A DNA stretch of 64,000 bases, taken from Umbilicaria muhlenbergii (Eukaryota; Ascomycota; Lecanoromycetes; Umbilicariales; Umbilicariaceae). Below the pieces are notes generated by a model. The model searched no databases. It saw nothing but the letters and a program-made list of their open reading frames with translations, and was not told where the DNA came from. Positions 1-64,000 of this stretch are shown here, piece after piece (the stretch's first letter is position 1; each line of letters begins with the position of its first letter). The stretch lies in contig KK106983.1 of NCBI GenBank assembly GCA_000611775.1, positions 4,841,818 to 4,905,817 on the forward strand, read 5' to 3'. Both the position numbers and the translations under genes were made by a program.

Positions 1-1085
1 CGTTAGGGAGACGATGTAGAAGAGAGTAATACGCCAGAAGACTTGCTTGACGGCTGTTGGGAGAGACTTGCGAGGGTTGGCTGTCTCGGCAGCGGCAAGG
101 CCTACCAATTCGGTCCCTGCGAAAGCGAAGGCAGCGGTGACGAAAGTGGAACAAAGACCCTTGAAGCCATGGTTAAAGGCGCCAGGATGGTGCCAGTATT
201 TCCCGCCGATGTAGCCGCCCTTGGGTCCGCCACCGCAATCGAGGATGATTCCGAGGATGCTGCAGGGTGGATTAGCTACAGGACCGACGCGTCAGGAAAG
301 ATTTGCTTACATGAACCCGATGACCGCAATGACCTTGATGATCGAGAACACAAACTCTGCTTCACCGTAGCCCTTGACACCGAAGAAATTGATACTGATT
401 ATGACCACCAAGAATATGGCGACCCACGCGGCGTTAGAGATCGAAGAATTCCAATAGTCAACCGTGATCGACGCAGCGACGATCTCGAGCGGCAAGACAA
501 CGAGCCATTGCATAGCGTAATTCCAACCCATGGCGAAACCCCAGGCAGGATCCAAGAACCGGGTCGAATATGCGGAGAAGGAGCCAGCGACAGGAAAGAG
601 CACAGCCATCTCGCCGAGAGCATGGACGGTGCAGTACAGCATGACACCGATCAGACCGAAGGCGATCAGCAACGAAGCCGGACCACCATTCGCCAAAGCC
701 TTTCCAGATCCAACAAAGAGACCAGTACCTGCGCTGCCGTCAGTATGGTTTCTGAGCATCACGGGTAGAGATATGGCATACCAATAGAACCACCAATGGC
801 AATCATCTGCAGATGCCTTCCTTTCAACCTCCTGTGCAAAGCTGAGTTCGCAGTCGCATGGGCCGCACCCTCGAGGTCGAAGACCTTTCCATTGGCGCCG
901 ACGGCACCCTTCGGGGTCGTGCTTGCGTTGGGATCTCGTTTGAAGCCATCCCAGATCCGAGCCGGAAGGCTGCGTTTGGCAACGTCGGACTCTCCATAAT
1001 AGGCTCCACGGCTTGGAGACTCGGGCACTGGCGAAGAGCCAGAGGAATCGTCGGCGGCTTTCTCTGAGAACATTCTCGGAGCCAT
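1..1085 (-). CDS. Amino-acid permease, N-terminal part (cut by window start)
   Basis: Plasma-membrane proton-coupled amino-acid importer of the yeast AAT/GAP1-type (APC superfamily). I read three exons: 782-1085, 311-728 and 1-259, with introns 729-781 and 260-310 (GTATGC and GTAAGC donors, CAG acceptors). Splicing rebuilds the family signature MIAIGGSIGTGLFVGSGKAL at about residues 94-113, the first membrane helix, after a hydrophilic cytosolic N-terminus of about 93 residues. Downstream are helices 2-5 and the conserved stretch AGTELVGLAAAETANPRKS. About 327 residues are visible; the family is about 550-600, so the C-terminal 40% lies outside the window. The ATG at 1085 is chosen because the only in-frame codon upstream that could start is GTG. 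Substrate range cannot be told from this part. Confidence 0.93.
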
Positions 1086-2849
1086 GGTGAAGTTGTCTTT
1101 TCGCACGTGGCGGGTTTCGTTATGGAGGGGGATCCAAGATAGGCGAGGCCAGCAACGGAAGGGTTGAGCGTTTCCGCCCGTCCTTCAGCTTTGGAGATGT
1201 ACGAGTATGGATGCTGGCTACAAGGTGGCTAACTATAGCAGAGAGACGAGTATGAAGTGCGGCAAGTAAGGGAGCAGACACTGCTCCAGGTGGGGGAGTA
1301 ATTTCACAGAAATGACGGCTGCTGTGTGGGTAATCCGGCGCTTTTTGACCGGCGAGCTTTACCGGCCCACGCCCCGTTGCGGACTAGCTTGACTGATAGA
1401 GTTGGCGGCCAAGATGCGAGGCAGGCAGCAGGCGAGGAGATAAGGCGAGGAGAAAAGGCTAGGAGAAAAAGCACGCCGCTAGGAGCACAGTAAGGCCGGT
1501 CATCTGCACATTCCGTGGCTGATGGCGACAAGACCCTTCCGTGCTGTGCCTCACTGCCAACGGCCTGATCTGCTCCGTGTGGTGGTCTTAAAGGCCTCAC
1601 ACACACCGGCCCATTTCGAGTCATCATACTATCACACGTGCCTCACCGAGACTCAGGGAGCAGGCATCCGCCACCGACGAGAGAATCCATATCTTGATGA
1701 GTCATCTTGATGAGTTATCACACGAGAAGGAATGATTACTGCTAGACAGCCTGAGGCGATTGGGACCTGAGAACGGGGTGCGTACTGATGACCCAAGTAC
1801 GATCGTCTGTGGGATTCTTCTTATCGGGGTCCGAAAAGCCAGTGCTACCTACTCGTACAAACTCGAATACGGAATCCCCGCTCACGTGAGTGCGCAGTGC
1901 GCGACATGCCATCCTGTTGATAATCATTAATCGCTCGATTCTCACAACCCTACCGAACCTATCATTGCCACCCTTGGCGTCTTGTTGGTAGCATTGGCAA
2001 TCCTTGAGCTCCTGACGTGCTACAACATTGACCTCGGCTTTCTTAACCATCATTGGTAGGTGCCGCTGACGGTGGCGGTCAGGGGCTGTGAGTACTTGTA
2101 TTCAGGCCTGGAGAGCTACCATGTATGAGTATGAATACCAATCCTCTGTACCTGCTCTTGAGGCCAGAGACCAGCCTACAACTACCCCTTATCCTTCTGT
2201 GGATCCATTGTGTCTTCCATGATTCCTCGCCAAGTCACATTGGCAATATGATAAGCTTTCTAACAAACTTCATCCTGTATAGACAATTTACAATGATTGT
2301 GAACCTTCAGGGTTCTCCTCACTTGGCTGGGCCGGGTTGGCCCCGGGTTTTGCATCGGCCGGCTTGTGGATACGGGTAATATAGAGTACTTCCCATGAAT
2401 TCCGGGGTGGCCAACGTCGCCCTGAGACTCGATGTCCCGTCTTCTAAGCAAGGTAGGGCGTGTTATCAGCAGCGTGTGGATCTTCGGTAAACGTCACAGT
2501 TGTCATCAGCGAGCTCGACAATGCTACTACGTAGTAAGATGTAATCATGATATAAGTGTCCCACAGGCCACTTGGACTTCCGGTTCTGCCCGAGCTCATG
2601 AATGAAGCCCGGTTGCTTTCATCCCAAGAATTAGTAATGAGCAAAGTACATGTCGTTGAGCATCACGGTCAAACACGGCCTCACGTCTAAAACCTGGTGC
2701 AGAGGACTGTACTTTACGCCCAACGTTCCTCATGAGGGTGGCAAAATCAAAAGGTTGATACCACGGTGGCTCAATGCATATTTACGTCCAATAACTACTC
2801 CGCCAGACTAAAACGCATATTTTCATTGGATCCGTACAGCTGTATCACT
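1086..2849. other. Intergenic, 1.76 kb, no gene seen
   Basis: Holds the promoter side of the permease and the 3' side of the CFEM gene. Short reading frames on both strands lack conserved motifs and splice-supported extensions. A small direct repeat (TCTTGATGAGT twice, about 1693-1714) is the only structure noticed. Confidence 0.5.
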
Positions 2850-3764
2850 TCACAGTAAGGCAAGTGCGGCAATAGCTGCACCAGCTGCGCCCATGTTGGA
2901 GCCAAGGAGGTAAGATCCTGCCCCAGTAGATGGCGATGCAGCTGCCGCAGAAGAGCCCGAGGCGGACAAGGCTTTCGTCGCCGATGAGGACTCTATGGTA
3001 GCTGGTAAGTTCAACCCAAGAAATAACAGGAAATGCGTCAACATTGAGGATCTGTGTAAGGTAGAGAGAGCACTCTTCTAATCCGAGATACAGCCCACGA
3101 GAACGCAGAAAAGTGACTCACCAGTCGAGGTAGCGGCGGAGCTTGTGCTAGCCATAGAGCCGGACATGGTAGACGACATCATACTCGATGCCGTACTGGA
3201 CCCGGAGACCCCAGTGCTGACAGGAGCAGCAGCGGAGCCACCGGTGGCGCTGCTGCTACTGCTACTGGCTGTTGCGGTCGACGAGGCAGCGCAGGAAGCT
3301 GATGTTGGTAAGGTCACACCATCACTGTCCAGAGGATAAGTCAGCTCGTGTTGAGCCAAGGATAGTTCGCTGAAGGAGTACGTACGCAGCGCAAAGCTGG
3401 CTCGCGAACTGCACGGTCGCTATTCCGATTCCAACGTCAGCTGCTTGAAAACCCCGGTTTCAATTCGAGGGGAAAACACATACTTTGTTGATCTGCCGGG
3501 GGGCATTTTGTAGCGACACAGCAAGACAGCTCGCTAATCAGGTTTGTGTTCGAGCAAATACACTTGATATCCAACGCACTACATCCACCAAAAGAAGTGC
3601 CTACACAGGATTGCTGTTGCAGAACGCGTCAGTTGTTTGCGCAAGTAGGAACTCAGCTAGCTCCTGAAGGAAGCACTCACGGCGCACTGAGGAAGGGAAG
3701 AAAGACTCTGAGCAGCAGTAAGCGCGCCGAAACCCGCAATGACTGCTAGAATGGTACTCTTCAT
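2850..3764 (-). CDS. CFEM-domain GPI-anchored cell-surface protein
   Basis: Five exons (3681-3764, 3484-3613, 3386-3440, 3122-3324, 2850-3001) join in frame to about 208 residues. Residues 1-18 are a signal peptide (MKSTILAVIAGFGALTAA). Residues 19-90 form a CFEM domain with eight cysteines in the family order, starting LPQCAQSC, through CSALDIKCIC, SCCVATKC and QLCAADGVTLP, including the Asp of the CxxxDxxC motif that in characterised members helps bind haem iron. A Ser/Thr/Ala-rich stalk follows, then a small-residue site and hydrophobic tail (GAAGAAIAALALL) typical of GPI attachment. CFEM proteins act at the wall in iron/haem uptake, adhesion or as effectors; the role here is not decidable. 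The domain is split by three short introns and would be missed by simple ORF calling. All exon joins keep phase. Confidence 0.9.
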
Positions 3765-5608
3765 TCTGACTGCGAACACGAATGAAACGAACGGAGCTGA
3801 GTAACGGCGACGATGAAAGGAGAGGCTGCTGATGCTGTTGATGGAAGTCTGCTCGCTTCTGTGGTCGTGCTAAGACTACCGCACGGACCGGTCCGGGGAT
3901 TTCCCCGGGCCTTGAAAGGCGAGCCGCTAAACCCTTAACGAAGCCGCCGCCAAATCTAGAATTCCTCTCCTTTCCCCAAACAAGTCTGCCAAGAATGGTC
4001 GGTCCTCAGGTATATGCAATATTCTTCCAGACTGCATACGTCTCTGGATAAAGAACTATACCTTGGTCTAGTCTAACACAGTCCGTGACTATCGATTTCA
4101 AATTCTAGCATCGTCGCTTGCAACGATGCTTGTTAGTACTGCAGTCACCTGCAGTACTGCACACTCACTTGCTCCGTACGCTCATCTTCTTTAAGCTGCG
4201 AATTCAAACCTTTGTCAATGCCTCTCAGTGTGGCCTGCAGTAGCGTTTCCCTTGTCTGGCAAGGATTCAAACCATGTGGCTGTCTATAGGTGCGGCTGAG
4301 GGCGAGGACATATCTTCCCAAACAGCTTCAAGGCTGAGGCCCCATCAAGAACAGTCCGAAGCTGATTGATCCAGACAATGGTTGGCCTCTTCAAGCCCGT
4401 GGGGTGTCAGTTTTCGTGTTTGATCTTGACAGAGGAAGCACGGATTTGTAACACAATGTGTAGGCTCTTTTAAACCCGGTAATCCCCACCCCCACGAGCA
4501 TCCAGAATTGCTGGCGTTCGCAAATGAGCGTATTAGAGCCGGTGCCATAGACAGTGCAAAGGCGATTTTTGGGAACTTGAAAAGTTTAGATGAGGAGGTT
4601 TTAGAAATGCTCCTGGGAACATCAAGGGTGTACGTTGGCCGGAGATGGGATGCCGCGAAGCTCTCCCCATCGAAAATGCATTTCAACAATGATACCAACA
4701 GAGTAGGAGGAGGGATGGGACTCTGGAGACCAGATCAGTCAGGCTCCCGTTAATGTCACTAGGCACTGGAAGTGAAAAGACGCCGCAACACCGGCTCGCG
4801 ATTTGGAGCGTCTCAACTCTACGCCTCTACCCCAGATCCATAAACAATTCGGGCTAACGAAGTGGATAGATCGACTAAAAGGACTCAAAGCAACGAATGC
4901 TCTGGCACTGAACCAGACAGCACTACGCCATCATTCGGACGCTAGCTTCGGAGGAGAGCGGATGACCTTGAGCAAGTGGTCATCAATCTCCAAGTCAAGC
5001 ACGCGAAATCACAGTAGACTATCACGGCTGCAACTGCGACTCTCAAAATTTTCCTCCCCACTAACTTCCAAGCTCGTGAGCGCCAGTCCTCCAGCTACAC
5101 CTGGACCTAAAGCTCCCTACTTGTTGCCTAGTTGACGCTCACACTCCGTCATGAACGGATATCTACCACCTGACGCCATATGCATGTTCCGGTAATGCCA
5201 TTCGACATTCAGGGACGACTGTCATTGCTAGCTGATGGTTAAGTCAGCTGGAAGGGACCACCGTGGAGGATGATCCCGTTGGGGTCTTGGGAATCTCCTT
5301 TTAGCTAAGGCAAGACAGCGCTGGTCAAGCTCGGGGGTGCCTTCGCGTGCTTTGACAATAGCAAATTGCAAGACTCGCCCGCTTGAAACGAATGTTGGGA
5401 ATTCACGTGAGCGTAAGCAGCCTTGAGTATCTAAACAAAGGTGAAAGAGGCTACCAATCCGCGAGTAGCTACAGTTAAGAAGCAATGAATTTGTGCCCAG
5501 TACCTGAACACCGACGCTAATCTGACTGATCGATATTTATCCTATACATTCCATGACAATTTCACATCCCACCGAAATCGCCATAGAAGGGTAGCCGTCT
5601 CTCTTGGC
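3765..5608. other. Intergenic, 1.84 kb, no gene seen
   Basis: Contains the upstream region of the CFEM gene and the downstream region of the MFS gene. The longest frames (4345-4698 minus, 4803-5135 plus) have unbiased composition, no recognisable family and no convincing splice continuation, so I do not call them. Confidence 0.5.
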
Positions 5609-7627
5609 CTACCACAGATGCATCATCTTAAGTAGGTCGTGCCGGTGGAAGAAAGCTCTGTTCTTCTTCCCAAAAATGTCTGCAAAAGATGCCGTTCAGA
5701 ATTACCATCCCAACACATATATTGACGGATGCAACTTACACATGGGAATACTGAGCAGGCACACTCCGATCTGGATACTAGCGATGACATAAAACGTCTT
5801 CAAGGATCCTGCTGCCACAAGCCAATCGTAGGCACCCCAGGTCAACCCAAAGCTAAACATGTTCTTAAAGATCATTAGACAAGTGAAGGCCTCAACAGCA
5901 ATCTCGCCTGTCTTAAAGTTAGCGTACGTTCCTGTGTGATCTCGATTTGTTTGTAAGACTTACGATGAGCATCAACGATATATAATGCACTGGCCACAGC
6001 TCCCAGTACCATGCCCATCACCTCAAGACCAAAAAAAAAGTCTGGCCAGAACCAACCATACCTCGAAACATTATTACCTGTGATCCCGAACCCGTACAAC
6101 CCAGCGCATCCAAACACAAGCTGAGCAATGACAAGAACAATGCGAAACTCTGGCTCATAAACGCCCTTGTTTCTGCGTATCATAACCTTGGTGGACCAAT
6201 CCGCAAGCAAGCCTGCAACAAGGAAGCCCACAATGGCACCGACGAAGGCACCAGTGTACATGTACCCCGTCTTGACCTCGTCGAAGAACAGAGGCGGCCC
6301 AAGAAAGATAGCAGCGAGCACTACACCGATGAATACTGTCCACCCAATCATAGTGCCTTGGATGAGGCAAGCCCATAGGATGGCTGGGTTGAGAAACAAT
6401 GGGAAAGGCCGGAGCAGAAGCTTGAGGAAATTCTCATCTGTTTTGCGGCCGTTGAAGGGAAGTAGACTGCGGGCATAGCTGACTTTCTTCGGCACGAGGG
6501 CCCTGTCCCACGTTGCTGAAACATCAACATCAGCAGGCTCTTTGTCCAACGAACCATTGCCACTTGTGTCGGCACTATGACTAGGCGCACGTGTTCTATG
6601 GGGAGACAATTCGTATTCCGGAACATGTCGCAATCCAGGTTCGCGCTGGAGACTTTCTTCTCCGGTAAAGTCCGTGTTCAGATGACTAGCACGTCGAAAG
6701 GCAGTCTCCGGTACGAAGAAGATGACCAAAGGTAAGACTGCGGCGGCGAAAATGGCAATGAAGTAAAATGACCACCACCATCCAAGTGTGTGTGTAATCT
6801 TCCCGACAAGCACTGGAGTGAAGAAGGCTCCACCGAAGAGGGCCAGATTGGAGAGTGCCATGCGTTTGCCACGTTCCTGTTACCTCCAGATTAGCACAAG
6901 TCCAGCGTGGAGGCCCGAATAGATACAGAAAGAGCTCGGCGAAACTTACATGGACAAAGTATAGATCTCCCACACTGGCGTTGACAAGAGCTTCGAAAGG
7001 CGCCAGTGAGACCCCTTGAAGCACGCGCGCCCAGAGCAGGCTTTTGTAGCTATGTCCGCTTGCTCCACCCCACGCACTACTGACGATCAGGAGGACATTC
7101 CCTAGCAAGTATAGATGTCGTTTGCCCCATACTCTTGCCGACGCAACGAAGAGGAAGCCTGCCACGCCAACAGCGCATAGATGGTATCCGGTGAGCAACG
7201 CCATTTGGGTGAAGTTCCTCTGAAAGTACAAAGCCAGCGTAAGGGTGTTGGCGGCGAGTAAAGGGCTCAGCGTCGATGCCATGACAGAGATGATGGACAG
7301 AATGAAGAGGATGGTGTCGCGCTTCCATAATGGCCAGTTCTGGACTTTCTCAGTACATGTTCATCTCGGAAGTAACGGCCTCAGCTTACCAGAGGGTCAT
7401 TGGGGTCATCACTGGGTTGCGGCACCAAGATGATCGGCACTGGACCGCTCCTGTCGTACTTGAGCCTCGAATCGATGAGCCCTGTGCCTGCAGGTCGGCT
7501 GGCGTCATCTAGCACGTATGATGTGCCTGCGGACGTGTTAACCCTACCGTCAGAGTTCTTTCAGACGGTTGTAGGACATACCAGGCACATGCTCTGTACT
7601 GGAGACTTCCAGGACCCCTAACCCCAT
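5609..7627 (-). CDS. MFS transporter (DHA1/HOL1-like, 12 TM)
   Basis: Six exons (7582-7627, 7390-7526, 6950-7339, 5964-6876, 5740-5907, 5609-5679) give a 574-residue membrane protein, normal for the fungal drug:H+ antiporter-1/HOL1-like group. Diagnostic pieces appear only after splicing: PNDPLNWPLWKRD before helix 1; YFVHERGKRMALSN across an intron (RGKR-type loop); AYIVDAHR joined to EIAVEAFTC; and the terminal AYDWLVAAG helix followed by YIFGKKNRAFFHRHD. A long central cytosolic loop (about residues 255-340) separates the two six-helix halves. All introns are GT-AG. It exports or imports small molecules across the plasma membrane; the substrate cannot be inferred, and no neighbouring biosynthetic genes suggest one. 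The ATG at 7627 is the first in frame. Confidence 0.93.
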
Positions 7628-9910
7628 GTTGCCGACTCAGCGCTTCTCAGGGCGTTAAATTTCTGGTTGATTGACTTGGTAGGGTTCCGAGGCCTACAAG
7701 GGCCTGTAGCTCGAGCAATTAAGGGTCATGATTTTGACGTTTGACCTCTCGAGATCTTGGACAAATGGAATCTCTTGAGATGGCCGATTAGGTGGTGCGC
7801 TGGAGGCTACTTTACGATACACGCGCTGGTGCCAGTCGAGAGCCACCGTGCCACCATCGATCTCTAGCGCCTTCTGCTTTAAGGCTGGGGTCCTCGCACA
7901 AGGACCAACCGTCGCCTCTGCAGTCGTTGTTACCCAAAACCCACAACATCAAGTCCAATTTGATTAATGAATTGTTTCGTAGATAGGAGATGACGTTAAT
8001 TTGGCCATTAGTGTTGCGAGCATACAGACAAACAGGCTTATCGGATTTCTGTCCCACTATTCCACTTCCTTACACTATCGGCCGGTTGTCATTTACATGC
8101 GAGTCATCTGCTATGAACCTCGATGGAGCTATTCGATACTCTCTTTCTGTGTCCCCATTGGCATGATAGCACTTCTGCACCACTTAGTGATAGATGATCG
8201 CGGCGACCTTTATAGGCTTTCTTTAACTTTCCTTCAACTTTCCAATCTTATAGATATCGTTGCATATCCGCAAATCAAGATCAACAAGTTGTAGGAATCC
8301 CTAAACCTCTTCCTCGGTCTCAACAGGAGAGATGACTATGTATCCCATCGTCTTCGCCCCGAAGTCAGGAAGAGGGCACGGTCTATCACTGTAGCACGGC
8401 GCTAGTCAATCTATCGCTACTGTCTGAATCGGAAGAGAGTGGCGATTCAGACAACAGCGACGTCTGGATCCTTAATGGCGTTATCAAGGCTTGTTCCCTA
8501 GTGGACCTACCACCTCTGGAAAAAGGGAAACTCTCACAAGCAGCGGAATTTCTGCGAAGAGCATGGATCAATCCTAAACCGACCCTGTTGAGATGCTGAC
8601 AGTTTCTTCCTCCGTAAAAGCTGGGAAGCGTCCACAACCTCAAGAGAACGCCACACCTTACAACATTCCACAGTGTGCAGGAAGCCAAAGCATTTCCGGT
8701 CAGGTTCGCCATTTTCCAGCCAGTTTCGATAGGTCATACTCTCGTGAAGCTGGTGACGGTACTTTTGAGATTGTTAATGGATAGAGGCCTCTGGGTGGCA
8801 GGAACACATCTCTACAGACCGTAACAACCGTCAGCCTCCATCATTGGCGTGACTTGTACATCGGCCGAAGCTTCAAGTCGCTGGTAGAGTCACCTTGTTT
8901 CCAAGGGCCTGTCGGAAGTGCTTTACAGAGTTGGACTATCTCGTACTCTCTCGTCTATAACCTCTTGCTCTGCGTCCTCTTCCTCTACGACTTCTCGATC
9001 CACAACATCACGAAACCTCCTACATCAAAAGCGACGCATTCTAGTCTCCATGGCCCATCAACAGCCCATGCCTTCGCCATACACTGGACATCTATTTTGG
9101 CCTACTCCAAGAAACGAGTGGCCTGGCCGAGAGGCAGAATCATCGCTACGGGTTAGACTACTAGCTCCGCCGCGTTGCTACTCTGTCAGTACCTACTATA
9201 TACAAATTGACACTTAAGGCGCGGTATTACAGACGGTTCGGCTGCGTTGCTGGGAAATGTGGTGGTGTCGGGGCTGAGGTGAGGGTCTAGATTCACCGCG
9301 GGGTGAGGGGTTGCTACAATGACCCATGTGGGATATACTGTACTGCTTACTTTTATGGGATGGCGTCGTTGAATCTCAAAGCACCGTTTCTAAGCCTGTC
9401 CTCATCGCTGTAGCTAAAAGCTGACGCTGATTAGCGGGCAATCTTGGGTTATATAGCTAGAAGGGCTTCATGCATTACGAGTCAAACGTCCACACAGCAC
9501 TACATAAAGATCACATCTCCTATCAATCAGTAGTAGAGACTGATTTTGCATAATTGCGCTGGAAACGAGTCTCCGCTGCGAAGACGAGAATCGTTGCAAA
9601 GTCCAACGCTCCTTTAACACGAGATTTCTGCAGTACAGCCGATTGAGCTGACCATACACCATCGACTTCTACCTTGCGAAATAATGACAGCTAAATCCAG
9701 AGAGCAGGGCGAACAACCATCGCAGGAAGAAACATGGCCGTCGTTTGCACCGCCGCTAGACCACAAAGGATTTGGGAAAACCTCCTCCACTTCCGTTTGA
9801 AATCCACAACAAGCATTCCGTCGAAAAAAACAATGCCCGTCGAACCAGAGGTCTGGCTCTTCTGACATCGTTGTTCGCTTCGAAACGCTATGAGCATGTC
9901 AAGCAGCGGT
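7628..9910. other. Intergenic, 2.28 kb, no gene seen
   Basis: Largest gene-free stretch in the window. It lies between the 5' end of the MFS gene and the 3' end of the 14-3-3 gene. Frames at 8386-8712 (minus) and 8854-9156 (plus) lack ATG starts or family features. A degenerate transposon remnant cannot be excluded by eye. Confidence 0.45.
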
Positions 9911-11270
9911 CTAGGACTCGGTAGCCGCCGGCGCTTCCGCGGGCTCCGGCGCATCGGCCTTGTGAGGCTCAGCAGACGTCGCCTTCTCCGCCTCCTTTGA
10001 TCCTTCACCACTAGGCGCGGCCTCAGCCTCACCGCCGTCGGAAGAGGTCCAGAGGGTAAGGTTGTCGCGGAGAAGCTGCATGATGAGAGTGCTGTCACGG
10101 TAGGACTCCTCGGAAAGCGAGTCGAGCTCGGCGATGGCGTCATCGAAAGCCTGCTTGGCAAGATGGCAAGCCCGATCGGGTGAGTTGAGGATCTCGTAAT
10201 AGAAGACGGAGAAGTTGAGCGCAAGACCGAGACGGATTGGGTGGGTGGGGGTCAGCTCTGTCTGGGCAACATCTGTTGCGTTCTGTGTTATGGAATTAGC
10301 CTTCCTTCAGTCCGTATCCAAGTAACAGAAAGGCCTACCTTGTACGCCTCGTGAGCTGCAGTAGCAGCAACCTTACGCTTCTCGCCAGACGCAAACTCCG
10401 CCAAGTAGCGGTGGTAATCACCCTTCCTAAAGCACGAGACCCGTTAGCATCTGCGATCGTCGGGGTACTAATATCGCGCTTGTACTGAGACATACATCTT
10501 GTGGTAGAACACCTTCGATTCACCAGATTCTGCCTTGGGAATGAGAGATTCGTCCAACACGTCAAGAACATCTTGGCACACTCGCTCAAGCTCGGTCTCG
10601 ATCTTTTGACGGTAGTCACGGATGGTTCCAACATGCTTATCTGAGCCTTTGGACTCCTCTTTCTGCTCGATCGACGAGATGATGCGCCAAGAAGCACGTC
10701 GAGTTCCGACAACATTTTTATAAGCGACAGAAAGGAGGTTACGCTCATCAACCGTCAACTCGCCGCCAATCTGCAATATCCGTTAGGTCTTGACTTTCAT
10801 TAGGTATTCGGCTGGTAATCGAGGAGATGTCGCGTGAATCGATGCACTCAAGTGTTTCCGTACCTTTGCGACCTCCTGCATTGAAGTTAGTAAGTTGAGT
10901 CTGAGCACCAACGATCGTTACAGATCACTGACCTTCATGTACGTAACCATCTCTTTAAAATTCACGGTTAGCATATACCTAGAACATCGCCTTTGTCATG
11001 CTCTTGGGGTGATACTGACCATCATAACGCTCAGCTTGCTCGCACAGCCTCGCGAGGAAGGTCTTGCTGGTAGGAAATCAGTAACCCATCCTGCGCCTGC
11101 AGAAGGCGCATGTCATACCTCTCGCGCTATAAGAGTTAGAAGTCAAGTTAGCTACGTGTATCTGTCTATGGTGAAAAGGCCGATGGTCAAGCGAGCGGTA
11201 AAGCGGTGGGATTAAGCTCCACAAGCAGGAGTGTTGATGGAGGTGGATAAGAACTTACTTCGCTCGTCAT
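9911..11270 (-). CDS. 14-3-3 protein
   Basis: Dimeric phosphoserine/threonine-binding adaptor of the cytosol and nucleus (BMH1/2 family), 277 residues. Eight exons: 11259-11270, 11119-11126, 11020-11066, 10933-10952, 10864-10875, 10496-10770, 10339-10426, 9911-10282. After joining, the N-terminal helices read [20 protein letters not shown] and [19 protein letters not shown]. The phosphopeptide pocket is intact: Lys of [15 protein letters not shown] with its Arg, and Arg-Tyr of the helix-5 region preceding [10 protein letters not shown]. The C-terminal part contains [20 protein letters not shown] and the [13 protein letters not shown] helix, then a variable acidic Ala/Glu-rich tail. Five of the first exons are tiny (12, 8, 47, 20 and 12 nt), so automated annotation is likely to mis-model the N-terminus. 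Phase is preserved at every junction. Confidence 0.96.
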
Positions 11271-12523
11271 CTTGTCCTGAGGGCGTTCAGTAATCTCAGC
11301 GTGACGATGAAGTGGAATTTGACAGGTGGACGATGGGACGAGGTGTGGCGTTAGATGGAGTGGGTGAGAAGTTGTGACTGAGATGTGGTTGAGTGACAAC
11401 GGCGCTCTTTCTAGCTTGAAGTCGCCAGAGTGAATTAAGCGAGATGATTTCCTCACACAAACGCAGGCGGCTCTACGTAGTACGTGGACTCGTTGACCCC
11501 GGCACCGCAGACCTGGCAACCGGGCACAGCTGTGGCAGAGCCAGTGCTAAAAGGACACGACGCCCATCTGGTTTGCAGACTGCTATTACGATTGCTACGA
11601 CGATGCCTCGTTCACACGCCGATAAGATCGGTGCAGTACTTGCCAACACCGGTACTTCTCAACACTTGAATGTACGGAGGACACGGTCGTCCAAATTGGC
11701 ACGTGAGAAGGCCGGAGTACTTATCGTCAAGCACATGTTTTGATCGCCACGCCCCTGTCCAGTGTCGGAGGGTGAAGATGCTGTGGAAGTGAATCGAACT
11801 CTTGATGGTGCTATCCTCTCGGCAGAAGTATCATTATTATTGCTGGAGCTTAAAACACAGTCTTGTTGTTATTCGTTGCCATTGTTGTTACTCTCGCTCG
11901 GCTCTATCTACAAGACAATGGGTTTTGCCAAGCATAGCCCCTCACAGTAAGGGGGACGAGGGGGAATGCGGACTCCGTACGGAACTGCGGTGTCGTAAAT
12001 CTGAGCACAACAGAGCAGCTGCGGCGTACGCCTTGTAAGGCTCTCCAGCAGATCTAGCCGGCATACGGAGTAGATGGGGCATTAGATGAGGGATTGGGTG
12101 ACCATCCGGTCGCCAATTAGTCCTGCCGGCAGAGGCATGTTTTGTTAGTCCTGAGGCCTCCCTGAGGCCTGCCTTGTAGGGTACAAGGTATGAGTAAGAG
12201 CAGGAGTACGAGAGACGGTAGTGGGTAGTGAGGGTGGCAGGAGCAGAAGAGACCCCGACACGTCCGATACACTTTTACTAGCGTGACGATGACCAACCGA
12301 ATATTCAGGCCACGTTGTACGCCGAATATTAAAAATGAGAATAAAGAGAAAAGAGCAGCGGACAACAGCAAGTCTCCCTTCGGTCACTCTTTGATGATCT
12401 CAACCATTTGAACCTCTTCCGCTTTTACCCCCGATCTCCCCCCCCTGTTTTCTGTTCCATGCACCACTCAAGATTGATCGCCGAATAGAGCTGTTGTAGA
12501 AAGGCAAGGATCACAGCGCGCAG
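11271..12523. other. Divergent promoter region between 14-3-3 and Ca2+ ATPase genes
   Basis: 1.25 kb with no convincing gene. Both neighbours start outward from it. A C/T-rich tract (about 12420-12450, including a run of C) lies 75-100 bp before the ATPase start, as is common in fungal core promoters. Confidence 0.5.
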
Positions 12524-15500
12524 ATGGAGGCCGCTTACCTTTCCTCCGCCGACGAGGTTTTGAACCATTTTCACGTAGAGGAGAACTCTGGGCTTTCACA
12601 CGGACAGGTTGAGACGAATAGGGACAAGTTCGGGCGCAACGGTACTGTACATCACCATACTGCTCACCCAGGATAACAGCCGTGCTAACTTCGGTATTCT
12701 GTAGCTCTACCGGAGGACCCTTCGACGCCGCTCTGGCAGCTTGTTTTAGAACAGTTCAAAGACCAGTTGGTCCTCATCCTGCTGGGTTCAGCAGCCATCT
12801 CATTTGTGCTTGCCCTCTTCGAAGGAGGAGACGATTGGACTGCGTTTGTGGACCCAGTTGTGGTTAGTAGATTCGACGTCGCAATCTATAACACAGAAGC
12901 TGACACACCTACGCAATCAGATTCTGACCATCCTCATTCTAAATGCCATTGTCGGAGTTTCCCAGGAGAGTAGCGCTGAGAAAGCCATCGCCGCGCTACA
13001 GGAATACTCGGCCAACGAAGCAAAGGTGGTCCGTGACGGAGCCCTGAAGCGGATAAAAGCAGAGGAACTAGTCCCTGGCGATGTTATCTCCGTCGCGGTT
13101 GGAGACCGGATTCCGGCGGATTGCAGGGTGCTTTCTATCCAAAGCAACAGCTTCAGGGTGGACCAAGCCATCCTGACGGGCGAGAGCGAGAGCGTCGGCA
13201 AGGAAACCTATGCCATCAAGGATTCACAAGCGGTCAAGCAAGATCAGATCAATATGCTCTTCTCTGGAACAACTGTCGTCACCGGCCATGCCACTGCTTT
13301 GGTCGTTCTGACCGGAGCTTCCACTGCCATCGGCGACATCCATGAAAGCATTACTTCGCAAATATCGGAGCCAACACCTTTGAAGCAGAAGCTGAACGAT
13401 TTCGGCGATCTGCTTGCAAAGGTGATCACGGTCATCTGTATCCTCGTTTGGCTCATCAACATCCAGCATTTCAACGATCCTTCACATGGAAGTTGGGCAA
13501 AGGGTGCTATCTACTATCTCAAGGTAGGCGCGCCATCAGTCCTCTTCTTCACTCTGCGTTACTAACGATGTACAGATCGCAGTTTCTCTTGGTGTGGCCG
13601 CCATTCCAGAAGGACTTGCCGTCGTCATAACAACCTGCCTTGCGCTTGGTACTAGGAAAATGGCAGCGAAGAACGCTGTAGTTCGCAGTCTGCCCTCTGT
13701 TGAAACTCTCGGCAGCTGCAGCGTGATTTGCTCAGATAAGACCGGTACTCTCACGACGAACCAGATGAGTGTAAACAAGGTCGTGTTCCTCAACGAGTCT
13801 GGTACAGGCTTAGATGAAATAAACGTTGAGGGAACAACTTTTGCCCCCGAGGGCCGTCTTTTGTTCGGAAGCAGAGTCGTGGAGAACCTTGCGGCCACGT
13901 CTGCAACAGTGTTGAAGATGACTGAAGTTGCAGCGCTTTGTAACGAAGCTCAGCTGTCCTTCGACTCGAAACATGGCACTTATAGCAGTGTCGGAGAGCC
14001 CACTGAAGGCGCCTTGCGTGTTCTGGTCGAGAAGATAGGAACTCCAGATCCAACCTTCAACGACCAGAAAAGAACCCTCCGCGCGCAGGAGAGGTTGCAT
14101 CATGCCAGCAAGCACTACGAGACCAAATCTCCGCTTCAGGCCACATACGAATTCTCCCGAGACCGGAAGAGCATGTCTGTGCTCGTGGGTCAGGGCAAAC
14201 AACAACGTCTTCTCGTGAAGGGTGCGCCAGAGTCTATCCTTGAAAGGTGTTCGCACACTTTGTTAGGTCCCGAAGGCAAGAAGGTACCGCTTGACAAGCA
14301 ACTTACTGGCCTCCTATCGCAAGAAGTGGTCGAATACGGCAATCGTGGGCTTCGTGTTATTGCCCTTGCTAGCGTTGAGGACGTAGCGTCACAGCCTTTG
14401 TTAAAGACAGCCAAGACCACGAATGAGTATACTCAGCTAGAGCAAGGCATGACGTTGCTCGGCCTTGTAGGAATGTTAGACCCTCCACGCCCAGAGGTAG
14501 CCGAGTCGATTCGACGCTGTAAGGAGGCAGGAATCCGGGTTGTGGTCATCACCGGAGACAATAAGAATACTGCGGAAAGCATTTGCCGTCAAATTGGAGT
14601 CTTTGAACCGTATGAAGATCTCCAGGGTAAGAGCTATACAGGTCGAGAGTTCGACGCTTTGAGCGAAAGTGGGAAGCTGCAAGCAGCTAAGACTGCACTA
14701 CTGTTTTCGAGGACCGAGCCGACACATAAATCCAAACTCGTGGACTTACTTCAGTCAACCGGGGAGGTGGTTGCAATGACTGGAGATGGTGTCAACGACG
14801 CCCCGGCTCTTAAGAAATCGGATATCGGCGTCGCGATGGGCTCTGGAACAGACGTGGCTAAGCTGGCAGCTGACATGGTGCTTGCGGACGATAACTTCGC
14901 AACGATCGAAGTTGCTGTCGAAGAGGGGAGGTCCATCTACAACAATACTCAACAGTTCATTCGCTACCTCATATCTTCGAACATCGGAGAGGTTGTATCG
15001 ATATTCTTGACAGCCGCGGCAGGTATGCCTGAAGCTCTGATCCCCGTACAGCTTCTCTGGGTCAACCTTGTTACGGATGGTCTGCCAGCAACTGCACTTT
15101 CTTTCAACCCTCCGGACCACGATGTGATGAGGAGACCCCCCAGGAAGCGTGATGAAGCACTTATATCTGGGTGGCTCTTCTTCCGCTATTTGGTAATTGG
15201 GATCTACGTTGGCGGCGCCACAGTGTTTGGATATGCATGGTGGTTCATGTTCAATGCAGAAGGCCCTCAGATCACATTTTGGCAATTGGTAGGTCTATTA
15301 CCTTAAGACTCGTTCTCGAAAAGAATGCTGACTGGCTTCTCACAGTCTCATTTCCACCAATGCTCATCGCAATTCCCGGAAGTTGGTTGTGAGATTTTCA
15401 CGAATGACAATGCAAAGGCAGCTTCCACGGTATCACTTTCAATGTACGCCCCTGCTAGAATCTTTGCAAATTGCAGCAGCTGACTGCTCATAACAGACTC

Positions 15501-15859
15501 GTAGTCATTGAGATGCTGAACGCTATGAACGCCTTATCATCTAGCGAATCTCTTCTGACATTACCTCTTTGGGAAAACATGATGCTTGTATACGCCATCA
15601 CCCTATCCATGGCTCTCCACTTCGCCCTCCTTTACATTCCCTTCTTGCAGGGTCTGTTCTCGATCATCCCACTCAACTGGAATGAGTGGCAAGCAGTATT
15701 ACTCATCAGTCTACCTGTCATGTAAGTCCAACCGGTCCGCGCATTCTTGCCGAGCTTCCGCTAACTCCGTTCGCCAGATTCATCGACGAGATCCTCAAGT
15801 TCTTTGAAAGGAAATTGTATCTTCCGAAGCCGCTAGAGTCAAGACCGAAGAAGGAGTAG
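12524..15859 (+). CDS. SERCA-type P-type Ca2+ ATPase
   Basis: ER-type calcium pump that uses ATP to move Ca2+ from the cytosol into the lumen. Seven exons (12524-12641, 12705-12862, 12921-13523, 13576-15288, 15346-15443, 15497-15721, 15778-15859) give 998 residues, the normal SERCA length. The N-terminus resembles animal SERCA ([16 protein letters not shown]). Key motifs: actuator loop ILTGESESV near residue 177; Ca2+-binding helix 4 [19 protein letters not shown]; phosphorylation site [10 protein letters not shown] with Asp near 347; and hinge [17 protein letters not shown] near 695. Helix 5/6 Ca2+ ligands follow in SNIGEVVS and [12 protein letters not shown], which argues for a true SERCA rather than a PMR1-type Golgi pump. 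The C-terminus ends ESRPKKE, a lysine-containing tail compatible with ER retrieval. All junctions keep phase. Confidence 0.96.
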
Positions 15860-16145
15860 ACACGGAGTGTAGAATTTACATCCCACATAGACATTAGATA
15901 GATCACTAGATAATCTGCGGCGCATGACAGCATGAAGGATGATTTGTACATTAGTTGGTTTCCATACAGCCCAAGGCATTTCTTTCTATCAATGGGCGAG
16001 CTATTTAGACGGACGCTGCACTCATGGATGCGTATTGATTTGAAACCCTGTAGGAAACATGTAACCCTGTGTGACCAAGCTGTGATATACCTCTATTGCA
16101 GTACACTAAGCTCGCTGTCGCCGTACGCCCAAACCGCATCCAGCA
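15860..16145. other. Convergent 3' region (Ca2+ ATPase / PUP3)
   Basis: 286 bp between two convergent stop codons. No gene or terminator motif that I can support. Confidence 0.4.
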
Positions 16146-16962
16146 CTAATCTTGCCTGCCCTTGAGTAACCTCTTCGTAACCTTGTCTTTCTCTATGAGA
16201 TAGACGTGTGCTCCCCACCCGGCCAACGCATCCCTGTCCACCGCATTCAGCAACGCCTGCGATATCGTCTCGAAGAGATCCTCAGGTTCCTAAGCAAACC
16301 AGCAACACATCAGCAATCCAAACCCCCATATTGCTCATGCCTACACACTACTTGTATCACTCACCAGATCCGGTTCCCACAACCCCTCACAAGTCCCAAA
16401 CAGCTGATCACTCGCCGTCCCCGACACAATAAAGTCCTTGGCGAAATCAATACACCCAATACTATCGAACCCGCAAATAAACGGCTTCCCCGTCGTCCGA
16501 TTTATGCCCGCCACGACGGGGCTCACAAAGTACGCTCCGAACCGCTTCTCGTACAGACTCGAGGACACCAGGTTCGCCATCGTCTGCGGGGATATGGGCC
16601 GCTCTTCGCGCAGGCGGTACATGTTTACTTTAAAGCGGAAGAGGTCGCTGACGGTGTGCACGTCGGTGGCGAGGCCGGTGAGACCCAGGTAGACGTCGCC
16701 GTAGGGGAAGATTTTCGGGAAGTTGTTCGAGACGGTGAGGGATTGGAGGCCCAGGCGCAGGTCGCAGGCGATGGCGACGCAGTCTTTGCCGACCATGGCG
16801 ACGCAGGCACCGCCGTCTGAGGGAGGGGGTTAGTGGGATGTGGTCATGGGGACATTGAGGGTGGGCTGGGGGGATATACTGATGCTGAAGGGTGAGCTCT
16901 GCCAGAGTGAGGTGTTAGTTGGGCATAGCTTTGAGAGGTGGGGTTTGGGAGGTTCGTACCAT
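16146..16962 (-). CDS. PUP3: 20S proteasome subunit beta-3
   Basis: Non-catalytic beta-ring subunit of the 20S proteasome, 205 residues. Four exons: 16960-16962, 16880-16898, 16365-16816, 16146-16289. The first coding exon is the ATG alone, directly followed by a GTACGA donor. Exon 2 is 19 nt. Splicing yields [20 protein letters not shown], which matches the beta-3 N-terminus (short, no propeptide or catalytic Thr1). Further signatures are [47 protein letters not shown] and the C-terminal [20 protein letters not shown]. The + strand changes from C-rich to G-rich inside this gene near 16.6 kb. Confidence 0.95.
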
Positions 16963-17717
16963 GCTTCCAAAGATGTTTACTGAGCTGGAGACTATTTGGA
17001 GATGTGAGTTGTGACGGTATTTCTGGGGTCTTTGGCGTGAGATGGTGGTTAAGGTATGATTGGGGGGTGGTAGCTCAGGTCTACGCGTTCGAGAGCCGCA
17101 AAGCTGCCAGATACGCTAGCTCTGGCGAGAGCGCCAAGAAGACGGAAATTTGCCCGACATCACTCTCGATTATTACTTGCCTACAGAGAATCAGGAACCA
17201 CTACATTGCTCTTTCACGTCAGATGATAGACGAACAGCTTGAGTTGAGTCAGAGCCTTTCGGGAACTACCTTGGACACTCGATGTGCATATTTAATGAAA
17301 AAGTGGTGATCGTAGAAGAAGGTCTAACTACATCATTTCTTACAAGCTCTTTCATCCTTTCTACCTTCTTATTACTAAAGTTTTTCACAGTTCTCTTCAT
17401 CTGCTCTCTCAATCGTTTTTTCTTATTTGCCATTCTTTCACCTCTGCTGTTCTTTAAGGTCTTTATTAAAGTCTTAGCTTTCTCAGCTGTCTCAATTCAT
17501 TAGACATCGAACGTAACTCAGCTCAACCTTCAAACCTGAACTGACAATGCGCATATCTCGTGGGCTAACTATTAAACTAACTACATTTGAACCCTGCTAT
17601 CTCGTTAGGCCCCTGCTACGATCTATTGTTGAATATTCCCAAAAGGGCCAAAAGCTCGACCCACTCTCCGCTCTCACAACCCTAACGGATTCTCCGCCGT
17701 CTGTTCCATCATCATTG

Positions 17718-17737
17718 CAGTGTTCCGAATAGTCTAG
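17718..17737 (+). repeat. Left terminal inverted repeat
   Basis: 20 bp, perfect inverted match to 17921-17940. Confidence 0.85.
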
Positions 17738-17920
17738 CCCGTCTAACCGTCTAGCTAGCCTGCTCGGTAGGGAGAGGTGGAAGGATAGGCACGTGGTTTA
17801 GCCCTTGGTGGCGGCAAAAAATCCATCGATAAAGGCCTGCCTGCATGTACATTTAACCCTTTCAACCCCCCCCCCCCTTTTTTTTTTCTTCTTTATTTAC
17901 CCCGCAAGACTTTCTACGGT

Positions 17921-17940
17921 CTAGACTATTCGGAACACTG
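17921..17940 (-). repeat. Right terminal inverted repeat
   Basis: 20 bp, perfect inverted match to 17718-17737. Confidence 0.85.
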
Positions 17941-18537
17941 ACTTCATGCCCCCTCAAGGCTCATGCATCTCATCGTCCTGCTTCCTCTGCACTTTCGCCA
18001 TTCTCCACTTCTTCTCCACACCATTGATATGAACTACTGCCGACCAAGCCTCTGCCACCTCAGCCGCTCGCCCTCACTTCATGATCCCGTTGTCCATGTA
18101 TCAGGGCGGCTGACACAGGTCAGCTGCCATTGATGTCGATCTGCGGGTTGGTTGGTGCTGCCCGTCCAACTCGAGGTGTTGGCGAGTGAAACAAGATAGG
18201 GACTACAGCTCAGGGAAGGAGATAGAAGTGGCGCTGAGATGCACACACTGTCTGGCTGCGAATAGCGAAAATATTGTGCCTAGCATGCAGTACGACAACA
18301 TAGGAGACACCCCAGCGCAGACAGAGCATTGCAAATAGTGCAAGTTATAAAGTAAGAGAATTGGAGGCAACCATCCATGACTCAGGGGCTGCTCACGTCA
18401 ATCCATATCGAGATTGGACCGAGAAGTCCAAATCGCTCCCTGTAGAAGATCTGCTTCACGGCTTCTCGAGCTGGAATTGCAGCGGGGAAAGGTGTCTATA
18501 TGTGAGCTTGTCAAGCCCAGAGATCCCCAGCGAACAT

Positions 18538-19473
18538 TTACAACACTCCCTTCTCCTCATCCTTGACACCTTCCACCATTGCCTTGGGATCTTTGATTCT
18601 CTCCAGATAGGCGTCCCAGCCTTCTGCCTGATACAACTTCACCGTTTCCACCGGGTCATCGGCGGCATAGATCCCACGGCCAGCGATGATAAAATCGGCG
18701 CCTCTCCCAATAGCATTCTTTGGAGTCTGATATTGCTGGCCAAGCTTGTCGCCTGTAGATGATCGGTTGACGCCCGTTGTAAATACAACAAAATCTTCTC
18801 CTTCCGTTTCCGGCACGTCTGTCACAACGGATCCTAACTCTTGCGTCGCCACAAAACCAATGACAAAGGAGCTATGTTTCCTCGCAAGCTGGACTGAGGA
18901 TTTTGTGTAGGCGCCTGTCGCCAGGGAACCTTTGGATGTCATCTCCGCAAGGATAATCAGGGCCCTGTCTCCCGAATACGGGAAATCCTTCGACTCGGCC
19001 GTCTGAGCTATTGCCTCGATGATGCCTTCACCGGCAAGGACACTTGCATTGACAATATGGGCAAACTCCGAAATGCGTAGGGCTCCGCCATGATACTGCA
19101 ACTGCGCAGTATGCCCAATATCGACGAACTTCCGATCTTCGAATATGAGGAAGCCGTGTTTTTCCGAGAGGCGTTTCAGGCCGGCCACCGTCTTCTCACT
19201 GAAATCCGAGACGATGTCAATGTGGGTCTTGAACACAACGATATATGGACCGAGCCCTGGGCCAAAACTACGTCAGTGCGCAGGCTTTTCGCTAGACGCA
19301 TCAAGGTGTTACTTGCGATCAGCCAGATCAAGAAGGGCATCAGTTTTTGTGAGGTCGGCTGATATCACCACGTTAGACTGCTTGTTCTCAGAAATGGTAA
19401 ATAGCTTCTTCACTATTGGATTTGCATGCTGCTGGGCCCGAACAGAGTACGGAAGATACGATCGGGACGTCAT
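18538..19473 (-). CDS. URA3: Orotidine 5'-phosphate decarboxylase
   Basis: Converts OMP to UMP and CO2, the last step of de novo UMP synthesis, in the cytosol (pyrG/pyr4 in moulds). Two exons, 19313-19473 and 18538-19267, with a 45-nt intron (GTAACA...GTAG), give 296 residues. The splice joins LADRN to [20 protein letters not shown]. The catalytic Asp-Lys-Asp network is in [14 protein letters not shown]. The substrate loop [20 protein letters not shown] and phosphate motif [10 protein letters not shown] are intact. Length and motifs indicate a functional enzyme. A GC donor immediately upstream (GCAAGT) was considered, but it breaks phase, so the GT donor two codons later is used. Confidence 0.96.
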
Positions 19474-20002
19474 TTTCTGGTAGTCGCGAGAAGTTTCTGT
19501 GACATGTGCTTGCTATGGACCGAACCTTCAGCTACTTCGACGGCGAGAAGTTAGCTGCAATCAAATGTGGAACAGCAGAAGTGTGCAGAGACTTCAGTGT
19601 GTACAGAGATGAGGTGCGTGAGGTCAGGATGGACTGAAATTCTAAAAGCCCTAGTCTGCCACGCGGGCAGCACAATAGACCGGAATCTCACTTTAGCAAC
19701 ACAAAGAAGGTACTTTGGATTTGCACTTGAGATTGTAAAAATCACATGTGCTAATCCTAATATCTACAATATTTTAGGGGCTTGAAGTGCGATCTTCTTT
19801 TGCAGCTCAGAGCTTCCCTAATTTAATGGATTCGCTTAATACGCCGCTAAATGCACGTTCAAAATACGTTAGGGGTCTGGAATCAATCCCGGACCCTGTC
19901 TTCGCCCTTATCCCTGATCTACACAGCAAGATGTGAATGTTCTATATCCCGCTTCTGCTGATCTGCTATCTTTTGGGGTCTCTTTGACCTGATGATTGTT
20001 GG
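19474..20002. other. Intergenic between URA3 start and UMP-kinase-like 3' end
   Basis: 529 bp, relatively AT-rich in 19700-19860. I searched the minus strand here for the missing C-terminal UMP-kinase exon (an ETSMPV-like segment) and did not find one. Confidence 0.5.
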
Positions 20003-20597
20003 TCATAGTGTTACCTTCAAGCCGCCTGAATGCCAAAGAGTGAACGTTCGGAAACGTTTTTGAATCACTTCTGTGGAATCGTCAAAGCGACTCGAAGTTG
20101 CTCCGCGCTTTAGGAGTCTTGGGAGCAACACGTTTTCTGGGCAATCGAGGAATAAGATCAAGCTTGGTGGGCAAACCATCTCCTCAAACAGTTTTGCTTG
20201 GTCCATTTCGCGTGCGAAGCCTTGTCACACCATCGCCATCAGTCACGGCTTCGCCGACGAAGTTTCTGCTCAATGACAGGAATGAGAATGTCTGACCGTC
20301 GAGAAGGAAAATCTCGCTCCCGTTATTTGCTACTTCTGCATCCATGGCTCTCCTCGATAAGGTCACTGTGATCTCCTTGGGCCCAATCCTGCCTTCTTCC
20401 ATATTCTTCTTGATGCGCCCACCATATTCGCTGCCGGGACGATTGACTTCAGCCCGCAGCACGTCGCCGATACCCAGATGCTGCAATCGATACTCTTTCG
20501 CGAAGTGAGAGCATTGAGTTCCCTTGCCAGCCCCAGGGCCACCAAGTACAAAAACGACAACAAACAGCGAGGACGGGCTTCTTGAGGGAGCCTGCAT
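20003..20597 (-). CDS. UMP/CMP-kinase-like protein with aberrant C-terminus (possible decaying paralogue)
   Basis: Related to uridylate kinase URA6 (UMP + ATP to UDP + ADP). Two exons (20297-20597, 20003-20220), intron GTCAGA...ACAAG, 172 residues. The P-loop VLGGPGAGKGTQ, the NMP-binding part RIGPKEITVTL and the lid RGATSSRFDDSTEVIQKRF are present. The conserved DGFPRKMDQ reads DGFAREMDQ. After KRFRTF the normal ETSMPVxxYF region and final helix are missing and replaced by TLWHSGGLKVTL. The protein is about 30 residues shorter than URA6 (about 204). It lies just downstream of URA3 on the same strand, catalysing the next pathway step if active. I infer a diverged or degenerating paralogue, with the essential URA6 elsewhere. 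The ATG at 20597 is the only in-frame Met before the P-loop. Confidence 0.72.
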
Positions 20598-20904
20598 TAT
20601 TGTCTTCAATGACCTGTTGCTTTTTGATAGCAACCAACAAGGTGTTCAAGCCATGAGAGTTGATTCGCCAGTTGTACACAAAGATCACCTGCGGTGCTTT
20701 GTGTGACCCCATGACCTATTGCAAGTCGTTCTTGACAGCGAAGCGCCAGGCTGGTACCGGATAGGCACAGTCAGAGGTAGAATCCCTGCCCGACCTAGCC
20801 TCATTCCTGAGCGGTAAGGCACAAGCATGTCCATTAAGGTAAGCTCAGCGCCGGACGGATTTCAAGTCGTCAGCTGTCCCTTCTAGCACCGAAACCTTTG
20901 AGCC
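20598..20904. other. Divergent promoter, UMP-kinase-like / MAK32-like genes
   Basis: 307 bp between the two start codons; no other feature seen. Confidence 0.4.
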
Positions 20905-22127
20905 ATGCCCCAGATCTCTTTCGTATCAGTAGGGCTGGCAGTCCTCGATGAACTGGTCTTCCAGACAATGGAATCATCGCAGGAACCACTTGTAGATGTC
21001 ATAGGCGGGGCAGGAACATATGGTACAAGCTAGTACTTTCGGCTATGTGGAACCTCGCCGCTGACACTCTTCACCTACAGCAACACTCGGGGCCCGCATA
21101 TTTCTACCACCGCCGGATTCGAAATCTGTAGGATGGATGATCCGTGCAGGAAAGGACTTTCCCAGTCATGTTCAGGAGGAGCTTGAACAATGGAACATCT
21201 CGTTACTTTTGAGGAAGCTTTCTGACACTCCATCTACGAGGGCGTCTCTTAAATATCAGGATTCAACCTTTGGCCGTAATATCCCGAAGAATGGAATTGG
21301 TGGCGCTGCCTTGACTAACCTCAGTCCAGCGAAGCAATTCAGATACCTATCGCCTCCCCTGGCGATATCACCAGCGGAGCATCTCAGGTCCACGCCCTTG
21401 CTATCTTCGGCTATGTTTCATTGCCTGGCCAGTCCAGAAGCTCTGGAAGAATTGATCACAAGTCTCATTGATACCCGCTGTGAGGAAAACCTCTACAAGC
21501 GGCCCTTGGTGATTTGGGAACCTGCGCCCCTGTTCTGTGTACCCGAAAACTTGACAGCTACTATACGCGCTGCTCGCCTGGTTGACGTCGTTTCACCCAA
21601 TCATGTCGAACTTGCGGCCTTGTCCGGAGACACCGAGACGGCTTTGACCGCGTCACGGCTAGAGGAAATGGCCACGGGTTTCCTGAAAAGTGGCATAGGG
21701 CCCCATGGAGAGGGGACGATTGTTGTTCGAGCGGGTGATATGGGCTGCTTTGTACGATCAAGGGCCCAAACGACGCGATGGTTCCCGCCCTATCATGTCT
21801 CCGCACTACACACGACGTCGAACCGAGTTGTAGATCCAACGGGAGCGGGAAACGCATTTCTGGGTGCTTATGGTATCGGTCTTTTGGAGACCGGTAACAT
21901 CGTAGAAGCGACCTGCTATGGAGCGGTTGGCGCAAGCTTTGCTCTCGAACAGGTTGGATTGCCGAAGCTGGATACCCTAGATGATGGCAGAGAGGTTTGG
22001 AACGGAGTTGACGTCCGATCGAGACTCTTGGAGTACAGAGAAAGGGTGAGTCTGTGTCCAACACTGACTAAGTTTCCAGCGTAACGCACACAACTCTGAA
22101 CGAGTATCGGAGTATGTCCTAATTTGA
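20905..22127 (+). CDS. PfkB-family carbohydrate kinase, MAK32-like
   Basis: Ribokinase-fold protein of the fungal MAK32 group. Yeast MAK32 is needed for stability of the L-A dsRNA system, but its substrate is unknown. Four exons (20905-21022, 21081-21275, 21330-22045, 22080-22127) give 358 residues, close to yeast MAK32 (363). The N-terminus MPQISFVSVGLAVLDELVF leads to the PfkB signature VIGGAGTYATLGAR, formed across intron 1. Intron 2 (21276-21329) has a textbook TTGACTAACC branch site; its removal gives PKQFRYLSPPLAISPAEHL. The catalytic anion-hole motif is VVDPTGAGNAFLGAY. The last 34-nt intron (22046-22079, GTGAGT...CTGACTAAG...CCAG) is short; reading through it instead would end the protein at 22084 with almost the same length. 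Confidence 0.85.
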
Positions 22128-22888
22128 GACATACATATTCGTGGAGAGTGCCTTTGTTGAGTTTGTGTGCGTCAGAATGTTACAGCAAGAGAACAGAGAT
22201 TTCATATCAAATTAGAAGGCACGACACCCACTTCATTGAGATTTCAGTATAGATCAATTCAACAAATATCAGAATTGTATATTGAATCCACTGATGTTCT
22301 GTCCTCCGTTTCTATTTCATTTTCCTTTGAAATCACATTGGCCGCCGCATGAATCAACCAGCGATTCAGACCGACCTCAGAAGACTTTTTCAAAGCTTAG
22401 GCGTAGATTCATGGCATGGAAAAAGCTAGGGACCTGGAAAACTCCTGGCCAGCTATGTGATGGCAGATTTTCATATAATCGTTCACAGTCTGTTGACAGC
22501 TGTGCACATAGCCGTTTAGTGCATGTTGAGAGCGCTCACAATGAGAAGAGATGGTGTCTGAAGCTTCCTAACTCTAATACAATACTTCTCTTGTCTTCAA
22601 AGTCTCTACTTTTTGAGTGAGATTCAAGTCGTCTTTATTGTGAGCCGCTGCGTATTAGGTCGCCGCGTCCCCGCTTGAGCCAAAAAGATCACTATGACAG
22701 GGCCCGCGGGGTCTGGCATCCCAATATTGCTCTATATGGTGCGGGGATCGCGCTCCGGAAGCCCTTAGTAAGCTAGTAAAGGCAGGCGCTGCGCGCCTGA
22801 CATAAGTTTGAAATGATCAGTGGTTTTGGATTTCTTTATTCTTATATTTATGAGGGCGAAATCACACATTTAAATATGTGAAGTCCAT
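22128..22888. other. Convergent intergenic region with a local GC-rich island
   Basis: AT-rich DNA (22140-22640 and 22800-22888) flanks a GC-rich stretch at about 22640-22800. The stretch contains the inverted repeat CAGGCG-CTGCG-CGCCTG near 22783-22799. No gene supported. Confidence 0.45.
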
Positions 22889-24542
22889 TCAAGTCCTGTA
22901 ATCACCATTGATAGTCACATCTAATTATCATTAGTTATGACGTCCGATACTGGAAACTGCAAAACTCACACTCATGACTAAAATCGCAGGTCCAACAGCT
23001 GGCCTCATGCCATCTGTATTCGCCCTTTCCAAGGTCTACCAGTATTTCCAAATCTTCTTCCGCCAGAATCTCAGCCGCTCGTGTCTCGTCTGCTGGCTCC
23101 GGCTCCCCATTGACGAGCAGTCTTAGGGGCTTGGTACCATCTTGTGGTATGAGGCTGACACTCGTTCGTTCTGGTATTACTGTATGCTTACCGCTAAGAC
23201 CCTGCGTGTAGCCAATCGCGCATATGATACGGCCCCAATTGGCGTCTTTGCCATACAACGCTGTCTTAACAAGAGGGCTGCGGGCGATTGTACTGGCTAC
23301 AAGCCGTGCATCTTTGGGGGATGGAGAATGAATGACCCGAATACGCACGAATTTTGTGGCTCCTTCCCCATCGCGGACTACCAATTGAGAGAGCTGTTGG
23401 GCGAAAGATATAAGGGTCTTTTGCAGTACTTTACCGTCTTCCGATGCATAAGACGTAACAGGCTCGCCGCCCGCTGCGCCATTAGCAAGAAGTACGACGG
23501 TATCGTTAGTACTCATATCACCGTCTACACAAATAGCGTTGAATGAGCGATCAACGGTATATGTGAGTATGGATTGTAGAGCTGAAGCAGAAATAGGAGC
23601 GTCGGTACAGAGGATACCGAGAAGAGTGGCCATGTTAGGATGGATCATGCCCGCACCTTTTGTCATTCCCGCGAGGCTATAGGTTATACCAGGCGAAGAC
23701 GGTAGCGTAAAGGTCATAGATAGGAGTTTCGGGAAGGTGTCGGTGGTACAAATTGCCCCGGCTGTCGTCAGCCACGATTGATGCGAATTATCGAGGTTTT
23801 CAAACGCTTTTGGTATAGCGGAGACGATTTTTTGGATTGGGAGATGTTGCCTAGTGGAGATCTTTCAGCGTTGACTTGCTGAGGTGGATCTTGAATTATT
23901 AGACTGTTCTCGAGAGCAGAATAGTCTCGCAAGATTTTTTTGCAACTCATACTTCTGTTCAAACGTGCTAAGGAAAACTCTGAAAAGTACATACCCAATT
24001 ACACCTGTGGACATTACCAGGGTGCTGCTTGACTCGTCTGAGGTTGGGGATAATTGCTCGTCAACTGCTTTGGCCATATGGGCTGCATCCTCAAGACCTC
24101 TTTTGCCAGTTACTGCATTTGCGCAACCGGAGTTGATAATGACGGCTCTAATCCCCTCCCCAGAGCGCTTTTGTAGGGTTTCACGACTGACTGTTACTGG
24201 CGCAGCCTGGAACTTATTTGTTGTAAACACGGCAGCAGCGGAACAAGGCGCTTCAGATGAAAGGATCGCAAGATCAGGGAGATTCTTGTTGCTTGGCTTT
24301 ACGCCGACATGAACACCGGAAACGAGGAAGCCTTTAGGGTAAGATCCTGATGTAGGTACATATTTTTGCTTCGCCGCAGGTATGGCTCCGATGACCGGAG
24401 CGGAGTAGTACCTGACTTGCTGAAAGGTGAAAGGAGTGTTCCTCCAAGCTAGCAAGACTACAGGAACGGTTAGCAGCCAGAAGATGGAGGTGTATACAGG
24501 ATCTGACGCCGCGTATCTACCTGGTTTTCGGCAAGCAGCCAT
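22889..24542 (-). CDS. ARG7: Mitochondrial glutamate N-acetyltransferase / ornithine acetyltransferase (ArgJ)
   Basis: Bifunctional enzyme of the arginine acetyl cycle: it transfers acetyl from N-acetylornithine to glutamate in the mitochondrial matrix. Four exons (24521-24542, 23995-24457, 22970-23850, 22889-22920) give 465 residues. The first intron (24458-24520, branch GCTAAC) removes 21 codons and leaves an Arg-rich presequence ([17 protein letters not shown]...VRYYS) typical of matrix import. Core motifs: [39 protein letters not shown] and [14 protein letters not shown] (across intron 2). [18 protein letters not shown] is the autoproteolysis site, with cleavage between Ala and Thr giving alpha and beta chains. 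The last exon supplies the invariant [13 protein letters not shown] end. All essential parts are intact. Confidence 0.95.
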
Positions 24543-25085
24543 GATTTGTTTCAGGATTATAGTGACTTTGGGCTGGGCTGGGAGAGCTCAAGAAGCGAGA
24601 ACATAAAGATTGACTAGAAGAGTTTCCAAGTACGAGGAATTAGAAGCTGAATGTGGGCTCGCGTTAGGGCTAGTCGGTGAAACAGAACTGAAACAGAAGA
24701 TCTGCTTTCGCATGACTGATGTCACGGGAGTGAGTCGAGTGAGTGGAGGGCGTGAGCGAGACCCCTCAGACCTTTCAAGGTGGGCACGGTGGGGTGCCGA
24801 ACCAGCCCCGGCCAGCCAGCTCTGCTCGCTAAAGCGGCAGCTTCTGGGAGAGCTCTCTTTTACTGCCTGACTGCTAAGACGGCGTCATGTTCAACGCCTC
24901 AGTCGGAGGAGCTTGCGACGGTGTTCACGGTGCCTCTTTGCCAATGAGCATCTGACATTTGGCTTCGCTTCTACCAAGACACTTGAACACGTCTTGACTT
25001 TCTCCTAGAACTCATCGAATCTGGTCCCTTTCCCCAAAAGCCCATCCCCCGCCGGCCTCCTACAGAACACGGTAACAGCGCCAGC
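24543..25085. other. Divergent promoter region, ArgJ / UBX-protein genes
   Basis: 543 bp between outward-facing start codons. Repeated GTGA/GAGT words occur around 24720-24760; nothing else supported. Confidence 0.45.
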
Positions 25086-26742
25086 ATGGCTTCTCATGTC
25101 GTTGTCATCGACTCCACAGCTCGCCGGGCCACCATCAGAACAACACCGGGCAAACATCTCAGCGATGTCTTGCAAGAAGCCTGCACCAAGTTTGGGCTGA
25201 ATGCAAGTCAGTATGGATTGAAGTAGGTATACAACCCTGCACTCGGGCCCTCGAGCCCTTCCTTCCAGGAGCCCCAGCTCCCTTCTTCTGGACCCGCCAC
25301 TAATGCCTTTGACTAATAGAAACAACAACAAGCAAGTCGACATTTCCCGGACTATTCGACTCTCGGGACTTTCCTCCGGCGCAAAGCTTGAGCTAGTCCT
25401 CCTCTCACGTTCTCCCTCGGTGGTCTCAGTCGCTCTCCAGTTACCCGAGTCAGAAGCCCAAGGCATACCCAACAGCCGACTGACCGACAAGTTCCCTAGC
25501 ACAACCACCCTGTGGCTAGTACTGCGAAAATTCGAGTCTGGTGCAGCTGGGGGTGCTGGGCCTACGAGAAATTTCACAGCCAGAGGGGTACCACAAATTG
25601 GCCATGGCGAAACTGGCGCTGGCCGGCTGTTCTATGAGACACCTGTATTACAGGTCATGGGCAGGGAATTATTCTCGTTTACCGATCTCCAGAAGACGCT
25701 GGCCCAGCTCGGATTCAACAGCGGCGGCATACTGATCCGGCTGAGCTTCAAGACCTCAGAGACGCCGTTGGAGGAAGCCATGGCAGAGATCGAGCAATAC
25801 TTTAAATCCGTGGAGGGAGAACAAGAAGGAGGCTCCCGAGGGGCCCACGCCGGTAGCGTAGCCCAAAGCTCCTCCGCACCCGAGTCTTCACAACCAGCAA
25901 TAACTTCAGACGACTCAAGCCCCCACTCACCCTCCGAGCTAGCCGACCCCCCATTCTCCCGCATATCCCCGCCGCCAACCTCCTCCAACCCCACCGAAAA
26001 GCAAAACGCCAACTCTCCACCCCCGGCCACCTCCCCATCAGAAGAACCAGGACCCCCCGCCCCAACCGGCCCCTCCCACCGCCCCATCTCCGTCTTCGCA
26101 CCCCCTTCCAACCCCACTCCGCTCGCCGCCCGCAGCGCCCACAACGAAGCCGACTACGAACCAACCATCGACCACGCCAAGCAGCACCAATCCCGCCTCT
26201 CCACCCACGCGCGCAACAAGCGCCTCCCCACCGACGCCGAGCTCGCCGCCCAGCAGTCCGCCCTCGCGCAGAAACTCGCCGACGTCAAATCGGTCGAGAT
26301 CAAAATCCGCTTCCCGGATCAGACGCAGGTGGTCAGTACGTTTTCGAACGTGGACACCGCGGCGGGGTTGTATGAGTTCGTGCGAGGGTTGTTGGAGGAT
26401 GAAGATGAGCCGTTTTCATTGAGGTTCGCAGCCGCCGGGGGGCCGAAAGTGGTGCCCAAGGGGTCGGAGGAGAGGTTGGTGGCGGGGTTGGGGATGGTGG
26501 GGAGGGTGTTGGTGAATTTTGTTTGGGATGAGGGGGCTAGTGCGAGGGCCATGGGGGGGAGTGCGGTGAAAGAGGAGTGGAGGCGGAAGGCGAGGGAGAT
26601 TGAGGTTAGGGAGGTGGAGAGTGAGGATATTGTGGAGGAGAGTGGGGGTGGGAGTGAGGGGAAGGGGAAGGAGAAGGTGGAAGGGAAGGAGAAGGGAAAG
26701 GGGGGGATGCCGAAGTGGTTGAAGTTGCCGGGGAAGAAGTGA
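25086..26742 (+). CDS. TUG/UBX4-type UBX-domain protein (p97/Cdc48 adaptor)
   Basis: Likely Cdc48/p97 cofactor of the ASPSCR1(TUG)/Ubx4 family, acting in ubiquitin-dependent turnover and trafficking. Two exons (25086-25222, 25320-26742), intron with GACTAAT near the acceptor, 519 residues. The N-terminal TUG ubiquitin-like domain begins MASHVVVIDSTARRATIRTT and runs to about residue 75. A middle region ending about residue 185 is followed by a Pro/Ser/Thr-rich linker (about 195-300). The C-terminal UBX domain is at about 345-425 (KSVEIKIRFPDQTQVVSTF through GRVLVNFVWDE), then a charged Glu/Lys/Gly tail. Composition is striking: about 25900-26330 is C-rich, then abruptly G-rich to the stop. 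The linker and tail may be partly shaped by this mutational skew. Confidence 0.9.
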
Positions 26743-27059
26743 GTGGATGTCCTTCAATATCCTCCAATCGGTGTTATGATGGCCATGAGCGTTGATAAAT
26801 TGAATGGGCATTTCTGGTTTAGATAGAGTTGAAAGGTATTAGCATACTAGACAGTCAATTTTGATCCACCACATCAGAAGCATTCTTCGGATGAGACTTG
26901 AAGCAAAGGCGTGCCACGATGGTTCTTCTGTCTTGCAACGAAAGCCCACAGATACCTTGTAGCTACTATGGTCTCAGCCATCCACAACAACAATGTGTCC
27001 GAGCAAGCACCATCCAGCCAGCCTCCACCCTATCAGCTCCCCGTCCCCATACCATCCGC
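26743..27059. other. Convergent 3' region (UBX gene / eL36)
   Basis: 317 bp between convergent stop codons; nothing supported. Confidence 0.4.
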
Positions 27060-27695
27060 TTAGTGAGCTGCCCGCCTCGACTCGGCAATCACTCTCTGCA
27101 ACTCATCGACCTTTCTCTTCGCGCGGCCAAACGTCCCAAGTCGCTTCTTCGCTAGCTTTCGTGCACGCTTGTCTTTGCTGTTGCGGAGGAGTTCGATGAC
27201 GCGACGCTCGTATGGTGCGAGGCTAGATCCAGGAGGAGCTTTGTTAGTAAAATGGTCTCGTTGCAAAATTGTAGATGGGTGGCGGCAGCGATCTGAAAGA
27301 TGGGAGGAAGGTTCTTTGAAAATTGCGAGTTGAGCAGTGCGAAAGCGCGAGTCGCAACAAGGTAGCTCGAGTGGCGGTTGTGGAACTTTTCCTCCTCCCA
27401 TCTCTCCTCTGGCACAATAACGGAAGTTCCAATTACACATACCCAGACACTTCCTTAACGATCTCCCTCACAAACGCAGTCCTCTTGCTCAAATGACCCT
27501 TGGTCCTCGAAATGCGCGGCTTGACTTCGCGGGCCTCGGTTTTCTATCCATTCCCACCATCGTGTTAGCCACGCAGACCCTGACCCGTTTCAGGACGACA
27601 AATAAGACCGCCGGTTTAGTGTGTAGCAGCAGATAGAGATGACATACGTGGCCGCGGTTCAGACCGACCGCGATTCCGCTTCGCTCTTTCGCCAT
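27060..27695 (-). CDS. RPL36: 60S ribosomal protein eL36
   Basis: Structural protein of the large ribosomal subunit, 103 residues. Three exons (27648-27695, 27443-27543, 27060-27222) with introns of 104 and 220 nt. The joined protein begins [16 protein letters not shown], continues [16 protein letters not shown] and [17 protein letters not shown], and ends in the very basic block [20 protein letters not shown]...RAKRKVDEL. Length and sequence are standard. I looked for snoRNA C/D boxes in the longer intron and saw none. Confidence 0.96.
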
Positions 27696-28674
27696 CGTGG
27701 GTGGTGGTGTCGTTGGGTGTCGTGGGTGATGGATATTAGTGAGGTTAGAGGTTTGGCTCTCGGTGCGATTAGCGGCTGCTTAGTAAGCGTCAGGGCTGTC
27801 GCCCTAGGCGGTTTTTGAAGGTAGGTTTTGAAAAGACCTTCGCAGTTATTCTACAATAAGAAGAACTCGGGAGAGAACCTTAGAGTAGCAATTGTAATTC
27901 ACGAGTTCTAATGTATGCTCGCCAGGAATTTCGGAAGATGTTTCTTCTTGCTGAACTACCAAAGCGGGCTCGCCCACGGAAGGACTTCCACCTCGGTTTA
28001 ACGCTACGCTTGTCCTTCCTTTCGACTCTAGATTGGACGAGCTTCCATGCTTGAACTTCGCGATACATCTCTCACCAGTAACATCTCTAAAGATCGGCTC
28101 TTGTCTTGTATCATGGAGTGGATTGTCCAGACCTTCTTTAGTAAAACAAATCCAAGAAGCGAGTCTTTATGCCAAACATCAGAGTTGAGACACAGGAACC
28201 GTACTGGACTCAACATTCAGAGCGTGCATGAGCAGAAGCATCTTTGCATAAAGCATGGCATATTCTACTTTGCATTTTCATGAATCCGCATGACAGGAGA
28301 GTTAGGACTTTCTCCTTTTACTACTGCTCCCTTAGTGTGATATCCTTAGGGCACGATTTTTCCACGAACAGTGGAACTGCGTTAGCCGGGATTACATTTG
28401 CTTCCATATAGCCATTAAGATAAGCAGTCACCTCACATCTTCGTGGGTAGTGTTATACCTATCAAGGGTCTTTGCTCAAGTCTGTGAACGACCATATCAT
28501 AGTAAGAGGAATCTTCAAAGCAGGATATCAAAATCAGCCGCTCTAAAGTGTATGTACAACTCGCTCTCCTCCCAAGAGTCGCTGTGACAGTGACACCTCC
28601 AACGCCGCCAAAATCCCTCGTCCCATCTCATGTTACATTATATACAGATAAACTGCGACTCACTTAGCACACAA
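27696..28674. other. Intergenic, 979 bp (eL36 promoter and EAF1 3' side)
   Basis: Upstream of eL36 there is a palindromic motif (see separate entry). The 27840-28600 stretch has only short unconvincing frames. Confidence 0.45.
27792..27805. promoter_or_regulatory. Palindromic AGGGCNNNNGCCCT element upstream of eL36
   Basis: AGGGCTGTCGCCCT lies 97 bp before the eL36 ATG. From memory, a near-identical 14-bp palindrome (AGGGC-N4-GCCCT) is recurrent in ribosomal-protein promoters of filamentous ascomycetes. A regulatory role here is inferred from this position and resemblance only. Confidence 0.5.
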
Positions 28675-31600
28675 TCACTGCGTCCCCGCCATTTGCGCCT
28701 GAGGCGGTCTCGGGCTTTGGCCCGAGCCTGCCTGTACACTACCACTCCTGTGCGTCTGAGGAGTTGCACTCCTACTAGGAGGGCGTCCTCCGTTAACCCC
28801 TCCTGCAAGACTTGTTCCGCTCCGGCTTTGCTGGCTTAGTTGCTGTGATCTCATCAATTGGGCATACATCTGAGCGCTTTGCATGGTGTTGCCATTCGCT
28901 CCGTTCATCATGCCTTGTTGTTGTTGCTGCGGTAGTTGGAGATTCATATGAGAATTACTGGTGCCGGCGGTCACATTACTGCCAGCTGCTGCTTGCATGG
29001 CTGCTGCTGCCTGGGCCTGATTCATGCGGTAAGCATTCAACGTCTCGGTGGCCATCTTGGTGACTTGTTCCGCAGTAGCTTGGGGATGTCGAGCTTTTAT
29101 CTGGTTGGATATGGTGTTGATGGCTGGTACAACGCCACTAGATAATGGCTGGGGTTGGGTCATTCGTGGTGACGCCGAGGAGCCAGCAGGATTTTGGACC
29201 CCATTGATGGACGGACTACCCATGCCGCCCGTGGCTTGTAGATTCGCGAGCACGGCAGAATTGTTCTGGGCCAGATGATTCATGCTGCCTAAGCTTGAAG
29301 AGGACGAGGAACCGCCTTGGCCGTTCGCTTGCGGATGATGCTGTTGCCGCTGCTGCTGCTGCTGTTGCAGATAGCGCTGTTGCTCTGCTTGTACACGATT
29401 GGCTTCCATGTACACTCGCATATTCTCCGAACCCATCTGAGGCGGTATTCGCTGCTGTCCCTGCATATGCGCTTGCATCTGTGCTTGGGGGATACCTTTA
29501 ATACCCATCTGGGGATTTCCAGGTAAACTTCCATTGACTTGGGAGCCATTCGACGGACCTTGCAATGGCAGTGCTGGTCGCGCCTGATTGGGATGACCTG
29601 GGTGAACGTGACCGTTCGGGAGAGAAGGATTGACGAGTGGACTAGCTCCGTTTGCTGTAACTGGCGTTCCGTTGCGACCTTGTTGGACGGCTGCATTCGA
29701 AGCAGGATTTGGTTGACCATTCTGCGGGTTAGGTCGCTGTTGGAGAGTGGCCTTATAAAGATCAGCAACCACAAATCTATTGACAATATTTCACATGTAT
29801 ACCTTCTGCGCCGCCAGAATTTGCTGCCGGTACAGCTCGGCCCTCTCTTGCAACTTGCACTCACGTTCGTACTTGAGTCGACTGAAGTCTTGGGGCGTGT
29901 GCATGGCTGTTCGTGGTTGAGCGGCTTCATTGGCTTTCCTCATAGCAGAAAAACCGGCAGCTGATACGCATGAGAAGTCAGCAGCTCATTCTCAGGAGAT
30001 GTAGATGAACTTGAGCCAAAAAGCGTAGGAAGCGCTAGGATCGGATGAAAGAGGAGCACACATACCATGTTGTTGTTTCTGAGCCGCAGTCTCGCGCTTC
30101 TTTGCCAACTTCCGCATAGCATCCACAAGCGCCAGGTGCTTGTTGTTCTTCCTTCGGTCCACACGAATGGGTTGGGCACTCCTCCTCCGCATAGGTACCT
30201 GCGGCGCGCTGCTACTCTGCTGTTGCTGGGCGGCTTGTTGCTGGGCCAAAATATTTCGTTGTGCGGCTTCCAGTCGTGCATGGTAGGCTCGGAAATATTG
30301 AGTCTTCGACATGTCAGCAGGCAGTCCTTCCAATCCCACCCAACGTTCAAAGCACTCCCAAGGGGTCCGTCTCTCAGCGCCCGATGAGAATATCGAAGGC
30401 GACGATAAGCAACTTGAGATCAGTGACCAGTTGTATGCGTACTCTCTAACGAGCCTCCGTAACTCATCGTCTTCACCATACGTCCACTGTGAAGATTGGC
30501 GAGACTCGAAGAAGCTCTGAGAGGGCATATTGTACTCCGAAGGCGGTCTGAAGGCATGTCCTGCATGTATTCGATCTCGAATATGTTTATTCTCTGGGTC
30601 AAAAAGAGCTACGTCTTCTTTCTCTGGTGCGAGTGTCTCCATAGAGTGTTCAGGAGCGAGATAAAGGCTTCGTGAAAAGTTCTGCGGCGCGGCACCACCG
30701 TCGCTCTGGTATTCGTATCGGCTCCTTTTGCGTGGTGGCCCTTCCTCTCGAACTACCATCTTGCCCAAAGCGTATTTAGAGAGAGGTACTATAGGTGTTC
30801 TCCAAAGAGCATCAGGAGACACTTTAGGCCCTGGAAGCTCGGCTGCTTGAGGTCCTATTAACGGTTGATACAGGGGAAGTTCAGAAAGTAGCTTGTCCGA
30901 TACAGGCGTCTTGTTTAAACCGAATAAGACATCTTCTGGGGCGAGAGAGAAGATCGCTGCGGGGGCGATCGCTGGCAGAACCTCAAGGCGAGGTGTCTCC
31001 TCATCCATAATATCGCTAGAATCGTCTTCATGAGAGGAAATCAGGTCAGGAGTCGATTCCGATACTGGCCCATCTTGACCATCCACGAGAGGAGAATTCT
31101 CGTCCGTCGTATTTGAAGTGGACGTTGTGTGCACGTTGGCAAGGTATCTCCGGGTCTTGATTTGCAGCATTGTTCGCCCCTCAGCAGGACTGGCGACCCA
31201 TTCAGCACACCATTCGGCTAGATTCTTTGCTACTGTGAGTTTCCATTTTCTTTCTTCCCTGAAATCCGTTCGCATCCATTTCATCTGATCAAGCAACATG
31301 TCCCAATGTGTAGGGGATCTTGCCGGTTCTGTAGACCTCTCAATCTGGCGAAGGGACCACCGATTCGAGCTCTGTAAGTGATATATTCGCTTTAGCATGC
31401 GGCAATCTTGTTGCTCGTGGAAGTCAGTGTAATGATTCGAAGTAGCTAGAGTCTTGTGCGCCGACGCCAAAAGCGTGTTAAGGGGCTGCGACCTCGGTAG
31501 AGACGATGCTTGGGCGGCGAAGAGAGTTATAAGGTAATCGGTAGGTTCTGAAATGGAGTCATGCAACGTGGAACGTCGCGAAGGGTCGGAAACAGCATCT

Positions 31601-33596
31601 CGAGAATCGTTCAAGGGTTGCTGGCGGGCGAATATCACAGTCGAAAGTTTGCTTCTCTCCTTCTCTTTCTCCCTAAGCTCGCTGAGTCGTGATCTGAAAG
31701 CTGCGGAATCAGGCGAAGTGAGTAAGGAAGCCGACTTAGGTGTTTGCTGTGCCAGGTCATCTCGACCGAAAACATTTGGTGCTCGATCAACAGGAGAAGG
31801 TTTGGGGGTTTCTCCCAAAATCTCGGATACAGACTTATGTCGGAGAGCCCCGGATGATACCCTCGTTGTCATGCGCTCGGGAGGGGTATGGGCTTGTGCT
31901 AATGCAGTGGTTGGCCTACTGGGTGTGGAGGATTCTGCCGGGCTTGAGGCGTTCATAGAGCTTTGGTTAGCAAGCTTCTCACTGGCCACCGAGTCACTGC
32001 GTCCGGCGTTGTCAGATTGGCTCCCTGTGTCGATACGCATCCGCGGTCGCTGGCTGAACATGAGATCTTTGGACTGCTTGTTAGTCATACCTGTAACCTC
32101 GCGGGTCTGCATCTCTGGTGAGTGTCCGACTGGAGGTTGACGTTTCTCAATGAAAGCCTCTCTTGACAATCTGACCGGGGTGGAACTGACTCCATCCTCA
32201 GGAGTGGGCACACCTACAACCTCGTCATCTTCGTCTTCCACGCCTCCATTAGGAGGCAGTGAGGACTCGGTTGCAGAAATTTCGTTCGAGGGCGTTTGAG
32301 TCTTTAGATGGGGAGTGGCCGGCTCAAGTTTCGGAGTAGGGTGCAGCGGTTGCAGCGACTGCGCCTCTTCCAGACGAAGTTGTGCATCGGGCGTGGATGG
32401 GACCCCGGCATACGCGTCTGCACGAGCAATATCCATCTGGGACTTTAACAGGCTGCTCTGTTCATCTTTCTTTGTAGAACCCTGGCTGATTCCAGAGGAA
32501 GGGCTGCCAACAACGCCGGGAGCATCCACAGAACCTAGCTCCATATCGATGGCTCGTTCCTTGGCTGAGGCAGACTCGTCAAGCTTCCTTTTATCCAACT
32601 CCTCCACATGACGCTCCTGAACTTCTTTTGGCGGTAAATGAGCAACGCGAGCACTTGTTGATGAGTGCTCAGCCACTGGCTTTTGGATAATCGAGGAAGG
32701 CAGGGACCTGATATCGTCTGAAGTCAATGGTAACGCCTTCATAGGATCTATGCTAGGGCCGTCCTGAAAGTTTTGTTCACCAGCTCGTCGCTCCAGTAGT
32801 CCAGTGCCACCCTCAGCATCGTGCGAGTCCTGGCGCATCTGATTCCCGATTGCTTCTTGATTGATAAGATCATGCATGATTGTATCCACTGAGTGGGTTC
32901 CTTGCTCCCGCAAATCCACTTGAGTGCCTGCCGATGATTGCTGAGTCCTAGAGTCTCCACTGGTAGTTGCGTCTGAAGGCCATGGTGGCGGCTCTTTGAA
33001 GCTCGGTTCGCCATTGACCACTATTGAGCTGTTGCGCTCCCCTATTGAGCCATCCGCGCACCTATTGACACTACCATCTGCCGCGCGCACGTTATTCCAT
33101 TCATTTTCTCCATCATGATGTATCTCCGACGATGTTAGGTGTGGCTTGGATGGACTCCAGGTTTTCTGCCCACTCGATTTGAAGGTGCTGGTATTAGGCA
33201 GTAGTGGTAGAGTGGTTGCGTCGAAGAATCGTCCCCTGCGACGTTTATATTAATACTTAATCTAACAATATATAAAACCGAATCGCCGAGAATGTACTTA
33301 CTTCTCAATGTCGTTATCCTCCAGAAATTTGTTTTCTCCATGGCTGGGGAAGGCATCGGTGCCGAGTTTGATCTCGTGAAGTGTGGTGTCGACGGTCGCA
33401 ATACCCACGGTCGCATGGTAAAGCTCTCTCAGTTTGCGCTTGCGCGACGTTATACAACCACTACAACGAGTTAAATAATTAGATCAGCGATTTTAATTTT
33501 TCGCAAGCGTCTGTAGAATCCATAGAGACAGTCAGGAGTATTTTCCACTCACGTAATCTCATCTCGTTTTGCCTTCAGTATCGCGTCACGAATCAT
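28675..33596 (-). CDS. EAF1: NuA4 histone acetyltransferase scaffold EAF1/VID21
   Basis: Platform subunit of the NuA4 H4/H2A acetyltransferase complex in the nucleus. Five exons (33553-33596, 33302-33460, 30066-33235, 29803-29960, 28675-29751) give 1535 residues. The N-terminus MIRDAILKAKRDEI and RKRKLRELYHATVG fits the family. A long disordered Ser/Pro/Glu-rich region follows. The HSA domain lies at about 700-780 (WDMLLDQMKWMRTDFREERK...AKNLAEWCAEW) and binds actin/Arp4. A SANT/Myb domain (SSQWTYGEDDELRRLVREYA...NWSLI) is at about 980-1045. After it come RVDRRKNNKHLALVDAMRKL, a coiled DFSRLKYERECKLQERAELY segment and a Gln/Asn/Pro-rich C-terminus with CAG-type codon runs near 29340-29370. 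Intron 4 (29752-29802) is 51 nt. The gene is divergent from MAK11 across 292 bp. Confidence 0.95.
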
Positions 33597-33888
33597 TGAA
33601 AGTGTATCGAACGCAACATCCGACCGGAAATCGCGCAAAAAGCGACACAACTGTCACCTTACGGGTCATTAAGCACGTATCTCACGATTCAGTGATGGAA
33701 GTGATGGCTTCGTGATGTTATCGATCAGCAATCATCAGCAGCCCAGGGGTGATGTCGTTTGATTTTGCTCACGGACTTGCGCCGTTTTAACTCGCTTACA
33801 GACCGAGAATGGACTTTATTTTGTGAGCTTGGAAGTTGATATTATTTACTACCCATGCCACAGATCCAGAAGGCTCTAGGAACCCACG
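33597..33888. promoter_or_regulatory. Bidirectional promoter interval EAF1 / MAK11
   Basis: 292 bp separate the two start codons on opposite strands, so the two nuclear genes probably share promoter DNA. No specific factor site is claimed. Confidence 0.5.
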
Positions 33889-35515
33889 ATGGCGAAGAGG
33901 AAGAGAGAGGCTGAAGAGACTAGATCACACACGAATAGGCTACACAAAAGGCTTTCAACTGCGTCCAAACCGGCGGATATCTCCACGTCCGAATCTAGTG
34001 CGCGCACCACTGTCCAAATTATCACTGGCTCCTACGAACGAGTTCTGCATGGCGTAACAGCGACAATACCGCATGAAATCAGCAAAGAGTCAAATGATGA
34101 GTCCAAAGTCGAATTTGCTGACACCTTCCTCTTCAACGCGCACGGCGCCGCCATAAAATGTTTGGCGCTTTCGCCGCAGTCCACTTCCAGTGATGCCTCT
34201 CAGGAACAGAAGATCATACTTGCGAGTGGAAGCACAGACGAACGCATTAATCTTTACCACATTTCTGCCTCGCCTCCGTCTCAATCTGACAAGGCACTCC
34301 CAACACCTTCTTTGGCTGGTAACACGATTACTGAGAACCCAAAAAATCGGGAACTGGGCTCTCTGTCACATCACTCCGCAAGCGTAAATGCCTTGTACTT
34401 TCCGACGCGCTCAAAGCTTCTGTCGGCGGCAGAAGACAACACAATCGCTGTGACTCGTACCCGAGACTGGACAGTACTGTCAACCATCAAGGCGCCTATT
34501 CCCAAGGCTATTGGTCGACCGAGCGGTGACACAGCACCTCCTGGGGGTACTCCTGCTGGTGTTAATGACTTTGCTGTACATCCTAGTCTGAAGCTGATGG
34601 TTAGCGTTGGAAAAGGCGAAAAATGCATGCGTCTATGGAATTTGGTCACGGGGAAGAAGGCAGGGGTTTTGACATTTGGAAGAGAGCTGCTGCAAGAGGT
34701 AGGAGAAGGCCGATGGAGCAGTGGAGAAGGCAGAAAGGTAGAATGGGATAGTAAAGGGGAGGAATTCGCAGTGGGCTTCGAGAGAGGCGTTGTGGTGTTC
34801 GGCATGGTAATTCCTTGCCATAATAATGATGGCTTTCGAAGGAACGGCTAACCCTTCATTTAAGGACTCGAAACCTCGATGTCGAATATTAGCTTCGTCT
34901 CGAACAAAGATACATCAGCTACGCTACTTTTCATTATCAGAAACCGAGAGCGACACCTCAGATGTACTCGCTTTGTCTACCGAAGATGGGCGGGTGTTGA
35001 TCTATGACACGCATTCTATAGAGACCCCTGAAGATAAGGAGCCAGAGAGTGAGCGAACAATCCTATGCTGTGCGGCTTTAGGTCAGCTCGGAGGGGCTGC
35101 AACCGGTGTGAAGAGTCGTATTAAGGACTTTGAAATCCTGAGATCGCCTTCACTAAAAGGGAGGGCGGAGAACATCTTGATCGTAACCGGGAGTAGCGAT
35201 GGTGCCCTGCGATTATGGACGCTCAGTCCGGAGGAGCTCAGCCCAGGAAAGCCAAAATCGAGCGGAGAATCTAGTGTGGAGAACGAAAGTGCAGCATCCA
35301 GTTCCGACATAAAGATGAATGGTAGCACTAAAGGACCTTCAACTCGCCAAGTCGGGCAGTTGATTGGGTCTTATCAGACAGGGAACAGAATCACTTGTCT
35401 AAAAGCGTTTGTAATGAGCAGGCCGTCCGCCGTAGACGGTCCTGTGCAGATAGATGGAGGTGACGTTGATACTGGCAGAACAGAAGACAGCAATGACGAG
35501 AGCAGTAGTAGCTAG
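33889..35515 (+). CDS. MAK11: WD40 ribosome-biogenesis factor MAK11 (PAK1IP1-like)
   Basis: Nucleolar WD40-repeat protein needed for 60S pre-ribosome maturation and yeast killer dsRNA maintenance. Two exons, 33889-34806 and 34865-35515, give 522 residues. Features: basic N-terminus MAKRKREAEE; first blade VQIITGSYERVLHGVTATI; FNAHGAAIKCLALSP; LASGSTDERINLYHIS; LSHHSASVNALYFPTRSKLLSAAEDNTI; VNDFAVHPSLKLMVSVGKGEKCMRLWNLVTGKKAG. The intron joins VVVFGM to DSKPRCRILASS, and later blades include LALSTEDGRVLIYD and TGSSDGALRLWTL. It has an extended acidic Ser-rich C-terminus. It is longer than yeast MAK11 (468) because of loops between blades. Confidence 0.88.
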
Positions 35516-36191
35516 TGAGCGTGTAGCGCTCAGCTGACTCGGAATTGCTAGACTTTGATGCACGAGACCCACTACTTGCAATGATAGCAAGAAGAGCAAG
35601 TGGCTTGTCAGTTTGTGATGTATACTGCGCTTTCCGTCTTTAAGGAGCGCCCTTCTCTGCAACCGTAACAGTTCGCGAAATTCGTCCTATTCAAGCCAAA
35701 GGAGTAGAAATGAGTAGCGGCATGGTGATAACAGGGTTTACGCGTAATACTTAGAAATAATCAAAATTCACAGATCTGTTGTTCGCATCTCGAAACGACT
35801 CTTACTATGCCGGATAGATAGATGAAGATGATGGAAGAAAAGGGATGCCGTAGGGCTTTGTTATGCGGCTCGGCTCGACGCCACAGGACGCAACGCCACA
35901 TTCGGCGCCACAGATGCAAATCCAAAAATCTCCAGGACGGTAGTCACTCAAAGGACATCAATCTTCAACTATATTTCAAGGCTCGAGATTATCCCTGTGT
36001 GCGTCACCACTGCATATCACCCCTACTGCACGAATACAATCTAGCACTGAGTCATCCCTCAGCTGCTCCATTACCACGTTTCCGAATTGTGGACCCACTT
36101 CCCTCTCTTCTCTCAAAACGCAGCAAAAGATATCGACAACATAAGTTGAAAGGACAAGGCTTCGACAGTTGTCTGAACTTAGTGCGCGAAT
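35516..36191. other. Intergenic, 676 bp (MAK11 3' side, GCD11 promoter)
   Basis: No gene supported. The frame at 35822-36208 (plus) overlaps the GCD11 start in another frame and has no family features. Confidence 0.45.
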
Positions 36192-37852
36192 ATGGCTACC
36201 AACGGTGATATGCCTTCAGACGAGGAGTCACTCCCCGGATCTCCACCGTTCGAAGCTGCGAACGGCCATGATAACGATGACATGGAAGACGAAGAACCTC
36301 TCGAAAAGCCCAAGTCCGCCCTGAAAAAGGTTTCACGATCAGATCCAGTACCGCAAATTGTACGGCCAGAGCTGCCAGAACAACCGGACCCAGAGAACCT
36401 AGACGTGTCTGCACTCACACCACTATCACCCGAAATCATCGCAAGACAAGCAACAATTAACATCGGAACCATCGGTCATGTGGCGCATGGAAAGTCGACC
36501 GTGGTTAAGGCTATCTCGGGGGTGCAGACAGTTAGGTTCAAGAACGAGCTGGAGAGGAACATCACCATCAAACTTGGGTACGCAAATGCGAAGATCTACA
36601 AGTGCGACAACGAGGAGTGCCCGCGGCCAGGTTGCTACAGGAGCTTTAAGAGTGAGAAGGAGGTAGATCCACCGTGCGAAAGAGAGGGTTGCAGCGGAAG
36701 GTATCGGTTATTGAGACACGTTTCGTAGGTTCTATGCTCTTGATGATACTAAGAGGGGATCATACTAACATGTGATAGTTTTGTGGATTGCCCGGGTCAC
36801 GATATTCTCATGAGCACGATGTTATCTGGTGCCGCCGTCATGGACGCAGCTCTACTGCTCATAGCTGGCAATGAAACATGTCCGCAGCCTCAGACATCCG
36901 AGCATTTGGCTGCCATCGAGATCATGAAGCTCAACCACATAATTATTCTTCAGAACAAGGTCGACCTTATGCGCGAGGAGGGGGCAGAGCAACACTATCA
37001 GTCAATTCTCAAGTTCATTCGAGGTACAGTGGCAGACGGTTCTCCCATCATTCCAATATCCGCTCAGCTGAAGTACAACATTGATGCCATTAATGAGTAT
37101 CTGGTCACTAAAATCCCTGTGCCTATTCGGGATTTCGGTGCAGCGCCGCACATGATCGTCATCCGTTCCTTTGATGTCAACAAACCCGGTGCAGAGATTG
37201 AAGACTTGAAAGGTGGTGTTGCTGGAGGGAGTATCTTGACCGGAGTGCTCAAGCTGGGTGATGAGATTGAGATCAGGCCTGGTTTGGTTACGAAGGATGA
37301 GCAAGGAAAGATCAAGTGCAGACCTATTTTCAGCAGAGTCGTGTCGCTCTTCGCAGAACACAATGATCTCAAATTTGCTGTACCCGGAGGCTTGATCGGT
37401 GTCGGGACCCGGGTAGATCCCACGCTCTGCCGTGCTGATCGTCTTGTCGGCTTTGTGCTTGGCTTGAAGGGCAGATTACCTGCCATTTACACAGAGCTCG
37501 AGGTCAACTACTTCCTGCTCCGCCGATTGCTGGGTGTGAAGACCGCCGATGGCAAGCAGGCAAAGGTTGCGAAGCTGGCAAAGAACGAAGTTTTGATGGT
37601 CAACATTGGATCAACGGCTACGGGAGCTAAGGTCATGGGTGTGAAGGCAGATGCTGCGAAATTGAGCCTGACAAGTCCGGCTTGTACCGAGATTGGAGAG
37701 AAGATTGCCCTGAGCCGTCGGATCGACAAGCATTGGCGACTGATAGGATGGGCGAACATTGTAGCGTGAGTCTCCCTTGCTGGCACCATCACTTTTTGCA
37801 CCGCTGACCATTCTTCGTCAGAGGCAACACCTTGGAGCCAAGTATTGACTGA
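36192..37852 (+). CDS. GCD11: Translation initiation factor eIF2 subunit gamma
   Basis: GTPase that carries Met-tRNAi to the 40S subunit. Three exons (36192-36724, 36779-37765, 37822-37852) give 516 residues. GTP-binding motifs are all present: G1 [12 protein letters not shown], switch region [21 protein letters not shown]3 DCPGHD just after intron 1, G4 NKVD and G5 SAQLKYN. A zinc knuckle with four cysteines ([11 protein letters not shown]...CEREGC) matches the gamma subunit and distinguishes it from EF1A. Domains II and III follow ([32 protein letters not shown]). Without the tiny last exon, which encodes GNTLEPSID, the protein would end early at ANIVA. It has an acidic disordered N-terminus of about 75 residues. 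Confidence 0.97.
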
Positions 37853-38585
37853 ACGATGATCACTGGCAAGCCTTGATGGGATTCATTGCTGGCATGCAGC
37901 TTCTCGTGGCCGGGCACTGTCTGCAGTCGAGCAGTGCGCGCCCTGCGAATGATGTCTATCTCATGTGTATGATACGCATTGCTAGCGAACTGCTTTAGAG
38001 TGAGACAAGGAATAGCTGCTTGAGAAATGGTCCTGCTACCTCTAGAGTATTCGTACCTCACTCTTGAGCATCTCTAACCACATCAGACAATCCAGGACTC
38101 GGTAGTAGAGGAAAGGTCTCCTTAATAAGAGCGACTGAGTTCAAGCATTGCTAAATACATGTAGTGTGTGTGCCGCATGTGACCTTTCGATTCCCCGACA
38201 GGGCTGATACAACACTTTACCTTACTCCGGAGTACATGCATGCTTCCGACCGGTGATCGGCGACCGGGCGATCCTTCGGGTAAGGCTGCCTAGCCGCCTG
38301 GAGCATCGGTCAGAACCTTTCACATGTTCTGGCATCACATGCCCTCGCGCTCTCCCATTCGATACCTTCACTGCCTTCCCCTCACTTGAGTGTTCGCTAT
38401 CTATGTTCCTTCTACAAGAATCAATCGTTAATCGTTATCCGCTTTTGATTGCGTAACGTCGAGAGGAGGAGTCAATTAATGTGGTGATCTATTCTTTGCA
38501 GCTACACGAAGGCCTGGCTACCTTTTCCCGGGAATCCGAGGATCCGCTATTGCTTGTGAAAGACCAAGCAACGACTGCCTTCACC
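37853..38585. other. Intergenic, 733 bp, no gene seen
   Basis: 3' side of GCD11 and promoter of the INSIG gene. The in-frame extension upstream of 38586 has no ATG. Confidence 0.45.
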
Positions 38586-39774
38586 ATGAACGACGCTCCT
38601 CCCCTTCTGCGTCCCATACCGCGACGAAAATTTGAACTTACGCCGGCCTCCACCGAGTCCTCATGTCCTCCCACCCCAGTGCGAGAGACTAGCGATCCAT
38701 CACCCCTCACCCTAAGATCGAATGAGGATACTCCTCCAAGCAGAACACGCTCGATTCTCAACCTTACCGCTTCCACACTTGTTGGAATATATTCACCGAG
38801 TAGCGGTGGAACCTTTCGCGAGGACCATCCAACACCCTGGGGAGCTGGAGCACAGACTCCAGCTCGGCGAAGGAGCACTGATGAATTACGACCTCCTGTC
38901 ATTGGGGCCTACGCACACCCGCAACAGTACCAATTGCACCATCATCTAGGCTTTCGAAACTTCTTCCTCCCGCTAGCGCTGCGGACTCTCCTGCTATTTG
39001 CCTTCGGAGCTGCTTACGGGATCATAATATCACACTTACATGACAACCAACGGCTAGCACCGGTGAAGGTCGAAGGCATCAATCGGTCTTCGTGGCGCTA
39101 CTTGATCTTTTGGGGCGTTGCAGGTGTAGGGCTGGGGAGCTTGCTTCCGTGGGTGGATATACTCTGGGATGAGACAATAGGTCGCGATGGAGGTTCCAAC
39201 ATGAAGAGCTCGATACAAGGGCTTTATAGATCTGGTGGAACTGCTAGCGACGACGATGATCAGACTGCCTTACGGAGTGGGGGTGGCTGGGTGGCGGATT
39301 GGAATCCGGTTGTACGCAGCATAGGGGCATTTGTGGGGATTGCTTTTGCTATTGTAAGTTCACCTGACCGCTTATAGAAACACTAGCTAACGGGATTCTA
39401 AGCGCAAACTTCCCTGGCAATCTACTCTACAGGTGTCTTTGACGCTGGCACTTGTCAACCCCGTTTTGTGGTACCTGATTGACCGCTCAAAGCCTGGCTT
39501 CATCCTATCCGCATTGGTCGGTATTGCAGGCACTGCGATACTACTGGGGGTGAACCCCGGGATTGTACCTCCTCCAGCAACCTCTTCACCCCCAGCTAAT
39601 ACTGTCAATTCATCTTTTGAGGGCATTCTGTCCGAGGGTCTGATTACCAACGAAAGCATTGGTGTGAGTACGTGGATTGCAAGCGTGCTGTTCTGCAGCT
39701 GCGTCTGCTTTGGGAACATCGGGAGAAGGCTGGCATTGGGTAGCAAGGGGAGAAGACCGAGCATCGCATCGTAG
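38586..39774 (+). CDS. INSIG-domain ER membrane protein
   Basis: Fungal insulin-induced-gene (INSIG/NSG) family protein of the ER, which in other eukaryotes binds sterol-sensing proteins (HMG-CoA reductase, SREBP/SCAP) and controls sterol synthesis. Two exons, 38586-39353 and 39433-39774 (79-nt intron), give 369 residues. A Pro/Ser/Thr-rich cytosolic N-terminus (about 1-115) precedes a multi-span domain: FFLPLALRTLLLFAFGAAYG; WRYLIFWGVAGVGLGSLLPWVD; an acidic loop with DDDD; VVRSIGAFVGIAFAI joined to VSLTLALVNPVLWYLIDRSKPGF; LSALVGIAGTAILLG; and TWIASVLFCSCVCFGNIGRRLAL. The WYLIDRSKPGF region and short basic cytosolic tail are characteristic. The ATG at 38586 is the only plausible start. Confidence 0.9.
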
Positions 39775-40480
39775 CTTTCTTGCATCTTGTGACAGCTAAT
39801 ACACCTATCACATCGCCAAATCGTCGAAACACAATGGCATTAGTGTCTCATTGAGGTTACAAGATTACTGGCTTCGGTGATGGATCCGACGTGCACATGC
39901 CCAAGCCCAGACTCTTAATTCCTGCTTCTCTGATCTGCAAGCCAAGCGCGTACTTGCAGCCTGGAGACGTCGTTAAGACGATGTCTTATGACCTTCCTTA
40001 TAGCTCGAAAAGAAAACATGATGCAGAGATGTACGGCCAATCATTGCGGCCCTTCCCACAGAGCATGAGGGAAGCGCCGCACCCAAGATCGACAGCATTT
40101 CATGCTCTCCATTCTACTTGACGATTTCCTTAGTTCATGGAGCACCCTTAAGGGCACGTCTCATAGGAATGCTTTTATTGAGAATGTTGTTTTTTGCGTT
40201 GTTCATGTAGAAAGAAAAAGAGAGCACTTCGGCGGTGGAAAGAATTTCAGTACCAGATCCCTCTGCCCTACAAGGCTGAGCTTAGCGAGAAGTCTGTTTT
40301 GCATTTAGACTGAAGACTTGGCGTCCACGGCGTCATAAGTGACATGTGATTGCATAATTCTGCATAATTGGAACTTACCTTAGTCAAGGCTGGCTTTCCC
40401 CATTTCATATCTGCATCTGCTCGCCTCATTTAGAATCAATTGCTCTCAAGCTGCATCATATTTCTCAAAGTGCTCTCAAC
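39775..40480. other. Intergenic, 706 bp, no gene seen
   Basis: INSIG 3' side and ADE17 promoter. Short frames only. Confidence 0.45.
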
Positions 40481-42471
40481 ATGGCCGCAGATAAGCTACA
40501 GAAGACGGGTAACCCCCCAACTCACGCCCGATACATGGCATCTAGTTCATTTGACTGATCACATGGTGTGCTGTCTGCTAGCTATACTCTCTGTTTACAA
40601 CAAGACTGGTTTACTTGATCTTGCAAAGGGACTAATCAAAAACAAAGTCCGGCTGCTGGCTTCTGGAGGTACTGCGAAGCTCATACGAGAAGCTGGATTT
40701 GAAGTTGAGTTGGTGGCCCCTCTTGATGAAGTCTTGTCCTTTTGCCTTGGCCGTACTGAAATTGTCACTCGAACAGAGATGTATCTGCGATTACACACGC
40801 CCCCGAAATGCTTTCTGGCCGTGTCAAGACCCTCCATCCTGCTGTCCACGCTGGTATACTTGCCCGAAATTTAGCTTCTGACGAGAAGGACCTTGCCGAA
40901 CAGAACATCAATAAGGTAGACTTTGTCGTCTGCAATCTCTATCCATTCAAAGACACAATAGCCAAGATCAATGTCACTATTCCCGAGGCGGTGGAAGAGA
41001 TAGACGTCGGAGGAGTGACGCTCATAAGGGCGGCAGCAAAGAACCATGCAAGAGTTACGGTCTTGAGCGACCCAGAAGACTACCCAGGGTTTCTGCAGGC
41101 GTTGGAAAAAGGAGAGATTCCAGAGAAGACGAGAAATGCGTATGCGCTGAAAGCATTTGAGCACACAGCGGATTACGACGCAACGATCTCGGACTTCTTC
41201 CGGAAGAAGTACGCCGGCAATGGTGAGCAACAGCTGTCATTAAGATACGGCGCGAATCCGCACCAAAAGCCCGCATCGGCATTTGTCAAGGATGGCAAAT
41301 TACCGTTCAAGGTGCTTGGCGGCTCACCAGGATACATTAATCTACTGGATTCGCTGAATGCATGGCCCCTGGTTAAGGAGCTGAAGCAAGCTCTGAATTA
41401 TCCTGCTGCTGCCAGCTTCAAACATGTGTCGCCCGCTGGTGCAGCGATAGGCGTTCCCTTGAACGAGAAAGAGCGGAAAGTGTACATGGTGGATGATGTC
41501 GAGGGTATAGAGAAATCTGGCCTCGCTCAAGCGTACGCACGTGCACGGGGAGCTGACCGAATGTCGAGTTTCGGCGACATAATTGCTCTTTCGGACGAAG
41601 TTGACGTTCCTACAGCAAAGATCATCTCGCGCGAAGTCTCCGATGGTGTTATTGCACCCTCCTACAAAAATGAAGCCTTAGAAATCCTTACGAAGAAGAA
41701 GGGAGGGAAATACCTAGTGCTCCAGATGGATGATTCTTACGAACCGCAACCTATCGAGACACGCACGGTATATGGAATCCACTTACAACAGCATCGCAAT
41801 GATGTCCTGATCAACCCCAAAGAGTCTTTCAACGCAGTGATCACGCCGAAGGACGCTGCCCCATTACCAGAATCAGCACTCCGCGATCTCACCGTTGCTA
41901 CCATTGCGTTGAAGTACACCCAATCGAATTCGGTATGCTATGCACTGAACGGTCAAGTTATCGGCCTGGGTGCTGGACAACAATCAAGAATACATTGTAC
42001 ACGGTTGGCAGGTGACAAGGCAGACAACTGGTGGATGCGGTTTCACGAGCGCGCCCTAGATTTGAAGTGGAAGAAGGGCACTAAGCGGCCTGACAAGAGC
42101 AACGCGATTGACATGCTGTGCAGTGGGCAGGTGCCCAGGGAAGGCATTGAGAAGGAAGACTATGAGAAGAACTTCGAAGAAGTGCCAAGGATCTTTACAG
42201 CCGAAGAGAGAGAAGCTTGGTTGAGCAAGCTGAGCGAGGTGGCCGTTTCGAGTGACGCTTTCGTACGTATCACCTATGAGAACATTGGCGCTGGTTTACT
42301 AACGGTCAGTGATAGTTTCCCTTTATTGACAATATCTTTCGGGCTGCGCGCTCAGGGGCTAAGTACGTTGCTGCGCCCACGGGTAGTCAGAACGACCAAC
42401 CGGTCTTTGACACGGCAGAGAAGCTGGGTATCACGTTCGTTGAGCAGAGTGTGCGACTGTTCCACCACTAG
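40481..42471 (+). CDS. ADE17: Bifunctional AICAR transformylase / IMP cyclohydrolase
   Basis: Catalyses the last two steps of de novo purine synthesis (AICAR to FAICAR to IMP) in the cytosol. Four exons (40481-40508, 40582-40708, 40777-42262, 42316-42471) give 598 residues (yeast ADE17 592). The MGS-like cyclohydrolase domain holds [38 protein letters not shown] (across intron 2, weak donor GTTGGT) and [20 protein letters not shown]. The transformylase domain has [12 protein letters not shown], catalytic Lys-His in [24 protein letters not shown] and [20 protein letters not shown]. The last exon supplies [20 protein letters not shown] and the [21 protein letters not shown] end, so intron 3 removal is required. 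All catalytic regions are intact. Confidence 0.96.
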
Positions 42472-43078
42472 GATCTCGTGGAATTACTTTTCAAGGTCGC
42501 GCTTATAGAATGGGAGGCAGCTTTATGCGCCACAAAATGTCATTTTCATTTCAAGCACCTACCATAGAGCTTATGATTGAACGATCGAAAGCGTGCGATA
42601 TGTGTTTTTGTACACCTTAATGCGAGAAGGGACTCTACCTCCCAGACTTGAATGGTGCATTCAGGGCCGTCAATTCGATGAACGCACCCTCTCTCATCTC
42701 GTCCACTTTGTTGTCTACCATGTGTTGCTGTTGTGTGATGTTGCGCTTGCTATATCGCCCCCCCTGATAGTGTGATTTAGCTGGCACGATTGGCAGGCGC
42801 TATGGTGTGCGTGCTTTGGGCAGGTGCAGTGGTGACGACTCGGTACGGAAGTAGTAACAAGGCGCGCTCCCAAAGGCGCAGCTTCCCTTTTCATACTTCT
42901 CTTTTCTCAGGCAGACCCTTCCACCGCAGACCGCGCTCATTCTTAACTCTCTACCCCAGAAATCCGAAGAGAACGAGTCGATGGGATCAACATTCTCTCT
43001 ACTGCAACCCTCCGCCAGCAGCCATTGCAACCTCCAGCTTGTTGCATTCTCCCAACTGGCATATACCCATCCACCAGT
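42472..43078. other. Intergenic, 607 bp, no gene seen
   Basis: ADE17 3' side and promoter of a small secreted-protein gene. Frames at 42790-43206 on both strands overlap the real first exon and its intron and are shadows. Confidence 0.45.
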
Positions 43079-43528
43079 ATGCATTTCAGCATAGTCCTCC
43101 TCGCGCTTCCAGTCCTTCTCGCCTCGGCAGTAATGTAAGCTACTGGCGTCCCACCTTTCACTTCCCCTTTTCTCTCGCTTCTCCATCAATTTTAACACCA
43201 ACCTAGCTCCAATCCAGCTCTTCCTACAGGGTACAACTTCACCTTTCCCGCCAGCTCCAATTCTACTCCCGTGACTGCCTCTAACCCGACAATCGACTCC
43301 GGCTCGGGCATCTCTTTTACGTTTGTATCGATGACCACAGCACCTCGAAGTACGGGCAGCCCTATCGTTAATGCTGCTGGAGGTGCGGTCGATCGTGGTG
43401 TCTCAGGACGTGTGATGGAATTGCTACTCGCCGGGGGGGTTGCCTTGGTATGTCCACAAGCTCGAAAGACTGGTCTGGGGGCTTCTCTTGGGGACTGATA
43501 CTAATCAGCTTCAATGCAGGTGCTGTAA
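43079..43528 (+). CDS. Small secreted, possibly GPI-anchored protein (101 aa)
   Basis: I do not recognise a named family. Three exons (43079-43134, 43207-43447, 43520-43528) join to 101 residues. Residues 1-17 are a strong signal peptide (MHFSIVLLALPVLLASA). The mature part SNPALPTGYNFTFPASSNST is Ser/Thr/Asn-rich with two N-glycosylation sequons (NFT, NST), contains no cysteine, and ends in GRVMELLLAGGVALVL. This hydrophobic C-terminus fits GPI attachment, though a typical small-residue site is not sharply defined. The last exon adds only Val-Leu and the stop. The first acceptor was chosen at 43206 (CCTAG) because it is the only one that keeps phase with the long second exon. It resembles the short GPI-type mucin-like proteins common in ascomycete walls. 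Confidence 0.68.
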
Positions 43529-44799
43529 CCTGATTTAATAGCCTACGTCATCGGTAACGACGATACAACCATCGGTCGAAACCCCGTGTGGCTGGAAGAA
43601 ATTGGCCTACTAGGACTATGGTATGAGCTGTTGTAGGCGTCGCAGCTCGACATTGGTTGGGATATGTCGGGACTGTCATGGAGATGGAGTATTTCTACAA
43701 AGTGAGATGGCAATGAGCGAATGTTACTCAAGAAGTATAGACAATATAACCATAATGTCTTAAGCAAGTATAAGACAGAGTTGCATAGCATGGTACGACT
43801 ACAGGAAAGGCTCGGTACAGAAAAGACAGGAAACTGAATTGGACTTTAACATGGAAATTCTCACATTTCTATGCTGTGGCTTTCATGCATGGCAAACCAT
43901 ACATAGATCGATGTCTAACCCGTACCTTGCTATAAAGGCGCTCTCATACGTAAGAGTATCGGACATAATTCATGTATAAGGTAGAGAGGAGATGTTCTCC
44001 CACCGCGGCACTTAGTAAAACCCAAACGAGAGGTATGTGTACAAAGTAAATGACATTCAACAGGTTTTGAAGCCTGAATAATCCATTTCCGAAATTTAGA
44101 TACATCACTTTCACCTTTGTGATATTGAGAGGAGCCTCAGCTTCAAAATGCCACTTATTTTTTCCATACACCTGCTGGCTATTTTTCCTCTAGTCATGAC
44201 TTTTCTCTGGATCGTTTGCAATGCGAATTGAGGCGGTAACATAGGTGCAGCCGGGTATAGCGTAGAAGAAATGAGACGGGGCAAACTTTTGTGAAGCTCA
44301 TCAGCTTCTTCACCGCCAAAGTACATGTGTTCAACTATAACACTCCTAGAGCTAGTTAGATGAATGTAAATCACAAGTTATCCGATGGTTCATAGGAGCA
44401 TTTTTAACATCAAACTTGCAAGTTGGACTTTTTGGGCTGGTAGTGGGAATTACAAACTACATGTACGATGTCGATGGAAGAGGCTTGCCCTTTTGCCGCC
44501 TTTGCCGCTTGAGCCGCCGTATGCTTGTTGCAACCTTGCATCGCGTTACGTTCGGCATTTTCCGCTCCCAAACGCGACATTCTGAAATACCTAACATCGG
44601 ACAGCTTCAGGGATAGAGATCAGCTGCATCACCATCTCACCTCAACAACTTGTTTTCGTCTCCTGGTGGCCTCATTTGGGTGCCACTCACTCTTACATTC
44701 TTTTGACATCCTTCTGCCTTCTAATCTTAAACATTGCAGCGGTTTGGCGACAGCGCGGAGTTGGTTGGATGCCGCCTGAGAGGCAACCTAACCACCATC
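43529..44799. other. Intergenic, 1.27 kb, AT-rich, no gene seen
   Basis: 3' side of the small secreted-protein gene and promoter of clathrin heavy chain. Small frames on both strands lack support. Confidence 0.5.
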
Positions 44800-47700
44800 A
44801 TGGCGAGCGCCCTTCCCATCCGCTTCACGGAGCTTCATGATGTGAGTCTGCTAATCTCGAAGATCTCCCCTCTCTGAGATCCACAATCCAAACACTAGCT
44901 AACGGTGCTCTCTTATAGTTGGCGAAGGCGGAGATCTTGGTACGTATGATCCAGACTTACCATCCGGCTAGAGCTGGCTCATTCGACTTCGTTCAATGTT
45001 ACCCTACTGACATCCCGAAGCCGTCTTCGATAGGTTTCAACTCATGTGTAAGCTTCTCCATGATATTAAAGGCAATGTTGAGAACCTTGTTGACAATCTG
45101 TCCTCTAGACACTAGAATCCGACCACTTCATCTGTGTCCGTCAAAAGGCCAGCGAAGAAGCGTCGCCTGAAGTCATCATCATCAACCTCAAGAAGAACAA
45201 TGAGGTTATGCGGAGACCTATCAAGGCCGATAGTGCCATCATGCATTGGAGCAAGCACGTCATTGCGCTCAAGGCTCAGTCCCGCACGCTACAAATCTTC
45301 GACCTTAACCAGAAGATCAAGCTTAAGTCAGCGACCATGAACGAAGACGTGGTCTTCTGGAAGTGGTTCAGCGAGACTAGCTTGGGGCTGGTTACGGATA
45401 CCTCAGTATACCACTGGAACGTGTTTGATCCCCAACAAGCATCCCCAGTGAAGGTCTTTGAGCGCAACAACAATCTTTCGGTGAGAAATGCAGTCTAGCT
45501 GAGACGCTATTACCTCTCTAACTGAAGCATCTCAAGGGCTGTCAAATCATCAACTACCGCGTAAACGAGGACGAGAAATGGATGGTGGTGGTCGGAATCT
45601 CTCAGCAACAAGGTCGGGTGGTCGGTGCTATGCAGCTGTATTCTCGTGACCGCGGCATCAGCCAGGCCATCGAAGGACATGCTGCAGCGTTTGGCACGGT
45701 CCGTCTCGAAGGCGCACCCGCAGACACGAGGGTCTTCACCTTCGCTGTACGAACAGCGACTGGAGCCAAGCTTCACGTTGTAGAGATCGATCACCAGCAG
45801 GCCAATCCACCGTTTACGAAAAAGGCGGTGGATGTTTACTTTCCGATAGAGGCAACCAACGACTTTCCAGTGGCGATGCAAGTTTCACAGAAGTACAGCG
45901 TCATCTACCTGGTGACAAAGTACGGCTTCATCCACCTGTACGATTTAGAGACTGGCACATGCATCTTCATGAATCGCATATCGAGCGAGACAATCTTCAC
46001 AACTGCTCCAGATTCGGAATCCTCCGGTATCATTTGCGTCAACCGAAAGGGCCAGGTGTTGGCTGTGACCGTGGATGAAACTACCATTATCCCGTACCTG
46101 CTACAGAACCCTGCAAACTCTACTCTCGCACTCAAGCTTGCTTCCAGGGCAGGTTTACCTGGCGCAGACAATCTGTATCAGCAACAATTTGAGCAACTCT
46201 GTGCTCAAGGCAATTATTCCGAAGCTGCAAAGATCGCTGCGAATTCCCCTCGAGGCTTTCTAAGAACACCGCAGACTATCGAAAGATTCAAACAGTTACC
46301 GCAACAGCAAGGCCAATTATCGGTAATATTACAATACTTCGGCATCTTACTCGACAAGGGCTCGCTTAACCGCGTGGAGAGTATCGAGCTTGTCCGACCT
46401 GTGTTGCAGCAGAACCGGAAACACCTCCTGGAAAAGTGGTTGAAGGAGAATAAACTAGAGTGTTCTGAGGATCTGGGAGACATCGTCCGCTTACACGACG
46501 TACAGCTTGCTCTGAGTATCTACCTCCGGGCTAATGTAGCTCCGAAGGTGGTCGCCGGTTTCGCAGAGACTGGCCAGTTCGAGAAGATCCTCTCATACGC
46601 CAAGCAGAGTGGATATCAGCCAGATTTCACCCAACTTCTCCAGCATATTGTGAGGGTCAATCCCGAGAAAGGCGCCGAGTTCGCCACTGCACTCGTCAAC
46701 GAAGAGGGCGGTCCATTGGTCGACATTGAGCGGGTTGTAGATGTCTTCCAATCACAAGGCATGGTTCAGCAGGCTACAGCGTTCCTCCTTGATGCTTTGA
46801 AGGATAACAAACCTGAGCAAGGTCACTTGCAAACTAGACTTCTGGAGATGAACCTGGTGAACGCTCCACAGGTTGCTGATGCTATCTTGGGCAATGAAAT
46901 GTTCTCCTATTACGATAAGCCGAGGATCGCGCAACTTTGCGAAAACGCCCAGCTGTACCAGCGTGCGCTTGAGAACTCAGAAGACCCTGCTGCAATCAAG
47001 CGGAACATCGTGAAGACCGATAAACTCAACGGCGAGTGGTTAGTTAGCTTCTTTGGTCGGCTTTCGCTAGAGCAGTCGTTGGACTGCTTGAACGAGATGC
47101 TCAAGGTGAATATTCGGCAAAACCTGTCAGCTGTGGTCCAGATTGCGACCAAGTTCTCCGACCTATTAGGGCCAGACCGCTTGATCGAACTCTTCGAGCG
47201 ATACCGAACCGCCGAGGGCTTGTACTATTATCTAGGTAGTATTGTCAACTTGAGCGAAGATCCTGAGGTTCACTTCAAGTATATCGAAGCTGCTACTAAG
47301 ATGAACCAGACTTCCGAAGTCGAGCGCATCTGCCGAGACAGCAATTACTACAATCCAGAGAAAGTCAAAAACTTCCTCAAGGAAGCTAGACTTACGGAAC
47401 AACTACCCCTGATCATCGTTTGCGACCGTTTCAACTTCATTCATGACCTTGTACTCTATTTGTATCAAAACCAGCACTTCAAATCTATCGAAGTCTACGT
47501 GCAGAGGGTAAATCCCGGAAGAACACCAGCCGTGATTGGTGGCTTGCTTGATGTCGACTGCGAGGAGTCCATCATCAAGAACCTCCTACAGTCTGTCGAT
47601 CCAGCGTCAATACCAATCGACGACCTTGTATCAGAAGTCGAGTCGAGGAACCGCCTGAAGCTGCTATTACCTTTCCTCGAGGCTACACTCGCCAGCGGTA

Positions 47701-50170
47701 ACCAACAACAAGCGGTCTACAATGCGCTTGCCAAGATCTACATTGATAGCAACAACAATCCCGAGAAGTTCCTTAAGGAAAATGATCTTTATGACACTGT
47801 TACCGTTGGGAAGTACTGCGAGAAGCGCGACCCTAACCTTGCATATATTGCGTACCGGAAAGGTCAAAACGATCTCGAGCTTATCAACATCACAAACGAG
47901 AACTCGATGTACAAGGCACAATCCCGCTACTTACTGGAGCGTGCTGACCTAGAGATTTGGTCCTTTGTCCTCAATGGCAACAACGTCCATCGGCGATCTC
48001 TCGTCGATCAGGTCATCTCCACTGCGGTACCAGAATCGACTGAACCCGAGAAGGTGTCCGTGGCAGTCAAGGCGTTTCTGGATGCTGATCTACCGACTGA
48101 GCTCCTTGAGCTGCTTGAAAAGATCATTCTGGAGCCATCCCCCTTCAGTGATAACGGCAGTCTCCAGAATCTTCTCATGCTCACTGCTGCGAAGGCGGAC
48201 AAGGGTCGCCTCATGGAATACATCCATCAGCTCTCTGCGTACAATGCTGATGAGATCGCTAACATGTGCATATCCGTTGGTTTGTTCGAGGAAGCCTTTG
48301 AGATCTACAAAAAGGTGTCCAATCACAATGCGGCAACCAATGTTCTTGTCGACAACATTGTGAGTATCGACCGTGCCCAAGAGTATGCCGAACGCGTGGA
48401 GCTTCCCGAAGTGTGGAGCAAGGTTGCCAAAGCGCAATTGGACGGCCTGCGTGTCAGTGATGCTTTAGAGTCTTACATCCGCGCACAAGATCCGAGCAAT
48501 TACAACGAGGTGATCGACATAGCTACTCATGCGGGCAAGGATGAGGAACTTATCAAATATCTCCGCATGGCACGAAAGACGTTGAGAGAGCCAGCAATTG
48601 ATACCGCCATAGCCTTCTGCTATGCGAGACTGGATCAGCTGAGCGAGTTGGAGGACTTCCTGCATTCTAGCAATGTCGCAGACGTTGAAGCATCGGGTGA
48701 CAAAGCGTACGAAGAGGGTTATCACCAGGCCGCGAAGATCTTTTTTACCAGCATCTCGAATTGGGCTAAGCTTGCAACTACGCTTGTTCATCTTGAGGAG
48801 TATCAAGCTGCGGTCGAATGTGCTCGAAAAGCTAACAGCGTCAAAGTTTGGAAGCAGGTTAATGAAGCTTGTGTTGCCAAAAAAGAGTTCCGTCTTGCCC
48901 AAATCTGTGGCCTTAATCTTATCGTACACGCCGAAGAGTTACAGGATCTAGTCCGCCAATACGAGCGAAACGGCTACTTCGACGAGCTGATATCCTTACT
49001 TGAAGCTGGCCTAGGCCTTGAGCGAGCACATATGGGCATGTTCACCGAACTTGGCATTGCCTTGTCCAAGTACCACCCAGATAGGACCATGGAACACCTC
49101 AAGCTTTTCTGGTCTCGCATCAACATTCCGAAGATGATTCGCGCTTGCGAGGAAGCTCAGCTCTGGCCCGAGCTAATCTTCCTGTACTGCCACTATGACG
49201 AATGGGACAATGCTGCTCTGGCAATGATGGAGCGTGCAGCCGATGCTTGGGAGCATCATTCGTTCAAGGACATCGTGGTCAAGGTCGCAAATCTTGAGAT
49301 ATACTACCGTGCCTTGAACTACTATCTCCAGGAACAGCCATCGCTGCTCACCGATCTCTTACAGTCACTCACTCCAAGAATCGATGTCAACCGTGTTGTC
49401 CGGATGTTTGAGAAGTCAGACAACATCCCTCTTATTAAGCCCTTTTTACTCAACGTGCAGAGTCAAAACAAGAAAGCGGTCAACAACGCCATCAATGATC
49501 TGTTGATCGAAGAGGAGGACCACAAGACTCTCAGAGATTCAGTAGAAAACTACGACAACTACGATCCCGTTGAATTGGCACAGCGGTTGGAGCGCCACGA
49601 GCTTGTCTTCTTCCGACAGATCGCCGCAAACATCTACCGAAAGAACAAGCGGTGGGAGAAGTCTATTGCGCTATCGAAACAAGATAAGTTATTTAAAGAC
49701 GCTATCGAGACTGCAGCTATCTCTAGCAAGAGTGATGTCGTCGAAGATCTCCTTCGCTACGTAAGCTTTCTTATCACTCTTTATCTTGCTACTTCAGCTG
49801 ACTCAGCAAACAGTTCGTTGACATCGGCAGTCGAGAGTGCTACGTTGGCATGCTTTACGCTTGCTACGATCTTATCCGCCTTGACGTGGTTATGGAAATC
49901 TCCTGGCGTCACGGTCTCACTGACTTTACCATGCCCTTCATGATCAACTTCATGAGCCAGCAGGCCTCGACTATCGAGACTCTCAAGCGCGACAATGAAG
50001 AACGTAAAGCTCGGGAGGCCAAGGAGCAGAAGGAGGAAGACAACACACCGATACTTGGTGGTTCGAGGCTTATGCTTACGCAAGGACCAGTAGGAAGTGC
50101 TCCTAGTCCGATCCCTTATGCGCAGACGAACGGCATTACCCCTCAAGCTACGGGTTTCCGGGGCTTCTAG
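44800..50170 (+). CDS. CHC1: Clathrin heavy chain
   Basis: Forms the triskelion of clathrin coats on Golgi, endosome and plasma-membrane vesicles. Six exons (44800-44841, 44919-44939, 45021-45047, 45109-45480, 45537-49760, 49814-50170) give 1680 residues, the fungal norm. The N-terminal beta-propeller (about 1-330) begins MASALPIRFTELHDLAKAE, then PSSIGFNSC, TLESDHFICVRQK and GCQIINYRVNEDEKWMVVVG. The linker follows, then seven clathrin repeats of helical zigzags. The light-chain-binding and trimerisation region contains CHYDEWDNAALAMMERAADAW and VGMLYACYDLIRLDVVMEISWRHGL. The tail ends LTQGPVG...ITPQATGFRGF. The start is dispersed over three tiny exons (42, 21, 27 nt) that must be spliced to restore the propeller's first blade. 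No defects are seen. Confidence 0.97.
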
Positions 50171-50878
50171 GTGCAGGGAGTCAAGGCCGTTGGGGCTACC
50201 AGAAAAGCGGTCTGTTGAGGCGTGGCGGATGGATGGTCTTCTTCGATGTCTTAATACGCACAAGGCTTTGTTGATGTCTGCAAAAATTGCCGTACATACA
50301 TTCCATGTCGGTTGTATTTGCAATGATGTCTTTCGCTGAGGCTTACGAGCATCAGCTCCACTGTACTGCATCAAGCGTTTGATCTTCAGCGGCTCCATGA
50401 GAGCTTCTACATGTGTAATTGCTAGCTAGTAAGTAACAGTGGCCTCTCATCAACTGGTGCTACTTGATAGAACTCGTCTTCAAGGAATAGAACCAGCAAC
50501 TGCGAATTGATCGTAAAAAGGTCTCCTCGAATGAAAAGGTGTCGTCGAGGTCAGACGAGTTGAACGCCGCATGTCGATCGTTTCGTCCACAGGGCTGAGT
50601 ACCACCCCCCTGCTGTATGAAAGCCACTGGTACTCGTACAGTTAATGTCTAACACGCTCCTTTCCTTTCCTTTCACTCACTGATTCAGACGGTACACAGT
50701 GTCGTTCATGGCTTGAGCGACCGAGATTCGTCCAATCACCACAATTTTACTCCTTCGACTATAAGAGCTAGCAGAAGGCCACCTACGAGGTTCTTGGAAC
50801 AATTTCTCGAAGACGGCAAAGGTGCCTCAGAGCTGGACAAACACCATCAAAGGGCTCGGTGTTCCGTCCGCGGAAGGG
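50171..50878. other. Intergenic, 708 bp (CHC1 3' side, mannosidase promoter/5' UTR)
   Basis: An open frame continuous with the mannosidase exists from about 50766 but without an ATG. A short 5' exon spliced to it could exist, but I cannot define it. Confidence 0.4.
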
Positions 50879-53261
<2,383 letters not shown>

Positions 53262-53826
53262 TTTTTAGGGCGTGCGGATGGGGTTGGGGTTGCTTTTGCG
53301 TTGGGTTGGTGGGTTGGGATTTGGGTGCATTGGTAGCGGCAGGGGGTGTATACATAGCATTTTGGCGTGGTAGCATAGATATCTCAGTTGTTTTCATATA
53401 TGTATATCACTTGTGTTACAATCCCGTTGTGCCAGAAGTCTTTGCTGTGGTGAACTCACGTTGTATCGTTATCCACCTTTCAGCCGGTTGAGTTGTAAGA
53501 TTATATATACTTGCAAGCATGCTGGTCCGTGCCACGGTGCAGTGATTTGATCTGTAATCCATCAAATAAACAATGCAGCGAAACCGCTATAATAGTTGGC
53601 CTGATGCACATTTTGTTTGATTACATATACACAACGGAACATATTTCAGAACCATTCCTAGAAAAAAAACAGCCTTATAATCTCCCCAACCTCCTTTCCA
53701 TCAACACAACCCCATCGAAATCCATTTGAACAAAAATAAAGAGGTGCATGCTTCCCCACCCGCCCTCCCCCCCCATAATCCAAGCATCCTATTTGATCAA
53801 CTCCCCATCTCGTTTCAATCGTTTAA
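53262..53826. other. Convergent 3' region, 565 bp
   Basis: G/T-rich to about 53345 (repeated GGGTTGGG words), then AT-rich, then C-rich at about 53685-53785. No gene supported. Confidence 0.5.
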
Positions 53827-54599
53827 TTACAACCAGATAGCCAAGCCAAGGCCACCGAGAGCAAAGCCTGCGATACTGCCATGCTGTTTCTGGCCGGCGT
53901 TGGCTGTCTGCGTTGCTATTGAGGCTGTGGTTGAGGTGGTGGAAGCTAGGGTCGAGGTCGGTGCGGGCGTTGTTGAGGAGGGAGATGGGGAGGGTGTGGA
54001 AGTGGACGCTGTGGTGGAGGTTGTGGAGGTGGAGGTGGAAGTTGTGGAGGTGGAGGTGGAGGTGGAGGTTGTAGCCTCAGTGGTTGAGGTAGAGGTCTCC
54101 AGAGCAGAGCTCTTGGACTGGATAATAGAGCTTGTAGTCTCAACCGCAGAGCTGGAACCCTCACTGGAAGCAGCAGTGGGCGATTGGGCAGGAGGCGGGA
54201 TGACGCTCAGAGTAACAGTAGCCCCGCAATCAGCCAGCGGAGTACCATTGGGACAGCAGCCCGCGTTGGTGCAGTAAGAGCCGGAGGGACAGTATGCTGC
54301 AGATGAGGATTAGCCATCCGTTGAATCCAATCAAAGTAGGGGAAAAGGGTATATGACTGACTTCCGTCCGAGCAGCACGTCTGCCCTAACCCGGGATTGT
54401 AGCAGTTTGGGAAGCTGATGCATTGGACATAGCCTACCCCACAGGACCTTTCGCAGGTTACGGGAGCCGTGACTGGTTGGCAATAATGGGTTTGTCGGTC
54501 AGAGAGCCCCGACCTCGCTACTAGGGCTGCTCCTTGCCCGCTGAGGGCGGCAGCAGCGGAAGCAGCGCTGGCAAGGATGAAGATGGAAGAGAAATGCAT
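53827..54599 (-). CDS. Cys-rich, Ser/Thr-rich GPI-type cell-wall protein
   Basis: Two exons (54362-54599, 53827-54296) give 235 residues. A signal peptide (about 1-19, MHFSSIFILASAASAAAAL) is followed by a cysteine module: HYCQPVTAPVTCERSCGVG, CISFPNCYNPGLGQTCCSDG and, across the intron, TYCPSGSYCTNAGCCPNG. Short CCSDG/CCPNG units of this kind occur in many secreted fungal proteins. A stalk almost entirely of Ser/Thr with VETT and TSTSTSTT runs follows (about 125-205), then AGFALGGLGLAIWL, a GPI-type hydrophobic tail. Function unknown; wall or surface location is inferred. The stalk DNA (53920-54080) is a degenerate GGTGGA/GAGGTG minisatellite on the + strand, so stalk length may vary between strains. 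Confidence 0.85.
53925..54090 (+). repeat. Degenerate GGAGGT/GTGGAG minisatellite in a Ser/Thr stalk
   Basis: Tandem GTGGAGGTGGAGGTGGA-like units are clearest at about 54010-54070. They encode alternating Ser/Thr on the minus strand. Confidence 0.8.
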
Positions 54600-55572
54600 T
54601 GCAGGAGCTGGATCAAAGGGAAAGGAGAATGCAGCTGATGTTTGGTTTGGTTTGGTTCAATCAATGTGATAAGGGAGAAATAGGTTTAACACGGACGAGA
54701 CAGAGTTGTCCATGAGCTAGATAACAAAGGAGAGAAGGCATTTCAATCAGAGCCTCGAGCCTTGTATATGTGTGAAACGGCAGAGTCGCCAGAGCATTCA
54801 GCTCTCATTACAGTCCAACCGAGAGGCTGAAGCCTGAAGTCTTGGTATATGCTGAGCTCCAGGGTTCGCATCCAATCGCATCGCCCATCTTACCATATGC
54901 AGTTGCATCGAGATTTCCCGCCTGATCTTGGCGTGTACATGTCAGCATGCCAGTGTAGCAAAATAGGAGACAGAGCAAGACGCCGCCGCATGCAAGATTA
55001 AGTATAGAGTCTGAGGTCCCCAGACGCCCGTCGTGGCTATAAGGCCGAGTTCGTATTTGGTGGTCGCCTCAAGCGACCGTGGCCGATTAAGCGAGAGATG
55101 GGGAAGATGGGGAAGAGTGAAACACCGAATACGAAGTCCTTCATCCCACTCTCCATTCAGCTTTTCAGCCACCAAGCCGTTGTAGAGCCGTGCATTTCTT
55201 GGCTACAAGATGTGGGGTGATACCATGATGCCCTCGTTTCGCTTGAAGTCTTGTCAGCACTCAAGGCTTTGTGCAAGGCTTCGTCGCTTTCAGGGAATCC
55301 ATGTGGCTGCCGCCTTCTGTAGCGCAAGGTCGTCGCTCTTGGCGTAAGAACTATTGATATGAGGCCTAACGGCACTCAATGCTGTATCGCGTGTCCAATC
55401 AGAATTCCTGTCAACCATACGCCGCAACGTCTGTGAGGTGGTGAGCACTTGCAGCGGCCAAGGGCTAACAACACTTAGGGCCTTCTAGCGTCACAGGGAG
55501 TGAGTATCGCAATTCCCAAGGATCGTCAATTGCTAGCTTGAAGCGTGTTTATTTGGTAGGGCGAAGGGATGA
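54600..55572. other. Intergenic, 973 bp, no gene seen
   Basis: Promoter side of the Cys-rich GPI gene and 3' side of CDC43. Frames at 54942-55175 and 55157-55375 are unsupported. Confidence 0.45.
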
Positions 55573-57249
55573 TTAAACAAGACTTGATGTCGCCGTATCA
55601 CTAGTCGCTGCAGTATGCTTTTCCAGCGGCGTCTCTCCGCCTCTCCGCCACGCGAGACTCTCATGATGTTCGCGAGCGCTGACGCTGATACAGAGTGCCG
55701 GATCAATGCTCTTGAGCCCGGGCTCTCGCATGCAAGCCAAGGCCGCAAGGCCCATGTACGAATGTAAGAGATCTATAATCATAGAGTCAAATCAACGAAG
55801 CGGGTGAGCAGGGGTTTTGTGTTGAACAGGATAGTTACCTGGAGGATCCCCAGGCATTTTGCCGAAGCCGCCAATAATATGTTGCGTCTTTTCGAGCAGG
55901 TAGCGCCGGTTGGCGTTGAAATCGATCAGGTGGATCTTCTTGAGGAGCTGTAGCCGGAAAGTGTCAGGGTTGTTGTTGGGACGGCATGGAGCTGGGACGG
56001 TTGGCTTACTGCTAGAGCCCCGCCGGCCCAGAACGAGTAGCATGTATCTGCTGGTTTATTGCATCTGCCGTTCAGGCCGGCCCACTGTAGCTCCTCGGGT
56101 GAAAAGCGAAACGGCAGAGGCGGCGCAGAAGCTACCGCTGTGGGAACGGCCGCGTCGTGTGCCTGCATAAGTTGCGGGAGCCGTGCATCTGTAGGGCTGT
56201 CGTTGCCCGAAACGCTGTATTCCTCGTCGTCCTGTATGACCAATGTCTGACGGTATACTAGCCAGCGAAGTATATCTTCAAAACGTAGGTCTGAGTCTGC
56301 GAGAGGATCCTCAGGGCTCTTGGAAGATGGGAGCCTGTCCAAGAAAAATAGCGCACTGATCGCGCAGTATGTATACCCAGCTGCCGTGCAATGAGCAAGG
56401 GCGGATCAGTCAGCCTGCAGTGGAGGCGACAAGGAGCGTACCATGGGCTTCATGGAAGGGGCCTTCGCCGATACCGCCATCGTATGTCTATCCAGAACTG
56501 TATCAGTAGGTGTACTAATAGCTATCTGCAAATAAGAAGGTCTTATTACCTGCGTCGACCTAATATACCCCAGCAACCCCTCCACATCAATATCCCCCGT
56601 CCCCTCATCCCCCCCTCCCCTCAACATCCACCTCACCCCCGCCGCCGTATTACAAAATCGCATATCCCTCCNNNNNNNNNNNNNNNNNNNNCCCCTCCCC
56701 CAGCACCTCGCCAAAACTCCCATCCCCCCTCTGCAACCGCGCCAACCACCGTAAACACTCCCTCCTCCTCACCCTCTCCAACCCATCCCCCAGTACCAAC
56801 AAACTCGCCAAGGCGAAAAACGTCGCCGGCAAATTCGCCGCATCCCAATGCGCATTCCCGGCATCCCTCAGCACCCCCATATCCGCCCCCGTAAAGCCCC
56901 GAAACCCGCCATCCGGGTGCTGGCAGCGGTAGAGCCAATCGACATAGTGAGCGCGTTCGAGAGCGGTGGTGTGAGAGTGGAGGACGCCGAGGAGGTCGAG
57001 GGCGGAGAGGGTGAAGAAGGCGAGGGTGACGCGGTTGGAGTCCGAGGAGGTGTAGGCGGTGGGGAGGAAGGTTTTCAGGCAGCGGAGCCAGTATTTGATG
57101 TGCCGCTCTTTGGCGAAGGTGGAGGTGTCGGGATTGGTTGAGGGTGGCATGGTGGAGGTAAGCGCATGGCGGATGGGTGTGGAAGTGGAGGTTGCGGGTG
57201 CAAGTTGCTGTGGTGGATGGTTGGATGAGAAGGCAGGGCGGCGGGGCAC
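55573..57249 (-). CDS. CDC43: Geranylgeranyltransferase type I beta subunit (interrupted by assembly gap)
   Basis: Beta subunit of protein GGTase-I, which attaches geranylgeranyl to CaaX proteins such as Rho/Cdc42. Five exons: 56550-57249 (contains 20 Ns at 56672-56691), 56442-56487, 56010-56380, 55839-55947, 55573-55772. Motifs: KERHIKYWLRCLKTFLPTAY; RCQHPDGGFRGFTGAD; DMRFCNTAAGVRWML; TYDGGIGEGPFHEAHAGYTY across introns; LNGRCNKPADTCYSFW with zinc ligands Asp and Cys; and DLLHSYMGLAAL with the zinc-ligand His. Frame changes by one across the Ns, so the true gap length should be 1 modulo 3 rather than 20. The start may be 57249 or the in-frame ATG at 57150. About 442-475 residues. The gap lies in extreme C-rich DNA. 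Confidence 0.92.
56672..56691. other. Assembly gap (20 N)
   Basis: Run of 20 N inside the first coding exon of CDC43, within a tract where 56581-56640 has 37 C and 1 G. The length is probably a placeholder. Confidence 0.99.
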
Positions 57250-57455
57250 GAGAAGGAAGGTAAGGCTCGGCCATCAGTTGCGCCGACGCTTGGACAAGGG
57301 CGGAGCGGAAACATGCAGCCGGACCTGTAGAGCTTCCGCGAACCTAATCGCACACTGGCCCCCTTTCTCGAGTCTCGTGCTAGTCCTCACTTCGATTCCT
57401 CGTAGACTCGAGTTCAGGACGACTTCTTCGATATTCAATTATTCAATTGTCAACA
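57250..57455. promoter_or_regulatory. Divergent promoter CDC43 / ILM1
   Basis: 206 bp between start codons on opposite strands; no specific motif claimed. Confidence 0.45.
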
Positions 57456-58133
57456 ATGGCTATCCTCTCCGCAGCCTCCATCATCCGCTCCCTCTCCCTC
57501 TTCCACCTCACACTCGCCTACTTCTTCCTCACCTCCCCCGGCACTATCGGTGACCAAAACCTTGTCTTCATCCTCGGCGCGGCCATGGGCCTGGTACGTC
57601 TCGATTTCCCTTCCCGTTGTCCCTGCGCCATTCTACCACAAAGCAATCACACGAACTAAATCTCGGAAACCACCAGCCCGACGCACCCTCCTTCACCACC
57701 ACATCCGCCCCGACAGCCTTCCTCGCCGTCCTGCTAGCACTCCTCGGGCTCTCCGACTTCACCGCCGCATCCCTCCCAGAAGAAATCGGGTCCTACTACT
57801 GGAGTTCGCAAGCGCCCGTACGACTATTTTTCTTCTTCGTTGTAACGGGGTATACGTACGTGTTCAAGCCCGGTGGCATGGGGTCGGCTTTGGGGAATAA
57901 AAGCGGGACGCACACGGCAGGCGTGGGAGACGAATTGAAGAATAGTGTCGTGTTTACGTGGGGCTTTGTGGAGGTGATATGTTGGTTTTGGGTGAGTGGT
58001 TCTCGTAAATGGTGGGGGTTGGAACGGAGAGGCTGATTGGGAGGGTTAGGTTTATGTTACTTTGAGGGATGAACGGAGGGAAACTGTGGCGCGGGCTGCT
58101 GCGAAGAGGAAGGCGGAAGAGAATATGTTGTGA
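57456..58133 (+). CDS. ILM1: ILM1 family membrane protein
   Basis: Fungal 'increased loss of mitochondrial DNA 1' family, an ER-associated membrane protein of unclear biochemical role. Three exons (57456-57593, 57677-57991, 58050-58133) give 178 residues with about four membrane segments: IIRSLSLFHLTLAYFFL; AFLAVLLALLGLSDFTA; VRLFFFFVVTGYTYVF; and NSVVFTWGFVEVICWFW joined to VYVTLRDERRE. Conserved pieces are SPGTIGDQNLVFILGAAMGL and SLPEEIGSYYWSSQAPVR. The C-terminus is a basic helix. Composition switches from C-rich to G-rich near 57.82 kb within exon 2. Family assignment rests on my memory of the conserved YYW-SQAPVR and D-N-LKNSVVFTWGF blocks. Confidence 0.8.
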
Positions 58134-58621
58134 GATTCTGAAGGTCTGTCAGTACACATCACCAGCCCTGTGTGATATCACTTTGTACGCATCAGAAGCT
58201 GACATTGTGGAAGTATTCTGGCCGGCGTCGGTACATATTGGCTAGGCCTTGCGGCGCTGGTGGAGATAGCGTTCGCTGGTTTGAGTTACGTTGTTTGGGC
58301 GGACTTCTTTGCGATCCAGGTATCCCGCAGTCATCTACACGCAGGGGATCCTCATAGCATGAGTTACTAACGATAGCGTACAGCAGGGCAATTTTTAGAG
58401 CGTCTATGTCTGGACGTCCTGAATCCGTAGATACATTGTGCAGAACGGTATGGGTGAAAAAGTAGACTGTTGAAACACAGAACGCCGGTCTACCCAAACT
58501 CCAGATGCTGATCCAATGATGTACACGCCTTGTAAACGTATAGAAAGATAACGCCACCAATGCGAGACCAAGGGAGCGCTTGAATCTCCGCAATGCGACT
58601 GGCAACAAGAATTCCACTATT
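58134..58621. other. Convergent 3' region ILM1 / NAA25
   Basis: 488 bp. A minus-strand frame of 141 codons fills it but has only a GTG start; see rejected items. Confidence 0.45.
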
Positions 58622-61600
58622 TTAGGTCAATTTCACCCGAAGAACTCCGTCTAGAGCATCCTCCCAGCTGGCCAAAAGATCCGCGCCCTTGATCTCCACC
58701 CAAGACTCGCCGAGCAGGTCTCGCAGCTGGAGCGAGACGGCGTCCTCCTTGTTCTCGGGATGTCCTATGCTTGCCTCTACAAGCTCGCTGACAACACCAC
58801 CAACTCTCAATTGCTTTTGTTGCTTCATCACTGCTTGACGTATACCAGCTACTGCCTCCATGATCTTGGTTTTAAGAGGCGCAGCATCCTTGACATGAGG
58901 CTTAAGGTCGGCCAAGTTGGAATCGCGGATCCGAGAGACAGCGTCCTCGAGGAAGAACAGGATCAGTTGTAGGCTCTCGAGGTCGACGAACAATGAATGC
59001 AGATAACGCCAGCCCGGAGTTTCTAACTTAGAAGTAAGAGCGAAAGTTTTCGTGGTGTCCTGGGCTGAGGATTCAATGCGCTTCAGCAGGTAAGATACCC
59101 ATCGATCCATCTCACTCATGATAACGCGGAAATATTCCAACAGGTGCTCCGCGGGTGGACCCTTCGTCTCGCGGACCTGGATGATGAAAATACCCTGCTG
59201 AAGGCGCTCAACTAGGATAGACAGCATGTTTTCTTCAATCGTGCATCCATTGAACTCTGTACCACAGTCCATGCCGAGCTCATCTGCAAGATGGTCTTCT
59301 TTGAGCGGTGTGCCTTTATTGACTAAGGCGAGAAACCTGCAAATCTGCATCTGATATCGGAGCCAGCACCTCTGTTCGTCACATGGATCAGCTAGTGATT
59401 TGCTTGTTGTACGCATCAATACATACACCAGGCTTAGGACCACAGCGCAAGAGTTCTTCGAATCTAGATTGACCATGAGCCTCGCAATTTGGAAATACTG
59501 CTTCGTCGCGGTTGTCCACCACAGCAGGGGATATTGAATCTAGTAGCACAAACACATCAAAGTCAGCGTACTTTTTCCTATACAAAATCCGCTTTCGGAG
59601 AGCTTAGACGATGATTTACCTAGTAGATCCTGGTAGTCCTCCTTGCTGGTCAGCCCCGTGAATCGCCCTATCCGCCGCAACTCGATCACATTCATGAATT
59701 TCTGAAGGTCCTGTTGCGAACGTTCTAAGAACGAGAGTGCCTCTACCAATGTCTTATACTGGCCATTGTGCAGTATCTGGTTGATTCCCCGAGAAGTCTG
59801 TGTTTCGCTACCTTTTTGCCACTCTAAAGCTACCTTAAGGCCATGAGCAGGATCGCAAAGCGCTTTCTCTTGTCCGAAGCTGATGTGGGGATCCACTGGG
59901 AAGGGATGAATAGTTGATAAACGGGTAAAGAGGATCCATGAGATTGTTGCATTCTGCGAGTTCTTGATCTTGAGCTGTGCATAATGTTTCATTGCCAGGG
60001 ATCCAGCTCCCATAGATGTATAAATGCGTACAAGCATCAACAGAGCGTCATAGTTATGTTTCGAACGTGATAACAGGAACTCTAGTAGAAGCGCACCTCG
60101 CAATAATGCAGTATTTTCTCCGGCTTCGAAAAGATGGATGAGAGCCATAACGGCCAAGATGCAAGCGTCATCTCCAGGCTGCCTTTCACTGGCAGGTAGC
60201 TTCGCTCCTAGGGCTAAAGACAATTTGTAGAGCCGAAGGCAGCTTGTAATGAAAGCGTCAATGAGTTCTCTGGAATAGGTATTATCATCATGGGAGACGA
60301 CAAGGTAATAGTCCATCCTCAGTGCATTGATTTCGGATGTAATCCATGACACCTGAGCTGCCTATTGAATTGATCAGCAACGGCGCCGTTGGAGTGGGAG
60401 AAGCCCGTACCTTAGATGCATTGCTTTTGGGACTAACACTTTTCGCACAAGCACTTGTGGCGATGAGGAAGCGCTCTTTTCTTGACGGGTCCAAGTGGGC
60501 AACATAAGGCTCCAAGTCGCGAGAACAGACATACTTGGTCGAATAGGCTCGGAAGTGATTTTCGCAAGCTTCGAAGAGACGATCCTGCTTGTCAGCATCG
60601 GTAGCACATTCTTGAGCATAAAATTTCAACATGGCTAGGCGAGCATTTCGTGAGACCTTGGCTTGCCTGGAGTATGACTTGACAATGTCCTCGGTGGCTA
60701 TATAGTTTCTGACGGCGTTAGAGGCCATGTCGCACAGCTAGGAACTTCAACCTGACTCACTCTTGAGTACGAAGCTTGCTTGCTGCTGTCAAGAGTCCTG
60801 TCCAAACTCTCCAGTCGTCCGCGATAGCACCAAAGATGGAAGATCGCGTTCGGTCGATGTTCTGTAAATTGTCTGAACGCGCATCTTGCAGAAGGCCCAA
60901 GCAATAACTCCATTCTTCTTCCCACAGCTCCGATACCTCCAGTATATCAAGCTTATCACGAACGAGGTCCCAGTTATTGCCGGCGATTTTCGATCCGATA
61001 CCCGTTCGCGGATCATCAAGCACAGCTAGTGCCTCCTTGTACTTGCCTTGTGATTTGCACACTTCAAGCAACAACATGACATCTTCGGCCGAGCGAAGAG
61101 TCCTACCAGGATTCTTCAGGTCCTTGTCTCCTCAGCATGTACTCTCTGGTCAAGGTCGACACTTGCAAACGTAGTCGAGACTCACAATATCTGCAGGAAC
61201 GTCGGAGGCAGCTTTTGAAAGCAGCTTGTGTGCCAAGCCTCCAAAGAGTCTTCGGTCAATGTCCGATGCTGTGGGAACATTTGCAGCCATATAGTTGGCG
61301 ACAATCGCCCAGAAGAAATATTGTCTAGCCTTCGGAAAGTTCTTCTGTAAAGACATTGATGCCTTTCATGGTCTGGCTTAGCCTAAAGAGCAGTATCGGG
61401 AAGTGTGCAAATAGCTGACCTTTTGAGCGCCTTTCCATTTTCGTTGTTCAAAGTTCTTTTTAAACCATAGTGTTTGCAGCTCTTCATCTTGAGGTCGTAG
61501 CCGCACAGCTCGCTCCCATATCAAGTCTATCTCGGCATCCGTAGCTTCGATCTGTCGCAAGCATTCTTCCAGAATGATAATAGCTTGAACATCTGCTATT

Positions 61601-61909
61601 GGAGGGTCTCGTTGGAGAAGTGTACTGATATCGTCTCGGCCCTGCTTTTGACGAGGACTGTCTGGGAATGAGAGAAGAACACGAGCTTTCAATACCTGCA
61701 CAGATTGACCGTCAGTTGTTACCCCGCGAGCGATTGAGTGTAGAAACTTAAGTCAGGCAGCATAGACATACAGAAAGGTGGTCGCTCTTCTCCCCCTTCT
61801 TAAGTCTTTTCTCGCAAAGACTCAGGGCTTGCTTCCAGTTGCGGACGTCGATAGCTTCCTGGATCTGCCGGTCCCGTCGATCGTTGACCTTGTTTTCGAC
61901 GAGCACCAT
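58622..61909 (-). CDS. MDM20: N-terminal acetyltransferase B complex auxiliary subunit NAA25/MDM20
   Basis: TPR-like helical scaffold that pairs with catalytic NAA20 to acetylate Met-Asp/Glu/Asn/Gln N-termini at the ribosome (yeast MDM20, actin/tropomyosin function). Eight exons (61772-61909, 61420-61695, 61186-61362, 60761-61122, 60411-60708, 59620-60361, 59429-59539, 58622-59391) give 957 residues. The start MVLVENKVNDRRDRQIQEAI leads into NWKQALSLCEKRLKKGEK. Further family pieces are WERAVRLRPQDEELQTLWFK, KARQYFFWAIVANYMA, LLEVCKSQGKYKEALAVLDD, WRVWTGLLTAA and VSWITSEINALRMDYYLV. Exon 5 was placed by an intron with a CTAAC branch site (60709-60760); the more obvious upstream AG breaks frame. 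One intron (59392-59428) is only 37 nt. The C-terminal third is less conserved. Confidence 0.92.
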
Positions 61910-63525
61910 GATCGTGACGGTGCTATCAAGGTGAGTAGCGGCGCAAGACCATGGCGAGCACAACGGCTACCAAGAGCCGAATATGACCATAATGCTACAA
62001 CAGTTTGGGGGTAATCTTTTATACGGAAATAACGAATTAGCGTTCCGAGCTTATATCCGCAGCTAATTGGCAGGTTCGGAGGCAAGTTAAACATCTGTTA
62101 AGGCTTGAGTTGAGCCTCGTGAACTGTGGTCTAGGGATGGCAAGCATAGTTCTCAAACTGTACTTGGGTATTGAACTATCTTCCCTTCGAGAACGTCGCA
62201 TGCTATATTTACATGGTGGTACTTGAAACGCAGAATTGCCAATTAAGGCGATGAGCCGAACTCGCAAGATGCACCAAATGTCTTATCTGACACCAGCCTG
62301 TCAAGCTAGTCTACCTAGACATCAACCGCATATGTCAGATCCTTCGGGCTTTGAAACCCCCTAAGCATAATATGAGCGCTGTGATGCCTCTTCCGGTACA
62401 TCATGCACCACTTGTCGCTTCGGCTGATCAAACACCATTCATGTGGAGGTATCGTCTGGTTTCCAGCTGTCTCCGTCCGATACTCATAATGTGAGTTTGC
62501 CCTCCTTTCTTTTGCTTTCTTTCCGCTCTGCCATCTGTAAGGTCCTAGCGTCAGTAATGCCCGCATCGCGCTCAATGGCGCGCTTGAATGCATACCCATT
62601 GTTTCTTGCAGTCTCTGTACGCCCTGTGAAACCCAACATGCATGATCAGCCCTTGATCGCTTGTTTAGTCTTCAGACAGTGAATACCATGGAAGCTGGCT
62701 TGTATGGCCAACCAGGCAGGTGAACTTGAGCTCCAGCTTGGTCGCACTCACTGGAAGTAGTCTGTGCATAGCTCCCTGTCGCCCCCATTGCGATGCAAGC
62801 ATTTCATGCTTCGTGCAGCTGCTTCCTGACAAGGGTCAAAGTATTCGCTGTTCCTCTTCCTGCAGGTGCTTTAGCAGGCAGTGGCGCAGGTGCTTTAAGA
62901 AGAAGTCCAGAATGCCGTCACATAGCACGCGACATGTGTTCGTACTTACGTTGTAAAGCTGCTCTCAGCCTTCGCCCATGGCGATTGTTCCTCTCCTGCC
63001 TCCACCATGATGGATCGAAAGGTGATGTCCAAGTAAAGATGGATGATGTTGCGGCTCAAACCGCTTCCGCTTACTAGGTAGCTGTGGGGGTCCGTGCAAG
63101 CTGCTCGTTTCGTCATGGTGGCACGGTGGCAATCGTGGCTTGCCGATTGCCTTATCGATAATCCTGCCGGGCCTGCACAGGGAGCCATACCTCAAGGCAG
63201 AAGATATTTCGCCGTGCCTATGCTGCCGACAACCCCGTTTTGCAGGTGCTGCCTTGAAGATACTCAATGATAGATGGCTCAATGGAATCGCGGCAAGCCA
63301 TGTCAGCTGCAAGATTACTTTTGATGCAATGGCCCTGCATCCGAACTGTTCTACGTAGTACTCATGCCCGCGGCCTTATTCGGAAGCGTTGAGAAGGAGG
63401 CCTGGAAAGAAGAATCCATGGAAACAGGAGAGAAGAAGAGAGGGCGCGGCAGAGCTTACCCCATCCACAGACAGTCGATATGCAAAGGGCGCTTGCTGAT
63501 AAGCGGCTGTTTGCGGGCACGTACA
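61910..63525. other. Intergenic, 1.62 kb, no gene seen
   Basis: NAA25 promoter and flanking DNA. A short direct repeat GCAGGTGCTTTA occurs twice about 30 bp apart near 62861-62900. No coding region supported. Confidence 0.5.
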
Positions 63526-64000
63526 TTAGTATCTTGGTTGATGGCATTTGTAGAAAGGATCCGATCTTGCTGCGGAATCAATCATAACGGTCCACAGAAC
63601 ATACGAAAATAGCATCAGAGCGATGCTCCATTTTACTGACTTTCTGAGTCGAGAATGCAAAGATTCGATGGGCGCATTAGCCGTCATCAGGAAACGTGTC
63701 GAACAACTGAAACAGGACAAAAAGTCCATGCGTTGCATAAAGGATTCAAGGTTGAAGAAAGTAGTACGAGTACAAACAGTAGCCCTCCACACCTGCTCTT
63801 CGTCCTCCGCTTTCCATATGACGTGTCTCCACTTTGCCATGCCGTTGACCATTAGCCGAAAGTCCTCATCCACCTGGTGCTACTTATCGTCGCATATCAA
63901 GCAACACCATTGTGAATGTTCAGCAATGTCCTCGGTGTCCAGCGAGCGGATCGGCATAGAAATCTGGGGTATATCGACGAGGGTGATCCCAGGAATCGGT
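63526..64000 (-). pseudogene. Unknown membrane-protein frame with in-frame TAG, runs off window end
   Basis: Not recognised. From the window edge downward one frame is open for about 40 residues (PIPGITLVDIPQISMPIRSL...HSQWCCLICDDK), meets TAG at about 63880, and continues in the same frame for about 117 residues to 63526. This second part contains DEDFRLMVNGMAKWRHVIWK, a cysteine segment FLSCFSCSTRF and a probable membrane helix (VKWSIALMLFSYVLWTVMID). Both parts look like natural protein, with cysteines and Trp, and no splice pair nearby removes the TAG (the only GT/AG are 10 nt apart). Either a nonsense mutation or sequencing error breaks one gene, or the lower part is the last exon of a different splice model. 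Coordinates of the 5' end are unknown. Confidence 0.45.

What the first reader, a model, noticed from the sequence alone, without database searches (positions are those of the whole stretch)
16210..58133. Repeated C-rich to G-rich composition switches inside conserved genes
At five places (about 16.6, 26.33, 52.65, 56.93, 57.82 kb) the + strand goes abruptly from C-rich/G-poor to G-rich/C-poor, with arms of about 300-500 bp, then returns to normal. Examples I counted: 26041-26100 has 33 C/10 G and 26461-26520 has 35 G/2 C; 56581-56640 has 37 C/1 G and 57001-57060 has 33 G/7 C. Every case is C then G, never G then C. This order is invariant under reverse complement, and the genes lie on both strands, so transcription does not explain it. 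Proteins stay conserved; the bias sits in third positions, introns and disordered tails. I infer a strand-symmetric process spreading from a point, such as break repair or recombination with biased synthesis, acting as a local mutator. Neighbouring genes (clathrin, ADE17, SERCA) lack it.
Basis: partly seen in the sequence, partly recalled or inferred. Interest (0 to 1): 0.78.

Follow-up and report, generated by a model that had tools for sequence, protein, structure and literature searches.

The report
C-to-G skew switch near gene ends
In what is probably a lichen fungus, many genes carry near their 3' end a sharp point where the DNA turns from C-rich to G-rich within a few hundred bases, in silent sites and noncoding DNA too, which looks like a footprint of local DNA repair or recombination rather than of protein coding.

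Summary
The switches are real and not confined to the window. The quoted counts are exact. In 240 kb from elsewhere in the genome, C->G switches outnumber G->C 20 to 8 (a block-reversal null reached this excess in 1 of 300 trials). "Never G then C" is wrong: the window has two or three G->C switches, each between neighbouring C->G centres. The strand argument fails too: C->G is its own reverse complement.

The centres lie near gene 3' ends. Of 39 ORFs >=1 kb, 16 have a C->G step >0.3, all at 0.64-0.97 of the ORF, median 276 bp from its end. Fourfold-degenerate sites of 56 ORFs classed terminal have skew -0.38 at 420-900 bp before the ORF end and +0.29 in the last 240 bp; 13 putative internal exons lack the G arm. 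Noncoding DNA and third positions of both gene orientations share the bias; G+C rises from about 0.52 to 0.62. Codon usage, hairpin selection and replication-scale skew do not fit.

Best reading: break repair or conversion centred near gene 3' ends with a strand-biased outcome. Break maps, polymorphism and sister-species DNA were out of reach; the mechanism is inferred.

The parts
16101..17100 (.). C->G switch: C arm 16101-16587, G arm 16588-17100
16344..16829 (-). ORF of a proteasome beta subunit (PF00227; called PUP3/beta-3 from its homologues) spanning the centre at 16587, about 244 bp from the ORF end
25901..26800 (.). C->G switch: C arm 25901-26315, G arm 26316-26800 (26601-26700 holds 57 G and no C)
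25222..26739 (+). TUG/UBX-domain ORF; centre about 424 bp before its end
26850..26854 (.). G->C switch between two C->G centres
27001..27400 (.). weaker C->G switch centred at 27137, near the 3' end of an L36e ORF (27060-27467, minus strand, PF01158); the coding HMM missed this gene
52101..53400 (.). weaker C->G switch: C arm 52101-52600, G arm 52601-53400
   Evidence: below the filter
51423..53261 (+). GH47 mannosidase (PF01532), three ORF pieces
53472..53472 (.). G->C switch between two C->G centres (300-bp arms)
53601..54200 (.). C->G switch centred at 53856-53880: C arm 53601-53870, G arm 53871-54200
53827..54309 (-). Ser/Thr-rich ORF taken as coding by eye; no Pfam match, and the HMM called the other strand
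56501..57300 (.). strongest C->G switch: C arm 56501-56914 (with N's at 56672-56691), G arm 56915-57300
55926..57150 (-). prenyltransferase beta subunit (PF00432), two exon pieces; centre about 236 bp after the start codon, so NOT at the gene's 3' end
57265..57308 (.). G->C switch between two C->G centres
57301..58100 (.). C->G switch: C arm 57301-57800, G arm 57801-58100
57554..58036 (+). Ilm1 ORF (PF10311); centre about 187 bp before its end

Best explanation
Each switch is the accumulated footprint of DNA breaks that recur near one point, usually some 50-500 bp before a gene's stop codon, and are repaired by homologous recombination with a strand-dependent outcome. Left of the point the + strand drifts to C (G and T lost most); right of it, to G (C and A lost most). 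Two routes give this sign. (a) Mismatch-biased conversion: on the left the recipient's + strand pairs with the donor's - strand; replacing G by C there goes through a G:G mismatch, the reverse through C:C. If keto:keto mismatches are repaired towards the donor better than amino:amino ones, the left arm gains C and A and the right arm G and T. (b) REV1-like translesion synthesis opposite lesions in the displaced new strand, which leaves G in that strand beyond the break. Shown here: the anatomy, the C->G excess in a 240-kb sample, the anchoring near gene 3' ends, independence of codon position and gene strand, raised G+C. Inferred: that the point is a break, that it is meiotic, and the choice between (a) and (b).
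For: C->G excess outside the window 20 vs 8, 1429 vs 0 bases in 500-bp arms, null 1 of 300. Mirror-image arms of a few hundred bp (gene-oriented, 24 events), of the order of conversion tracts in the fungus Zymoseptoria tritici (medians 539 and 432 bp; PMC10294615, passages). Same sign in third positions of + and - genes and in noncoding DNA, with G+C raised to about 0.62 at the centre. Amino-acid composition shifted in opposite senses in the two arms of the TUG protein against 120 homologues, as a process blind to function would do. In a convergent pair (TUG/L36e) each gene has its own centre. The genome holds a SPO11/Topo VIA-like locus, a REV1 C-terminal domain and six MutS-III loci. Exonic recombination hotspots are known in a fungus (1435 of 2578 in Z. 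tritici; PMC5844332, section 27).
Against: No break map, cross or polymorphism was available. Conversion biased to GC is reported as extremely weak or absent in Zymoseptoria (section heading and passages of PMC5844332), and a title in a reference list reports no GC bias in plant and fungal tetrads. Human break-associated mutation has the opposite strand sign. Positions tied to gene 3' ends also suit a transcription cause. Protein shifts are less clear in PUP3 and the prenyltransferase.
Confidence: 0.5

Rival explanations
1. Transcription-linked bias at gene 3' ends: polymerase pausing, R-loops or antisense transcripts near the terminator bias mutation so that the coding strand becomes C-rich before, and G-rich after, a point upstream of the stop codon.
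For: Centres are tied to ends of ORFs classed terminal, not to internal exons. The G-rich coding strand runs slightly past the ORF end. The step is larger before convergent than tandem neighbours (means 0.19 vs 0.077; 31 vs 35 ORFs; p = 0.06, not significant).
Against: The bias is local: fourfold skew is about zero in mid-gene of long ORFs and changes sign within the gene. In the convergent pair TUG/L36e there are two switches, one in each gene, not one between them. Some centres lie early in the gene (prenyltransferase; C13 peptidase and formin exons). No RNA data were available.
Confidence: 0.25
2. Selection on the sequence itself (codon choice, mRNA structure or disordered protein tails).
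For: Some arms encode low-complexity Pro/Ser/Thr-rich or Gly/Glu/Lys-rich stretches, as in the TUG protein, where relatives have similar linkers and tails.
Against: Same bias in noncoding DNA and in third positions of genes of either strand and in fourfold sites of ORFs not chosen for skew. RNA folding is not stronger than in within-arm shuffles (26 regions, mean z -0.3, s.e. 0.26).
Confidence: 0.08
3. Replication-origin skew in miniature: leading strand G-rich on both sides of an origin.
For: C->G is the sign known at bacterial origins (recalled).
Against: Skew is gone within about 550-750 bp, and centres recur every few kb in the sample (26 in 244 kb of GC-normal sequence), far too dense and short for forks that run for kilobases.
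Confidence: 0.03
4. Artefact of a short-read assembly or of the ORF method (C-rich DNA lacks stop codons and stretches ORFs).
For: All 4 runs of N in 304 kb have skewed DNA (|skew| >0.3 over 200 bp) on at least one side, against 15.5% of 200-bp windows; one run has a nearly unskewed right flank.
Against: Arms encode Pfam domains in frame. The stretching artefact predicts the effect at internal exons running into introns, but 13 putative internal exons show +/-0 in the last 240 bp, against +0.29 for 56 terminal ORFs.
Confidence: 0.03

Closest known systems
Strand-asymmetric mutation at human meiotic break hotspots (Hinch et al. 2023, PMC7615360; passages and sections 4 and 8 seen)
   Same: Mirror-image, strand-dependent base changes on the two sides of a point, over a similar scale (flanking 2 kb, off-centre peaks at 700-800 bp); C>G and A>G with REV1-type translesion synthesis suggested.
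   Different: There C and A are lost from the resected strand, which lies left of the break on +, so the left side should become G/T-rich; here it is C- (and A-) rich. There it is a mutation footprint in rare variants at PRDM9 sites; here the composition itself is skewed, near gene 3' ends.
GC-biased gene conversion and intragenic hotspots in fungi (Zymoseptoria, PMC5844332 and PMC10294615; passages and one section seen)
   Same: Centres in coding sequence, tract lengths of a few hundred bp, G+C raised at the centre.
   Different: Ordinary GC bias favours G and C alike on both sides; here C only on the left and G only on the right. Bias to GC is reported weak or absent in Zymoseptoria.
GC skew and R-loops at 3' ends of vertebrate genes (recalled; not read)
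   Same: G-rich coding strand near the end of genes.
   Different: As far as recalled, no C-rich arm upstream and no sharp paired switch.
Strand-biased mismatch resolution during single-strand annealing in mouse cells (PMC9001825, passages)
   Same: Shows that mismatch repair tied to break repair can favour one strand.
   Different: An experimental reporter; the bias followed flap length, not base identity, and no genome footprint was described in the passages seen.

Membership tests
Recombination-hotspot / biased gene conversion footprint | G+C raised at a focal point | tested here: met
   About 0.52 in the flanks to about 0.62 at the centre, 26 events
Recombination-hotspot / biased gene conversion footprint | Tract of conversion length, symmetric about the point | tested here: met
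   Arms of 300-550 bp, similar upstream and downstream in gene orientation
Recombination-hotspot / biased gene conversion footprint | Equal gain of G and C on each side (ordinary GC bias) | tested here: not met
   C .48/G .13 left, G about .47/C about .15 right
Recombination-hotspot / biased gene conversion footprint | Coincidence with crossover or break sites; transmission bias in crosses or polymorphism | not testable with these tools
   No cross, population or break data held
Human-type break-associated strand-asymmetric mutation | C and A lost left of the break on the + strand | tested here: not met
   C gained and A kept better than T on the left in third positions; holds only if the centre is a break
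Transcription-associated skew | Skew of one sign along the transcribed region | tested here: not met
   Fourfold skew near zero in mid-gene and of opposite sign in the last 240 bp and at 420-900 bp; a form confined to 3' ends stays open
Codon-usage or peptide-run effect | Bias follows the coding strand and is absent from noncoding DNA | tested here: not met
   Third positions of + and - genes and noncoding DNA share the + strand bias by side
Replication-origin skew | Skew over replication-fork distances | tested here: not met
   Arms end within about 750 bp

The most novel reading that the evidence does not exclude
Gene 3' ends in this fungus are recurrent break-and-repair sites whose repair carries a strand-asymmetric drive (C written left of the break, G right), strong enough to reach about 4:1 to 5:1 at third positions and to move protein composition, with the opposite sign to human break mutagenesis. 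The map of such sites and the chemistry of the bias could be read from a single genome sequence.
Probability: 0.35. Interest if true: 0.85.

Novelty: new variant of a known kind. Interest (0 to 1): 0.62.

Why it matters
If the switch points are break sites, a fine-scale map of recombination or repair can be read from one assembly of an organism whose crosses are hard to follow, and the sign of the skew tells which strand and which mismatches or lesions win. It would also be a strong case of a drive blind to function shaping coding sequence at a fixed place in genes. Whatever the cause, such arms can mislead gene finders (the coding HMM took the wrong strand at 53.9 kb), protein-composition studies and short-read assemblers (all 4 N runs seen abut skewed DNA).

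Tried and rejected
Codon usage and peptide runs: rejected by fourfold and noncoding sites. mRNA hairpins: 26 regions, mean z -0.3, s.e. 0.26 against within-arm shuffles. Replication origins: arms too short. One switch per convergent pair: in TUG/L36e each gene has its own. ORF-stretching artefact: rejected by internal exons, though that classification is rough (a formin exon, L014:2063-3289, was classed terminal but its Pfam domain is cut at the ORF end). Enzyme with a sequence context: dinucleotide ratios in the arms differ only modestly from background (largest: AA 1.27 vs 1.04); no signature claimed. Substitutions private to the window's TUG protein against three close relatives were too few to polarise (6-7 per region, no excess in the arms). 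DNA of other fungi was not held, so whether the pattern is peculiar to this lineage is unknown. Print: ten searches of the open-licence library, seen as listings only, showed no title or abstract start describing such switches; subscription journals and preprints were not covered.
Full report
Setting. The window is bases 4841818-4905817 of contig 3 of a 34,788,950-base, 7-contig genome. [quoted passage not shown] The best named homologues are lichen fungi: Pleopsidium flavum and Lasallia pustulata for the TUG/UBX protein, Lasallia at 73% identity for the prenyltransferase. The species is an inference.

Observation. The four quoted counts are exact. The 100-bp tracks show abrupt C-rich to G-rich switches with arms of about 300-500 bp. 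The genes there are a proteasome beta subunit, a TUG/UBX protein, a GH47 mannosidase, a prenyltransferase beta subunit and Ilm1. The 52.65-kb case is weaker and fails the filter. Two further switches pass it: 53.88 kb, in a Ser/Thr-rich ORF without Pfam match, and 27.14 kb, near the 3' end of ribosomal protein L36e. G->C switches occur in the window at 26.85 and about 57.3 kb and, with 300-bp arms, at 53.47 kb, each between two C->G centres.

Independent sample. I fetched 24 further 10-kb stretches. With 300-bp arms and |skew|>0.35 they hold 18 C->G and 6 G->C switches; with 250-bp arms and |G-C|/L>0.16, 20 and 8. Counted in bases, C->G exceeds G->C by 1861 to 153 (400-bp arms, 0.2) and 1429 to 0 (500-bp arms, 0.2). 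At short arms the excess is small or absent (96 vs 82 at 150 bp, 0.2; 16 vs 15 at 150 bp, 0.3). Reversing random 1.5-kb blocks without complementing reached the observed excess in 1 of 300 trials. The six AT-rich stretches (60 kb) have no event.

Where the centres are. A three-periodic coding HMM trained on long ORFs gave strand and frame. Of 20 event-linked ORFs scanned against Pfam, 9 had a match over the cut-off in the assumed strand and frame, 1 only a match below it, 10 none. Of the 26 C->G events, 24 lie in or beside a called gene; leaving out 53880, whose strand I read differently from the HMM, 21 of 23 lie at 0.5 or beyond of the called gene. Of the 39 ORFs of at least 1 kb, not chosen for skew, 16 have a C->G step above 0.3; all 16 lie at 0.64-0.97 of the ORF, median 276 bp from its end (KS p = 8e-7). 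The 9 G->C steps below -0.3 are scattered from 0 to 1.

Fourfold-degenerate sites of 70 coding ORFs go from skew -0.39 in the bin 600-750 bp before the ORF end to +0.29 in the last 150 bp. For the 51 ORFs outside the window the values are -0.35 (99% interval -0.48 to -0.21) at 420-900 bp and +0.26 (0.08 to 0.42) in the last 240 bp; of 50 with both bins, 27 go C to G, 7 go G to C, 11 are negative in both and 5 positive in both. The 19 window ORFs alone give -0.33 and +0.19, the latter not distinct from zero. The G arm belongs to gene ends: 56 ORFs classed terminal give -0.38 and +0.29, 13 putative internal exons -0.21 and -0.01, one edge ORF dropped. The class is set by the gap to the next called coding stretch and is rough. 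The anchoring is not universal: the prenyltransferase centre is 236 bp after the start codon, and centres in a C13-peptidase and a formin ORF lie in exons whose Pfam domain is cut at the ORF end. The first 150 bp of long ORFs are mildly C-rich at fourfold sites (-0.22, 31 ORFs), without a G-rich partner upstream.

What the bias is. Around 26 centres the + strand reaches C .48/G .13 on the left and G .47/C .15 on the right, G+C rises from about 0.52 to 0.62, and the skew is gone by about 550 bp on the left and 750 bp on the right. Third positions of + genes (left C .62, G .11) and of - genes (left C .54, G .14) and noncoding DNA (left C .40, G .14) agree. First and second positions are shifted from background as well. 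In third positions A exceeds T on the left and T exceeds A on the right; over all sites this A/T skew is weak. In gene orientation the two arms are about equally strong (24 events). The events were chosen by their skew, so the size of the skew in these tables is partly by choice; the C->G excess, the anchoring and the fourfold plots are not. Folding is not stronger than in within-arm shuffles.

Protein load. Against 120 homologues the TUG protein is extreme in the G arm (Gly/Ala/Asp/Glu/Val 0.529 vs 0.401, s.d. 0.041, rank 4) and in the C arm (Pro/Thr/Ser/Ala 0.507 vs 0.422, s.d. 0.037, rank 3), less so upstream (0.362 vs 0.335, s.d. 0.023, rank 19) and in the conserved part of the C arm (Pro/Thr/Ser/Ala rank 14). 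In PUP3 the class with C in first position is highest of all in the C arm (+2.7 s.d.) and lowest of all in the G arm (-2.1), and the G class is +1.8 in the G arm; but Pro/Thr/Ser/Ala is up in both arms (+2.1, +1.9). In the prenyltransferase Pro/Thr/Ser/Ala is +2.4 in the C arm and the G class +2.2 in the G arm, but the control exon also has Pro/Thr/Ser/Ala at +2.2. So the protein effect is clear in one gene and mixed in two. An unnamed close relative (P0002) and Lasallia (P0008) have TUG arms of similar composition, so the feature may be shared in the family.

Mechanism. C->G is its own reverse complement, so genes on both strands do not exclude a gene-linked cause, and the anchoring demands one, at least for position. 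To be explained is a point some 280 bp before the stop with mirror-image arms of conversion-tract size and raised G+C. Recurrent break repair at that point gives the geometry. In human hotspots C and A are lost on the forward strand, where the resected single strand lies left of the break (PMC7615360, sections 4 and 8 and passages); that would make the left arm G- and T-rich, the opposite of what is seen. Two other steps give the right sign. If keto:keto mismatches (G:G, G:T, T:T) between recipient + and donor - strand are repaired to the donor better than amino:amino ones (C:C, A:C, A:A), the left + strand gains C and A; poor repair of C:C in yeast meiosis is recalled, not looked up. Or REV1 inserts C opposite lesions in the displaced new strand, which lies right of the break on +, and that strand gains G. 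A SPO11/Topo VIA-like locus, a REV1 C-terminal domain and six MutS-III loci are present, which permits both and proves neither. Breaks near terminators are known in Arabidopsis, just downstream of transcription termination sites (PMC6237102, passages); here the centre is inside the coding end. The main rival is a transcription-linked cause at 3' ends; the larger step before convergent neighbours (p = 0.06) would suit either.

Limits. The sample outside the window is 0.7% of the genome, gene models are from a simple HMM, and no second fungus, polymorphism or break map could be examined. I hold the observation and its anchoring as established in this sample, and the mechanism as a reasoned preference.

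Noticed in passing
L025:5937-5967: A Nextera-like adapter sequence (recognised from memory) sits directly before a 15-base run of N, inside a G-rich stretch: likely adapter contamination at an assembly gap.
   Followed up: no
window 56672-56691; L017:6956-7523; L025:5953-5967; L030:3967-4610: All 4 runs of N in 304 kb have strongly skewed DNA on at least one side, so the assembly probably breaks or loses sequence in the most extreme arms.
   Followed up: partly
L011, L013, L015, L018, L026, L031: Six of 24 sampled 10-kb stretches are AT-rich (GC 0.30-0.38) against 0.50-0.54 elsewhere, and hold no switch; perhaps repeat-mutated isochores (recalled idea).
   Followed up: no
L010:3377-3776: Some 400 bp with 60-70% G and almost no C on the + strand, beyond the usual arm.
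   Followed up: no
window 52867-52886: A GGT repeat inside the G arm of the GH47 gene, one of 70 places of this 17-base word in the genome.
   Followed up: no
first 150 bp of ORFs >=1.2 kb (31 ORFs): Fourfold sites are mildly C-rich at gene starts (skew -0.22, then about zero), without a G-rich partner upstream.
   Followed up: partly
P0002, P0008, P0033 (homologues of window 25222-26739): An unnamed close relative, Lasallia pustulata and one more homologue have TUG arms of composition like the window's, hinting that the bias at this gene is shared or recurrent.
   Followed up: partly
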